Part shown: piece by piece, positions 1 through 64,000 of the stretch
Position numbering within the stretch: the first letter of the stretch is position 1
Layout of the letters: each line of letters opens with the position of its first letter
NCBI GenBank assembly: GCA_019828595.1
Contig: JAHQRK010000002.1
Location: 3,534,001-3,598,000 of the forward strand
Origin: Aphanomyces cochlioides
Lineage: Eukaryota > Oomycota > Saprolegniomycetes > Saprolegniales > Verrucalvaceae
DNA: 64,000 nucleotides
Reading direction: 5' to 3'
Made by a program: the position numbers and the translations under genes
The notes under the pieces: generated by a model
Told to the model about the DNA's origin: nothing
What the model saw: the letters and a program-made list of their open reading frames with translations, nothing else
Database searches by the model: none

Positions 1-1646
1 TGCGGCGACTTGATGTTCTGACCAGCAGTAGGGTTGAATGCTGCTATCACTGACTTGGTCAATGCAGCCATTTTCTTGACAATCGCCTTGGCCATCGAAG
101 GGTGACTGACCTTGTTGAACGTAACGTAGTAGTTGTTGCCATAACGCGAGTATTTGGGAACCAGGAAGTCTTTGCCACCAAGTCGAAACGTTGTGCCTCC
201 CATTTCCACGCACGTAGACAAGTTGTAACTTGAGATCACAATGGTCTGTGGGTTCTTCTTGTGGATCAAAATGTTCGGAAATTTGGAGCCCCATAACGAA
301 CCAGGATTTTCCTTGACAAATTGATCGCAGATGACTTTTTCGGACCAGTCCTTGTAGCCTTCGCCCAACTTGACTGTGAGCTCGTACACTTGGGACTGGG
401 GGGTGAGCAAAATGTTTTCAATGAAGGCGTCCATGTCACCAGAGTCTTTGTAGAATGCGTCCGCCATGGCCTCGCATTGCGCAATATCGTCATCGGCAAT
501 AGCATGAGCACCAGTGTTGCGATGTTTCGCGCCTTTGGGGGCATTGCCTTGCTTGGCATCTTTCTTGGACGAAGCTGAATCCTTGCCGGGAGTCTTTTGC
601 GTCCATGGATTGGCCTTTTCAGCGTTTTGTTGCTCTTGATCGCCTTGTATTTTGTCTGCCGCGGTAGGAGGATCAACAGCGCCATTTCCTTGAGCAACGG
701 ATTTGTCGACAATGTCTTGATTTGACTGGTCATTGTCATTGTTTGTCGATTGTTCCTCTTGAATAACTTCTCCAGGAGTATCACACGGCTTCGCTTGGCC
801 GTTAATGTCGCCTGACCCATCAACCTCAGAGTGAATTTGAGTATTTCCCTCGTCGGTTAAGGCCTCGGTTTCAGTAGAATCCTTCCCCTCGGCGTCTCCA
901 GAGACCATATCAGCGTCCTCTTGAGATTTTTCTTCTTCCTCTCCCGTTCTAGGAGGCTCAGCACAGGGGGCGACGCGGTTGGTGGCTGCTGGCTCAGTCC
1001 CATTGGTCACGAGAAAGGCCGGGGCCAGACCCCCAGTGACAGGGGTAGAAGGGGAATCCATGCCATCCCCGCAGCACGGTGACTGGGGTACACCATTGCT
1101 CCGGCGAGAACCCAAATCGGGATACCGCCCCCGCCCCTCCGAAGAGGCCCCTGGGGGGAAGTAGACAGAACCGCAGGGTGTGCCCATAGGGGGGGCCCTC
1201 GTAGCCTCTAGGGCTGGCATGGACCCCGTTTTCTCGCCGCCTTCACTGGGGATCGACTCCAATTGGAGTCCAGGGAAGCAGCCACCACAGGCACAAGGCC
1301 CCAGTGGTTCGCCCTCCTGAGTGAGGGCTTCGCTAGACAAGTTAACGACAGTGGTCTGGGGGTCAACCACTGACCCACTGAGGTTGACCCCCCCTGGAAC
1401 TCCGGCGAGTGGAGCACCAGGTGAAGCGCTGGGGGAGCGAGACGCAGATTGGTCTCCAGAGACGCTGTTGGGGTCGAACTCGACCTCCACTTCGGCCCTA
1501 GGGTTAGGTGTAGAGACATTACTCACACCACTTCCGCCATCCTGATTGGACGACGAAAGTGGGTGAGGTGATACAATACCTGGAATGATGGTGACTCCGT
1601 GAGTGTTGGTCTCACGGAGCTCGGAACAGCTGTTGGCGTTGGACAT
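1..1646 (-). CDS. ORF1 protein of copy A, N-terminal 548 residues (cut by window edge)
   Basis: The frame opens at the ATG at 1644-1646, 61 nt inside the element, and stays open to the window edge. It covers residues 1 to about 548 of the 1012-residue ORF1 protein. That includes the low-complexity Ser/Pro/Gly-rich and acidic N-terminal half and the first two thirds of the structured central domain, which begins near residue 420. The 7-base C run at 1388-1394, the commonest site of frame loss in other copies, is intact. One visible difference from the other copies is Asp-Ala-Asp instead of Asp-Val-Asp in the acidic stretch near 905-915. ORF1 proteins of LINEs are RNA-binding components of the retrotransposition particle. 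That role is inferred here from position, not from a recognised domain. Confidence 0.85.
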   Translation of the reverse strand, partial: MSNANSCSELRETNTHGVTIIPGIVSPHPLSSSNQDGGSGVSNVSTPNPRAEVEVEFDPNSVSGDQSASRSPSASPGAPLAGVPGGVNLSGSVVDPQTTVVNLSSEALTQEGEPLGPCACGGCFPGLQLESIPSEGGEKTGSMPALEATRAPPMGTPCGSVYFPPGASSEGRGRYPDLGSRRSNGVPQSPCCGDGMDSPSTPVTGGLAPAFLVTNGTEPAATNRVAPCAEPPRTGEEEEKSQEDADMVSGDAEGKDSTETEALTDEGNTQIHSEVDGSGDINGQAKPCDTPGEVIQEEQSTNNDNDQSNQDIVDKSVAQGNGAVDPPTAADKIQGDQEQQNAEKANPWTQKTPGKDSASSKKDAKQGNAPKGAKHRNTGAHAIADDDIAQCEAMADAFYKDSGDMDAFIENILLTPQSQVYELTVKLGEGYKDWSEKVICDQFVKENPGSLWGSKFPNILIHKKNPQTIVISSYNLSTCVEMGGTTFRLGGKDFLVPKYSRYGNNYYVTFNKVSHPSMAKAIVKKMAALTKSVIAAFNPTAGQNIKSP

Positions 1647-1707
1647 TTTGAGCGCGGCGGCACTTGATAACTTCTTGACTTGAGGGGTACGAGGCAAATT
1701 CGGAAGT
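1..1707 (-). mobile_element. LINE copy A, 5' part (continues left of window)
   Basis: This is the 5' 1.7 kb of a minus-strand copy. Its complete 5' terminus (sense ACTTCCG) lies at 1701-1707. Plus-strand element B starts at once at 1708, inside ORF1. The first 15 bases of B here, TCACAGTCAAGTTGG, end in TGG exactly like verified target duplications elsewhere in the window. A is therefore inferred to be a full-length insertion in B whose 3' end and left TSD copy lie outside the window. Confidence 0.9.
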
Positions 1708-1722
1708 TCACAGTCAAGTTGG
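1708..1722. repeat. Inferred right TSD copy of element A
   Basis: TCACAGTCAAGTTGG abuts the complete 5' end of A and ends in TGG. The partner copy must lie left of the window, directly before a TTAAATGAG 3' end. It is a one-sided inference from length and the TGG rule. Confidence 0.6.
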
Positions 1723-3479
1723 GCGAAGGCTACAAGGACTGGTCCGAAAAAGTCATCTGCGATCAATTTGTCAAGGAAAATCCTGGTTCGTTATGGGGCT
1801 CCAAATTTCCGAACATTTTGATCCACAAGAAGAACCCACAGACCATTGTGATCTCAAGTTACAACTTGTCTACGTGCGTGGAAATGGGAGGCACAACGTT
1901 TCGACTTGGTGGCAAAGACTTCCTGGTTCCCAAGTACTCGCGTTATGGCAACAACTACTACGTTACGTTCAACAAGGTCAGTCACCCTTCGATGGCCAAG
2001 GCGATTGTCAAGAAAATGGCTGCATTGACCAAGTCAGTGATAGCAGCATTCAACCCTACTGCTGGTCAGAACATCAAGTCGCCGCATTTGAGAGTCATTT
2101 TCAAGTCGTCTGCGCCTCCTGCAGTGCTGGTGCCAAAATCCGGCGACGCACTACGCGAAATCACCATTACGGATCCGTCGGGTCAGCCTTTTGTCGTCGT
2201 GTTTCAGCACAAGATCGCTGCTCTGAACAAGACATTGCCTCCGTCGATTGTTTCACGACGTGCAGAGGCCAAGGCTGAAAAAGCGAAGGCAAAAGCGGCC
2301 AAGGCAGCGGCAAAATCTCCTCCGTCAGGAGAAAAAGAACCTGAACATGATGGAGACGATCATGATCAAGACCCTGGAACAAATGCGGAAGGCACGGCCG
2401 ACTCAACTGAGGCATCTGGAGATCGTCAAGATGAACAACCACAGCCAACAGCTCCTTCTCATGGCTCTGATGTCGATATGTCTGGTGACAGCGATCCCCC
2501 TAACAACAATGGACAAGACAAACAACAAGAAGATGTGGAAATGTCTACCAACGAATCGCCCGCTCTTGCTCCACCAAGTGAGCAGCCCAAGAACTCGCTG
2601 GACCTTCAATTGGTAACGGGCTACCGGTCTGGACCAGCTCCAAAACGTACTTTGCCTTCGTCCCCACGTTTGGATCCCCTGCCGACATCCAACCGTTTTC
2701 ATATCCTCGAAGAAGACGACGTGGAACTCTCGTTTGAAGACTTTGCAGTGCCTCGAATTGTATTGGAAGATTCAAGTGCGCCACGCCCGAAAAAGACCAA
2801 AGGCAAAGCGAAGAAACAACGACTTAACAAGTCTGCTGCAGCCCACCTCGAATTGGCGAAGAAGATCATTCGAGACAAGAAAGTCGAAGGCAGTATCACC
2901 GAATGTCAACGCATTTTGCGAGATGATCCTCAGCTCGTTGCACATGCTATGTACGCACAAGATGAAGACCTCAGTTTGTTTCAGTCACTTGTTGCAACCA
3001 AGACTATTGAGCGCAAGATGGCTTTGTTAAAAGCTCAAGGCAAGCCTCACAACTACAAACATCACGTCAACTTCATGGCTCAATACAAGATTCACCCGTC
3101 AGAAATCTTGGAAGAATTGACCACGGACATACCAGAGATCAAGCGCATCCTCTTTGCACTTGCTACGATTGACTTATTCCTCTCAAATCGGGCCCCAGAC
3201 CTCTACACAAACTCGGAGGCACTGACTGTTCTATTGAACCAAGAAGCAACAAGATTGCCTGACACCAACTGCTTGACGGACTGGTCGCTGTTTGCTTTGA
3301 TCGAAAACTTCAGCGACAATCTCGAGAAGTTCACTTTGCCGGCTCCCGTCTTGTCGGCCATCTCGATGCTCAAAAGCATCACCAACAATTACCACATCGA
3401 CGAGCTCTGCAGCAAAGCTCACCACTCCATGAACGCCGACGAAATTGATCCCCTCGATTTGGAGGACGATCAACTCTAA
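1708..3479 (+). CDS. ORF1 protein of copy B, C-terminal part (residues about 424-1012)
   Basis: The reading frame is open from the junction with A to the TAA at 3477-3479. It holds most of the central domain, which starts in intact copies with Tyr-Glu-Leu-Thr-Val near residue 421. It continues with a Lys/Ala-rich helix-like stretch (about 605-625), an acidic linker, a basic patch PKKTKGKAKK (about 783-792, nuclear-localisation-like) and a helical C-terminal domain ending in LDLEDDQL. The upstream half is cut off by the inferred insertion of A. The frame continues leftwards into reversed A sequence without an ATG of its own, so it is a remnant and not a functional gene. Confidence 0.85.
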
Positions 3480-3557
3480 GGCTTCTATCCCCTGCTTCAA
3501 TCCATTTCAACCTCCCCTCTGACCCCTCCATTCTACTCATTTTCATCTGTACTCGTG
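3480..3557 (+). other. 78-nt inter-ORF spacer of copy B
   Basis: The stretch between the ORF1 TAA (3477-3479) and the ORF2 ATG (3558) is about 76 percent pyrimidine and exactly 26 codons long, with no stop in the ORF1 frame. ORF2 is therefore in the same frame as ORF1, behind a single UAA. The same length is kept in copies C, F, G1-G3, H, I, J and L. Confidence 0.8.
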
Positions 3558-3916
3558 ATGATTGACAACAACTTCTCCGATGTCCCAACTGAACTCGTGG
3601 ACTGGGACCCACAAATCATCTCCCTCAACACCAATGGCTTCTCCAACAGTCATCGGTACATCCTCGACAAACTATCAAGTGTTCACGACGTTTCCTTTAT
3701 CCAAGAAACCCGTTTCCGCACGCCAAGTCTCCACGACCGTGTTGCGTTCCATTGGCAACGCATCACAAACCACGAAGGCTCTTTGTTCTTTGAAGAGCCT
3801 ATTTACCCTGAAGTATCCACGTCGCCAGCCACTGGAGGTCTGGCTACGTTGATACATCCTCACTCTCCTTTGAAGAACGCCACTCAAGTCCCTCATGGCA
3901 ACCCAGTGCTTCGTGG
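3558..3916 (+). pseudogene. ORF2 protein of copy B, fragment 1 (endonuclease N-terminus)
   Basis: The ATG at 3558 begins Met-Ile-Asp-Asn-Asn. The fragment covers about residues 1-119, including the first two conserved blocks of an APE-type (exonuclease-endonuclease-phosphatase fold) endonuclease: SLNTNGF (Asn24/Asn26) and FIQETRF (Glu50). The frame ends at a TAA created by the inserted 3' end of C at 3917. The gene resumes at 11314. It is disrupted by insertion and not expressible as a whole. Confidence 0.9.
3901..3916. repeat. Left TSD of copy C
   Basis: ACCCAGTGCTTCGTGG, 16 bp, is repeated exactly at 11298-11313 on the other side of C. It ends in TGG at the 3' junction. Confidence 0.95.
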
Positions 3917-4061
3917 TTAAATGAGTTGTATTAACCTTATTTTTGAGCAAAGGCCCTAATGACTTACTAATTTGCCTCGTACTGTATAAATAGAACTTGG
4001 AAAACAGAATATGGCAAAGTGGTCATTGAACAGGAGATGAAGTGGTGAGCCGTCAGCTCAC
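3917..4061 (-). promoter_or_regulatory. 3' UTR of copy C
   Basis: These are the 145 nt between the ORF2 TGA and the element end. A perfect 6-bp hairpin (GTGAGC/GCTCAC) follows the stop codon at once. Bases 3962-3982 are an inverted near-copy (19 of 21) of the element's 5' terminus. No poly(A) or simple-repeat tail is present. Confidence 0.8.
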
Positions 4062-7000
4062 TCATGAAACGACGCTGTTAGGAATGATGTGTTGACGTAA
4101 CCAGGGGTCCGAAGATAGATGCTTGAGCACATTGAATACCTTGGTGTATCCCTTCTTGAGAGGGAGATCAACCAGGAGCTGTTGTAGATGTAGCTTGATC
4201 AAAGAGGCAGCATGAATGGCAACTTCCATCGGACTCTTCGCTGTGAGGTCGGGTCGAAAGGTGCGATCGGCACGTTGGAGCCATATTTGATAATACACGC
4301 AGGCTCGGACAATCGGCCAGATCTTCAGATAGCCACGGATGTAGTATCCATCGGACGGCTTGGGCGTCTCGTAGAACATTTCCAGACACGTGGACGGAAA
4401 GGAACACTCGAGCAGTCGCTGGATTGTCTTGAAGAAATACCAAACAGATTGACCATATCCACAAGAGAACAGGAAATGCTCGTACGTCTCATTGACACGA
4501 CAGAAGACACACGTCGGCTTGGGGTCTTGGTACTGAAACAGATATTGCATGGCGTTGGCGCGGAGAAGGGTCTTGAAAATGAACTCTCCATATCGAGGGA
4601 GAATGTGGTCGGGTTGGAGGAAGGCGGCAAGTTGGGTAAGGCGCTTGGGGTCTTCGTAAAAGTTGGATGGCAGGTTGAGATGCTTGGTAGGAAGAATGGA
4701 CGAGCTGACAGCTGGAGAAGCTCTGATCTTAGCCGATTTCGAAGTCGCAAGCGCCAACAAGATCGGACTCGAGTCAGGGTGTATCATCCAGTGCCATTCC
4801 ATCCATTCAGAGCTTGGCGTCGGCAAGTGGAACACGGGAGCATCCTCTTCAGAAACAATCTCAAACAATCGTGATAACTTGGTCACCAAGATTGAGATCC
4901 ATTGTTTCGTTGGAGGGACAAAATTGGCTTGGCGGCAGGCACGGTTGATTTTGTCGAACAAGATCGAAGCTGGCCAAACTCGCTGGCACGGAGTCAACAA
5001 ATGCGACAACTTCGTGATGTGAAGCGAAGCCAATACATTGGCTTGGTCTTGCGTCGATGTAGAGCACTGATCGTATAGGTCTTCGAGTCCAGGCAGATAC
5101 GAGTTGTGCCAAAGGGGAACATCCAAAGATGAGATGTGATTTGGACAGCCGTACGGAGTCCAGCGGGATTCAAACCAGCTACTCAATAAGGCTTTCCACA
5201 TTGGAGTGATATTGGGATTCTTGTACAGTTGTCTGATGAATGCAGAAGAGCCATTTGCCAAGAGGAGATCTCGGGGGAACCCCATGGATGAAAAGCCTTC
5301 TCGAGGAGAGTATAGCCCGGCGTAATCCAGGCGGACATGGCAGACTTGCGGGGTGGGGTGGTGATGGCTTGAATGCATCTGATCATGACAGAGCGGTTGT
5401 GTTGTTGCCATAAAGCAAGTGCATGGTGCAGGCCTAAGCCACCGGACTTCTTCGGCATGAATAGGATCTCCTTTTTGATCAAACGGAGGCCATGGACAGA
5501 GGAGGATGGGTTGATTTCTTCACCATGCATAAATTGAAGCATGGCCTTGTCGATCTTTTTGGCCAGGTCTTTGTCGGCAGGGACAAAAGCCAGTTGGTAC
5601 CATAACACAGGCAGACATATGCTGTGCAGGATAGTGACTTTTCCGGCCATGGTTCGAGCCTTGTAGAGCCACAAAGACAAGCGAGCCACAAACTTCTCAA
5701 ACACGTAATTGAAACGTGCCAATGGAGAAAGATTGGGCGCAACCAAGATACCAAGAGCCTTCACGGGACTGTCGGAAGTAACTTGTAGTGAGGCAAGGTT
5801 CCCATTCAACTGGCTGTAGGTCAGAATTTGGGTCTTGTCTACGTTGAGTCGGAAACCAGACTTGTCGCAAAAGGTTTGAACCAATGCAAGCTGCCGGTGG
5901 AGGCACGTCTCATTTGCCGCATAGAGTTGCGAGTCGTCGGCAAAGTAACTCCCAGTGTGGTAGCGATCCCCACACTTGATGCCATAGTTGGAGTGTTGCC
6001 GTAGGAGTTGGCACATCGGTTCCAAAGCGATCACAAACAGAAGTGGCGACAGTGGATCACCTTGCAACACACCGCGTGAGATGTGAACTGGCTTGGACAA
6101 GAAGCCGTTCACCAAGATGCGAGACTTGCGGCCCGAGTACAGTACGCGAACCATGTCAACAAAGGTTTCGGGAAAGCCATAGTGACGGAGGACGCGGAGC
6201 AAGTACGCGTGGTCCACGCGATCAAAAGCTTTCTCAAAGTCAAGCAGTGCCACCATCGAGGACGGACTGTGTAGTTTGATGTGGTGCAGCATGTCATCCA
6301 GTCGTGCAATATTGGTTTGGATATTGCTTCGACGGATAAAGCCTTGCTGGTCCGGGTGGATGATGTGTCGAATGTGGCGCTGGAGTCGATAAGCCAGAAT
6401 ACTCGTCAGGATTTTCACATCCGTGTTGAGTAGGCTAATGGGCCGATAGTTCTTGGCCTGTGACTTGGGGCCTTTCTTGTGCAGCAACACCAGCGTACTG
6501 ACAAGTTGCATGGGAGTCAAGCGAGGGTGAGAATGGAGCTGGTGTGTGAATAGCAGCTCCAATACCAACGACCACTTGTGAGGTGCAAGTTTGAGGACTT
6601 CGAATGGCAGAGCGTTGGGACCTGGCGCTGAGTTCGAACTGCTGTGTCGAATAGCATGATAGAACTCGTTGGCGCGCAAGGGAGCCGACAGCTCTTTCTG
6701 GGCTTGCTCTGGCAGTTGCTTGTGTCGAGTCAATGGGGTCAGAAATGACGACACTTCGTCTCCAGATCGCTGCACGTCGGGAGCTGCAAACAAGTCCTTG
6801 TAGTAGTCGACCAGGACGTCAGACATGCCTTGTTGATTGGAGACAACATTTCCATTGACATCCACCAACTCTTTGAAGACTGTCTTCTTCAAGGGGGTAG
6901 GGACAGGGGACATGAAGTGGAACTTGGACGAGCGCTCTGCTTTGTACAAGTGAAGTTGGAACGCCTGGTCTTGACGAAACTGCTTGTCTCGATCTTGCAG

Positions 7001-8115
7001 CTCGTGAATTTGCTTTTGAAGGTCTCGCACTCGATCCACCAGCACTGAATCTTGACGCATGTTGGGGACTTGCAAAAGCGAAGCGATCTCGACAGCTAAC
7101 TTCTTCAACGGCAGACGTTGTTTCTCCAATCGTTGAGAATGGAATTCTTTGAGTTGGGAGCGGATATCATTGACCAGTATGTCGTAGGCCTTGGAGATAT
7201 TGTGGAATGTTGGAGACTTGTCCAAAAATCGATCCAGACATCCATGAACAATCTCGGCCGCTCGTGGTAGACGAAGTAGCCAAGTTGGAGCTTTCCATGA
7301 TCCAGAGCCATGGCGCAATGTTTGACGCTTTGAGATGATACGACAAGCCACGTGGTCAGCCTGTGGAACGTGTGGCATGTGCGTCGCCTTCCAATGACGA
7401 AGACCCGCCAAGGTGGACGAACAAAAGATGTAGTCGAGTCGGTTGGTGAGTGTGGGACTTGTGAAGGCTCGTGCCACGGGGTTTTGACGGCGAAACAGAT
7501 CCACCAGAGACAAACTGTGCATCCATTGTTCCAGTTGAAGGGTGCCGGCCATGGTGGAGGTACTGGGTCTCAACGAATCCAAATCTTTGTTGAGAGTGCA
7601 GTTGAAATCTCCTCCAACAATGTGGAGCGCATGTGGAGGAAAGTCGCGTGGCAATTCTTCGAAGTAACTTGCTCGTTGTTGGAAGGCTGCCGGCGCATAG
7701 ATATTGTGGAGAACGACTGTCAGTGGACCCAGAGTACATCGCACTTGTAGATAACGACCACGAAGCACTGGGTTGTCATGAGGGACTTGAGTGGCGTTCT
7801 TCAAAGGAGAGTGAGGATGTATCAACGTAGCCAGACCTCCAGTGGCTGGCGACGTGGATACTTCAGGGTAAATAGGCTCTTCAAAGAACAAAGAGCCTTC
7901 GTGGTTTGTGATGCGTTGCCAATGGAACGCAACACGGTCGTGGAGACATGGCGTGCGGAAACGGGTTTCTTGGATAAAGGAAACGTCGTGAACACTTGAT
8001 AGTTTGTCGAGGATGTACCGATGGCTGTTGGAGAAGCCATTGGTGTTGAGGGAGATGATTTGTGGGTCCCAGTCCACGAGTTCAGTTGGGACATCGGGAA
8101 GTTGTTGTCAATCAT
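4062..8115 (-). pseudogene. ORF2 protein of copy C (endonuclease-RT), two frameshifts
   Basis: The gene is complete in extent, from the ATG at 8113-8115 to the TGA at 4062-4064, with all domains of the intact ORF2 of copy L. The start region has lost one A near 8097 (CGGGAAG instead of CGGAGAAG), which takes the frame out after six codons. The G run at 5273-5277 has 5 instead of 6 bases, which splits the RT part from the C-terminal zinc-motif part. Between these lesions the frame is open for about 940 codons, including endonuclease motifs QET, GGDFN and RLDYIF and RT motif FADD. The G-run lesion is shared by copies D and H. Confidence 0.9.
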
Positions 8116-8193
8116 CACGAGTACAGATGAAAATGAGTAGAATGGAGGGGTCAGAGGGGAGGTTGAAATGGATTGAAGCAGGGGATAGAAGCC

Positions 8194-11100
8194 TTAGAGT
8201 TGATCGTCCTCCAAATCGAGGGGATCAATTTCGTCGGCGTTCATGGAGTGGTGAGCTTTGCTGCAGAGCTCGTCGATGTGGTAATTGTTGGTGATGCTTT
8301 TGAGCATCGAGATGGCCGACAAGACGGGAGCCGGCAAAGTGAACTTCTCGAGATTGTCGCTGAAGTTTTCGATCAAAGCAAACAGCGACCAGTCCGTCAA
8401 GCAGTTGGTGTCAGGCAATCTTGTTGCTTCTTGGTTCAATAGAACAGTCAGTGCCTCCGAGTTTGTGTAGAGGTCTGGGGCCCGATTTGAGAGGAATAAG
8501 TCAATCGTAGCAAGTGCAAAGAGGATGCGCTTGATCTCTGGTATGTCCGTGGTCAATTCTTCCAAGATTTCTGACGGGTGAATCTTGTATTGAGCCATGA
8601 AGTTGACGTGATGTTTGTAGTTGTGAGGCTTGCCTTGAGCTTTTAACAAAGCCATCTTGCGCTCAATAGTCTTGGTTGCAACAAGTGACTGAAACAAACT
8701 GAGGTCTTCATCTTGTGCGTACATAGCATGTGCAACGAGCTGAGGATCATCTCGCAAAATGCGTTGACATTCGGTGATACTGCCTTCGACTTTCTTGTCT
8801 CGAATGATCTTCTTCGCCAATTCGAGGTGGGCTGCAGCAGACTTGTTAAGTCGTTGTTTCTTCGCTTTGCCTTTGGTCTTTTTCGGGCGTGGCGCACTTG
8901 AATCTTCCAATACAATTCGAGGCACTGCAAAGTCTTCAAACGAGAGTTCCACGTCGTCTTCTTCGAGGATATGAAAACGGTTGGATGTCGGCAGGGGATC
9001 CAAACGTGGGGACGAAGGCAAATTACGTTTTGGAGCTGGTCCAGACCGGTAGCCCGTTACCAATTGAAGGTCCAGCGAGTTCTTGGGCTGCTCACTTGGT
9101 GGAGCAAGAGCGGGCGATTCGTTGGTAGACATTTCCACATCTTCTTGTTGTTTGTCTTGTCCATTGTTGTTAGGGGGATCGCTGTCACCAGACATATCGA
9201 CATCAGAGCCATGAGAAGGAGCTGTAGGCTGTGGTTGTTCATCTTGACGATCTCCAGATGCCTCAGTTGAGTCGGCCGTGCCTTCCGCATTTGTTCCAGG
9301 GTCTTGATCATGATCGTCTCCATCATGTTCAGGTTCTTTTTCTCCTGACGGAGGAGATTTTGCCGCTGCCTTGGCCGCTTTTGCCTTCGCTTTTTCAGCC
9401 TTGGCCTCTGCACGTCGTGAAACAATCGACGGAGGCAATGTCTTGTTCAGAGCAGCGATCTTGTGCTGAAACACGACGACAAAAGGCTGACCCGACGGAT
9501 CCGTAATGGTGATTTCGCGTAGTGCGTCGCCGGATTTTGGCACCAGCACTGCAGGAGGCGCAGACGACTTGAAAATGACTCTCAAATGCGGCGACTTGAT
9601 GTAATGTTCTGACCAGCAGTAGGGTTGAATGCTGCTATCACTGACTTGGTCAATGCAGCCATTTTCTTGACAATCGCCTTGGCCATCGAAGGGTGACTGA
9701 CCTTGTTGAACGTAACGTAGTAGTTGTTGCCATAACGCGAGTATTTGGGAACCAGGAAGTCTTTGCCACCAAGTCGAAACGTTGTGCCTCCCATTTCCAC
9801 GCACGTAGACAAGTTGTAACTTGAGATCACAATGGTCTGTGGGTTCTTCTTGTGGATCAAAATGTTCGGAAATTTGGAGCCCCATAACGAACCAGGATTT
9901 TCCTTGACAAATTGATCGCAGATGACTTTTTCGGACCAGTCCTTGTAGCCTTCGCCCAACTTGACTGTGAGCTCGTACACTTGGGACTGGGGGGTGAGCA
10001 AAATGTTTTCAATGAAGGCGTCCATGTCACCAGAGTCTTTGTAGAATGCGTCCGCCATGGCCTCGCATTGCGCAATATCGTCATCGGCAATAGCATGAGC
10101 ACCAGTGTTGCGATGTTTCGCGCCTTTGGGAGCATTGCCTTGCTTGGAATCTTTCTTGGACGAAGCTGAATCCTTGCCGGGAGTCTTTTGCGTCCATGGA
10201 TTGGCCTTTTCAGCGTTTTGTTGCTCTTGATCGCCTTGTATTTTGTCTGCCGCGGTAGGAGGATCAACAGCGCCATTTCCTTGAGCAACGGATTTGTCGA
10301 CAATGTCTTGATTTGACTGGTCATTGTCATTGTTTGTCGATTGTTCCTCTTGAATAACTTCTCCAGAAGTATCACACGGCTTCGCTTGGCCGTTAATGTC
10401 GCCTGACCCATCAACCTCCGAGTGAATTTGAGTATTTCCCTCGTCGGTTAAGGCCTCGGTTTCAGTAGAATCCTTCCCCTCGGCGTCTCCAGAGACCATA
10501 TCCACGTCCTCTTGAGATTTTTCTTCTTCCTCTCCCGTTCTAGGAGGCTCAGCACAGGGGGCGACGCGGTTGGTGGCTGCTGGCTCAGTCCCATTGGTCA
10601 CGAAAGGCCGGGGCCAGACCCCCAGTGACAGGGGTAGAAGGGGAATCCATGCCATCCCCGCAGCACGGTGACTGGGGTACACCATTGCTCCGGCGAGAAC
10701 CCAAATCGGGATACCGCCCCCGCCCCTCCGAAGAGGCCCCTGGGGGGAAGTAGACAGAACCGCAGGGTGTGCCCATAGGGGGGGCCCTCGTAGCCTCTAG
10801 GGCTGGCATGGACCCCGTTTTCTCGCCGCCTTCACTGGGGATCGACTCCAATTGGAGTCCAGGGAAGCAGCCACCACAGGCACAAGGCCCCAGTGGTTCG
10901 CCCTCCTGAGTGAGGGCTTCGCTAGACAAGTTAACGACAGTGGTCTGGGGGTCAACCACTGACCCACTGAGGTTGACCCCCCCTGGAACTCCGGCGAGTG
11001 GAGCACCAGGTGAAGCGCTGGGGGAGCGAGACGCAGATTGGTCTCCAGAGACGCTGTTGGGGTCGAACTCGACCTCCACTTCGGCCCTAGGGTTAGGTGT

Positions 11101-11235
11101 AGAGACATTACTCACACCACTTCCGCCATCCTGATTGGACGACGAAAGTGGGTGAGGTGATACAATACCTGGAATGATGGTGACTCCGTGAGTGTTGGTC
11201 TCACGGAGCTCGGAACAGCTGTTGGCGTTGGACAT
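8194..11235 (-). pseudogene. ORF1 protein of copy C, two frameshifts
   Basis: The gene runs from the ATG at 11233-11235 to the TAA at 8194-8196. A 5-bp insertion at about 9601-9605 (GATGTAATGTT for GATGTT) breaks the central domain near residue 545. A 2-bp loss near 10602 (CACGAAAGG for CACGAGAAAGG) breaks the N-terminal half near residue 212. The remaining three frames together show the normal ORF1 protein. These two lesions are not homopolymer changes, so C is more likely a genuinely decayed copy than those broken only in G/C runs. Confidence 0.9.
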
Positions 11236-11296
11236 TTTGAGCGCGGCGGCACTTGATAACTTCTTGACTTGAGGGGTACGAGGCAAATTCGGAAGT
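11236..11296 (-). promoter_or_regulatory. 5' UTR of copy C
   Basis: The first 61 nt of the element, sense start ACTTCCGAATTTGCCTCG. LINE promoters are internal, so this segment and the start of ORF1 must hold the promoter. The first 15 bases resemble the oomycete initiator plus flanking element, which is a weak match used only as a hint. Confidence 0.55.
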
Positions 11297-11297
11297 C

Positions 11298-11313
11298 ACC
11301 CAGTGCTTCGTGG
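11298..11313. repeat. Right TSD of copy C
   Basis: Exact partner of 3901-3916. A single untemplated C at 11297 separates it from the element. Confidence 0.95.
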
Positions 11314-11776
11314 TCGTTATCTACAAGTGCGATGTACTCTGGGTCCACTGACAGTCGTTCTCCAAAATATCTATGCGCCGGCAGCCTTCCAAGAACGAGC
11401 AAGTTACTTCGAAGAATTGCCACGCGACTTTCCTCCACATGCGCTCCACATTGTTGGAGGAGATTTCAACTGCACTCTCAACAAAGATTTGGATTCGTTG
11501 AGACCCAGTACCTCCACCATGGCCGGCACCCTTCAACTGGAACAATGGATGCACAGTTTGTCTCTGGTGGATCTGTTTCGCCGTCAAAACCCCGTGGCAA
11601 GAACCTTCACAAGTCCCACACTCACCAACCGACTCGACTACATCTTTTGTTCGTCCACCTTGGCGGGTCTTCGTCATTGGAAGGCGACGCACATGCCACA
11701 CGTTCCACAGGCTGACCACGTGGCTTGTCGTATCATCACAAAGCGTCAAACATTGCGCCATGGCTCTGGATCATGG
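11314..11776 (+). pseudogene. ORF2 protein of copy B, fragment 2 (endonuclease core)
   Basis: This continues the gene broken at 3916. It encodes about residues 120-274 with the catalytic blocks HIVGGDFNC (Asp170, Asn172), TNRLDYIF (Asp228) and QADHVAC (Asp254/His255). Together with fragment 1 the endonuclease domain is complete. The fragment is open and ends where the 3' terminus of D starts (11777). The next 37 bases of the gene are absent from the window, and the gene resumes at 29644. Confidence 0.9.
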
Positions 11777-11922
11777 TTAAATGAGTTGTATTAACCTTAT
11801 TTTTGAGCAAAGGCCCTAATGACTTACTAATTTGCCTCGTACTGTATAAATAGAACTTGGAAAACAGAATATGGCAAAGTGGTCATTGAACAGGAGATGA
11901 AGTGGTGAGCCGTCATGCTCAC

Positions 11923-14053
11923 TCATGAAACGACGCTGTCAGGAATGATGTGTTGACGTAACCAGGGGTCCGAAGATAGATGCTTGAGCACATTGAATAC
12001 CTTGGTGTATCCCTTCTTGAGAGGGAGATCAACCAGGAGCTGTTGTAGATGTAGCTTGATCAAAGAGGCAGCATGAATGGCAACTTCCATCGGACTCTTC
12101 GCTGTGAGGTCGGGTCGAAAGGTGCGATCGGCACGTTGGAGCCATATTTGATAATACACGCAGGCTCGGACAATCGGCCAGATCTTCAGATAGCCACGGA
12201 TGTAGTATCCATCGGACGGCTTGGGCGTCTCGTAGAACATTTCCAGACACGTGGACGGAAAGGAACACTCGAGCAGTCGCTGGATTGTCTTGAAGAAATA
12301 CCAAACAGATTGACCATATCCACAAGAGAACAGGAAATGCTCGTACGTCTCATTGACACGACAGAAGACACACGTCGGCTTGGGGTCTTGGTACTGAAAC
12401 AGATATTGCATGGCGTTGGCGCGGAGAAGGGTCTTGAAAATGAACTCTCCATATCGAGGGAGAATGTGGTCGGGTTGGAGGAAGGCGGCAAGTTGGGTAA
12501 GGCGCTTGGGGTCTTCGTAAAAGTTGGATGGCAGGTTGAGATGCTTGGTAGGAAGAATGGACGAGCTGGCAGCTGGAGAAGCTCTGATCTTAGCCGATTT
12601 CGAAGTCGCAAGCGCCAACAAGATCGGACTCGAGTCAGGGTGAATTATCCAGTGCCATTCCATCCATTCAGAGCTTGGCGTCGGCAAGTGGAACACGGGA
12701 GCATCCTCTTCAGAAACAATCTCAAACAATCGTGATAACTTGGTCACCAAGATTGAGATCCATTGTTTCGTTGGAGGGACAAAATTGACTTGGCGGCAGG
12801 CACGGTTGATTTTGTCGAACAAGATCGAAGCTGGCCAAACTCGCTGACACGGAGTCAACAAATGCGACAACTTCGTGATGTGAAGCGAAGCCAATACATT
12901 GGCTTGGTCTTGCGTCGATGTAGAGCACTGATCGTATAGGTCTTCGAGTCCAGGCAGATACGAGTTGTGCCAAAGGGGAACATCCAAAGATGAGATGTGA
13001 TTTGGACAGCCGTACGGAGTCCAGCGGGATTCAAACCAGCTACTCAATAAGGCTTTCCACATTGGAGTGATATTGGGATTCTTGTACAGTTGTCTGATGA
13101 ATGCAGAAGAGCCATTTGCCAAGAGGAGATCTCGGGGGAACCCCATGGATGAAAAGCCTTCTCGAGGAGAGTATAGCCCGGCGTAATCCAGGCGGACATG
13201 GCAGACTTGCGGGGTGGGGTGGTGATGGCTTGAATGCATCTGATCATGACAGAGCGGTTGTGTTGTTGCCATAAAGCAAGTGCATGGTGCAGGCCTAAGC
13301 CACCGGACTTCTTCGGCATGAATAGGATCTCCTTTTTGATCAAACGGAGGCCATGGACAGAGGAGGATGGGTTGATTTCTTCACCATGCATAAATTGAAG
13401 CATGGCTTTGTCGATCTTTTTGGCCAGGTCTTTGTCGGCAGGGACAAAAGCCAGTTGGTACCATAACACAGGCAGACATATGCTGTGCAGGATAGTGACT
13501 TTTCCGGCCATGGTTCGAGCCTTGTAGAGCCACAAAGACAAGCGAGCCACAAACTTCTCAAACACGTAATTGAAACGTGCCAATGGAGAAAGATTGGGCG
13601 CAACCAAGATACCAAGAGCCTTCACGGGACTGTCGGAAGTAACTTGTAGTGAGGCAAGGTTCCCATTCAACTGGCTGTAGGTCAGAATTTGGGTCTTGTC
13701 TACGTTGAGTCGGAAACCAGACTTGTCGCAAAAGGTTTGAACCAATGCAAGCTGCCGGTGGAGGCACGTCTCATTTGCCGCATAGAGTTGCGAGTCGTCG
13801 GCAAAGTAACTCCCAGTGTGGTAGCGATCCCCACACTTGATGCCATAGTTGGAGTGTTGCCGTAGGAGTTGGCACATCGGTTCCAAAGCGATCACAAACA
13901 GAAGTGGCGACAGTGGATCACCTTGCAACACACCGCGTGAGATGTGAACTGGCTTGGACAAGAAGCCGTTCACCAAGATGCGAGACTTGCGGCCCGAGTA
14001 CAGTACGCGAACCATGGCAACAAAGGTTTCGGGAAAGCCATAGTGACGGAGGA
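11923..14053 (-). pseudogene. ORF2 protein of copy D, C-terminal part with frameshift
   Basis: About residues 641-1351, from just after RT motif A to the stop, including motif B (GVLQGDPLSP), the FADD catalytic box and the CX2CX7HX4C zinc motif. The G run at 13134-13138 has 5 instead of 6 bases, so the RT part and the C-terminal part lie in different frames. The N-terminal part is missing, replaced by fragment E. Confidence 0.88.
14038..14053. repeat. Inferred left TSD of fragment E
   Basis: CCATAGTGACGGAGGA (16 bp) precedes the complete 5' end of E and starts with CCA, the complement of the family's TGG target rule. The right copy is lost with the 3' part of E, so the call is one-sided. One extra A (14054) separates it from the element. 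Confidence 0.55.
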
Positions 14054-14142
14054 AACTTCCGAATTTGCCTCGTACCTCTCAAGTCAAGAAGTTATCAAGT
14101 GCCGCCGCGCTCAAAATGTCCAACGCCAACAGCTGTTCCGAG

Positions 14143-14167
14143 CTCCGTGAGACCAACACTCACGGAG
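14143..14167 (+). other. Perfect hairpin early in ORF1 (9-bp stem)
   Basis: CTCCGTGAG (14143-14151) and CTCACGGAG (14159-14167) pair across a 7-nt loop, about 90 nt from the element 5' end. The same hairpin is present in every copy that retains the 5' end. Confidence 0.75.
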
Positions 14168-14369
14168 TCACCATCATTCCAGGTATTGTATCACCTCACC
14201 CACTTTCGTCGTCCAATCAGGATGGCGGAAGTGGTGTGAGTAATGTCTCTACACCTAACCCTAGGGCCGAAGTGGAGGTCGAGTTCGACCCCAACAGCGT
14301 CTCTGGAGACCAATCTGCGTCTCGCTCCCCCAGCGCTTCACCTGGTGCTCCACTCGCCGGAGTTCCAGG

Positions 14370-14404
14370 GGGGGTCAACCTCAGTGGGTCAGTGGTTGAC
14401 CCCC
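14370..14404 (+). other. Perfect 11-bp hairpin on the ORF1 G run
   Basis: GGGGGTCAACC (14370-14380) pairs with GGTTGACCCCC (14394-14404) across a 13-nt loop. Its 5' arm contains five of the seven G at 14368-14374, the run that is one base short in F and L and one base long in G1. Confidence 0.75.
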
Positions 14405-15542
14405 AGACCACTGTCGTTAACTTGTCTAGCGAAGCCCTCACTCAGGAGGGCGAACCACTGGGGCCTTGTGCCTGTGGTGGCTGCTTCCCTGGACTCCAAT
14501 TGGAGTCGATCCCCAGTGAAGGCGGCGAGAAAACGGGGTCCATGCCAGCCCTAGAGGCTACGAGGGCCCCCCCTATGGGCACACCCTGCGGTTCTGTCTA
14601 CTTCCCCCCAGGGGCCTCTTCGGAGGGGCGGGGGCGGTATCCCGATTTGGGTTCTCGCCGGAGCAATGGTGTACCCCAGTCACCGTGCTGCGGGGATGGC
14701 ATGGATTCCCCTTCTACCCCTGTCACTGGGGGTCTGGCCCCGGCCTTTCTCGTGACCAATGGGACTGAGCCAGCAGCCACCAACCGCGTCGCCCCCTGTG
14801 CTGAGCCTCCTAGAACGGGAGAGGAAGAAGAAAAATCTCAAGAGGACGTGGATATGGTCTCTGGAGACGCCGAGGGGAAGGATTCTACTGAAACCGAGGC
14901 CTTAACCGACGAGGGAAATACTCAAATTCACTCGGAGTTTGATGGGTCAGGCGACATTAACGGCCAAGCGAAGCCGTGTGATACTCCTGGAGAAGTTATT
15001 CAAGAGGAACAATCGACAAACAATGACAATGACCAGTCAAATCAAGACATTCTCGACAAATCCGTTGCTCAAGGAAATGGCGCTGTTGATCCTCCTACCG
15101 CGGCAGACAAAATACAAGGCGATCAAGAGCAACAAAACGCTGAAAAGGCCAATCCATGGACGCAAAAGACTCCCGGCAAGGATTCAGCTTCGTCCAAGAA
15201 AGATTCCAAGCAAGGCAATGCTCCCAAAGGCGCGAAACATCGCATTGGGACCTGGCGCTGAATTCGAACTGCTGTGTCGAATAGCATGATAGAACTCGTT
15301 GGCGCGCAAGGGAGCCGACAGCTCTTTCTGGGCTTGCTCTGGCAGTTGCTTGTGTCGAGTCAATGGGGTCAGAAATGACGACACTTCGTCTCCAGATCGC
15401 TGCACCTCGGGAGCTGCAAACAAGTCCTTGTAGTAGTCGACCAGGACGTCAGACATGCCTTGTTGATTGGAGACAACATTTCCATTGACATCCACCAACT
15501 CTTTGAAGACTGTCTTCTTCAAGGGGGTAGGGACAGGGGACA

Positions 15543-15557
15543 TGAAGTGGAACTTGG
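15543..15557. repeat. Left TSD of the 40-bp mini-insertion
   Basis: TGAAGTGGAACTTGG, 15 bp, is repeated exactly at 15598-15612. It ends in TGG at the 3' junction. Confidence 0.93.
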
Positions 15558-15597
15558 TTAAATGAGTTGTATTAACCTTATTTTTGAGCAAAGGCCC
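15558..15597 (-). mobile_element. 40-bp LINE insertion, extreme 5' truncation
   Basis: It contains only the last 40 nt of the element (reverse strand, TTAAATGAG ... AAGGCCC), flanked by a perfect 15-bp TSD. It is a bona fide target-primed insertion in which reverse transcription stopped almost at once. One base (T) at the 5' junction is shared by element and target. It shows that the terminal 40 nt, without the inverted repeat or the post-stop hairpin, can remain as the sole product of an integration. Confidence 0.93.
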
Positions 15598-15612
15598 TGA
15601 AGTGGAACTTGG
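15598..15612. repeat. Right TSD of the 40-bp mini-insertion
   Basis: Exact partner of 15543-15557. Confidence 0.93.
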
Positions 15613-16878
15613 ACGAGCGCTCTGCTTTGTACAAGTGAAGTTGGAACGCCTGGTCTTGACGAAACTGCTTGTCTCGATCTTGCAGCTCGTGAATTTGCTT
15701 TTGAAGGTCTCGCACTCGATCCACCAGCACTGAATCTTGACGCATGTTGGGGACTTGCAAAAGCGAAGCGATCTCGACAGCTAACTTCTTCAACGGCAGA
15801 CGTTGTTTCTCCAATCGTTGAGAATGGAATTCTTTGAGTTGGGAGCGGATATCATTGACCAGTATGTCGTAGGCCTTGGAGATATTGTGGAATGTTGGAG
15901 ACTTGTCCAAAAATCGATCCAGACATCCATGAACAATCTCGGCCGCTCGTGGTAGACGAAGTAGCCAAGTTGGAGCTTTCCATGATCCAGAGCCATGGCG
16001 CAATGTTTGACGCTTTGAGATGATACGACAAGCCACGTGGTCAGCCTGTGGAACGTGTGGCATGTGCGTCGCCTTCCAATGACGAAGACCCGCCAAGGTG
16101 GACGAACAAAAGATGTAGTCGAGTCGGTTGGTGAGTGTGGGACTTGTGAAGGTTCTTGCCACGGGGTTTTGACGGCGAAACAGATCCACCAGAGACAAAC
16201 TGTGCATCCATTGTTCCAGTTGAAGGGTGCCGGCCATGGTGGAGGTACTGGGTCTCAACGAATCCAAATCTTTGTTGAGAGTGCAGTTGAAATCTCCTCC
16301 AACAATGTGGAGCGCATGTGGAGGAAAGTCGCGTGGCAATTCTTCGAAGTAACTTGCTCGTTGTTGGAAGGCTGCCGGCGCATAGATATTGTGGAGAACG
16401 ACTGTCAGTGGACCCAGAGTACATCGCACTTGTAGATAACGACCACGAAGCACTGGGTTGTCATGAGGGACTTGAGTGGCGTTCTTCAAAGGAGAGTGAG
16501 GATGTATCAACGTAGCCAGACCTCCAGTGGCTGGCGACGTGGATACTTCAGGGTAAATAGGCTCTTCAAAGAACAAAGAGCCTTCGTGGTTTGTGATGCG
16601 TTGCCAAGGAACGCAACACGGTCGTGGAGACTTGGCGTGCGGAAACGGGTTTCTTGGATAAAGGAAACGTCGTGAACACTTGATAGTTTGTTGAGGATGT
16701 ACCGATGACTGTTGGAGAAGCCATTGGTGTTGAGGGAGATGATTTGTGGGTCCCAGTCCACGAGTTCAGTTGGGACATCGGAGAAGTTGTTGTCACTCAT
16801 CACGAGTACAGATGAAAATGAGTAGAATGGAGGGGTCAGAGGGGAGGTTGAAATGGATTGAAGCAGGGGATAGAAGCC

Positions 16879-19800
16879 TTAGAGTTGATCGTCCTCCAAA
16901 TCGAGGGGATCAATTTCGTCGGCGTTCATGGAGTGGTGAGCTTTGCTGCAGAGCTCGTCGATGTGGTAATTGTTGGTGATGCTTTTGAGCATCGAGATGG
17001 CCGACAAGACGGGAGCCGGCAAAGTGAACTTCTCGAGATTGTCGCTGAAGTTTTCGATCAAAGCAAACAGCGACCAGTCCGTCAAGCAGTTGGTGTCAGG
17101 CAATCTTGTTGCTTCTTGGTTCAATAGAACAGTCAGTGCCTCCGAGTTTGTGTAGAGGTCTGGGGCCCGATTTGAGAGGAATAAGTCAATCGTAGCAAGT
17201 GCAAAGAGGATGCGCTTGATCTCTGGTATGTCCGTGGTCAATTCTTCCAAGATTTCTGACGGGTGAATCTTGTATTGAGCCATGAAGTTGACGTGATGTT
17301 TGTAGTTGTGAGGCTTGCCTTGAGCTTTTAACAAAGCCATCTTGCGCTCAATAGTCTTGGTTGCAACAAGTGACTGAAACAAACTGGGGTCTTCATCTTG
17401 TGCGTACATAGCATGTGCAACGAGCTGAGGATCATCTCGCAAAATGCGTTGACATTCGGTGATACTGCCTTCGACTTTCTTATCTCGAATGATCTTCTTC
17501 GCCAATTCGAGGTGGGCTGCAGCAGACTTGTTAAGTCGTTGTTTCTTCGCTTTGCCTTTGGTCTTTTTCGGGCGTGGCGCACTTGAATCTTCCAATACAA
17601 TTCGAGGCACTGCAAAGTCTTCAAACGAGAGTTCCACGTCGTCTTCTTCGAGGATATGAAAACGGTTGGATGTCGGCAGGGGATCCAAACGTGGGGACGA
17701 AGGCAAAGTACGTTTTGGAGCTGGTCCAGACCGGTAGCCCGTTACCAATTGAAGGTCCAGCGAGTTCTTGGGCTGCTCACTTGGTGGAGCAAGAGCGGGC
17801 GATTCGTTGGTAGACATTTCCACATCTTCTTGTTGTTTGTCTTGTCCATTGTTGTTAGGGGGATCGCTGTCACCAGACATATCGACATCAGAGCCATGAG
17901 AAGGAGCTGTTGGCTGTGGTTGTTCATCTTGACCATCTTCAGATGCCTCAGTTGAGTCGGCCTTGCCTTCCGCATTTGTTCCAGGGTCTTGATCATGATC
18001 GTCTCCATCATGTTCAGGTTCTTTTTCTCCTGACGGAGGAGATTTTGCCGCTGCCTTGGCCGCTTTTGCCTTCGCTTTTTCAGCCTTGGCCTCTGCACGT
18101 CGTGAAACAATCGACGGAGGCAATGTCTTGTTCAGAGCAGCGATCTTGTGCTGAAACACGACGACAAAAGGCTGACCCGACGGATCCGTAATGGTGATTT
18201 CGCGTAGTGCGTCGCCGGATTTTGGCACCAGCACTGCAGGAGGCGCAGACGACTTGAAAATGACTCTCAAATGCGGCGACTTGATGTTCTGACCAGCAGT
18301 AGGGTTGAATGCTGCTATCACTGACTTGGTCAATGCAGCCATTTTCTTGACAATTGCCTTGGCCATCGAAGGGTGACTGACCTTGTTGAACGTAACGTAG
18401 TAGTTGTTGCCATAACGCGAGTACTTGGGAACCAGGAAGTCTTTGCCACCAAGTCGAAACGTTGTGCCTCCCATTTCCACGCACGTAGACAAGTTGTAAC
18501 TTGAGATCACAATGGTCTGTGGGTTCTTCTTGTGGATCAAAATGTTCGGAAATTTGGAGCCCCATAACGAACCAGGATTTTCCTTGACAAATTGATCGCA
18601 GATGACTTTTTCGGACCAGTCCTTGTAGCCTTCGCCCAACTTGACTGTGAGCTCGTACACTTGGGACTGGGGGGTGAGCAAAATGTTTTCAATGAAGGCG
18701 TCCATGTCACCAGAGTCTTTGTAGAATGCGTCCGCCATGGCCTCGCATTGCGCAATATCGTCATCGGCAATAGCATGAGCACCAGTGTTGCGATGTTTCG
18801 CGCCTTTGGGAGCATTGCCTTGCTTGGAATCTTTCTTGGACGAAGCTGAATCCTTGCCGGGAGCCTTTTGCGTCCATGGATTGGCCTTTTCAGCGTTTTG
18901 TTGCTCTTGATCGCCTTGTATTTTGTCTGCCGCGGTAGGAGGATCAACAGCGCCATTTCCTTGAGCAACGGATTTGTCGACAATGTCTTGATTTGACTGT
19001 TCATTGTCATTGTTTGTCGATTGTTCCTCTTGAATAACTTCTCCAGGAGTATCACACGGCTTCGCTTGGCCGTTAATGTCGCCTGACCCATCAACCTCCG
19101 AGTGAATTTGAGTATTTCCCTCGTCGGTTAAGGCCTCGGTTTCAGTAGAATCCTTCCCCTCGGCGTCTCCAGAGACCATATCCACGTCCTCTTGAGATTT
19201 TTCTTCTTCCTCTCCCGTTCTAGGAGGCTCAGCACAGGGGGCGACGCGGTTGGTGGCTGCTGGCTCAGTCCCATTGGTCACGAGAAAGGCCGGGGCCAGA
19301 CCCCCAGTGACAGGGGTAGAAGGGGAATCCATGCCATCCCCGCAGCACGGTGACTGGGGTACACCATTGCTCCGGCGAGAACCCAAATCGGGATACCGCC
19401 CCCGCCCCTCCGAAGAGGCCCCTGGGGGGAAGTAGACAGAACCGCAGGGTGTGCCCATAGGGGGGGCCCTCGTAGCCTCTAGGGCTGGCATGGACCCCGT
19501 TTTCTCGCCGCCTTCACTGGGGATCGACTCCAATTGGAGTCCAGGGAAGCAGCCACCACAGGCACAAGGCTCCAGTGGTTCGCCCTCCTGAGTGAGGGCT
19601 TCGCTAGACAAGTTAACGACAGTGGTCTGGGGGTCAACCACTGACCCACTGAGGTTGACCCCCCTGGAACTCCGGCGAGTGGAGCACCAGGTGAAGCGCT
19701 GGTGGAGCGAGACGCAGATTGGTCTCCAGAGACGCTGTTGGGGTCGAACTCGACCTCCACTTCGGCCCTAGGGTTAGGTGTAGAGACATTACTCACACCA

Positions 19801-19916
19801 CTTCCGCCATCCTGATTGGACGACGAAAGTGGGTGAGGTGATACAATACCTGGAATGATGGTGACTCCGTGAGTGTTGGTCTCACGGAGCTCGGAACAGC
19901 TGTTGGCGTTGGACAT
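16879..19916 (-). pseudogene. ORF1 protein of copy F, one frameshift
   Basis: The gene runs from the ATG at 19914-19916 to the TAA at 16879-16881. Only one lesion is visible: the C run at 19659-19664 has 6 bases instead of 7, at about residue 86. From there the downstream 920 codons are open in the normal frame. The same 6-base run occurs in L, together with the same neighbouring change (AGGCTCCAG for AGGCCCCAG). F and L therefore share ancestry here, which argues against a random sequencing error for this site. Confidence 0.88.
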
Positions 19917-19977
19917 TTTGAGCGCGGCGGCACTTGATAACTTCTTGACTTGAGGGGTACGAGGCAAATTCGGAAGT

Positions 19978-19994
19978 TCCACGAGTTCAGTTGG
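19978..19994. repeat. Inferred TSD copy at the 5' end of F
   Basis: TCCACGAGTTCAGTTGG, 17 bp, abuts the complete 5' end of F and ends in TGG. The same joint recurs at 23201 and 26422, as expected if it was copied by tandem duplication. Confidence 0.6.
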
Positions 19995-20021
19995 GACATC
20001 GGAGAAGTTGTTGTCAATCAT
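19978..20021 (-). pseudogene. ORF2 start stub of unit G1, fused to ORF1 of F
   Basis: Only 14 ORF2 codons from the ATG at 20019-20021 remain, ending in Thr-Glu-Leu-Val. Across the joint the frame continues into the 5' UTR and then ORF1 of F in the correct ORF1 frame, giving a chimeric reading frame until the short C run at 19659. The fusion is a by-product of the insertion point and I assign it no function. Confidence 0.75.
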
Positions 20022-20099
20022 CACGAGTACAGATGAAAATGAGTAGAATGGAGGGGTCAGAGGGGAGGTTGAAATGGATTGAAGCAGGGGATAGAAGCC

Positions 20100-23000
20100 T
20101 TAGAGTTGATCGTCCTCCAAATCGAGGGGATCAATTTCGTCGGCGTTCATGGAGTGGTGAGCTTTGCTGCAGAGCTCGTCGATGTGGTAATTGTTGGTGA
20201 TGCTTTTGAGCATCGAGATGGCCGACAAGACGGGAGCCGGCAAAGTGAACTTCTCGAGATTGTCGCTGAAGTTTTCGATCAAAGCAAACAGCGACCAGTC
20301 CGTCAAGCAGTTGGTGTCAGGCAATCTTGTTGCTTCTTGGTTCAATAGAACAGTCAGTGCCTCCGAGTTTGTGTAGAGGTCTGGGGCCCGATTTGAGAGG
20401 AATAAGTCAATCGTAGCAAGTGCAAAGAGGATGCGCTTGATCTCTGGTATGTCCGTGGTCAATTCTTCCAAGATTTCTGACGGGTGAATCTTGTATTGAG
20501 CCATGAAGTTGACGTGATGTTTGTAGTTGTGAGGCTTGCCTTGAGCTTTTAACAAAGCCATCTTGCGCTCAATAGTCTTGGTTGCAACAAGTGACTGAAA
20601 CAAACTGGGGTCTTCATCTTGTGCGTACATAGCATGTGCAACGAGCTGAGGGTCATCTCGCAAAATGCGTTGACATTCGGTGATACTGCCTTCGACTTTC
20701 TTATCTCGAATGATCTTCTTCGCCAATTCGAGGTGGGCTGCAGCAGACTTGTTAAGTCGTTGTTTCTTCGCTTTGCCTTTGGTCTTTTTCGGGCGTGGCG
20801 CACTTGAATCTTCCAATACAATTCGAGGCACTGCAAAGTCTTCAAACGAGAGTTCCACGTCGTCTTCTTCGAGGATATGAAAACGGTTGGATGTCGGCAG
20901 GGGATCCAAACGTGGGGACGAAGGCAAAGTACGTTTTGGAGCTGGTCCAGACCGGTAGCCCGTTACCAATTGAAGGTCCAGCGAGTTCTTGGGCTGCTCA
21001 CTTGGTGGAGCAAGAGCGGGCGATTCGTTGGTAGACATTTCCACATCTTCTTGTTGTTTGTCTTGTCCATTGTTGTTAGGGGGATCGCTGTCACCAGACA
21101 TATCGACATCAGAGCCATGAGAAGGAGCTGTTGGCTGTGGTTGTTCATCTTGACGATCTCCAGATGCCTCAGTTGAGTCGGCCTTGCCTTCCGCATTTGT
21201 TCCAGGGTCTTGATCATGATCGTCTCCATCATGTTCAGGTTCTTTTTCTCCTGACGGAGGAGATTTTGCCGCTGCCTTGGCCGCTTTTGCCTTCGCTTTT
21301 TCAGCCTTGGCCTCTGCACGTCGTGAAACAATCGACGGAGGCAATGTCTTGTTCAGAGCAGCGATCTTGTGCTGAAACACGACGACAAAAGGCTGACCCG
21401 ACGGATCCGTAATGGTGATTTCGCGTAGTGCGTCGCCGGATTTTGGCACCAGCACTGCAGGAGGCGCAGACGACTTGAAAATGACTCTCAAATGCGGCGA
21501 CTTGATGTTCTGACCAGCAGTAGGGTTGAATGCTGCTATCACTGACTTGGTCAATGCAGCCATTTTCTTGACAATCGCCTTGGCCATCGAAGGGTGACTG
21601 ACCTTGTTGAACGTAACGTAGTAGTTGTTGCCATAACGCGAGTACTTGGGAACCAGGAAGTCTTTGCCACCAAGTCGAAACGTTGTGCCTCCCATTTCCA
21701 CGCACGTAGACAAGTTGTAACTTGAGATCACAATGGTCTGTGGGTTCTTCTTGTGGATCAAAATGTTCGGAAATTTGGAGCCCCATAACGAACCAGGATT
21801 TTCCTTGACAAATTGATCGCAGATGACTTTTTCGGACCAGTCCTTGTAGCCTTCGCCCAACTTGACTGTGAGCTCGTACACTTGGGACTGGGGGGTGAGC
21901 AAAATGTTTTCAATGAAGGCGTCCATGTCACCAGAGTCTTTGTAGAATGCGTCCGCCATGGCCTCGCATCGCGCAATATCGTCATCGGCAATAGCATGAG
22001 CACCAGTGTTGCGATGTTTCGCGCCTTTGGGAGCATTGCCTTGCTTGGAATCTTTCTTGGACGAAGCTGAATCCTTGCCGGGAGTCTTTTGCGTCCATGG
22101 ATTGGCCTTTTCAGCGTTTTGTTGCTCTTGATCGCCTTGTATTTTGTCTGCCGCGGTAGGAGGATCAACAGCGCCATTTCCTTGAGCAACGGATTTGTCG
22201 ACAATGTCTTGATTTGACTGGTCATTGTCATTGTTTGTCGATTGTTCCTCTTGAATAACTTCTCCAGGAGTATCACACGGCTTCGCTTGGCCGTTAATGT
22301 CGCCTGACCCATCAACCTCCGAGTGAATTTGAGTATTTCCCTCGTCGGTTAAGGCCTCGGTTTCAGTAGAATCCTTCCCCTCGGCGTCTCCAGAGACCAT
22401 ATCCACGTCCTCTTGAGATTTTTCTTCTTCCTCTCCCGTTCTAGGAGGCTCAGCACAGGGGGCGACGCGGTTGGTGGCTGCTGGCTCAGTCCCATTGGTC
22501 ACGAGAAAGGCCGGGGCCAGACCCCCAGTGACAGGGGTAGAAGGGGAATCCATGCCATCCCCGCAGCACGGTGACTGGGGTACACCATTGCTCCGGCGAG
22601 AACCCAAATCGGGATACCGCCCCCGCCCCTCCGAAGAGGCCCCTGGGGGGAAGTAGACAGAACCGCAGGGTGTGCCCATAGGGGGGGCCCTCGTAGCCTC
22701 TAGGGCTGGCATGGACCCCGTTTTCTCGCCGCCTTCACTGGGGATCGACTCCAATTGGAGTCCAGGGAAGCAGCCACCACAGGCACAAGGCCCCAGTGGT
22801 TCGCCCTCCTGAGTGAGGGCTTCGCTAGACAAGTTAACGACAGTGGTCTGGGGGTCAACCACTGACCCACTGAGGTTGACCCCCCCCTGGAACTCCGGCG
22901 AGTGGAGCACCAGGTGAAGCGCTGGGGGAGCGAGACGCAGATTGGTCTCCAGAGACGCTGTTGGGGTCGAACTCGACCTCCACTTCGGCCCTAGGGTTAG

Positions 23001-23139
23001 GTGTAGAGACATTACTCACACCACTTCCGCCATCCTGATTGGACGACGAAAGTGGGTGAGGTGATACAATACCTGGAATGATGGTGACTCCGTGAGTGTT
23101 GGTCTCACGGAGCTCGGAACAGCTGTTGGCGTTGGACAT
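20100..23139 (-). pseudogene. ORF1 protein of unit G1, one frameshift
   Basis: The gene runs from the ATG at 23137-23139 to the TAA at 20100-20102. The C run at 22880-22887 has 8 bases instead of 7, the only visible lesion. The 970-codon frame downstream of it is otherwise normal: acidic region, central domain (421 to about 600), Lys/Ala stretch, basic patch and helical C-terminus. Its sequence is almost identical to G2 and G3, which have 7 bases at this site. The extra base is therefore recent or an assembly error. Confidence 0.88.
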
Positions 23140-23200
23140 TTTGAGCGCGGCGGCACTTGATAACTTCTTGACTTGAGGGGTACGAGGCAAATTCGGAAGT

Positions 23201-26200
23201 TCCACGAGTTCAGTTGGGACATCGGAGAAGTTGTTGTCAATCATCACGAGTACAGATGAAAATGAGTAGAATGGAGGGGTCAGAGGGGAGGTTGAAATGG
23301 ATTGAAGCAGGGGATAGAAGCCTTAGAGTTGATCGTCCTCCAAATCGAGGGGATCAATTTCGTCGGCGTTCATGGAGTGGTGAGCTTTGCTGCAGAGCTC
23401 GTCGATGTGGTAATTGTTGGTGATGCTTTTGAGCATCGAGATGGCCGACAAGACGGGAGCCGGCAAAGTGAACTTCTCGAGATTGTCGCTGAAGTTTTCG
23501 ATCAAAGCAAACAGCGACCAGTCCGTCAAGCAGTTGGTGTCAGGCAATCTTGTTGCTTCTTGGTTCAATAGAACAGTCAGTGCCTCCGAGTTTGTGTAGA
23601 GGTCTGGGGCCCGATTTGAGAGGAATAAGTCAATCGTAGCAAGTGCAAAGAGGATGCGCTTGATCTCTGGTATGTCCGTGGTCAATTCTTCCAAGATTTC
23701 TGACGGGTGAATCTTGTATTGAGCCATGAAGTTGACGTGATGTTTGTAGTTGTGAGGCTTGCCTTGAGCTTTTAACAAAGCCATCTTGCGCTCAATAGTC
23801 TTGGTTGCAACAAGTGACTGAAACAAACTGAGGTCTTCATCTTGTGCGTACATAGCATGTGCAACGAGCTGAGGGTCATCTCGCAAAATGCGTTGACATT
23901 CGGTGATACTGCCTTCGACTTTCTTATCTCGAATGATCTTCTTCGCCAATTCGAGGTGGGCTGCAGCAGACTTGTTAAGTCGTTGTTTCTTCGCTTTGCC
24001 TTTGGTCTTTTTCGGGCGTGGCGCACTTGAATCTTCCAATACAATTCGAGGCACTGCAAAGTCTTCAAACGAGAGTTCCACGTCGTCTTCTTCGAGGATA
24101 TGAAAACGGTTGGATGTCGGCAGGGGATCCAAACGTGGGGACGAAGGCAAAGTACGTTTTGGAGCTGGTCCAGACCGGTAGCCCGTTACCAATTGAAGGT
24201 CCAGCGAGTTCTTGGGCTGCTCACTTGGTGGAGCAAGAGCGGGCGATTCGTTGGTAGACATTTCCACATCTTCTTGTTGTTTGTCTTGTCCATTGTTGTT
24301 AGGGGGATCGCTGTCACCAGACATGTCGACATCAGAGCCATGAGAAGGAGCTGTTGGCTGTGGTTGTTCATCTTGACGATCTCCAGATGCCTCAGTTGAG
24401 TCGGCCTTGCCTTCCGCATTTGTTCCAGGGTCTTGATCATGATCGTCTCCATCATGTTCAGGTTCTTTTTCTCCTGACGGAGGAGATTTTGCCGCTGCCT
24501 TGGCCGCTTTTGCCTTCGCTTTTTCAGCCTTGGCCTCTGCACGTCGTGAAACAATCGACGGAGGCAATGTCTTGTTCAGAGCAGCGATCTTGTGCTGAAA
24601 CACGACGACAAAAGGCTGACCCGACGGATCCGTAATGGTGATTTCGCGTAGTGCGTCGCCGGATTTTGGCACCAGCACTGCAGGAGGCGCAGACGACTTG
24701 AAAATGACTCTCAAATGCGGCGACTTGATGTTCTGACCAGCAGTAGGGTTGAATGCTGCTATCACTGACTTGGTCAATGCAGCCATTTTCTTGACAATCG
24801 CCTTGGCCATCGAAGGGTGACTGACCTTGTTGAACGTAACGTAGTAGTTGTTGCCATAACGCGAGTACTTGGGAACCAGGAAGTCTTTGCCACCAAGTCG
24901 AAACGTTGTGCCTCCCATTTCCACGCACGTAGACAAGTTGTAACTTGAGATCACAATGGTCTGTGGGTTCTTCTTGTGGATCAAAATGTTCGGAAATTTG
25001 GAGCCCCATAACGAACCAGGATTTTCCTTGACAAATTGATCGCAGATGACTTTTTCGGACCAGTCCTTGTAGCCTTCGCCCAACTTGACTGTGAGCTCGT
25101 ACACTTGGGACTGGGGGTGAGCAAAATGTTTTCAATGAAGGCGTCCATGTCACCAGAGTCTTTGTAGAATGCGTCCGCCATGGCCTCGCATCGCGCAATA
25201 TCGTCATCGGCAATAGCATGAGCACCAGTGTTGCGATGTTTCGCGCCTTTGGGAGCATTGCCTTGCTTGGAATCTTTCTTGGACGAAGCTGAATCCTTGC
25301 CGGGAGTCTTTTGCGTCCATGGATTGGCCTTTTCAGCGTTTTGTTGCTCTTGATCGCCTTGTATTTTGTCTGCCGCGGTAGGAGGATCAACAGCGCCATT
25401 TCCTTGAGCAACGGATTTGTCGACAATGTCTTGATTTGACTGGTCATTGTCATTGTTTGTCGATTGTTCCTCTTGAATAACTTCTCCAGGAGTATCACAC
25501 GGCTTCGCTTGGCCGTTAATGTCGCCTGACCCATCAACCTCCGAGTGAATTTGAGTATTTCCCTCGTCGGTTAAGGCCTCGGTTTCAGTAGAATCCTTCC
25601 CCTCGGCGTCTCCAGAGACCATATCCACGTCCTCTTGAGATTTTTCTTCTTCCTCTCCCGTTCTAGGAGGCTCAGCACAGGGGGCGACGCGGTTGGTGGC
25701 TGCTGGCTCAGTCCCATTGGTCACGAGAAAGGCCGGGGCCAGACCCCCAGTGACAGGGGTAGAAGGGGAATCCATGCCATCCCCGCAGCACGGTGACTGG
25801 GGTACACCATTGCTCCGGCGAGAACCCAAATCGGGATACCGCCCCCGCCCCTCCGAAGAGGCCCCTGGGGGGAAGTAGACAGAACCGCAGGGTGTGCCCA
25901 TAGGGGGGGCCCTCGTAGCCTCTAGGGCTGGCATGGACCCCGTTTTCTCGCCGCCTTCACTGGGGATCGACTCCAATTGGAGTCCAGGGAAGCAGCCACC
26001 ACAGGCACAAGGCCCCAGTGGTTCGCCCTCCTGAGTGAGGGCTTCGCTAGACAAGTTAACGACAGTGGTCTGGGGGTCAACCACTGACCCACTGAGGTTG
26101 ACCCCCCCTGGAACTCCGGCGAGTGGAGCACCAGGTGAAGCGCTGGGGGAGCGAGACGCAGATTGGTCTCCAGAGACGCTGTTGGGGTCGAACTCGACCT

Positions 26201-26421
26201 CCACTTCGGCCCTAGGGTTAGGTGTAGAGACATTACTCACACCACTTCCGCCATCCTGATTGGACGACGAAAGTGGGTGAGGTGATACAATACCTGGAAT
26301 GATGGTGACTCCGTGAGTGTTGGTCTCACGGAGCTCGGAACAGCTGTTGGCGTTGGACATTTTGAGCGCGGCGGCACTTGATAACTTCTTGACTTGAGGG
26401 GTACGAGGCAAATTCGGAAGT
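23201..26421 (-). repeat. Tandem unit G2 (3221 bp)
   Basis: Second head-to-tail unit with the same start and end points as G1. It begins with the ORF2 stub 23201-23244, whose frame is fused in phase to the ORF1 start of G1. It is 2 bp shorter than G1 because of its 7-base C run and a 5-base G run at 25113-25117. Confidence 0.9.
23323..26360 (-). pseudogene. ORF1 protein of unit G2, one frameshift
   Basis: The gene runs from the ATG at 26358-26360 to the TAA at 23323-23325. The G run at 25113-25117 has 5 instead of 6 bases, at about residue 415, just before the structured domain. It divides the protein into an acidic N-terminal half of about 415 codons and a C-terminal part of about 590 codons, each fully open. 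G1 and G3 have 6 bases at this site, so the change is private to G2 and is a candidate assembly error. Confidence 0.88.
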
Positions 26422-29400
26422 TCCACGAGTTCAGTTGGGACATCGGAGAAGTTGTTGTCAATCATCACGAGTACAGATGAAAATGAGTAGAATGGAGGGG
26501 TCAGAGGGGAGGTTGAAATGGATTGAAGCAGGGGATAGAAGCCTTAGAGTTGATCGTCCTCCAAATCGAGGGGATCAATTTCGTCGGCGTTCATGGAGTG
26601 GTGAGCTTTGCTGCAGAGCTTGTCGATGTGGTAATTGTTGGTGATGCTTTTGAGCATCGAGATGGCCGACAAGACGGGAGCCGGCAAAGTGAACTTCTCG
26701 AGATTGTCGCTGAAGTTTTCGATCAAAGCAAACAGCGACCAGTCCGTCAAGCAGTTGGTGTCAGGCAATCTTGTTGCTTCTTGGTTCAATAGAACAGTCA
26801 GTGCCTCCGAGTTTGTGTAGAGGTCTGGGGCCCGATTTGAGAGGAATAAGTCAATCGTAGCAAGTGCAAAGAGGATGCGCTTGATCTCTGGTATGTCCGT
26901 GGTCAATTCTTCCAAGATTTCTGACGGGTGAATCTTGTATTGAGCCATGAAGTTGACGTGATGTTTGTAGTTGTGAGGCTTGCCTTGAGCTTTTAACAAA
27001 GCCATCTTGCGCTCAATAGTCTTGGTTGCAACAAGTGACTGAAACAAACTGAGGTCTTCATCTTGTGCGTACATAGCATGTGCAACGAGCTGAGGGTCAT
27101 CTCGCAAAATGCGTTGACATTCGGTGATACTGCCTTCGACTTTCTTATCTCGAATGATCTTCTTCGCCAATTCGAGGTGGGCTGCAGCAGACTTGTTAAG
27201 TCGTTGTTTCTTCGCTTTGCCTTTGGTCTTTTTCGGGCGTGGCGCACTTGAATCTTCCAATACAATTCGAGGCACTGCAAAGTCTTCAAACGAGAGTTCC
27301 ACGTCGTCTTCTTCGAGGATATGAAAACGGTTGGATGTCGGCAGGGGATCCAAACGTGGGGACGAAGGCAAAGTACGTTTTGGAGCTGGTCCAGACCGGT
27401 AGCCCGTTACCAATTGAAGGTCCAGCGAGTTCTTGGGCTGCTCACTTGGTGGAGCAAGAGCGGGCGATTCGTTGGTAGACATTTCCACATCTTCTTGTTG
27501 TTTGTCTTGTCCATTGTTGTTAGGGGGATCGCTGTCACCAGACATGTCGACATCAGAGCCATGAGAAGGAGCTGTTGGCTGTGGTTGTTCATCTTGACGA
27601 TCTCCAGATGCCTCAGTTGAGTCGGCCTTGCCTTCCGCATTTGTTCCAGGGTCTTGATCATGATCGTCTCCATCATGTTCAGGTTCTTTTTCTCCTGACG
27701 GAGGAGATTTTGCCGCTGCCTTGGCCGCTTTTGCCTTCGCTTTTTCAGCCTTGGCCTCTGCACGTCGTGAAACAATCGACGGAGGCAATGTCTTGTTCAG
27801 AGCAGCGATCTTGTGCTGAAACACGACGACAAAAGGCTGACCCGACGGATCCGTAATGGTGATTTCGCGTAGTGCGTCGCCGGATTTTGGCACCAGCACT
27901 GCAGGAGGCGCAGACGACTTGAAAATGACTCTCAAATGCGGCGACTTGATGTTCTGACCAGCAGTAGGGTTGAATGCTGCTATCACTGACTTGGTCAATG
28001 CAGCCATTTTCTTGACAATCGCCTTGGCCATCGAAGGGTGACTGACCTTGTTGAACGTAACGTAGTAGTTGTTGCCATAACGCGAGTACTTGGGAACCAG
28101 GAAGTCTTTGCCACCAAGTCGAAACGTTGTGCCTCCCATTTCCACGCACGTAGACAAGTTGTAACTTGAGATCACAATGGTCTGTGGGTTCTTCTTGTGG
28201 ATCAAAATGTTCGGAAATTTGGAGCCCCATAACGAACCAGGATTTTCCTTGACAAATTGATCGCAGATGACTTTTTCGGACCAGTCCTTGTAGGCTTCGC
28301 CCAACTTGACTGTGAGCTCGTACACTTGGGACTGGGGGGTGAGCAAAATGTTTTCAATGAAGGCGTCCATGTCACCAGAGTCTTTGTAGAATGCGTCCGC
28401 CATGGCCTCGCATCGCGCAATATCGTCATCGGCAATAGCATGAGCACCAGTGTTGCGATGTTTCGCGCCTTTGGGAGCATTGCCTTGCTTGGAATCTTTC
28501 TTGGACGAAGCTGAATCCTTGCCGGGAGTCTTTTGCGTCCATGGATTGGCCTTTTCAGCGTTTTGTTGCTCTTGATCGCCTTGTATTTTGTCTGCCGCGG
28601 TAGGAGGATCAACAGCGCCATTTCCTTGAGCAACGGATTTGTCGACAATGTCTTGATTTGACTGGTCATTGTCATTGTTTGTCGATTGTTCCTCTTGAAT
28701 AACTTCTCCAGGAGTATCACACGGCTTCGCTTGGCCGTTAATGTCGCCTGACCCATCAACCTCCGAGTGAATTTGAGTATTTCCCTCGTCGGTTAAGGCC
28801 TCGGTTTCAGTAGAATCCTTCCCCTCGGCGTCTCCAGAGACCATATCCACGTCCTCTTGAGATTTTTCTTCTTCCTCTCCCGTTCTAGGAGGCTCAGCAC
28901 AGGGGGCGACGCGGTTGGTGGCTGCTGGCTCAGTCCCATTGGTCACGAGAAAGGCCGGGGCCAGACCCCCAGTGACAGGGGTAGAAGGGGAATCCATGCC
29001 ATCCCCGCAGCACGGTGACTGGGGTACACCATTGCTCCGGCGAGAACCCAAATCGGGATACCGCCCCCGCCCCTCCGAAGAGGCCCCTGGGGGGAAGTAG
29101 ACAGAACCGCAGGGTGTGCCCATAGGGGGGGCCCTCGTAGCCTCTAGGGCTGGCATGGACCCCGTTTTCTCGCCGCCTTCACTGGGGATCGACTCCAATT
29201 GGAGTCCAGGGAAGCAGCCACCACAGGCACAAGGCCCCAGTGGTTCGCCCTCCTGAGTGAGGGCTTCGCTAGACAAGTTAACGACAGTGGTCTGGGGGTC
29301 AACCACTGACCCACTGAGGTTGACCCCCCCTGGAACTCCGGCGAGTGGAGCACCAGGTGAAGCGCTGGGGGAGCGAGACGCAGATTGGTCTCCAGAGACG

Positions 29401-29643
29401 CTGTTGGGGTCGAACTCGACCTCCACTTCGGCCCTAGGGTTAGGTGTAGAGACATTACTCACACCACTTCCGCCATCCTGATTGGACGACGAAAGTGGGT
29501 GAGGTGATACAATACCTGGAATGATGGTGACTCCGTGAGTGTTGGTCTCACGGAGCTCGGAACAGCTGTTGGCGTTGGACATTTTGAGCGCGGCGGCACT
29601 TGATAACTTCTTGACTTGAGGGGTACGAGGCAAATTCGGAAGT
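26422..29643 (-). repeat. Tandem unit G3 (3222 bp), rightmost, 5' end inserted in B
   Basis: Third unit. On its left it starts with the shared ORF2 stub 26422-26465, fused in phase to ORF1 of G2. On its right the complete 5' end abuts plus-strand B. The first 16 bases of B there, CCGAGATTGTTCATGG, end in TGG and so mark the true insertion site of this copy. It differs from the site at the left end of the complex (11776). Confidence 0.9.
26544..29582 (-). CDS. ORF1 protein of unit G3, intact (1012 residues)
   Basis: The ATG at 29580-29582 and the TAA at 26544-26546 enclose an uninterrupted frame of the full length. Layout: residues 1-260 are Ser/Pro/Gly-rich with the GPCACGGCFPG cluster; 260-400 are acidic and Gln/Asn-rich; 421-600 are the mixed alpha/beta-looking central domain; 605-625 are Lys/Ala-rich; 625-780 are acidic and disordered-looking; about 783-792 are basic; 800-1012 are helical. 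There is no canonical CCHC knuckle. A role as RNA-binding partner of ORF2 is inferred from LINE organisation. No ORF2 beyond 14 codons remains in this unit, so it could act only in trans. Its frame is also open upstream into reversed B sequence, which is incidental. Confidence 0.88.
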   Translation of the reverse strand: MSNANSCSELRETNTHGVTIIPGIVSPHPLSSSNQDGGSGVSNVSTPNPRAEVEVEFDPNSVSGDQSASRSPSASPGAPLAGVPGGVNLSGSVVDPQTTVVNLSSEALTQEGEPLGPCACGGCFPGLQLESIPSEGGEKTGSMPALEATRAPPMGTPCGSVYFPPGASSEGRGRYPDLGSRRSNGVPQSPCCGDGMDSPSTPVTGGLAPAFLVTNGTEPAATNRVAPCAEPPRTGEEEEKSQEDVDMVSGDAEGKDSTETEALTDEGNTQIHSEVDGSGDINGQAKPCDTPGEVIQEEQSTNNDNDQSNQDIVDKSVAQGNGAVDPPTAADKIQGDQEQQNAEKANPWTQKTPGKDSASSKKDSKQGNAPKGAKHRNTGAHAIADDDIARCEAMADAFYKDSGDMDAFIENILLTPQSQVYELTVKLGEAYKDWSEKVICDQFVKENPGSLWGSKFPNILIHKKNPQTIVISSYNLSTCVEMGGTTFRLGGKDFLVPKYSRYGNNYYVTFNKVSHPSMAKAIVKKMAALTKSVIAAFNPTAGQNIKSPHLRVIFKSSAPPAVLVPKSGDALREITITDPSGQPFVVVFQHKIAALNKTLPPSIVSRRAEAKAEKAKAKAAKAAAKSPPSGEKEPEHDGDDHDQDPGTNAEGKADSTEASGDRQDEQPQPTAPSHGSDVDMSGDSDPPNNNGQDKQQEDVEMSTNESPALAPPSEQPKNSLDLQLVTGYRSGPAPKRTLPSSPRLDPLPTSNRFHILEEDDVELSFEDFAVPRIVLEDSSAPRPKKTKGKAKKQRLNKSAAAHLELAKKIIRDKKVEGSITECQRILRDDPQLVAHAMYAQDEDLSLFQSLVATKTIERKMALLKAQGKPHNYKHHVNFMAQYKIHPSEILEELTTDIPEIKRILFALATIDLFLSNRAPDLYTNSEALTVLLNQEATRLPDTNCLTDWSLFALIENFSDNLEKFTLPAPVLSAISMLKSITNNYHIDKLCSKAHHSMNADEIDPLDLEDDQL

Positions 29644-31263
29644 CCGAGATTGTTCATGGATGTCTGGATCGATTTTTGGACAAGTCTCCAACATTCCACA
29701 ATATCTCCAAGGCCTACGACATACTGGTCAATGATATCCGCTCCCAACTCAAAGAATTCCATTCTCAACGATTGGAGAAACAACGTCTGCCGTTGAAGAA
29801 GTTAGCTGTCGAGATCGCTTCGCTTTTGCAAGTCCCCAACATGCGTCAAGATTCAGTGCTGGTGGATCGAGTGCGAGACCTTCAAAAGCAAATTCACGAG
29901 CTGCAAGATCGAGACAAGCAGTTTCGTCAAGACCAGGCGTTCCAACTTCACTTGTACAAAGCAGAGCGCTCGTCCAAGTTCCACTTCATGTCCCCTGTCC
30001 CTACCCCCTTGAAGAAGACAGTCTTCAAAGAGTTGGTGGATGTCAATGGAAATGTTGTCTCCAATCAACAAGGCATGTCTGACGTCCTGGTCGACTACTA
30101 CAAGGACTTGTTTGCAGCTCCCGAGGTGCAGCGATCTGGAGACGAAGTGTCGTCATTTCTGACCCCATTGACTCGACACAAGCAACTGCCAGAGCAAGCC
30201 CAGAAAGAGCTGTCGGCTCCCTTGCGCGCCAACGAGTTCTATCATGCTATTCGACACAGCAGTTCGAACTCAGCGCCAGGTCCCAACGCTCTGCCATTCG
30301 AAGTCCTCAAACTTGCACCTCACAAGTGGTCGTTGGTATTGGAGCTGCTATTCACACACCAGCTCCATTCTCACCCTCGCTTGACTCCCATGCAACTTGT
30401 CAGTACGCTGGTGTTGCTGCACAAGAAAGGCCCCAAGTCACAGGCCAAGAACTATCGGCCCATTAGCCTACTCAACACGGATGTGAAAATCCTGACGAGT
30501 ATTCTGGCTTATCGACTCCAGCGCCACATTCGACACATCATCCACCCGGACCAGCAAGGCTTTATCCGTCAAAGCAATATCCAAACCAATATTGCACGAC
30601 TGGATGACATGCTGCACCACATCAAACTACACAGTCCGTCCTCGATGGTGGCACTGCTTGACTTTGAGAAAGCTTTTGATCGCGTGGACCACGCGTACTT
30701 GCTCCGCGTCCTCCGTCACTATGGCTTTCCCGAAACCTTTGTTGACATGGTTCGCGTACTGTACTCGGGCCGCAAGTCTCGCATCTTGGTGAACGGCTTC
30801 TTGTCCAAGCCAGTTCACATCTCACGCGGTGTGTTGCAAGGTGATCCACTGTCGCCACTTCTGTTTGTGATCGCTTTGGAACCGATGTGCCAACTCCTAC
30901 GGCAACACTCCAACTATGGCGTCAAGTGTGGGGATCGCTACCACACTGGGAGTTACTTTGCCGACGACTCGCAACTCTATGCGGCAAATGAGACGTGCCT
31001 CCACCGGCAGCTTGCATTGGTTCAAACCTTTTGCGACAAGTCTGGTTTCCGACTCAACGTAGACAAGACCCAAATTCTGACCTACAGCCAGTTGAATGGG
31101 AACCTTGCCTCACTACAAGTTACTTCCGACAGTCCCGTGAAGGCTCTTGGTATCTTGGTTGCGCCCAATCTTTCTCCATTGGCACGTTTCAATTACGTGT
31201 TTGAGAAGTTTGTGGCTCGCTTGTCTTTGTGGCTCTACAAGGCTCGAACCATGGCCGGAAAAG
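29644..31263 (+). pseudogene. ORF2 protein of copy B, fragment 3 (linker and RT)
   Basis: Covers about residues 287-826: the charged linker, the RT domain with NYRPISLLN, LDFEKAFD (motif A, Asp626), GVLQGDPLSP (motif B) and FADD (725-728), and part of the thumb. The frame is open throughout. At 31263 it passes through 7 filler bases and enters the 5' UTR and ORF1 of H in phase, making a continuous frame of more than 1500 codons to 34370. Thirty-seven bases that should link it to 11776 are missing. The C-terminal 525 residues of B are not found. Confidence 0.88.
31249..31263. repeat. Inferred left TSD of copy H
   Basis: CCATGGCCGGAAAAG, 15 bp, starts with CCA and precedes the 5' end of H, separated by 7 untemplated bases AAAAAAG (31264-31270). 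The partner is not found after the H 3' end at 59481, where unrelated ORF2 sequence follows. Confidence 0.55.
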
Positions 31264-31270
31264 AAAAAAG

Positions 31271-31331
31271 ACTTCCGAATTTGCCTCGTACCCCTCAAGT
31301 CAAGAAGTTATCAAGTGCCGCCGCGCTCAAA
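31271..31331 (+). promoter_or_regulatory. 5' UTR of copy H
   Basis: These are 61 nt from the element terminus to the ORF1 ATG. Bases 31271-31291 are the 5' arm of the 21-nt inverted repeat whose partner lies at 59416-59436 in the 3' UTR (19 of 21 match, core AATTTGCCTCGTAC). As an autonomous LINE it should carry an internal promoter here, but no TATA box is visible. Confidence 0.6.
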
Positions 31332-34300
31332 ATGTCCAACGCCAACAGCTGTTCCGAGCTCCGTGAGACCAACACTCACGGAGTCACCATCATTCCAGGT
31401 ATTGTATCACCTCACCCACTTTCGTCGTCCAATCAGGATGGCGGAAGTGGTGTGAGTAATGTCTCTACACCCAACCCTAGGGCCGAAGTGGAGGTCGAGT
31501 TCGACCCCAACAGCGTCTCTGGAGACCAATCTGCGTCTCGCTCCCCCAGCGCTTCACCTGGTGCTCCACTCGCCGGAGTTCCAGGGGGGGTCAACCTCAG
31601 TGGGTCAGTGGTTGACCCCCAGACCACTGTCGTTAACTTGTCTAGCGAAGCCCTCACTCAGGAGGGCGAACCACTGGGGCCTTGTGCCTGTGGTGGCTGC
31701 TTCCCTGGACTCCAATTGGAGTCGATCCCCAGTGAAGGCGGCGAGAAAACGGGGTCCATGCCAGCCCTAGAGGCTACGAGGGCCCCCCCTATGGGCACAC
31801 CCTGCGGTTCTGTCTACTTCCCCCCAGGGGCCTCTTCGGAGGGGCGGGGGCGGTATCCCGATTTGGGTTCTCGCCGGAGCAATGGTGTACCCCAGTCACC
31901 GTGCTGCGGGGATGGCATGGATTCCCCTTCTACCCCTGCCACTGGGGGTCTGGCCCCGGCCTTTCTCGTGACCAATGGGACTGAGCCAGCAGCCACCAAC
32001 CGCGTCGCCCCCTGTGCTGAGCCTCCTAGAACGGGAGAGGAAGAAGAACAATCTCAAGAGGACGTGGATATGGTCTCTGGAGACGCCGAGGGGAAGGATT
32101 CTACTGAAACCGAGGCCTTAACCGACGAGGGAAATACTCAAATTCACTCGGAGGTTGATGGGTCAGGCGACATTAACGGCCAAGCGAAGCCGTGTGATAC
32201 TCCTGGAGAAGTTATTCAAGAGGAACAATCGACAAACAATGACAATGACCAGTCAAATCAAGACATTGTCGACAAATCCGTTGCTCAAGGAAATGGCGCT
32301 GTTGATCCTCCTACCGCGGCAGACAAAATACAAGGCGATCAAGAGCAACAAAGCGCTGAAAAGGCCAATCCATGGACGCAAAAGACTCCCGGCAAGGATT
32401 CAGCTTCGTCCAAGAAAGATTCCAAGCAAGGCAATGCTCCCAAAGGCGCGAAACATCGCAACACTGGTGCTCATGCTATTGCCGATGACGATATTGCGCG
32501 ATGCGAGGCCATGGCGGACGCATTCTACAAAGACTCTGGTGACATGGACGCCTTCATTGAAAACATTTTGCTCACCCCCCAGTCCCAAGTGTACGAGCTC
32601 ACAGTCAAGTTGGGCGAAGCCTACAAGGACTGGTCCGAAAAAGTCATCTGCGATCAATTTGTCAAGGAAAATCCTGGTTCGTTATGGGGCTCCAAATTTC
32701 CGAACATTTTGATCCACAAGAAGAACCCACAGACCATTGTGATCTCAAGTTACAACTTGTCTACGTGCGTGGAAATGGGAGGCACAACGTTTCGACTTGG
32801 TGGCAAAGACTTCCTGGTTCCCAAGTACTCGCGTTATGGCAACAACTACTACGTTACGTTCAACAAGGTCAGTCACCCTTCGATGGCCAAGGCGATTGTC
32901 AAGAAAATGGCTGCATTGACCAAGTCAGTGATAGCAGCATTCAACCCTACTGCTGGTCAGAACATCAAGTCGCCGCATTTGAGAGTCATTTTCAAGTCGC
33001 CTGCGCCTCCTGCAGTGCTGGTGCCAAAATCCGGCGACGCACTACGCGAAATCACCATTACGGATCCGTCGGGTCAGCCTTTTGTCGTCGTGTTTCAGCA
33101 CAAGATCGCTGCTCTGAACAAGACATTGCCTCCGTCGATTGTTTCACGACGTGCAGAGGCCAAGGCTGAAAAAGCGAAGGCAAAAGCGGCCAAGGCAGCG
33201 GCAAAATCTCCTCCGTCAGGAGAAAAAGAACCTGAACATGATGGAGACGATCATGATCAAGACCCTGGAACAAATGCGGAAGGCGAGGCCGACTCAACTG
33301 AGGCATCTGGAGATGGTCAAGATGAACAACCACAGCCAACAGCTCCTTCTCATGGCTCTGATGTCGATATGTCTGGTGACAGCGATCCCCCTAACAACAA
33401 TGGACAAGACAAACAACAAGAAGATGTGGAAATGTCTACCAACGAATCGCCCGCTCTTGCTCCACCAAGTGAGCAGCCCAAGAACTCGCTGGACCTTCAA
33501 TTGGTAACGGGCTACCGGTCTGGACCAGCTCCAAAACGTACTTTGCCTTCGTCCCCACGTTTGGATCCCCTGCCGACATCCAACCGTTTTCATATCCTCG
33601 AAGAAGACGACGTGGAACTCTCGTTTGAAGACTTTGCAGTGCCTCGAATTGTATTGGAAGATTCAAGTGCGCCACGCCCGAAAAAGACCAAAGGCAAAGC
33701 GAAGAAACAACGACTTAACAAGTCTGCTGCAGCCCACCTCGAATTGGCGAAGAAGATCATTCGAGATAAGAAAGTCGAAGGCAGTATCACCGAATGTCAA
33801 CGCATTTTGCGAGATGACCCTCAGCTCGTTGCACATGCTATGTACGCACAAGATGAAGACCTCAGTTTGTTTCAGTCACTTGTTGCAACCAAGACTATTG
33901 AGCGCAAGATGGCTTTGTTAAAAGCTCAAGGCAAGCCTCACAACTACAAACATCACGTCAACTTCATGGCTCAATACAAGATTCACCCGTCAGAAATCTT
34001 GGAAGAATTGACCACGGACATACCAGAGATCAAGCGCATCCTCTTTGCACTTGCTACGATTGACTTATTCCTCTCAAATCGGGCCCCAGACCTCTACACA
34101 AACTCGGAGGCACTGACTGTTCTATTCAACCAAGAAGCAACAAGATTGCCTGACACCAACTGCTTGACGGACTGGTCGCTGTTTGCTTTGATCGAAAACT
34201 TCAGCGACAATCTCGAGAAGTTCACTTTGCCGGCTCCCGTCTTGTCGGCCATCTCGATGCTCAAAAGCATCACCAACAATTACCACATCGACGAGCTCTG

Positions 34301-34370
34301 CAGCAAAGCTCACCACTCCATGAACGCCGACGAAATTGATCCCCTCGATTTGGAGGACGATCAACTCTAA
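31332..34370 (+). CDS. ORF1 protein of copy H, intact (1012 residues)
   Basis: Uninterrupted from the ATG at 31332 to the TAA at 34368-34370. The domain order is as in the other intact copies: low-complexity N-terminus, acidic stretch, central domain near 421-600, Lys/Ala-rich stretch, basic patch and helical C-terminus. The chosen ATG is the first in frame after the 5' terminus. The 17 codons upstream of it are open but begin in the element's first bases. Differences from G3 are scattered substitutions. Because ORF2 of H is broken, this protein could serve only other copies in trans. Family function is inferred, since I do not recognise a named ORF1 domain. Confidence 0.9.
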   Translation: MSNANSCSELRETNTHGVTIIPGIVSPHPLSSSNQDGGSGVSNVSTPNPRAEVEVEFDPNSVSGDQSASRSPSASPGAPLAGVPGGVNLSGSVVDPQTTVVNLSSEALTQEGEPLGPCACGGCFPGLQLESIPSEGGEKTGSMPALEATRAPPMGTPCGSVYFPPGASSEGRGRYPDLGSRRSNGVPQSPCCGDGMDSPSTPATGGLAPAFLVTNGTEPAATNRVAPCAEPPRTGEEEEQSQEDVDMVSGDAEGKDSTETEALTDEGNTQIHSEVDGSGDINGQAKPCDTPGEVIQEEQSTNNDNDQSNQDIVDKSVAQGNGAVDPPTAADKIQGDQEQQSAEKANPWTQKTPGKDSASSKKDSKQGNAPKGAKHRNTGAHAIADDDIARCEAMADAFYKDSGDMDAFIENILLTPQSQVYELTVKLGEAYKDWSEKVICDQFVKENPGSLWGSKFPNILIHKKNPQTIVISSYNLSTCVEMGGTTFRLGGKDFLVPKYSRYGNNYYVTFNKVSHPSMAKAIVKKMAALTKSVIAAFNPTAGQNIKSPHLRVIFKSPAPPAVLVPKSGDALREITITDPSGQPFVVVFQHKIAALNKTLPPSIVSRRAEAKAEKAKAKAAKAAAKSPPSGEKEPEHDGDDHDQDPGTNAEGEADSTEASGDGQDEQPQPTAPSHGSDVDMSGDSDPPNNNGQDKQQEDVEMSTNESPALAPPSEQPKNSLDLQLVTGYRSGPAPKRTLPSSPRLDPLPTSNRFHILEEDDVELSFEDFAVPRIVLEDSSAPRPKKTKGKAKKQRLNKSAAAHLELAKKIIRDKKVEGSITECQRILRDDPQLVAHAMYAQDEDLSLFQSLVATKTIERKMALLKAQGKPHNYKHHVNFMAQYKIHPSEILEELTTDIPEIKRILFALATIDLFLSNRAPDLYTNSEALTVLFNQEATRLPDTNCLTDWSLFALIENFSDNLEKFTLPAPVLSAISMLKSITNNYHIDELCSKAHHSMNADEIDPLDLEDDQL

Positions 34371-34448
34371 GGCTTCTATCCCCTGCTTCAATCCATTTCA
34401 ACCTCCCCTCTGACCCCTCAATTCTACTCATTTTCATCTGTACTCGTG
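34371..34448 (+). other. 78-nt inter-ORF spacer of copy H
   Basis: Same length and phase as in B: 26 sense codons between the ORF1 UAA and the ORF2 AUG, pyrimidine-rich, no stop in the ORF1 frame. Confidence 0.8.
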
Positions 34449-35713
34449 ATGAGTGACAACAACTTCTCCGATGTCCCAACTGAACTCGTGGACTGGGACC
34501 CACAAATCATCTCCCTCAACACCAATGGCTTCTCCAACAGTCATCGGTACATCCTCGACAAACTATCAAGTGTTCACGACGTTTCCTTTATCCAAGAAAC
34601 CCGTTTCCGCACGCCAAGTCTCCACGACCGTGTTGCGTTCCATTGGCAACGCATCACAAACCACGAAGGCTCTTTGTTCTTTGAAGAGCCTATTTACCCT
34701 GAAGTATCCACGTCGCCAGCCACTGGAGGTCTGGCTACGTTGATACATCCTCACTCTCCTTTGAAGAACGCCACTCAAGTCCCTCATGACAACCCAGTGC
34801 TTCGTGGTCGTTATCTACAAGTGCGATGTACTCTGGGTCCACTGACAGTCGTTCTCCACAATATCTATGCGCCGGCAGCCTTCCAAGAACGAGCAAGTTA
34901 CTTCGAAGAATTGCCACGCGACTTTCCTCCACATGCGCTCCACATTGTTGGAGGAGATTTCAACTGCACTCTCAATAAAGATTTGGATTCGTTGAGACCC
35001 AGTACCTCCACCATGGCCGGCACCCTTCAACTGGAACAATGGATGCACAGTTTGTCTCTGGTGGATCTGTTTCGTCGTCAAAACCCCGTGGCACGAGCCT
35101 TCACAAGTCCCACACTCACCAACCGACTTGACTACATCTTTTGTTCGTCCACCTTGGCGGGTCTTCGTCATTGGAAGGCGACGCACATGCCACACGTTCC
35201 ACAGGCTGACCACGTGGCTTGTCGTATCATCACAAAGCGTCAAACATTGCGCCATGGCTCTGGATCATGGAAAGCTCCAACTTGGCTACTTCGTCTACCA
35301 CGAGCGGCCGAGATTGTTCATGGATGTCTGGATCGATTTTTGGACAAGTCTCCAACATTCCACAATATCTCCAAGGCCTACGACATGCTGGTCAATGATA
35401 TCCGCTCCCAACTCAAAGAATTCCATTCTCAACGATTGGAGAAACAACGTCTGCCGTTGAAAAAGTTAGCTGTCGAGATCGCTTCGCTTTTGCAAGTCCC
35501 CAACATGCGTCAAGATTCAGTGCTGGTGGATCGAGTGCGAGACCTTCAAAAGCAAATTCACGAGCTGCAAGATCGAGACAAGCAGTTTCGTCAAGACCAG
35601 GCGTTCCAACTTCACTTGTACAAAGCAGAGCGCTCGTCCAAGTTCCACTTCATGTCCCCTGTCCCTACCCCCTTGAAGAAGACAGTCTTCAAAGAGTTGG
35701 TGGATGTCAATGG
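34449..35713 (+). pseudogene. ORF2 protein of copy H, fragment 1
   Basis: The ATG at 34449 starts Met-Ser-Asp-Asn-Asn. About 421 codons encode the complete endonuclease domain (motifs QET, GGDFN, RLDYIF, ADH) and the charged linker, ending at Val-Asp-Val-Asn-Gly. The 3' end of I at 35714 interrupts it. The gene resumes at 47920. Confidence 0.9.
35699..35713. repeat. Left TSD of copy I
   Basis: GGTGGATGTCAATGG, 15 bp, is repeated at 47905-47919. The two bases before it (TT) also match, by microhomology. Confidence 0.93.
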
Positions 35714-35858
35714 TTAAATGAGTTGTATTAACCTTATTTTTGAGCAAAGGCCCTAATGACTTACTAATTTGCCTCGTACTGTATAAATAGAACTTGGAAA
35801 ACAGAATATGGCAAAGTGGTCATTGAACAGGAGATGAAGTGGTGAGCCGTCAGCTCAC

Positions 35859-38800
35859 TCATGAAACGACGCTGTTAGGAATGATGTGTTGACGTAACCA
35901 GGGGTCCGAAGATAGATGCTTGAGCACATTGAATACCTTGGTGTATCCCTTCTTGAGAGGGAGATCAACCAGGAGCTGTTGTAGATGTAGCTTGATCAAA
36001 GAGGCAGCATGAATGGCAACTTCCATCGGACTCTTCGCTGTGAGGTCGGGTCGAAAAGTGCGATCGGCACGTTGGAGCCATATTTGATAATACACGCAGG
36101 CTCGGACAATCGGCCAGATCTTCAGATAGCCACGGATGTAGTATCCATCGGACGGCTTGGGCGTCTCGTAGAACATTTCCAGACACGTGGACGGAAAGGA
36201 ACACTCGAGCAGTCGCTGGATTGTCTTGAAGGAATACCAAACAGATTGACCATATCCACAAGAGAACAGGAAATGCTCGTACGTCTCATTGACACGACAG
36301 AAGACACACGTCGGCTTGGGGTCTTGGTACTGAAACAGATATTGCATGGCGTTGGCGCGGAGAAGGGTCTTGAAAATGAACTCTCCATATCGAGGGAGAA
36401 TGTGGTCGGGTTGGAGGAAGGCGGCAAGTTGGGTAAGGCGCTTGGGGTCTTCGTAAAAGTTGGATGGCAGGTTGAGATGCTTGGTAGGAAGAATGGACGA
36501 GCTGACAGCTGGAGAAGCTCTGATCTTAGCCGATTTCGAAGTCGCAAGCGCCAACAAGATCGGACTCGAGTCAGGGTGAATCATCCAGTGCCATTCCATC
36601 CATTCAGAGCTTGGCGTCGGCAAGTGGAACACGGGAGCATCCTCTTCAGAAACAATCTCAAACAATCGTGAAAACTTGGTCACCAAGATTGAGATCCATT
36701 GTTTCGTTGGAGGGACAAAATTGGCTTGGCGGCAGGCACGGTTGATTTTGTCGAACAAGATCGAAGCTGGCCAAACTCGCTGACACGGAGTCAACAAATG
36801 CGACAACTTCGTGATGTGAAGCGAAGCCAATACATTGGCTTGGTCTTGCGTCGATGTAGAGCACTGATCGTATAGGTCTTCGAGTCCAGGCAGATACGAG
36901 TTGTGCCAAAGGGGAACATCCAAAGATGAGAAATGTGATTTGGACAGCCGTACGGAGTCCAGCGGGATTCAAACCAGCTACTCAATAAGGCTTTCCACAT
37001 TGGAGTGATATTGGGATTCTTGTACAGTTGTCTGATGAATGCAGAAGAGCCATTTGCCAAGAGGAGATCTCGGGGGGAACCCCATGGATGAAAAGCCTTC
37101 TCGAGGAGAGTATAGCCCGGCGTAATCCAGGCGGCCATGGCAGACTTGCGGGGTGGGGTGGTGATGGCTTGAATGCATCTGATCATGACAGAGCGGTTGT
37201 GTTGTTGCCATAAAGCAAGTGCATGGTGCAGGCCTAAGCCACCGGACTTCTTCGGCATGAATAGGATCTCCTTTTTGATCAAACGGAGGCCATGGACAGA
37301 GGAGGATGGGTTGATTTCTTCACCATGCATAAATTGAAGCATGGCCTTGTCGATCTTTTTGGCCAGGTCTTTGTCGGCAGGGACAAAAGCCAGTTGGTAC
37401 CATAACACAGGCAGACATATGCTGTGCAGGATAGTGACTTTTCCGGCCATGGTTCGAGCCTTGTAGAGCCACAAAGACAAGCGAGCCACAAACTTCTCAA
37501 ACACGTAATTGAAACGTGCCAATGGAGAAAGATTGGGCGCAACCAAGATACCAAGAGCCTTCACGGGACTGTCGGAAGTAACTTGTAGTGAGGCAAGGTT
37601 CCCATTCAACTGGCTGTAGGTCAGAATTTGGGTCTTGTCTACGTTGAGTCGGAAACCAGACTTGTCGCAAAAGGTTTGAACCAATGCAAGCTGCCGGTGG
37701 AGGCACGTCTCATTTGCCGCATAGAGTTGCGAGTCGTCGGCAAAGTAACTCCCAGTGTGGTAGCGATCCCCACACTTGATGCCATAGTTGGAGTGTTGCC
37801 GTAGGAGTTGGCACATCGGTTCCAAAGCGATCACAAACAGAAGTGGCGACAGTGGATCACCTTGCAACACACCGCGTGAGATGTGAACTGGCTTGGACAA
37901 GAAGCCGTTCACCAAGATGCGAGACTTGCGGCCCGAGTACAGTACGCGAACCATGTCAACAAAGGTTTCGGGAAAGCCATAGTGACGGAGGACGCGGAGC
38001 AAGTACGCGTGGTCCACGCGATCAAAAGCTTTCTCAAAGTCAAGCAGTGCCACCATCGAGGACGGACTGTGTAGTTTGATGTGGTGCAGCATGTCATCCA
38101 GTCGTGCAATATTGGTTTGGATATTGCTTTGACGGATAAAGCCTTGCTGGTCCGGGTGGATGATGTGTCGAATGTGGCGCTGGAGTCGATAAGCCAGAAT
38201 ACTCGTCAGGATTTTCACATCCGTGTTGAGTAGGCTAATGGGCCGATAGTTCTTGGCCTGTGACTTGGGGCCTTTCTTGTGCAGCAACACCAGCGTACTG
38301 ACAAGTTGCATGGGAGTCAAGCGAGGGTGAGAATGGAGCTGGTGTGTGAATAGCAGCTCCAATACCAACGACCACTTGTGAGGTGCAAGTTTGAGGACTT
38401 CGAATGGCAGAGCGTTGGGACCTGGCGCTGAGTTCGAACTGCTGTGTCGAATAGCATGATAGAACTCGTTGGCGCGCAAGGGAGCCGACAGCTCTTTCTG
38501 GGCTTGCTCTGGCAGTTGCTTGTGTCGAGTCAATGGGGTCAGAAATGACGACACTTCGTCTCCAGATCGCTGCACCTCGGGAGCTGCAAACAAGTCCTTG
38601 TAGTAGTCGACCAGGACGTCAGACATGCCTTGTTGATTGGAGACAACATTTCCATTGACATCCACCAACTCTTTGAAGACTGTCTTCTTCAAGGGGGTAG
38701 GGACAGGGGACATGAAGTGGAACTTGGACGAGCGCTCTGCTTTGTACAAGTGAAGTTGGAACGCCTGGTCTTGACGAAACTGCTTGTCTCGATCTTGCAG

Positions 38801-39843
38801 CTCGTGAATTTGCTTTTGAAGGTCTCGCACTCGATCCACCAGCACTGCATCTTGACGCATGTTGGGGACTTGCAAAAGCGAAGCGATCTCGACAGCTAAC
38901 TTCTTCAACGGCAGACGTTGTTTCTCCAATCGTTGAGAATGGAATTCTTTGAGTTGGGAGCGGATATCATTGACCAGCATGTCGTAGGCCTTGGAGATAT
39001 TGTGGAATGTTGGAGACTTGTCCAAAAATCGATCCAGACATCCATGAACAATCTCGGCCGCTCGTGGTAGACGAAGTAGCCAAGTTGGAGCTTTCCATGA
39101 TCCAGAGCCATGGCGCAATGTTTGACGCTTTGTGATGATACGACAAGCCACGTGGTCAGCCTGTGGAACGTGTGGCATGTGCGTCGCCTTCCAATGACGA
39201 AGACCCGCCAAGGTGGACGAACAAAAGATGTAGTCGAGTCGGTTGGTGAGTGTGGGACTTGTGAAGGTTCTTGCCACGGGGTTTTGACGGCGAAACAGAT
39301 CCACCAGAGACAAACTGTGCATCCATTGTTCCAGTTGAAGGGTGCCGGCCATGGTGGAGGTACTGGGTCTCAACGAATCCAAATCTTTGTTGAGAGTGCA
39401 GTTGAAATCTCCTCCAACAATGTGGAGCGCATGTGGAGGAAAGTCGCGTGGCAATTCTTCGAAGTAACTTGCTCGTTCTTGGAAGGCTGCCGGCGCATAG
39501 ATATTGTGGAGAACGACTGTCAGTGGACCCAGAGTACATCGCACTTGTAGATAACGACCACGAAGCACTGGGTTGTCATGAGGGACTTGAGTGGCGTTCT
39601 TCAAAGGAGAGTGAGGATGTATCAACGTAGCCAGACCTCCAGTGGCTGGCGACGTGGATACTTCAGGGTAAATAGGCTCTTCAAAGAACAAAGAGCCTTC
39701 GTGGTTTGTGATGCGTTGCCAATGGAACGCAACACGGTCGTGGAGACTTGGCGTGCGGAAACGGGTTTCTTGGATAAAGGAAACGTCGTGAACACTTGAT
39801 AGTTTGTCGAGGATGTACCGATGACTGTTGGAGAAGCCATTGG
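35859..39843 (-). pseudogene. ORF2 protein of copy I, main part
   Basis: Holds about residues 25-1351, down to the TGA at 35859-35861. The frame is broken by two extra bases at 36931-36932 (GAGAAATG for GAGATG), about 360 codons before the stop, between the RT and the zinc motif. The G run at the usual frameshift site near 37072-37077 has the full 6 bases. The first 24 codons lie beyond J at 47239-47311. Insertion of J and the 2-bp insertion both inactivate it. Confidence 0.9.
39830..39843. repeat. Left TSD of copy J
   Basis: GGAGAAGCCATTGG, 14 bp, is repeated exactly at 47225-47238. Confidence 0.95.
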
Positions 39844-39990
39844 TTAAATGAGTTGTATTAACCTTATTTTTGAGCAAAGGCCCTAATGACTTACTAATTT
39901 GCCTCGTACTGTATAAATAGAACTTGGAAAACAGAATATGGCAAAGTGGTCAATGAACAGGAGATGAAGTGAGTGAGCCGTCATGCTCAC

Positions 39991-42900
39991 TCATGAAACG
40001 ACGCTGTCAGGAATGATGTGTTGACGTAACCAGGGGTCCGAAGATAGATGCTTGAGCACATTGAATACCTTGGTGTATCCCTTCTTGAGAGGGAGATCAA
40101 CCAGGAGCTGTTGTAGATGTAGCTTGATCAAAGAGGCAGCATGAATGGCAACTTCCATCGGACTCTTCGCTGTGAGGTCGGGTCGAAAGGTGCGATCGGC
40201 ACGTTGGAGCCATATTTGATAATACACGCAGGCTCGGACAATCGGCCATATCTTCAGATAGCCACGGATGTAGTATCCATCGGACGGCTTGGGCGTCTCG
40301 TAGAACATTTCCAGACAAGTCGACGGAAAGGAACACTCGAGCAGTCGCTGGATCGCCTTGAAGAAATACCAAACAGATTGACCATATCCACAAGAGAACA
40401 GGAAATGCTCGTACGTCTCATTGACACGACAGAAGACACACGTCGGCTTGGGGTCTTGGTACTGAAACAGATATTGCATGGCGTTGGCGCGGAGAAGGGT
40501 CTTGAAAATGAACTCTCCATATCGAGGGAGAATGTGGTCGGGTTGGAGGAAGGCGGCAAGTTGGGTAAGGCGCTTGGGGTCTTCGTAAAAGTTGGATGGC
40601 AGGTTGAGATGCTTGGTAGGAAGAATGGACGAGCTGACAGCTGGAGAAGCTCTGATCTTAGCCGATTTCGAAGTCGCAAGCGCCAACAAGATCGGACTCG
40701 AGTCAGGGTGAATCATCCAGTGCCATTCCATCCATTCAGAGCTTGGCGTCGGCAAGTGGAACACGGGAGCATCCTCTTCAGAAACAATCTCAAACAATCG
40801 TGAAAACTTGGTCACCAAGATTGAGATCCATTGTTTCGTTGGAGGGACAAAATTGGCTTGGCGGCAGGCACGGTTGATTTTGTCGAACAAGATCGAAGCT
40901 GGCCAAACTCGCTGACACGGAGTCAACAAATGCGACAACTTCGTGATGTGAAGCGAAGCCAATACATTGGCTTGGTCTTGCGTCGATGTAGAGCACTGAT
41001 CGTATAGGTCTTCGAGTCCAGGCAGATACGAGTTATGCCAAAGGGGAACATCCAAAGATGAGATGTGATTTGGACAGCCGTACGGAGTCCAGCGGGATTC
41101 AAACCAGCTACTCAATAAGGCTTTCCACATTGGAGTGATATTGGGATTCTTGTACAGTTGTCTGATGAATGCAGAAGAGCCATTTGCCAAGAGGAGATCT
41201 CGGGGGGAACCCCATGGATGAAAAGCCTTCTCGAGGAGAGTATAGCCCGGCGTAATCCAGGCGGACATGGCAGACTTGCGGGGTGGGGTGGTGATGGCTT
41301 GAATGCATCTGATCATGACAGAGCGGTTGTGTTGTTGCCATAAAGCAAGTGCATGGTGCAGGCCTAAGCCACCGGACTTCTTCGGCATGAATAGGATCTC
41401 CTTTTTGATCAAACGGAGGCCATGGACAGAGGAGGATGGGTTGATTTCTTCACCATGCATAAATTGAAGCATGGCCTTGTCGATCTTTTTGGCCAGGTCT
41501 TTGTCGGCAGGGACAAAAGCCAGTTGGTACCATAACACAGGCAGACATATGCTGTGCAGGATAGTGACTTTTCCGGCCATGGTTCGAGCCTTGTAGAGCC
41601 ACAAAGACAAGCGAGCCACAAACTTCTCAAACACGTAATTGAAACGTGCCAATGGAGAAAGATTGGGCGCAACCAAGATACCAAGAGCCTTCACGGGACT
41701 GTCGGAAGTAACTTGTAGTGAGGCAAGGTTCCCATTCAACTGGCTGTAGGTCAGAATTTGGGTCTTGTCTACGTTGAGTCGGAAACCAGACTTGTCGCAA
41801 AAGGTTTGAACCAATGCAAGCTGCCGGTGGAGGCACGTCTCATTTGCCGCATAGAGTTGCGAGTCGTCGGCAAAGTAACTCCCAGTGTGGTAGCGATCCC
41901 CACACTTGATGCCATAGTTGGAGTGTTGCCGTAGGAGTTGGCACATCGGTTCCAAAGCGATCACAAACAGAAGTGGCGACAGTGGATCACCTTGCAACAC
42001 ACCGCGTGAGATGTGAACTGGCTTGGACAAGAAGCCGTTCACCAAGATGCGAGACTTGCGGCCCGAGTACAGTACGCGAACCATGTCAACAAAGGTTTCG
42101 GGAAAGCCATAGTGACGGAGGACGCGGAGCAAGTACGCGTGGTCCACGCGATCAAAAGCTTTCTCAAAGTCAAGCAGTGCCACCATCGAGGACGGACTGT
42201 GTAGTTTGATGTGGTGCAGCATGTCATCCAGTCGTGCAATATTGGTTTGGATATTGCTTCGACGGATAAAGCCTTGCTGGTCCGGGTGGATGATGTGTCG
42301 AATGTGGCGCTGGAGTCGATAAGCCAGAATACTCGTCAGGATTTTCACATCCGTGTTGAGTAGGCTAATGGGCCGATAGTTCTTGGCTTGTGACTTGGGG
42401 CCTTTCTTGTGCAGCAACACCAGCGTACTGACAAGTTGCATGGGAGTCAAGCGAGGGTGAGAATAAAGCTGGTGTGTGAATAGCAGCTCCAATACCAACG
42501 ACCACTTGTGAGGTGCAAGTTTGAGGACTTCGTATGGCAGAGCGTTGGGACCTGGCGCTGAGTTCGAACTGCTGTGTCGAATAGCATGATAGAACTCGTT
42601 GGCGCGCAAGGGAGCCGACAGCTCTTTCTGGGCTTGCTCTGGCAGTTGCTTGTGTCGAGTCAATGGGGTCAGAAATGACGACACTTCGTCTCCAGATCGC
42701 TGCACCTCGGGAGCTGCAAACAAGTCCTTGTAGTAGTCGACCAGGACGTCAGACATGCCTTGTTGATTGGAGACAACATTTCCATTGACATCCACCAACT
42801 CTTTGAAGACTGTCTTCTTCAAGGGGTAGGGACAGGGGACATGAAGTGGAACTTGGACGAGCGCTCTGCTTTGTACAAGTGAAGTTGGAACGCCTGGTCT

Positions 42901-44045
42901 TGACGAAACTGCTTGTCTCGATCTTGCAGCTCGTGAATTTGCTTTTGAAGGTCTCGCACTCGATCCACCAGCACTGAATCTTGACGCATGTTGGGGACTT
43001 GCAAAAGCGAAGCGATCTCGACAGCTAACTTCTTCAACGGCAGACGTTGTTTCTCCAATCGTTGAGAATGGAATTCTTTGAGTTGGGAGCGGATATCATT
43101 GACCAGCATGTCGTAGGCCTTGGAGATATTGTGGAATGTTGGAGACTTGTCCAAAAATCGATCCAGACATCCATGAACAATCTCGGCCGCTCGTGGTAGA
43201 CGAAGTAGCCAAGTTGGAGCTTTCCATGATCCAGAGCCATGGCGCAATGTTTGACGCTTTGTGATGATACGACAAGCCACGTGGTCAGCCTGTGGAACGT
43301 GTGGCATGTGCGTCGCCTTCCAATGACGAAGACCCGCCAAGGTGGACGAACAAAAGATGTAGTCGAGTCGGTTGGTGAGTGTGGGACTTGTGAAGGTTCT
43401 TGCCACGGGGTTTTGACGGCGAAACAGATCCACCAGAGACAAACTGTGCATCCATTGTTCCAGTTGAAGGGTGCCGGCCATGGTGGAGGTACTGGGTCTC
43501 AACGAATCCAAATCTTTGTTGAGAGTGCAGTTGAAATCTCCTCCAACAATGTGGGACGCATGTGGAGGAAAGTCGCGTGGCAATTCTTCGAAGTAACTTG
43601 CTCGTTCTTGGAAGGCTGCCGGCGCATAGATATTGTGGAGAACGACTGTCAGTGGACCCAGAGTACATCGCACTTGTAGATAACGACCACGAAGCACTGG
43701 GTTGTCATGAGGGACTTGAGTGGCGTTCTTCAAAGGAGAGTGAGGATGTATCAACGTAGCCAGACCTCCAGTGGCTGGCGACGTGGATACTTCAGGGTAA
43801 GTAGGCTCTTCAAAGAACAAAGAGCCTTCGTGGTTTGTGATGCGTTGCCAATGGAACGCAACACGGTCGTGGAGACTTGGCGTGCGGAAACGGGTTTCTT
43901 GGATAAAGGAAACGTCGTGAACACTTGATAGTTTGTCGAGGATGTACCGATGACTGTTGGAGAAGCCATTGGTGTTGAGGGAGATGATTTGTGGGTCCCA
44001 GTCCACGAGTTCAGTTGGGACATCGGAGAAGTTGTTGTCACTCAT
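39991..44045 (-). pseudogene. ORF2 protein of copy J, one frameshift
   Basis: The gene runs from the ATG at 44043-44045 to the TGA at 39991-39993. The only visible lesion is the G run at 42823-42826, with 4 instead of 5 bases, at about residue 408 between endonuclease and RT. Upstream of it 409 codons hold the full endonuclease; downstream 943 codons hold RT, thumb and zinc motif. The break falls in a linker, so the two halves would each contain complete domains. As with other G/C-run changes in the window, an assembly error is a real alternative. Confidence 0.9.
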
Positions 44046-44123
44046 CACGAGTACAGATGAAAATGAGTAGAATGGAGGGGTCAGAGGGGAGGTTGAAATG
44101 GATTGAAGCAGGGGATAGAAGCC

Positions 44124-47100
44124 TTAGAGTTGATCGTCCTCCAAATCGAGGGGATCAATTTCGTCGGCGTTCATGGAGTGGTGAGCTTTGCTGCAGAGCT
44201 CGTCGATGTGGTAATTGTTGGTGATGCTTTTGAGCATCGAGATGGCCGACAAGACGGGAGCCGGCAAAGTGAACTTCTCGAGATTGTCGCTGAAGTTTTC
44301 GATCAAAGCAAACAGCGACCAGTCCGTCAAGCAGTTGGTGTCAGGCAATCTTGTTGCTTCTTGGTTCAATAGAACAGTCAGTGCCTCCGAGTTTGTGTAG
44401 AGGTCTGGGGCCCGATTTGAGAGGAATAAGTCAATCGTAGCAAGTGCAAAGAGGATGCGCTTGATCTCTGGTATGTCCGTGGTCAATTCTTCCAAGATTT
44501 CTGACAGGTGAATCTTGTATTGAGCCATGAAGTTGACGTGATGTTTGTAGTTGTGAGGCTTGCCTTGAGCTTTTAACAAAGCCATCTTGCGCTCAATAGT
44601 CTTGGTTGCAACAAGTGACTGAAACAAACTGGGGTCTTCATCTTGTGCGTACATAGCATGTGCAACGAGCTGAGGATCATCTCGCAAAATGCGTTGACAT
44701 TCGGTGATACTGCCTTCGACTTTCTTATCTCGAATGATCTTCTTCGCCAATTCGAGGTGGGCTGCAGCAGACTTGTTAAGTCGTTGTTTCTTCGCTTTGC
44801 CTTTGGTCTTTTTCGGGCGTGGCGCACTTGAATCTTCCAATACAATTCGAGGCACTGCAAAGTCTTCAAACGAGAGTTCCACGTCGTCTTCTTCGAGGAT
44901 ATGAAAACGGTTGGATGTCGGCAGGGGATCCAAACGTGGGGACGAAGGCAAAGTACGTTTTGGAGCTGGTCCAGACCGGTAGCCCGTTACCAATTGAAGG
45001 TCCAGCGAGTTCTTGGGCTGCTCACTTGGTGGAGCAAGAGCGGGCGATTCGTTGGTAGACATTTCCACATCTTCTTGTTGTTTGTCTTGTCCATTGTTGT
45101 TAGGGGGATCGCTGTCACCAGACATATCGACATCAGAGCCATGAGAAGGAGCTGTTGGCTGTGGTTGTTCATCTTGACCATCTCCATATGCCTCAGTTGA
45201 GTCGGCCTCGCCTTCCGCATTTGTTCCAGGGTCTTGATCATGATCGTCTCCATCATGTTCAGGTTCTTTTTCTCCTGACGGAGGAGATTTTGCCGCTGCC
45301 TTGGCCGCTTTTGCCTTCGCTTTTTCAGCCTTGGCCTCTGCACGTCGTGAAACAATCGACGGAGGCAATGTCTTGTTCAGAGCAGCGATCTTGTGCTGAA
45401 ACACGACGACAAAAGGCTGACCCGACGGATCCGTAATGGTGATTTCGCGTAGTGCGTCGCCGGATTTTGGCACCAGCACTGCAGGAGGCGCAGACGACTT
45501 GAAAATGACTCTCAAATGCGGCGACTTGATGTTCTGACCAGCAGTAGGGTTGAATGCTGCTATCACTGACTTGGTCAATGCAGCCATTTTCTTGACAATC
45601 GCCTTGGCCATCGAAGGGTGACTGACCTTGTTGAACGTAACGTAGTAGTTGTTGCCATAACGCGAGTACTTGGGAACCAGGAAGTCTTTGCCACCAAGTC
45701 GAAACGTTGTGCCTCCCATTTCCACGCACGTAGACAAGTTGTAACTTGAGATCACAATGGTCTGTGGGTTCTTCTTGTGGATCAAAATGTTCGGAAATTT
45801 GGAGCCCCATAACGAACCAGGATTTTCCTTGACAAATTGATCGCAGATGACTTTTTCGGACCAGTCCTTGTAGCCTTCGCCCAACTTGACTGTGAGCTCG
45901 TACACTTGGGACTGGGGAGTGAGCAAAATGTTTTCAATGAAGGCGTCCATGTCACCAGAGTCTTTGTAGAATGCGTCCGCCATGGCCTCGCATCGCGCAA
46001 TATCGTCATCGGCAACAGCATGAGCACCAGTGTTGCGGTGTTTTGCGCCTTTGGGAGCATTGCCTTGCTTGGAATCTTTCTTGGACGAAGCTGAATCCTT
46101 GCCGGGAGCCTTTTGCGTCCATGGATTTGCCTTTTCAGCGTTTTGTTGCTCTTGATCGCCTTGTATTTTGTCTGCCGCGGAAGGAGGGTCAACAGCGCCA
46201 TTTCCTTGAGCAACGGATTTGTCGACAATGTCTTGATTTGACTGGTCATTGTCTTTGTTTGTCGATTGTTCCTCTTGAATAACTTCTCCAGAAGTATCAC
46301 ACGGCTTCGCTTGGCCGTTAATGTCGCCTGACCCATCAACCTCAGAGTGAATTTGAGTATTTCCCTCGTCGGTTAAGGCTTCGGTTTCAGTAGAATCCTT
46401 CCCCTCGGCGTCTCCAGAGACCATATCCACGTCCTCTTGAGATTGTTCTTCTTCCTCTCCCGTTCTAGGAGGCTCAGCACAGGGGGCGACGCGGTTGGTG
46501 GCTGCTGGCTCAGTCCCATTGGTCACGAGAAAGGCCGGGGCCAGACCCCCAGTGACAGGGGTAGAAGGGGAATCCATGCCATCCCCGCAGCACGGTGACT
46601 GGGGTACACCATTGCTCCGGCGAGAACCCAAATCGGGATACCGCCCCCGCCCCTCCGAAGAGGCCCCTGGGGGGAAGTAGACAGAACCGCAGGGTGTGCC
46701 CATAGGGGGGGCCCTCGTAGCCTCTAGGGCTGGCATGGACCCCGTTTTCTCGCCGCCTTCACTGGGGATCGACTCCAATTGGAGTCCAGGGAAGCAGCCA
46801 CCACAGGCACAAGGCCCCAGTGGTTCGCCCTCCTGAGTGAGGGCTTCGCTAGACAAGTTAACGACAGTGGTCTGGGGGTCAACCACTGACCCACTGAGGT
46901 TGACCCCCCCTGGAACTCCGGCGAGTGGAGCACCAGGTGAAGCGCTGGTGGAGCGAGACGCAGATTGGTCTCCAGAGACGCTGTTGGGGTCGAACTCGAC
47001 CTCCACTTCGGCCCTAGGGTTAGGTGTAGAGACATTACTCACACCACTTCCGCCATCCTGATTGGACGACGAAAGTGGGTGAGGTGATACAATACCTGGA

Positions 47101-47162
47101 ATGATGGTGACTCCGTGAGTGTTGGTCTCACGGAGCTCGGAACAGCTGTTGGCGTTGGACAT
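44124..47162 (-). CDS. ORF1 protein of copy J, intact (1012 residues)
   Basis: Open from the ATG at 47160-47162 to the TAA at 44124-44126. The structured domain begins at residue 421 (Tyr-Glu-Leu-Thr-Val) and ends near Ser-Arg-Arg at about 605. The Lys/Ala stretch follows at 607-625, the basic patch near 783-792, and the helical C-terminus to 1012. The N-terminal 260 residues include GPCACGGCFPG and a second cysteine group CCGDGMDSP, but no CX2CX4HX4C knuckle. It lies directly upstream of ORF2 in the same frame, separated by UAA and 26 sense codons. RNA binding is inferred from LINE biology. I do not recognise a characterised relative by sequence. Confidence 0.9.
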   Translation of the reverse strand: MSNANSCSELRETNTHGVTIIPGIVSPHPLSSSNQDGGSGVSNVSTPNPRAEVEVEFDPNSVSGDQSASRSTSASPGAPLAGVPGGVNLSGSVVDPQTTVVNLSSEALTQEGEPLGPCACGGCFPGLQLESIPSEGGEKTGSMPALEATRAPPMGTPCGSVYFPPGASSEGRGRYPDLGSRRSNGVPQSPCCGDGMDSPSTPVTGGLAPAFLVTNGTEPAATNRVAPCAEPPRTGEEEEQSQEDVDMVSGDAEGKDSTETEALTDEGNTQIHSEVDGSGDINGQAKPCDTSGEVIQEEQSTNKDNDQSNQDIVDKSVAQGNGAVDPPSAADKIQGDQEQQNAEKANPWTQKAPGKDSASSKKDSKQGNAPKGAKHRNTGAHAVADDDIARCEAMADAFYKDSGDMDAFIENILLTPQSQVYELTVKLGEGYKDWSEKVICDQFVKENPGSLWGSKFPNILIHKKNPQTIVISSYNLSTCVEMGGTTFRLGGKDFLVPKYSRYGNNYYVTFNKVSHPSMAKAIVKKMAALTKSVIAAFNPTAGQNIKSPHLRVIFKSSAPPAVLVPKSGDALREITITDPSGQPFVVVFQHKIAALNKTLPPSIVSRRAEAKAEKAKAKAAKAAAKSPPSGEKEPEHDGDDHDQDPGTNAEGEADSTEAYGDGQDEQPQPTAPSHGSDVDMSGDSDPPNNNGQDKQQEDVEMSTNESPALAPPSEQPKNSLDLQLVTGYRSGPAPKRTLPSSPRLDPLPTSNRFHILEEDDVELSFEDFAVPRIVLEDSSAPRPKKTKGKAKKQRLNKSAAAHLELAKKIIRDKKVEGSITECQRILRDDPQLVAHAMYAQDEDPSLFQSLVATKTIERKMALLKAQGKPHNYKHHVNFMAQYKIHLSEILEELTTDIPEIKRILFALATIDLFLSNRAPDLYTNSEALTVLLNQEATRLPDTNCLTDWSLFALIENFSDNLEKFTLPAPVLSAISMLKSITNNYHIDELCSKAHHSMNADEIDPLDLEDDQL

Positions 47163-47224
47163 TTTGAGCGCGGCGGCACTTGATAACTTCTTGACTTGAG
47201 GGGTACGAGGCAAATTCGGAAGTC

Positions 47225-47238
47225 GGAGAAGCCATTGG
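47225..47238. repeat. Right TSD of copy J
   Basis: Exact partner of 39830-39843. Confidence 0.95.
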
Positions 47239-47311
47239 TGTTGAGGGAGATGATTTGTGGGTCCCAGTCCACGAGTTCAGTTGGGACATCGGAGAAGTTG
47301 TTGTCACTCAT
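47239..47311 (-). pseudogene. ORF2 start of copy I, separated by J
   Basis: The ATG at 47309-47311 (Met-Ser-Asp-Asn-Asn) and the following 24 codons up to the J insertion point. The remainder is at 35859-39843. Confidence 0.85.
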
Positions 47312-47389
47312 CACGAGTACAGATGAAAATGAGTAGAATGGAGGGGTCAGAGGGGAGGTTGAAATGGATTGAAGCAGGGGATAGAAGCC

Positions 47390-47904
47390 TTAGAGTTGAT
47401 CGTCCTCCAAATCGAGGGGATCAATTTCGTCGGCGTTCATGGAGTGGTGAGCTTTGCTGCAGAGCTCGTCGATGTGGTAATTGTTGGTGATGCTTTTGAG
47501 CATCGAGATGGCCGACAAGACGGGAGCCGGCAAAGTGAACTTCTCGAGATTGTCGCTGAAGTTTTCGATCAAAGCAAACAGCGACCAGTCCGTCAAGCAG
47601 TTGGTGTCAGGCAATCTTGTTGCTTCTTGGTTGAATAGAACAGTCAGTGCCTCCGAGTTTGTGTAGAGGTCTGGGGCCCGATTTGAGAGGAATAAGTCAA
47701 TCGTAGCAAGTGCAAAGAGGATGCGCTTGATCTCTGGTATGTCCGTGGTCAATTCTTCCAAGATTTCTGACAGGTGAATCTTGTATTGAGCCATGAAGTT
47801 GACGTGATGTTTGTAGTTGTGAGGCTTGCCTTGAGCTTTTAACAAAGCCATCTTGCGCTCAATAGTCTTGGTTGCAACAAGTGACTGAAACAAACTGAGG
47901 TCTT
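47390..47904 (-). pseudogene. ORF1 protein of copy I, C-terminal 170 residues
   Basis: A 5'-truncated remnant that starts in Asp-Leu-Ser-Leu-Phe-Gln and runs open to the TAA at 47390-47392. It has no start codon of its own and is the natural end product of incomplete reverse transcription. Confidence 0.88.
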
Positions 47905-47919
47905 GGTGGATGTCAATGG
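47905..47919. repeat. Right TSD of copy I
   Basis: Exact partner of 35699-35713. Host gene H resumes after it. Confidence 0.93.
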
Positions 47920-50490
47920 AAATGTTGTCTCCAATCAACAAGGCATGTCTGACGTCCTGGTCGAATACTACAAGGACTTGTTTGCAGCTCCCGAGGTGCA
48001 GCGATCTGGAGACGAAGTGTCGTCATTTCTGACCCCATTGACTCGACACAAGCAACTGCCAGAGCAAGCCCAGAAAGAGCTGTCGGCTCCCTTGCGCGCC
48101 AACGAGTTCTATCATGCTATTCGACACAGCAGTTCGAACTCAGCGCCAGGTCCCAACGCTCTGCCATTCGAAGTCCTCAAACTTGCACCTCACAAGTGGT
48201 CGTTGGTATTGGAGCTGCTATTCACACACCAGCTCCATTCTCACCCTCGCTTGACTCCCATGCAACTTGTCAGTACGCTGGTGTTGCTGCACAAGAAAGG
48301 CCCCAAGTCACAGGCCAAGAACTATCGGCCCATTAGCCTACTCAACACGGATGTGAAAATCCTGACGAGTATTCTGGCTTATCGACTCCAGCGCCACATT
48401 CGACACATCATCCACCCGGACCAGCAAGGCTTTATCCGTCGAAGCAATATCCAAACCAATATTGCACGACTGGATGACATGCTGCACCACATCAAACTAC
48501 ACAGTCCGTCCTCGATGGTGGCACTGCTTGACTTTGAGAAAGCTTTTGATCGCGTGGACCACGCGTACTTGCTCCGCGTCCTCCGTCACTATGGCTTTCC
48601 CGAAACCTTTGTTGACATGGTTCGCGTACTGTACTCGGGCCGCAAGTCTCGCATCTTGGTGAACGGCTTCTTGTCCAAGCCAGTTCACATCTCACGCGGT
48701 GTGTTGCAAGGTGATCCACTGTCGCCACTTCTGTTTGTGATCGCTTTGGAACCGATGTGCCAACTCCTACGGCAACACTCCAACTATGGCATCAAGTGTG
48801 GGGATCGCTACCACACTGGGAGTTACTTTGCCGACGACTCGCAACTCTATGCTGCAAATGAGACGTGCCTCCACCGGCAGCTTGCATTGGTTCAAACCTT
48901 TTGCGACAAGTCGGGTTTCCGACTCAACGTAGACAAGACCCAAATTCTGACCTACAGCCAGTTGAATGGGAACCTTGCCTCACTACAAGTTACTTCCGAC
49001 AGTCCCGTGAAGGCTCTTGGTATCTTGGTTGCGCCCAATCTTTCTCCATTGGCACGTTTCAATTACGTGTTTGAGAAGTTTGTGGCTCGCTTGTCTTTGT
49101 GGCTCTACAAGGCTCGAACCATGGCCGGAAAAGTCACTATCCTGCACAGCATATGTCTGCCTGTGTTATGGTACCAACTGGCTTTTGTCCCTGCCGACAA
49201 AGACCTGGCCAAAAAGATCGACAAGGCCATGCTTCAATTTATGCATGGTGAAGAAATCAACCCATCCTCCTCTGTCCATGGCCTCCGTTTGATCAAAAAG
49301 GAGATCCTATTCATGCCGAAGAAGTCCGGTGGCTTAGGCCTGCACCATGCACTTGCTTTATGGCAACAACACAACCGCTCTGTCATGATCAGATGCATTC
49401 AAGCCATCACCACCCCACCCCGCAAGTCTGCCATGTCCGCCTGGATTACGCCGGGCTATACTCTCCTCGAGAAGGCTTTTCATCCATGGGGTTCCCCCGA
49501 GATCTCCTCTTGGCAAATGGCTCTTCTGCATTCATCAGACAACTGTACAAGAATCCCAATATCACTTCAATGTGGAAAGCCTTATTGAGTAGCTGGTTTG
49601 AATCCCGCTGGACTCCGTACGGCTGTCCAAATCACATCTCATCTTTGGATGTTCCCCTTTGGCACAACTCGTATCTGCCTGGACTCGAAGACCAATACGA
49701 TCAGTGCTCTACATCGACGCAAGACCAAGCCAATGTATTGGCTTCGCTTCACATCACGAAGTTGTCGCATTTGTTGACTCCGTGTCAGCGAGTTTGGCCA
49801 GCTTCGATCTTGTTCGACAAAATCAACCGTGCCTGCCGCCAAGCCAATTTTGTCCCTCCAACGAAACAATGGATCTCAATCTTGGTGACCAAGTTATCAC
49901 GATTGTTTGAGATTGTTTCTGAAGAGGATGCTCCCGTGTTCCACTTGCCGACGCCAAGCTCTGAATGGATGGAATGGCACTGGATGATACACCCTGACTC
50001 GAGTCCGATCTTGTTGGCGCTTGCGACTTCGAAATCGGCTAAGATCAGAGCTTCTCCAGCTGTCAGCTCGTCCATTCTTCCTACCAAGCATCTCAACCTG
50101 CCATCCAACTTTTACGAAGACCCCAAGCGCCTTACCCAACTTGCCGCCTTCCTCCAACCCGACCACATTCTCCCTCGATATGGAGAGTTCATTTTCAAGA
50201 CCCTTCTCCGCGCCAACGCCATGCAATATCTGTTTCAGTACCAAGACCCCAAGCCGACGTGTGTCTTCTGTCGTGTCAATGAGACGTACGAGCATTTCCT
50301 GTTCTCTTGTGGATATGGTCAATCTGTTTGGTATTTCTTCAAGACGATCCAGCGACTGCTCGAGTGTTCCTTTCCGTCGACTTGTCTGGAAATGTTCTAC
50401 GAGACGCCCAAGCCGTCCGATGGATACTACATCCGTGGCTATCTGAAGATCTGGCCGATTGTCCGAGCCTGCGTGTATTATCAAATATGG
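47920..50490 (+). pseudogene. ORF2 protein of copy H, fragment 2 (RT and C-terminal part)
   Basis: Covers about residues 422-1279: RT motif A LDFEKAFD, motif B GVLQGDPLSP, FADD, thumb, and the zinc motif CX2CX7HX4C near 50266-50316. The C run at 49494-49498 has 5 instead of 6 bases and shifts the frame about 530 codons into the fragment; the same lesion is seen in C and D. The fragment ends at the 3' terminus of K (50491), and the last 73 codons are at 59118-59336. Confidence 0.9.
50475..50490. repeat. Left TSD of copy K
   Basis: GTATTATCAAATATGG, 16 bp, is repeated exactly at 59102-59117. Confidence 0.95.
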
Positions 50491-50559
50491 TTAAATGAGT
50501 TGTATTAACCTTATTTTTGAGCAAAGGCCCTAATGACTTACTAATTTGCCTCGTACTGT

Positions 50560-50574
50560 ATAAATAGAACTTGG
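50560..50574. repeat. Left TSD of copy L
   Basis: ATAAATAGAACTTGG, 15 bp, is repeated at 57953-57967. Two further bases (GT) match because the element 5' end also finishes in GT on this strand. Confidence 0.94.
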
Positions 50575-50719
50575 TTAAATGAGTTGTATTAACCTTATTT
50601 TTGAGCAAAGGCCCTAATGACTTACTAATTTGCCTCGTACTGTATAAATAGAACTTGGAAAACAGAATATGGCAAAGTGGTCATTGAACAGGAGATGAAG
50701 TGGTGAGCCGTCAGCTCAC
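50575..50719 (-). promoter_or_regulatory. 3' UTR of copy L
   Basis: 145 nt. The hairpin after the stop pairs 50703-50708 with 50714-50719 (GTGAGC/GCTCAC, 5-nt loop). The inverted-repeat arm 50620-50640 matches the 5' terminus 57932-57952 at 19 of 21 positions. On the antisense strand TATAAATAG lies just beyond that arm. Confidence 0.8.
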
Positions 50720-53700
50720 TCATGAAACGACACTGTCAGGAATGGCGTGTTGACGTAACCAGGGGTCCGAAGATAGATGCTTGAGCACATTGAATACCTT
50801 GGTGTATCCCTTCTTGAGAGGGAGATCAACCAGGAGCTGTTGTAGATGTAGCTTGATCAAAGAGGCAGCATGAATGGCAACTTCCATCGGACTCTTCGCT
50901 GTGAGGTCGGGTCGAAAGGTGCGATCGGCACGTTGGAGCCATATTTGATAATACACGCAGGCTCGGACAATCGGCCAGATCTTCAGATAGCCACGGATGT
51001 AGTATCCATCGGACGGCTTGGGCGTCTCGTAGAACATTTCCAGACACGTGGACGGAAAGGAACACTCGAGCAGTCGCTGGATTGTCTTGAAGAAATACCA
51101 AACAGATTGACCATATCCACAAGAGAACAGGAAATGCTCGTACGTCTCATTGACACGACAGAAGACACACGTCGGCTTGGGGTCTTGGTACTGAAACAGA
51201 TATTGCATGGCGTTGGCGCGGAGAAGGGTCTTGAAAATGAACTCTCCATATCGAGGGAGAATGTGGTCGGGTTGGAGGAAGGCGGCAAGTTGGGTAAGGC
51301 GCTTGGGGTCTTCGTAAAAGTTGGATGGCAGGTTGAGATGCTTGGTAGGAAGAATGGACGAGCTGACAGCTGGAGAAGCTCTGATCTTAGCCGATTTCGA
51401 AGTCGCAAGCGCCAACAAGATCGGACTCGAGTCAGGGTGAATTATCCAGTGCCATTCCATCCATTCAGAGCTTGGCGTCGGCAAGTGGAACACGGGAGCA
51501 TCCTCTTCAGAAACAATCTCAAACAATCGTGATAACTTGGTCACCAAGATTGAGATCCATTGTTTCGTTGGAGGGACAAAATTGGCTTGGCGGCAGGCAC
51601 GGTTGATTTTGTCGAACAAGATCGAAGCTGGCCAAACTCGCTGACACGGAGTCAACAAATGCGACAACTTCGTGATGTGAAGCGAAGCCAATACATTGGC
51701 TTGGTCTTGCGTCGATGTAGAGCACTGATCGTATAGGTCTTCGAGTCCAGGCAGATACGAGTTGTGCCAAAGGGGAACATCCAAAGATGAGATGTGATTT
51801 GGACAGCCGTACGGAGTCCAGCGGGATTCAAACCAGCTACTCAATAAGGCTTTCCACATTGGAGTGATATTGGGATTCTTGTACAGTCGTCTGATGAATG
51901 CAGAAGAGCCATTTGCCAAGAGGAGATCTCGGGGGGAACCCCATGGATGAAAAGCCTTCTCGAGGAGAGTATAGCCCGGCGTAATCCAGGCGGACATGGC
52001 AGACTTGCGGGGTGGGGTGGTGATGGCTTGAATGCATCTGATCATGACAGAGCGGTTGTGTTGTTGCCATAAAGCAAGTGCATGGTGCAGGCCTAAGCCA
52101 CCGGACTTCTTCGGCATGAATAGGATCTCCTTTTTGATCAAACGGAGGCCATGGACAGAGGAGGATGGGTTGATTTCTTCACCATGCATAAATTGAAGCA
52201 TGGCCTTGTCGATCTTTTTGGCCAGGTCTTTGTCGGCAGGGACAAAAGCCAGTTGGTACCATAACACAGGCAGACATATGCTGTGCAGGATAGTGACTTT
52301 TCCGGCCATGGTTCGAGCCTTGTAGAGCCACAAAGACAAGCGAGCCACAAACTTCTCAAACACGTAATTGAAACGTGCCAATGGAGAAAGATTGGGCGCA
52401 ACCAAGATACCAAGAGCCTTCACGGGACTGTCGGAAGTAACTTGTAGTGAGGCAAGGTTCCCATTCAACTGGCTGTAGGTCAGAATTTGGGTCTTGTCTA
52501 CGTTGAGTCGGAAACCAGACTTGTCGCAAAAGGTTTGAACCAATGCAAGCTGCCGGTGGAGGCACGTCTCATTTGCAGCATAGAGTTGCGAGTCGTCGGC
52601 AAAGTAACTCCCAGTGTGGTAGCGATCCCCACACTTGATGCCATAGTTGGAGTGTTGCCGTAGGAGTTGGCACATCGGTTCCAAAGCGATCACAAACAGA
52701 AGTGGCGACAGTGGATCACCTTGCAACACACCGCGTGAGATGTGAACTGGCTTGGACAAGAAGCCGTTCACCAAGATGCGAGACTTGCGGCCCGAGTACA
52801 GTACGCGAACCATGTCAACAAAGGTTTCGGGAAAGCCATAGTGACGGAGGACGCGGAGCAAGTACGCGTGGTCCACGCGATCAAAAGCTTTCTCAAAGTC
52901 AAGCAGTGCCACCATCGAGGACGGACTGTGTAGTTTGATGTGGTGCAGCATGTCATCCAGTCGTGCAATATTGGTTTGGATATTGCTTCGACGGATAAAG
53001 CCTTGCTGGTCCGGGTGGATGATGTGTCGAATGTGGCGCTGGAGTCGATAAGCCAGAATACTCGTCAGGATTTTCACATCCGTGTTGAGTAGGCTAATGG
53101 GCCGATAGTTCTTGGCCTGTGACTTGGGGCCTTTCTTGTGCAGCAACACCAGCGTACTGACAAGTTGCATGGGAGTCAAGCGAGGGTGAGAATGGAGCTG
53201 GTGTGTGAATAGCAGCTCCAATACCAACGACCACTTGTGAGGTGCAAGTTTGAGGACTTCGAATGGCAGAGCGTTGGGACCTGGCGCTGAGTTCGAACTG
53301 CTGTGTCGAATAGCATGATAGAACTCGTTGGCGCACAAGGGAGCCGACAGCTCTTTCTGGGCTTGCTCTGGCAGTTGCTTGTGTCGAGTCAATGGGGTCA
53401 GAAATGACGACACTTCGTCTCCAGATCGCTGCACCTCGGGAGCTGCAAACAAGTCCTTGTAGTATTCGACCAGGACGTCAGACATGCCTTGTTGATTGGA
53501 GACAACATTTCCATTGACATCCACCAACTCTTTGAAGACTGTCTTCTTCAAGGGGGTAGGGACAGGGGACATGAAGTGGAACTTGGACGAGCGCTCTGCT
53601 TTGTACAAGTGAAGTTGGAACGCCTGGTCTTGACGAAACTGCTTGTCTCGATCTTGCAGCTCGTGAATTTGCTTTTGAAGGTCTCGCACTCGATCCACCA

Positions 53701-54775
53701 GCACTGCATCTTGACGCATGTTGGGGACTTGCAAAAGCGAAGCGATCTCGACAGCTAACTTCTTCAACGGCAGACGTTGTTTCTCCAATCGTTGAGAATG
53801 GAATTCTTTGAGTTGGGAGCGGATATCATTGACCAGCATGTCGTAGGCCTTGGAGATATTGTGGAATGTTGGAGACTTGTCCAAAAATCGATCCAGACAT
53901 CCATGAACAATCTCGGCCGCTCGTGGTAGACGAAGTAGCCAAGTTGGAGCTTTCCATGATCCAGAGCCATGGCGCAATGTTTGACGCTTTGTGATGATAC
54001 GACAAGCCACGTGGTCAGCCTGTGGAACGTGTGGCATGTGCGTCGCCTTCCAATGACGAAGACCCGCCAAGGTGGACGAACAAAAGATGTAGTCGAGTCG
54101 GTTGGTGAGTGTGGGACTTGTGAAGGCTCGTGCCACGGGGTTTTGACGACGAAACAGATCCACCAGAGACAAACTGTGCATCCATTGTTCCAGTTGAAGG
54201 GTGCCGGCCATGGTGGAGGTACTGGGTCTCAACGAATCCAAATCTTTGTTGAGAGTGCAGTTGAAATCTCCTCCAACAATGTGGAGCGCATGTGGAGGAA
54301 AGTCGCGTGGCAATTCTTCGAAGTAACTTGCTCGTTCTTGGAAGGCTGCCGGCGCATAGATATTGTGGAGAACGACTGTCAGTGGACCCAGAGTACATCG
54401 CACTTGTAGATAACGACCACGAAGCACTGAGTTGTCATGAGGGACTTGAGTGGCGTTCTTCAAAGGAGAGTGAGGATGTATCAACGTAGCCAGACCTCCA
54501 GTGGCTGGCGACGTGGATACTTCAGGGTAAATAGGCTCTTCAAAGAACAAAGAGCCTTCGTGGTTTGTGATGCGTTGCCAATGGAACGCAACACGGTCGT
54601 GGAGACTTGGCGTGCGGAAACGGGTTTCTTGGATAAAGGAAACGTCGTGAACACTTGATAGTTTGTCGAGGATGTACCGATGACTGTTGGAGAAGCCATT
54701 GGTGTTGAGGGAGATGATTTGTGGGTCCCAGTCCACGAGTTCAGTTGGGACATCGGAGAAGTTGTTGTCAATCAT
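50720..54775 (-). CDS. ORF2 protein of copy L, intact: APE endonuclease, reverse transcriptase, zinc motif (1351 residues)
   Basis: Open from the ATG at 54773-54775 to the TGA at 50720-50722. Residues 1 to about 260 are an APE-type endonuclease that nicks target DNA: SLNTNGF (Asn24/26), QET (Glu50), GGDFN (Asp170, Asn172), RLDYIF (Asp228), ADH (Asp254/His255). About 285-450 is a charged, partly coiled-coil-like linker. The RT lies around 500-830: NYRPISLLN, LDFEKAFD (Asp626), GVLQGDPLSP (Gly-Asp 686-687) and FADD (725-728, catalytic aspartates 727-728). A C-terminal CX2CX7HX4C motif spans 1203-1219. No RNase H domain is evident. The order fits L1/Tx1-like LINEs, where this protein performs target-primed reverse transcription in the nucleus. 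All listed catalytic residues are present, so activity is plausible. Confidence 0.95.
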   Translation of the reverse strand: MIDNNFSDVPTELVDWDPQIISLNTNGFSNSHRYILDKLSSVHDVSFIQETRFRTPSLHDRVAFHWQRITNHEGSLFFEEPIYPEVSTSPATGGLATLIHPHSPLKNATQVPHDNSVLRGRYLQVRCTLGPLTVVLHNIYAPAAFQERASYFEELPRDFPPHALHIVGGDFNCTLNKDLDSLRPSTSTMAGTLQLEQWMHSLSLVDLFRRQNPVARAFTSPTLTNRLDYIFCSSTLAGLRHWKATHMPHVPQADHVACRIITKRQTLRHGSGSWKAPTWLLRLPRAAEIVHGCLDRFLDKSPTFHNISKAYDMLVNDIRSQLKEFHSQRLEKQRLPLKKLAVEIASLLQVPNMRQDAVLVDRVRDLQKQIHELQDRDKQFRQDQAFQLHLYKAERSSKFHFMSPVPTPLKKTVFKELVDVNGNVVSNQQGMSDVLVEYYKDLFAAPEVQRSGDEVSSFLTPLTRHKQLPEQAQKELSAPLCANEFYHAIRHSSSNSAPGPNALPFEVLKLAPHKWSLVLELLFTHQLHSHPRLTPMQLVSTLVLLHKKGPKSQAKNYRPISLLNTDVKILTSILAYRLQRHIRHIIHPDQQGFIRRSNIQTNIARLDDMLHHIKLHSPSSMVALLDFEKAFDRVDHAYLLRVLRHYGFPETFVDMVRVLYSGRKSRILVNGFLSKPVHISRGVLQGDPLSPLLFVIALEPMCQLLRQHSNYGIKCGDRYHTGSYFADDSQLYAANETCLHRQLALVQTFCDKSGFRLNVDKTQILTYSQLNGNLASLQVTSDSPVKALGILVAPNLSPLARFNYVFEKFVARLSLWLYKARTMAGKVTILHSICLPVLWYQLAFVPADKDLAKKIDKAMLQFMHGEEINPSSSVHGLRLIKKEILFMPKKSGGLGLHHALALWQQHNRSVMIRCIQAITTPPRKSAMSAWITPGYTLLEKAFHPWGSPRDLLLANGSSAFIRRLYKNPNITPMWKALLSSWFESRWTPYGCPNHISSLDVPLWHNSYLPGLEDLYDQCSTSTQDQANVLASLHITKLSHLLTPCQRVWPASILFDKINRACRQANFVPPTKQWISILVTKLSRLFEIVSEEDAPVFHLPTPSSEWMEWHWIIHPDSSPILLALATSKSAKIRASPAVSSSILPTKHLNLPSNFYEDPKRLTQLAAFLQPDHILPRYGEFIFKTLLRANAMQYLFQYQDPKPTCVFCRVNETYEHFLFSCGYGQSVWYFFKTIQRLLECSFPSTCLEMFYETPKPSDGYYIRGYLKIWPIVRACVYYQIWLQRADRTFRPDLTAKSPMEVAIHAASLIKLHLQQLLVDLPLKKGYTKVFNVLKHLSSDPWLRQHAIPDSVVS

Positions 54776-54853
54776 CACGAGTACAGATGAAAATGAGTAG
54801 AATGGAGGGGTCAGAGGGGAGGTTGAAATGGATTGAAGCAGGGGATAGAAGCC
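54776..54853 (-). other. 78-nt inter-ORF spacer of copy L
   Basis: Pyrimidine-rich in the sense strand, 26 stop-free codons in phase with both ORFs. How ORF2 is translated (reinitiation, internal entry or readthrough of UAA) cannot be read from the sequence. Confidence 0.8.
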
Positions 54854-57800
54854 TTAGAGTTGATCGTCCTCCAAATCGAGGGGATCAATTTCGTCGGCGT
54901 TCATGGAGTGGTGAGCTTTGCTGCAGAGCTCGTCGATGTGGTAATTGTTGGTGATGCTTTTGAGCATCGAGATGGCCGACAAGACGGGAGCCGGCAAAGT
55001 GAACTTCTCGAGATTGTCGCTGAAGTTTTCGATCAAAGCAAACAGCGACCAGTCCGTCAAGCAGTTGGTGTCAGGCAATCTTGTTGCTTCTTGGTTCAAT
55101 AGAACAGTCAGTGCCTCCGAGTTTGTGTAGAGGTCTGGGGCCCGATTTGAGAGGAATAAGTCAATCGTAGCAAGTGCAAAGAGGATGCGCTTGATCTCTG
55201 GTATGTCCGTGGTCAATTCTTCCAAGATTTCTGACGGGTGAATCTTGTATTGAGCCATGAAGTTGACGTGATGTTTGTAGTTGTGAGGCTTGCCTTGAGC
55301 TTTTAACAAAGCCATCTTGCGCTCAATAGTCTTGGTTGCAACAAGTGACTGAAACAAACTGAGGTCTTCATCTTGTGCGTACATAGCATGTGCAACGAGC
55401 TGAGGATCATCTCGCAAAATGCGTTGACATTCGGTGATACTGCCTTCGACTTTCTTGTCTCGAATGATCTTCTTCGCCAATTCGAGGTGGGCTGCAGCAG
55501 ACTTGTCAAGTCGTTGTTTCTTCGCTTTGCCTTTGGTCTTTTTCGGGCGTGGCGCACTTGAATCTTCCAATACAATTCGAGGCACTGCAAAGTCTTCAAA
55601 CGAGAGTTCCACGTCGTCTTCTTCGAGGATATGAAAACGGTTGGATGTCGGCAGGGGATCCAAACGTGGGGACGAAGGCAAAGTACGTTTTGGAGCTGGT
55701 CCAGACCGGTAGCCCGTTACCAATTGAAGGTCCAGCGAGTTCTTGGGCTGCTCACTTGGTGGAGCAAGAGCGGGCGATTCGTTGGTAGACATTTCCACAT
55801 CTTCTTGTTGTTTGTCTTGTCCATTGTTGTTAGGGGGATCGCTGTCACCAGACATATCGACATCAGAGCCATGAGAAGGAGCTGTTGGCTGTGGTTGTTC
55901 ATCTTGACCATCTTCAGATGCCTCAGTTGAGTCGGCCTTGCCTTCCGCATTTGTTCCAGGGTCTTGATCATGATCGTCTCCATCATGTTCAGGTTCTTTT
56001 TCTCCTGACGGAGGAGATTTTGCCGCTGCCTTGGCCGCTTTTGCCTTCGCTTTTTCAGCCTTGGCCTCTGCACGTCGTGAAACAATCGACGGAGGCAATG
56101 TCTTGTTCAGAGCAGCGATCTTGTGCTGAAACACGACGACAAAAGGCTGACCCGACGGATCCGTAATGGTGATTTCGCGTAGTGCGTCGCCGGATTTTGG
56201 CACCAACACTGCAGGAGGCGCAGGCGACTTGAAAATGACTCTCAAATGCGGCGACTTGATGTTCTGACCAGCAGTAGGGTTGAATGCTGCTATCACTGAC
56301 TTGGTCAATGCAGCCATTTTCTTGACAATCGCCTTGGCCATCGAAGGGTGACTGACCTTGTTGAACGTAACGTAGTAGTTGTTGCCATAACGCGAGTACT
56401 TGGGAACCAGGAAGTCTTTGCCACCAAGTCGAAACGTTGTGCCTCCCATTTCCACGCACGTAGACAAGTTGTAACTTGAGATCACAATGGTCTGTGGGTT
56501 CTTCTTGTGGATCAAAATGTTCGGAAATTTGGAGCCCCATAACGAACCAGGATTTTCCTTGACAAATTGATCGCAGATGACTTTTTCGGACCAGTCCTTG
56601 TAGCCTTCGCCCAACTTGACTGTGAGCTCGTACACTTGGGACTGGGGGGTGAGCAAAATGTTTTCAATGAAGGCGTCCATGTCACCAGAGTCTTTGTAGA
56701 ATGCGTCCGCCATGGCCTCGCATCGCGCAATATCGTCATCGGCAATAGCATGAGCACCAGTGTTGCGATGTTTCGCGCCTTTGGGGGCATTGCCTTGCTT
56801 GGAATCTTTCTTGGACGAAGCTGAATCCTTGCCGGGAGTCTTTTGCGTCCATGGATTGGCCCTTTCAGCGTTTTGTTGCTCTTGATCGCCTTGTATTTTG
56901 TCTGCCGCGGTAGGAGGATCAACAGCGCCATTTCCTTGAGCAACGGATTTGTCGACAATGTCTTGATTTGACTGGTCATTGTCATTGTTTGTCGATTGTT
57001 CCTCTTGAATAACTTCTCCAGGAGTATCACACGGCTTCGCTTGGCCGTTAATGTCGCCTGACCCATCAACCTCAGAGTGAATTTGAGTATTTCCCTCGTC
57101 GGTTAAGGCCTCGGTTTCAGTAGAATCCTTCCCCTCGGCGTCTCCAGAGACCATATCCACGTCCTCTTGAGATTTTTCTTCTTCCTCTCCCGTTCTAGGA
57201 GGCTCAGCACAGGGGGCGACGCGGTTGGTGGCTGCTGGCTCAGTCCCATTGGTCACGAGAAAGGCCGGGGCCAGACCCCCAGTGACAGGGGTAGAAGGGG
57301 AATCCATGCCATCCCCGCAGCACGGTGACTGGGGTACACCATTGCTCCGGCGAGAACCCAAATCGGGATACCGCCCCCGCCCCTCCGAAGAGGCCCCTGG
57401 GGGGAAGTAGACAGAACCGCAGGGTGTGCCCATAGGGGGGGCCCTCGTAGCCTCTAGGGCTGGCATGGACCCCGTTTTCTCGCCGCCTTCACTGGGGATC
57501 GACTCCAATTGGAGTCCAGGGAAGCAGCCACCACAGGCACAAGGCTCCAGTGGTTCGCCCTCCTGAGTGAGGGCTTCGCTAGACAAGTTAACGACAGTGG
57601 TCTGGGGGTCAACCACTGACCCACTGAGGTTGACCCCCCTGGAACTCCGGCGAGTGGAGCACCAGGTGAAGCGCTGGTGGAGCGAGACGCAGATTGGTCT
57701 CCAGAGACGCTGTTGGGGTCGAACTCGACCTCCACTTCGGCCCTAGGGTTAGGTGTAGAGACATTACTCACACCACTTCCGCCATCCTGATTGGACGACG

Positions 57801-57891
57801 AAAGTGGGTGAGGTGATACAATACCTGGAATGATGGTGACTCCGTGAGTGTTGGTCTCACGGAGCTCGGAACAGCTGTTGGCGTTGGACAT
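54854..57891 (-). pseudogene. ORF1 protein of copy L, one frameshift
   Basis: The gene runs from the ATG at 57889-57891 to the TAA at 54854-54856. The C run at 57634-57639 has 6 bases instead of 7, at about residue 86. Everything downstream is open for 920 codons. The lesion and flanking substitutions (AGGCTCCAG, CGCTGGTGG) are shared with copy F, so a common ancestor probably carried it. If real, L needs ORF1 protein supplied in trans, or initiation at a later AUG after the run. Confidence 0.9.
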
Positions 57892-57952
57892 TTTGAGCGC
57901 GGCGGCACTTGATAACTTCTTGACTTGAGGGGTACGAGGCAAATTCGGAAGT
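57892..57952 (-). promoter_or_regulatory. 5' UTR of copy L
   Basis: 61 nt, identical in layout to the other complete 5' ends (1647-1707, 11236-11296, 14055-14115, 19917-19977, 23140-23200, 26361-26421, 29583-29643, 31271-31331, 47163-47223). Confidence 0.6.
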
Positions 57953-57967
57953 ATAAATAGAACTTGG
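57953..57967. repeat. Right TSD of copy L
   Basis: Exact partner of 50560-50574; the K 3' UTR resumes after it. Confidence 0.94.
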
Positions 57968-58029
57968 AAAACAGAATATGGCAAAGTGGTCATTGAACAG
58001 GAGATGAAGTGAGTGAGCCGTCAGCTCTC

Positions 58030-59101
58030 TCATGAAACGACGCTGTCAGGAATGGCGTGTTGACGTAACCAGGGGTCCGAAGATAGATGCTTGAGCACAT
58101 TGAATACCTTGGTGTATCCCTTCTTGAGAGGGAGATCAACCAGGAGCTGTTGTAGATGTAGCTTGATCAAAGAGGCAGCATGAATGGCAACTTCCATCGG
58201 ACTCTTCGCTGTGAGGTCGGGTCGAAAGGTGCGATCGGCACGTTGGAGCCATATTTGATAATACACGCAGGCTCGGACAATCGGCCAGATCTTCAGATAG
58301 CCACGGATGTAGTATCCATCGGACGGCTTGGGCGTCTCGTAGAACATTTCCAGACACGTGGACGGAAAGGAACACTCGAGCAGTCGCTGGATTGTCTTGA
58401 AGAAATACCAAACAGATTGACCATATCCACAAGAGAACAGGAAATGCTCGTACGTCTCATTGACACGACAGAAGACACACGTCGGCTTGGGGTCTTGGTA
58501 CTGAAACAGATATTGCATGGCGTTGGCGCGGAGAAGGGTCTTGAAAATGAACTCTCCATATCGAGGGAGAATGTGGTCGGGTTGGAGGAAGGCGGCAAGT
58601 TGGGTAAGGCGCTTGGGGTCTTCGTAAAAGTTGGATGGCAGGTTGAGATGCTTGGTAGGAAGAATGGACGAGCTGACAGCTGGAGAAGCTCTGATCTTAG
58701 CCGATTTCGAAGTCGCAAGCGCCAACAAGATCGGACTCGAGTCAGGGTGAATTATCCAGTGCCATTCCATCCATTCAGAGCTAGGCGTCGGCAAGTGGAA
58801 CACGGGAGCATCCTCTTCAGAAACAATCTCAAACAATCGTGATAACTTGGTCACCAAGATTGAGATCCATTGTTTCGTTGGAGGGACAAAATTGGCTTGG
58901 CGGCAGGCACGGTTGATTTTGTCGAACAAGATCGAAGCTGGCCAAACTCGCTGACACGGAGTCAACAAATGCGACAACTTCGTGATGTGAAGCGAAGCCA
59001 ATATATTGGCTTGGTCTTGCGTCGATGTAGAGCACTGATCGTATAGGTCTTCGAGTCCAGGCAGATACGAGTTGTGCCAAAGGGGAACATCCAAAGATGA
59101 G
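58030..59101 (-). pseudogene. ORF2 protein of copy K, C-terminal 357 codons
   Basis: A 5'-truncated remnant, open from the truncation point to the TGA at 58030-58032, including the zinc motif CX2CX7HX4C. It lacks endonuclease and RT and has no start of its own except internal methionines. The post-stop hairpin is imperfect here (GCTCTC instead of GCTCAC). Confidence 0.88.
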
Positions 59102-59117
59102 GTATTATCAAATATGG
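59102..59117. repeat. Right TSD of copy K
   Basis: Exact partner of 50475-50490. Confidence 0.95.
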
Positions 59118-59336
59118 CTCCAACGTGCCGATCGCACCTTTCGACCCGACCTCACAGCGAAGAGTCCGATGGAAGTTGCCATTCATGCTGCCTCTTTGAT
59201 CAAGCTACATCTACAACAGCTCCTGGTTGATCTCCCTCTCAAGAAGGGATACACCAAGGTATTCAATGTGCTCAAGCATCTATCTTCGGACCCCTGGTTA
59301 CGTCAACACGCCATTCCTGACAGTGTCGTTTCATGA
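59118..59336 (+). pseudogene. ORF2 protein of copy H, fragment 3 (last 73 codons)
   Basis: Completes the H gene to its TGA at 59334-59336. The three H fragments add up to the normal 1351 codons less the single missing base at 49494-49498, which confirms the reconstruction of the two nested insertions. Confidence 0.9.
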
Positions 59337-59481
59337 GTGAGCTGACGGCTCACCACTTCATCTCCTGTTCAATGACCACTTTGCCATATTCTGTTTTCCA
59401 AGTTCTATTTATACAGTACGAGGCAAATTAGTAAGTCATTAGGGCCTTTGCTCAAAAATAAGGTTAATACAACTCATTTAA
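59337..59481 (+). promoter_or_regulatory. 3' UTR of copy H
   Basis: 145 nt in sense orientation. The hairpin after the stop is 59337-59342 with 59348-59353. The inverted-repeat arm is 59416-59436. The terminal sequence is AACTCATTTAA, with no tail. The next base (59482) already belongs to ORF2 of M, and this is the only 3' junction where CCA does not follow at once (TCACCA instead). Confidence 0.85.
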
Positions 59482-59651
59482 TCACCAACCGACTCGACTA
59501 CATCTTTTCTTCGTCCACCTTGGCGGGTCTTCGTCATTGGAAGGCGACGCACATGCCACACGTTCCACAGGCTGACCACGTGGCTTGTCGTATCATCACA
59601 AAGCGTCAAACATTGCGCCATGGCTCTGGATCATGGAAAGCTCCAACTTGG
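59482..59651 (+). pseudogene. ORF2 protein of copy M, fragment 1
   Basis: About residues 224-280, from TNRLDYIF (catalytic Asp228) through QADHVAC to the N insertion point. One residue differs from all other copies: Phe-Ser-Ser instead of Phe-Cys-Ser after the RLDYI block. The N-terminal endonuclease part is missing because of the joint with H. Confidence 0.85.
59637..59651. repeat. Left TSD of copy N
   Basis: AAAGCTCCAACTTGG, 15 bp, is repeated at 60981-60995; one more G before it also matches. Confidence 0.94.
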
Positions 59652-60980
59652 TTAAATGAGTTGTATTAACCTTATTTTTGAGCAAAGGCCCTAATGACTT
59701 ACTAATTTGCCTCGTACTGTATAAATAGAACTTGGAAAACAGAATATGGCAAAGTGGTCATTGAACAGGAGATGAAGTGGTGAGCCGTCAGCTCACTCAT
59801 GAAACGACACTGTCAGGAATGGCGTGTTGACGTAACCAGGGGTCCGAAGATAGATGCTTGAGCACATTGAATACCTTGGTGTATCCCTTCTTGAGAGGGA
59901 GATCAACCAGGAGCTGTTGTAGATGTAGCTTGATCAAAGAGGCAGCATGAATGGCAACTTCCATCGGACTCTTCGCTGTGAGGTCGGGTCGAAAGGTGCG
60001 ATCGGCACGTTGGAGCCATATTTGATAATACACGCAGGCTCGGACAATCGGCCAGATCTTCAGATAGCCACGGATGTAGTATCCATCGGACGGCTTGGGC
60101 GTCTCGTAGAACATTTCCAGACACGTGGACGGAAAGGAACACTCGAGCAGTCGCTGGATTGTCTTGAAGAAATACCAAACAGATTGACCATATCCACAAG
60201 AGAACAGGAAATGCTCGTACGTCTCATTGACACGACAGAAGACACACGTCGGCTTGGGGTCTTGGTACTGAAACAGATATTGCATGGCGTTGGCGCGGAG
60301 AAGGGTCTTGAAAATGAACTCTCCATATCGAGGGAGAATGTGGTCGGGTTGGAGGAAGGCGGCAAGTTGGGTAAGGCGCTTGGGGTCTTCGTAAAAGTTG
60401 GATGGCAGGTTGAGATGCTTGGTAGGAAGAATGGACGAGCTGGCAGCTGGAGAAGCTCTGATCTTAGCCGATTTCGAAGTCGCAAACGCCAACAAGATCG
60501 GACTCGAGTCAGGGTGAATTATCCAGTGCCATTCCATCCATTCAGAGCTTGGCGTCGGCAAGTGGAACACGGGAGCATCCTCTTCAGAAACAATCTCAAA
60601 CAATCGTGATAACTTGGTCACCAAGATTGAGATCCATTGTTTCGTTGGAGGGACAAAATTGGCTTGGCGGCAGGCACGGTTGATTTTGTCGAACAAGATC
60701 GAAGCTGGCCAAACTCGCTGACACGGAGTCAACAAATGCGACAACTTCGTGATGTGAAGCGAAGCCAATACATTGGCTTGGTCTTGCGTCGATGTAGAGC
60801 ACTGATCGTATAGGTCTTCGAGTCCAGGCAGATACGAGTTGTGCCAAAGGGGAACATCCAAAGATGAGATGTGATTTGGACAGCCGTACGGAGTCCAGCG
60901 GGATTCAAACCAGCTACTCAATAAGGCTTTCCACATTGGAGTGATATTGGGATTCTTGTACAGTCGTCTGATGAATGCAG
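59652..60980 (-). mobile_element. LINE copy N, 5'-truncated (1.33 kb)
   Basis: Complete 3' end at 59652, truncated in ORF2 at 60980, flanked by a 15-bp TSD, opposite to its host M. Standard product of incomplete target-primed reverse transcription, with one base of microhomology at the 5' junction. Confidence 0.95.
59797..60980 (-). pseudogene. ORF2 protein of copy N, C-terminal 394 codons
   Basis: Open from the truncation point to the TGA at 59797-59799, containing the zinc motif CX2CX7HX4C but neither endonuclease nor RT. At the truncation the frame continues leftwards into antisense M sequence, which is incidental. No function is expected. Confidence 0.88.
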
Positions 60981-60995
60981 AAAGCTCCAACTTGG
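60981..60995. repeat. Right TSD of copy N
   Basis: Exact partner of 59637-59651. Confidence 0.94.
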
Positions 60996-63900
60996 CTACT
61001 TCGTCTACCACGAGCGGCCGAGATTGTTCATGGATGTCTGGATCGATTTTTGGACAAGTCTCCAACATTCCACAATATCTCCAAGGCCTACGACATACTG
61101 GTCAATGATATCCGCTCCCAACTCAAAGAATTCCATTCTCAACGATTGGAGAAACAACGTCTGCCGTTGAAGAAGTTAGCTGTCGAGATCGCTTCGCTTT
61201 TGCAAGTCCCCAACATGCGTCAAGATGCAGTGCTGGTGGATCGAGTGCGAGACCTTCAAAAGCAAATTCACGAGCTGCAAGATCGAGACAAGCAGTTTCG
61301 TCAAGACCAGGCGTTCCAACTTCACTTGTACAAAGCAGAGCGCTCGTCCAAGTTCCACTTCATGTCCCCTGTCCCTACCCCCTTGAAGAAGACAGTCTTC
61401 AAAGAGTTGGTGGATGTCAATGGAAATGTTGTCTCCAATCAACAAGGCATGTCTGACGTCCTGGTCGACTACTACAAGGACTTGTTTGCAGCTCCCGAGG
61501 TGCAGCGATCTGGAGACGAAGTGTCGTCATTTCTGACCCCATTGACTCGACACAAGCAACTGCCAGAGCAAGCCCAGAAAGAGCTGTCGGCTCCCTTGCG
61601 CGCCAACGAGTTCTATCATGCTATTCGACACAGCAGTTCGAACTCAGCGCCAGGTCCCAACGCTCTGCCATTCGAAGTCCTCAAACTTGCACCTCACAAG
61701 TGGTCGTTGGTATTGGAGCTGCTATTCACACACCAGCTCCATTCTCACCCTCGCTTGACTCCCATGCAACTTGTCAGTACGCTGGTGTTGCTGCACAAGA
61801 AAGGCCCCAAGTCACAAGCCAAGAACTATCGGCCCATTAGCCTACTCAACACGGATGTGAAAATCCTGACGAGTATTCTGGCTTATCGACTCCAGCGCCA
61901 CATTCGACACATCATCCACCCGGACCAGCAAGGCTTTATCCGTCGAAGCAATATCCAAACCAATATTGCACGACTGGATGACATGCTGCACCACATCAAA
62001 CTACACAGTCCGTCCTCGATGGTGGCACTGCTTGACTTTGAGAAAGCTTTTGATCGCGTGGACCACGCGTACTTGCTCCGCGTCCTCCGTCACTATGGCT
62101 TTCCCGAAACCTTTGTTGACATGGTTCGCGTACTGTACTCGGGCCGCAAGTCTCGCATCTTGGTGAACGGCTTCTTGTCCAAGCCAGTTCACATCTCACG
62201 CGGTGTGTTGCAAGGTGATCCACTGTCGCCACTTCTGTTTGTGATCGCTTTGGAACCGATGTGCCAACTCCTACGGCAACACTCCAACTATGGCATCAAG
62301 TGTGGGGATCGCTACCACACTGGGAGTTACTTTGCCGACGACTCGCAACTCTATGCTGCAAATGAGACGTGCCTCCACCGGCAGCTTGCATTGGTTCAAA
62401 CCTTTTGCGACAAGTCTGGTTTCCGACTCAACGTAGACAAGACCCAAATTCTGACCTACAGCCAGTTGAATGGGAACCTTGCCTCACTACAAGTTACTTC
62501 CGACAGTCCCGTGAAGGCTCTTGGTATCTTGGTTGCGCCCAATCTTTCTCCATTGGCACGTTTCAATTACGTGTTTGAGAAGTTTGTGGCTCGCTTGTCT
62601 TTGTGGCTCTACAAGGCTCGAACCATGGCCGGAAAAGTCACTATCCTGCACAGCATATGTCTGCCTGTGTTATGGTACCAACTGGCTTTTGTCCCTGCCG
62701 ACAAAGACCTGGCCAAAAAGATCGACAAGGCCATGCTTCAATTTATGCATGGTGAAGAAATCAACCCATCCTCCTCTGTCCATGGCCTCCGTTTGATCAA
62801 AAAGGAGATCATATTCATGCCGAAGAAGTCCGGTGGCTTAGGCCTGCACCATGCACTTGCTTTATGGCAACAACACAACCGCTCTGTCATGATCAGATGC
62901 ATTCAAGCCATCACCACCCCACCCCGCAAGTCTGCCATGTCCGCCTGGATTACGCCGGGCTATACTCTCCTCGAGAAGGCTTTTCATCCATGGGGTTCCC
63001 CCCGAGATCTCCTCTTGGCGAATGGTACTTCTGCATTCATCAGACAACTGTACAAGAATCCCAATATCACTCCAATGTGGAAAGCCTTATTGAGTAGCTG
63101 GTTTGAATCCCGCTGGACTCCGTACGGCTGTCCAAATCACATCTCATCTTTGGATGTTCCCCTTTGGCACAACTCGTATCTGCCTGGACTCGAAGACCTA
63201 TACGATCAGTGCTCTACATCGACGCAAGACCAAGCCAATGTATTGGCTTCGCTTCACATCACGAAGTTGTCGCATTTGTTGACTCCGTGTCAGCGAGTTT
63301 GGCCAGCTTCGATCTTGTTCGACAAAATCAACCGTGCCTGCCGCCAAGCCAATTTTGTCCCTCCAACGAAACAATGGATCTCAATCTTGGTGACCAAGTT
63401 ATCACGATTGTTTGAGATTGTTTCTGAAGAGGATGCTCCCGTGTTCCACTTGCCGACGCCAAGCTCTGAATGGATGGAATGGCACTGGATAATTCACCCT
63501 GACTCGAGTCCGATCTTGTTGGCGCTTGCGACTTCGAAATCGGCTAAGATCAGAGCTTCTCCAGCTGTCAGCTCGTCCATTCTTCCTACCAAGCATCTCA
63601 ACCTGCCATCCAACTTTTACGAAGACCCCAAGCGCCTTACCCAACTTGCCGCCTTCCTCCAACCCGACCACATTCTCCCTCGATATGGAGAGTTCATTTT
63701 CAAGACCCTTCTCCGCGCCAACGCCATGCAATATCTGTTTCAGTACCAAGACCCCAAGCCGACGTGTGTCTTCTGTCGTGTCAATGAGACGTACGAGCAT
63801 TTCCTGTTCTCTTGTGGATATGGTCAATCTGTTTGGTATTTCTTCAAGACAATCCAGCGACTGCTCGAGTGTTCCTTTCCGTCCACGTGTCTGGAAATGT

Positions 63901-64000
63901 TCTACGAGACGCCCAAGCCGTCCGATGGATACTACATCCGTGGCTATCTGAAGATCTGGCCGATTGTCCGAGCCTGCGTGTATTATCAAATATGGCTCCA
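60996..64000 (+). pseudogene. ORF2 protein of copy M, main part (cut by window edge)
   Basis: About residues 281-1282, with no stop codon over 3005 nt. It includes linker, RT motifs LDFEKAFD, GVLQGDPLSP and FADD, and the zinc motif CX2CX7HX4C. The C run near 62998-63003 has the full 6 bases, unlike C, D and H. Only about 70 residues and the 3' UTR should follow beyond the window. The gene is interrupted by N and lacks its N-terminus, so it is not functional as a whole, but its RT region is undamaged. Confidence 0.88.

Follow-up and report, generated by a model that had tools for sequence, protein, structure and literature searches.

The window, i.e. the whole 64,000-nt stretch of DNA analysed, consisted of nested copies of a single LINE, and raised the question of which bases this element selects as its landing site and whether these bases belong to the target DNA or to the element itself. 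The initial annotation had proposed a strict WTGG nick site, present at 13 of 13 readable sites.

The inserts in the window were 40 to 7381 nt long, all with a common 3' end and with variable 5' truncation. Domains for an endonuclease (PF03372) and a reverse transcriptase (RVT_1, PF00078) occurred together in window ORFs at 50720-54778 and 36791-39877 and, with both domains in one ORF, target duplications, a constant 3' end and variable 5' truncation, the element is an APE-type LINE (non-LTR retrotransposon). Its ORF2 protein shared 97% identity with a protein named Aphanomyces euteiches; for Aphanomyces astaci and other relatives, ORF2 identity was 43-75%. The solved chains nearest to ORF2 were those of L1 ORF2p (E 2e-62), with R2 behind (E 2e-27), in a ranking by structure match. 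The PDB chains LR1 and LTX, also among the endonuclease matches, are presumably L1 endonucleases with grafted loops, with no bearing on R1/Tx1 kinship. At the RNA level, the last 100 nt of the element folded no better than shuffled sequences (z 0.32).

Nine exact 3' junctions were found in the window (Table 1). At eight of them (plus-strand coordinates 3917, 11777, 15558, 35714, 39844, 50491, 50575 and 59652), TGG ended the priming strand directly before TTAAATGAG. The ninth, at 59481 on the minus strand, read GGTTGGTGA/TTAAATGAG (slashes mark nicks or joints) and followed TGA, and the insertion-free copies of this target had the same TGA. Duplications of 16, 15, 14, 16, 17 and 16 nt were identified at six of the nine junctions, exceeding the range of 14-16 bp initially given, and no duplication was matched at the other three (11777, 35714 and 59481).

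Table 1. Features of the LINE nest, with positions numbered from the first base of the window.
Feature	Position	Strand	Details
Left target duplication ACCCAGTGCTTCGTGG, 16 nt	3901..3916	+	Nick after TGG; antisense element from 3917
Insert at 3917, 7381 nt	3917		Right duplication copy behind the insert; empty site TGG/TCGTTATC
TGG preceding the 3' end at 11777	11774..11776	+	Target GGATCATGG/AAAGCTCC
Mini-insertion, 40 nt of the LINE 3' end (15558-15597)	15543..15612	+	Between 15-nt duplications TGAAGTGGAACTTGG
Tandem array of the LINE 5' 3.2 kb	19978..29644	-	Units join CCAACTGAACTCGTGG/AACTTCCG; duplication beginning CCA; spacing 3221-3223
TGG preceding the 3' end at 35714	35711..35713	+	Target GTCAATGG/AAATGTTG
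14-nt duplication GGAGAAGCCATTGG	39830..39843	+	Insert 39844-47224, 7381 nt; right copy next
16-nt duplication GTATTATCAAATATGG	50475..50490	+	Insertion 50491-59101, containing a nested insertion
17-nt duplication GTATAAATAGAACTTGG	50558..50574	+	Insertion 50575-57950, inside the 3' tail of insertion 50491-59101; tandem 84-nt signal
ORF2, open, 1352 aa	50720..54778	-	APE-type endonuclease (~residues 1-260) and reverse transcriptase
Endonuclease domain (approx.)	54011..54778	-	PF03372; L1 endonuclease structures among matches; residues conserved in relatives
Exception TGA (TCA on +) preceding the 3' end at 59481	59482..59484	-	Target GGTTGGTGA/GTGTGGG
16-nt duplication GAAAGCTCCAACTTGG	59636..59651	+	Insertion 59652-60979; right copy 60980-60995

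Genome-wide, GG directly preceded 686 of 737 exact 3' ends (93%) and TGG 481 (65%), the other trinucleotides being AGG (77), CGG (69), GGG (59, by subtraction), TGA (22) and others (29); GG was therefore absent at positions -2/-1 in 51 places, comprising the 22 TGA and 29 unclassified sites. As the genome holds duplicated insertions, these 737 are places and not independent events. A de-duplicated sample of 84 distinct 16-nt flanks, drawn from 99 of the first 100 genome places and the window, comprised TGG (54), AGG (12), CGG (6), GGG (6), TGA (4) and two others. GG was present in 78 of these 84 flanks, compared to 6.2% in the window background (p ~1e-86), and TGG in 54, compared to 2.4%. The genome-wide enrichment of TGG at the nick on which the initial annotation had staked its rule was thus recovered, in this part sample of the genome. 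Of the 78 GG flanks, 54 had T in front of GG, a higher share than the 39% seen for GG sites of the background (p = 5.5e-8), and A or T stood before TGG in 39 of 56 distinct 40-nt TGG flanks.

Overall, GG is the near-invariant part of the landing rule, with a preference for T in front of it and weak further positions. The WTGG motif does not hold as a strict rule: A or T before TGG is a weak preference, and TGA forms a minor class of sites. The sequence common to the 84 flanks was confined to positions -4 to -1, and the preferences at positions -4, +1, +3 and +8 are uncertain (uncorrected p = 0.007-0.03). Further upstream, no second motif was significant after correction among 60 positions (lowest values at -20, p = 0.005, and -32, p = 0.008). 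The two sampled flanks with neither GG nor TGA end in GTGGT and GTGGATA, respectively, and may represent either TGG followed by additional bases or genuine other sites.

Several lines of evidence located the motif in the target. An insertion-free copy was present in the genome for 75 of 88 distinct flanks, and the motif lay inside the duplication (14-17 nt) both in the window and in L034. On the 5' side, 64 distinct flanks were compared: 59 had a GG ending 12-19 nt past the element, whereas six control windows gave 18-30 such flanks, and 56 had one ending 13-17 nt past the 5' end, whereas nine other windows of 5 nt gave 10-20. Five of the 64 lacked GG at 12-19 nt: on inspection, three had GG at 8-11 nt, L123 had TGA at 13 nt and L149 was unexplained. 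Within the window, a CCA began 14-16 nt upstream, in element sense, at nine of ten 5' ends, these ten including three copies of one array and three partners of already counted 3' junctions; the tenth, at 31270, had CCA at 21 nt or CCG at 15 nt, and an A run precedes the element there. For thirteen distinct 3' flanks (8 TGG, 3 AGG, 1 GGG and 1 TGA), a 5' flank matching over 12-17 nt lay on the same contig, with two of the thirteen sharing one such 5' flank. While 76 of the 88 distinct flanks sat within the LINE, 11 of the 12 that did not match it also ended in GG, about seven of these 12 looking like one other repeat. Since the motif was present in insertion-free copies, within the duplication, on the 5' side and in non-LINE flanks, it pre-existed in the target, which supports the proposal that the motif marks where an APE-type LINE nicks DNA for target-primed reverse transcription. 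Moreover, TGA targets yielded TGA/TTAAATG with no G added, and one TGA insertion had a matching 5' flank (L104, L123), so these bases came from the target and not from the template.

The best explanation, which we consider probable, is an L1-like LINE whose endonuclease nicks after NGG and whose reverse transcription starts from a fixed UUAA 3' end. It builds on what the DNA itself shows: a motif in the target, a 3' end that is fixed, duplications and an open ORF2. The AP-type endonuclease would nick one strand directly after GG, with T favoured at -3, and the resulting NGG-3'OH would prime copying of the LINE RNA from its fixed terminus CAUUUAA, so that the copy would read NGG/TTAAATGAG. A second-strand cut about 12-17 bp away would then yield duplications beginning CC(A) in element sense. 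GG would presumably be chosen by the endonuclease itself, probably through the domain at 54011..54778 on the minus strand, and not by a later step, with a possible further contribution from pairing between primer and template.

Pairing might also select the site on its own, as read-through RNA ending in UUAACCA would pair only with nicked ends finishing in (T)GG, the preference being inherited from the parent flank. Any copy that lands after NGG necessarily has CC(N) behind its 3' end, the most frequent flank (CCA) fits the most frequent target (TGG), and excerpts of a 2026 paper on Bov-B propose that repeats at the RNA 3' end may affect where cleavage occurs (PMC13295347). This reading is nevertheless unlikely: at the 22 TGA targets among the 737 places, copies begin from UUAA as elsewhere, so insertion does not strictly depend on pairing with CC, and no carried-over parental flank was seen by eye in the 88 distinct flanks. 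A partial form, in which a transcript running on into CC(A) beyond the 3' end base-pairs with (T)GG at the next nick, appears quite improbable as well; if true, the target preference would be set jointly by the RNA flank and the endonuclease, and could drift as the flank of a lineage changes.

The remaining explanations take the motif away from target choice. An RNA ending in CCA (e.g. through a CCA-adding enzyme) and copied as TGG would place three common bases beside the fixed 3' end, and the 3' junctions alone would look alike. The existence of AGG, CGG, GGG and TGA flanks, and of the same bases in insertion-free copies and at the distant 5' side, makes this reading barely credible, and the 5'-side test refuted a CCA-tailed RNA as the sole source of TGG. 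It is just as hard to credit an artefact of composition or duplication, in which a LINE that mostly inserts into itself would have copied a few G-rich sites many times. Most distinct flanks do lie within the LINE, and one junction does recur in evenly spaced copies, but the GG excess over the same sequence persisted after duplicate removal and extended to flanks outside the LINE.

Tandem arrays obeyed the same rule, with GG at 13-17 nt at five of five array joints, as in a normal insertion. Unit length was close to the LINE coordinate of the joint in the window array (3221-3223 and 3222), C1 (935 and 936), C9 (1797 and 1798) and C5 (1480, and 1477 plus 4 extra bases), and unequal in C19 (1035 and 1632); all that follows from such agreement is that each unit is an unbroken 5' piece. 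Among the matches listed, the LINE places formed about one stretch per contig, as a nested cluster, with a few strays. With a density of about 69 per kb on the plus strand of the window, GG is too common to explain this clustering, and the cause must be something else. A search for a telomere link with the TTTAGGG repeat pattern gave no match, for which the search method, the assembly or another repeat may be the reason.

Like mammalian L1, the element combines an endonuclease and a reverse transcriptase in one ORF2, with target-primed insertion, duplications and 5' truncation. Excerpts of the literature give 5'-TT/AAAA-3' as the target preference of human L1 (PMC13295347) and poly(A) as the mammalian L1 3' end (PMC3747384). 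Neither was found here: unlike in mammalian L1, GG terminates the nicked strand, and the element has a fixed 3' end, CATTTAA, with TTAA directly against the target. The Zepp and ZeppL LINEs of green algae are described in excerpts as nested self-insertion clusters, one per chromosome (PMC3446292, PMC8226300). The likeness drawn here is one of arrangement, i.e. nested self-insertions with about one cluster per contig among the matches listed, contigs not being chromosomes, and the host here is probably an oomycete instead of a green alga; the same excerpts gave no target motif for Zepp or ZeppL.

Closer in working are the ingi-clade LINEs of trypanosomatids, for which excerpts report 'relative site specificity' with a motif conserved at the site of the first nick, that of ingi6 spanning about ten bases upstream with 12-bp duplications (PMC3820030), compared to 2-4 bases at the nick and duplications of 12-17 bp here. 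The GG core around the first nick, read from many flanks, shows a relative site specificity of this kind, as a likeness in working. Tx1 and R1, named as clades holding site-specific members (PMC13295347, in part), share an APE-type endonuclease with the present element, which takes any NGG and not one long target. The excerpts of the same 2026 paper state that preferences may be weak in most APE-type LINEs, that work on duplications has concentrated on mammalian L1, and that further insertion signatures may come to light when other clades are surveyed (PMC13295347). No report of a GG-core LINE or of an oomycete LINE insertion signature was found among titles and abstract beginnings in the open-licence literature. 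The rule bears on the question of what the endonuclease reads in target DNA and, as hundreds of copies and uninterrupted targets are available, a simple in vitro test of this reading is possible. The GG rule is a real landing preference and, against this literature, a new form of the ordinary APE-LINE type of preference.

The window (contig 12, 3534001-3598000, of the 76-Mb genome) consisted mostly of copies of the LINE nested in each other on both strands. Its protein frame, ORF2, was uninterrupted for 1352 codons and encoded an APE-type endonuclease and a reverse transcriptase. The closest protein relative was named Aphanomyces euteiches (97% identical, full length), and relatives named A. 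astaci showed 69-75% identity over 39-89% of the query; a host within Aphanomyces, near A. euteiches, is accordingly very likely. The nearest solved structures were those of L1 ORF2p (E 2e-62), R2 being more distant (E 2e-27). The endonuclease blocks NIYAP, GDFN and DH aligned with L1 and were common to 8/8 aligned sequences (the LINE and seven relatives; one NIYAP position was variable), as were an N-terminal SLNTN and a QET; we take these kept blocks to be the catalytic residues.

Within the window, the exact 3' end of the LINE was found at nine places, preceded by TGG at eight and by TGA at one (59481, minus strand). Matching the junctions to target copies without insertion revealed duplications of 16, 15, 14, 16, 17 and 16 nt at six of the nine, and no duplication fit at the other three. 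Two insertions measured 7381 nt. Ten 5' ends were also present, some belonging to insertions already counted and three being copies within one array; CCA began 14-16 nt upstream in nine of them, and at the tenth (31270) CCA began at 21 and CCG at 15. At this tenth end, an A run, probably bases added without template, separated CCATGGCCGGAAAAG from the element.

Genome-wide, the exact 20-base 3' end occurred at 737 places, a count that leaves out copies with an altered 3' end, and GG directly preceded 686 of them. The three preceding bases were TGG (481), AGG (77), CGG (69), TGA (22), others (29) and, by subtraction from the GG total, GGG (59). An inner 25-mer of the LINE occurred 720 times, and two contig 1 places listed for it were absent from the 20-mer listing. 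These counts are of places, and duplicated copies of one insertion enter several times, as exemplified by CGG places spaced ~907 on contig 4.

Flanks were read at 99 of the first 100 listed 3'-end places (contigs 1-4) and in the window. The DNA read held 113 occurrences, some being the same place in two loci, which yielded 88 distinct 40-nt flanks, 75 of them with a target copy without insertion, and 84 distinct 16-nt flanks. The latter ended in TGG (54), AGG (12), CGG (6), GGG (6), TGA (4), ATA (1) and GGT (1); the last two, reading ...GTGGATA and ...GTGGT, represent either TGG followed by additional bases or genuine alternative sites. The initial annotation had proposed a strict WTGG rule. 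GG was strongly enriched at the distinct flanks relative to the 6.2% background of the window (p ~1e-86), and T preceded GG in 54/78 (background 39%; p 5.5e-8). Weaker, uncorrected signals were depletion of C at -4 (5/78; p 0.007) and of T at +1 (5/66; p 0.02), and preferences at +3 and +8 (p 0.03), while no further motif was detected upstream to -60 after multiple-test correction. Shared target information amounted to ~1.9 bits at -2, 1.6 at -1, 0.6 at -3 and 0.2 at -4. The LINE itself was matched by 76/88 flanks, with insertions oriented like the host copy in 44 cases and opposite to it in 32. Among the 12 flanks outside it, about seven of which resembled one other repeat by eye, 11 finished in GG, the remaining one being the ATA flank.

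As a TGG derived from the template would be visible at the 3' side only, the 5' flanks were examined. Right-hand flanks were read for 80 of the first 100 listed among the 188 full-length 5' ends in the genome (array repeats, four window ends and the last five listed were left out), giving 64 distinct flanks. GG ended 12-19 nt past the element in 59/64, compared to 18-30/64 in six eight-position control windows, and at positions 13-17 in 56/64, compared to 10-20/64 in nine other windows. By eye, three of the five flanks lacking GG at 12-19 had it at 8-11 and one (locus L123) had TGA at 13, leaving one (locus L149) without explanation. Thirteen distinct 3' flanks (contigs 1, 3 and 4), two of them sharing one 5' flank, matched a same-contig 5' flank over 12-17 nt, including a TGA pair (loci L104 and L123). 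Judged from this 5'-side GG signal and these matches, the motif sits in the target before insertion.

In the simplest account, the LINE endonuclease would nick NGG^, and the exposed end would prime copying of the RNA from a fixed UUAA. At TGA targets copying begins at the same UUAA as at GG targets, so pairing of GG with CC in RNA running past the 3' end is not strictly required for priming; it may nevertheless help choose or prime the target. RNA folding found no special fold in the last 100 nt. Of the 22 bases that open the LINE (GACTTCCGAATTTGCCTCGTAC), 20 agree with the antisense of the 3' tail (window 31270, a 5' end, and 3961, lying 44 nt from a 3' end), which would allow the two ends of the RNA to pair.

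Location of LINE clusters, arrays and associated features
Feature	Location	Remark
LINE cluster inside contig	contigs 8, 9, 12, 16, 17, 19, 23	listed 3'/5' ends; two places on 17
LINE cluster at contig end	contigs 1, 3, 4, 5, 21	listed 3'/5' ends
Stray LINE ends	contigs 1, 2, 6, 14	listed 3'/5' ends
Head-to-tail arrays of LINE 5' pieces	window 16757-29644; contigs 1, 5, 9, 19	constant spacing
ORF2	window 50720-54778	
398-aa frame	window 14065-15261, + strand	no Pfam match
Smallest insertion	window 15558-15597	40 nt
A run	window 31264-31269	
Two facing copies (locus L106)	G000 (genome searched) contig 4, 245630-245690	3' ends 21 bases apart, GG before each

The listed ends formed about one stretch per contig, of roughly 0.1-0.45 Mb, in a map drawn from the first 100 listed of the 737 3' ends, the 481 TGG places (those listed reach no further than contig 8) and the 188 5' ends, together with the AGG, CGG and TGA places. 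The nick rule is not the cause of this clustering, because GG is far too common (~69 per kb, + strand of the window). All five array joints examined carried GG at a distance of 13-17 nt from the 5' end, as normal insertions do, which suggests that each array began as an insertion nested in the same orientation, with unequal exchange afterwards; in the contig 19 array, the joint lies at LINE coordinate 1632, which differs from the period (1035).

The roughly one nested cluster per contig among the places listed resembles the pattern of Zepp (Coccomyxa) and ZeppL (Chlamydomonas) in green algae, which PMC3446292 and PMC8226300 describe as thought to mark centromeres. By analogy, the clusters are possible centromeres of an Aphanomyces-like oomycete; those of the oomycete Phytophthora sojae are instead rich in a Copia-like element, according to PMC7082073. 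Regarding the rule itself, some Tx1 and R1 elements are site-specific, whereas a LINE of that kind was rejected here, the targets sharing only four positions (-4 to -1). The initial annotation was fair in describing the preferences of APE LINEs as looser: PMC13295347 gives a possible weak target preference for most of them, with TT|AAAA for human L1. Ingi LINEs are a known instance of relative site specificity (PMC3820030). The GG rule is likewise graded and spans few bases, and hence is a variant in sequence and in degree and does not form a new kind.
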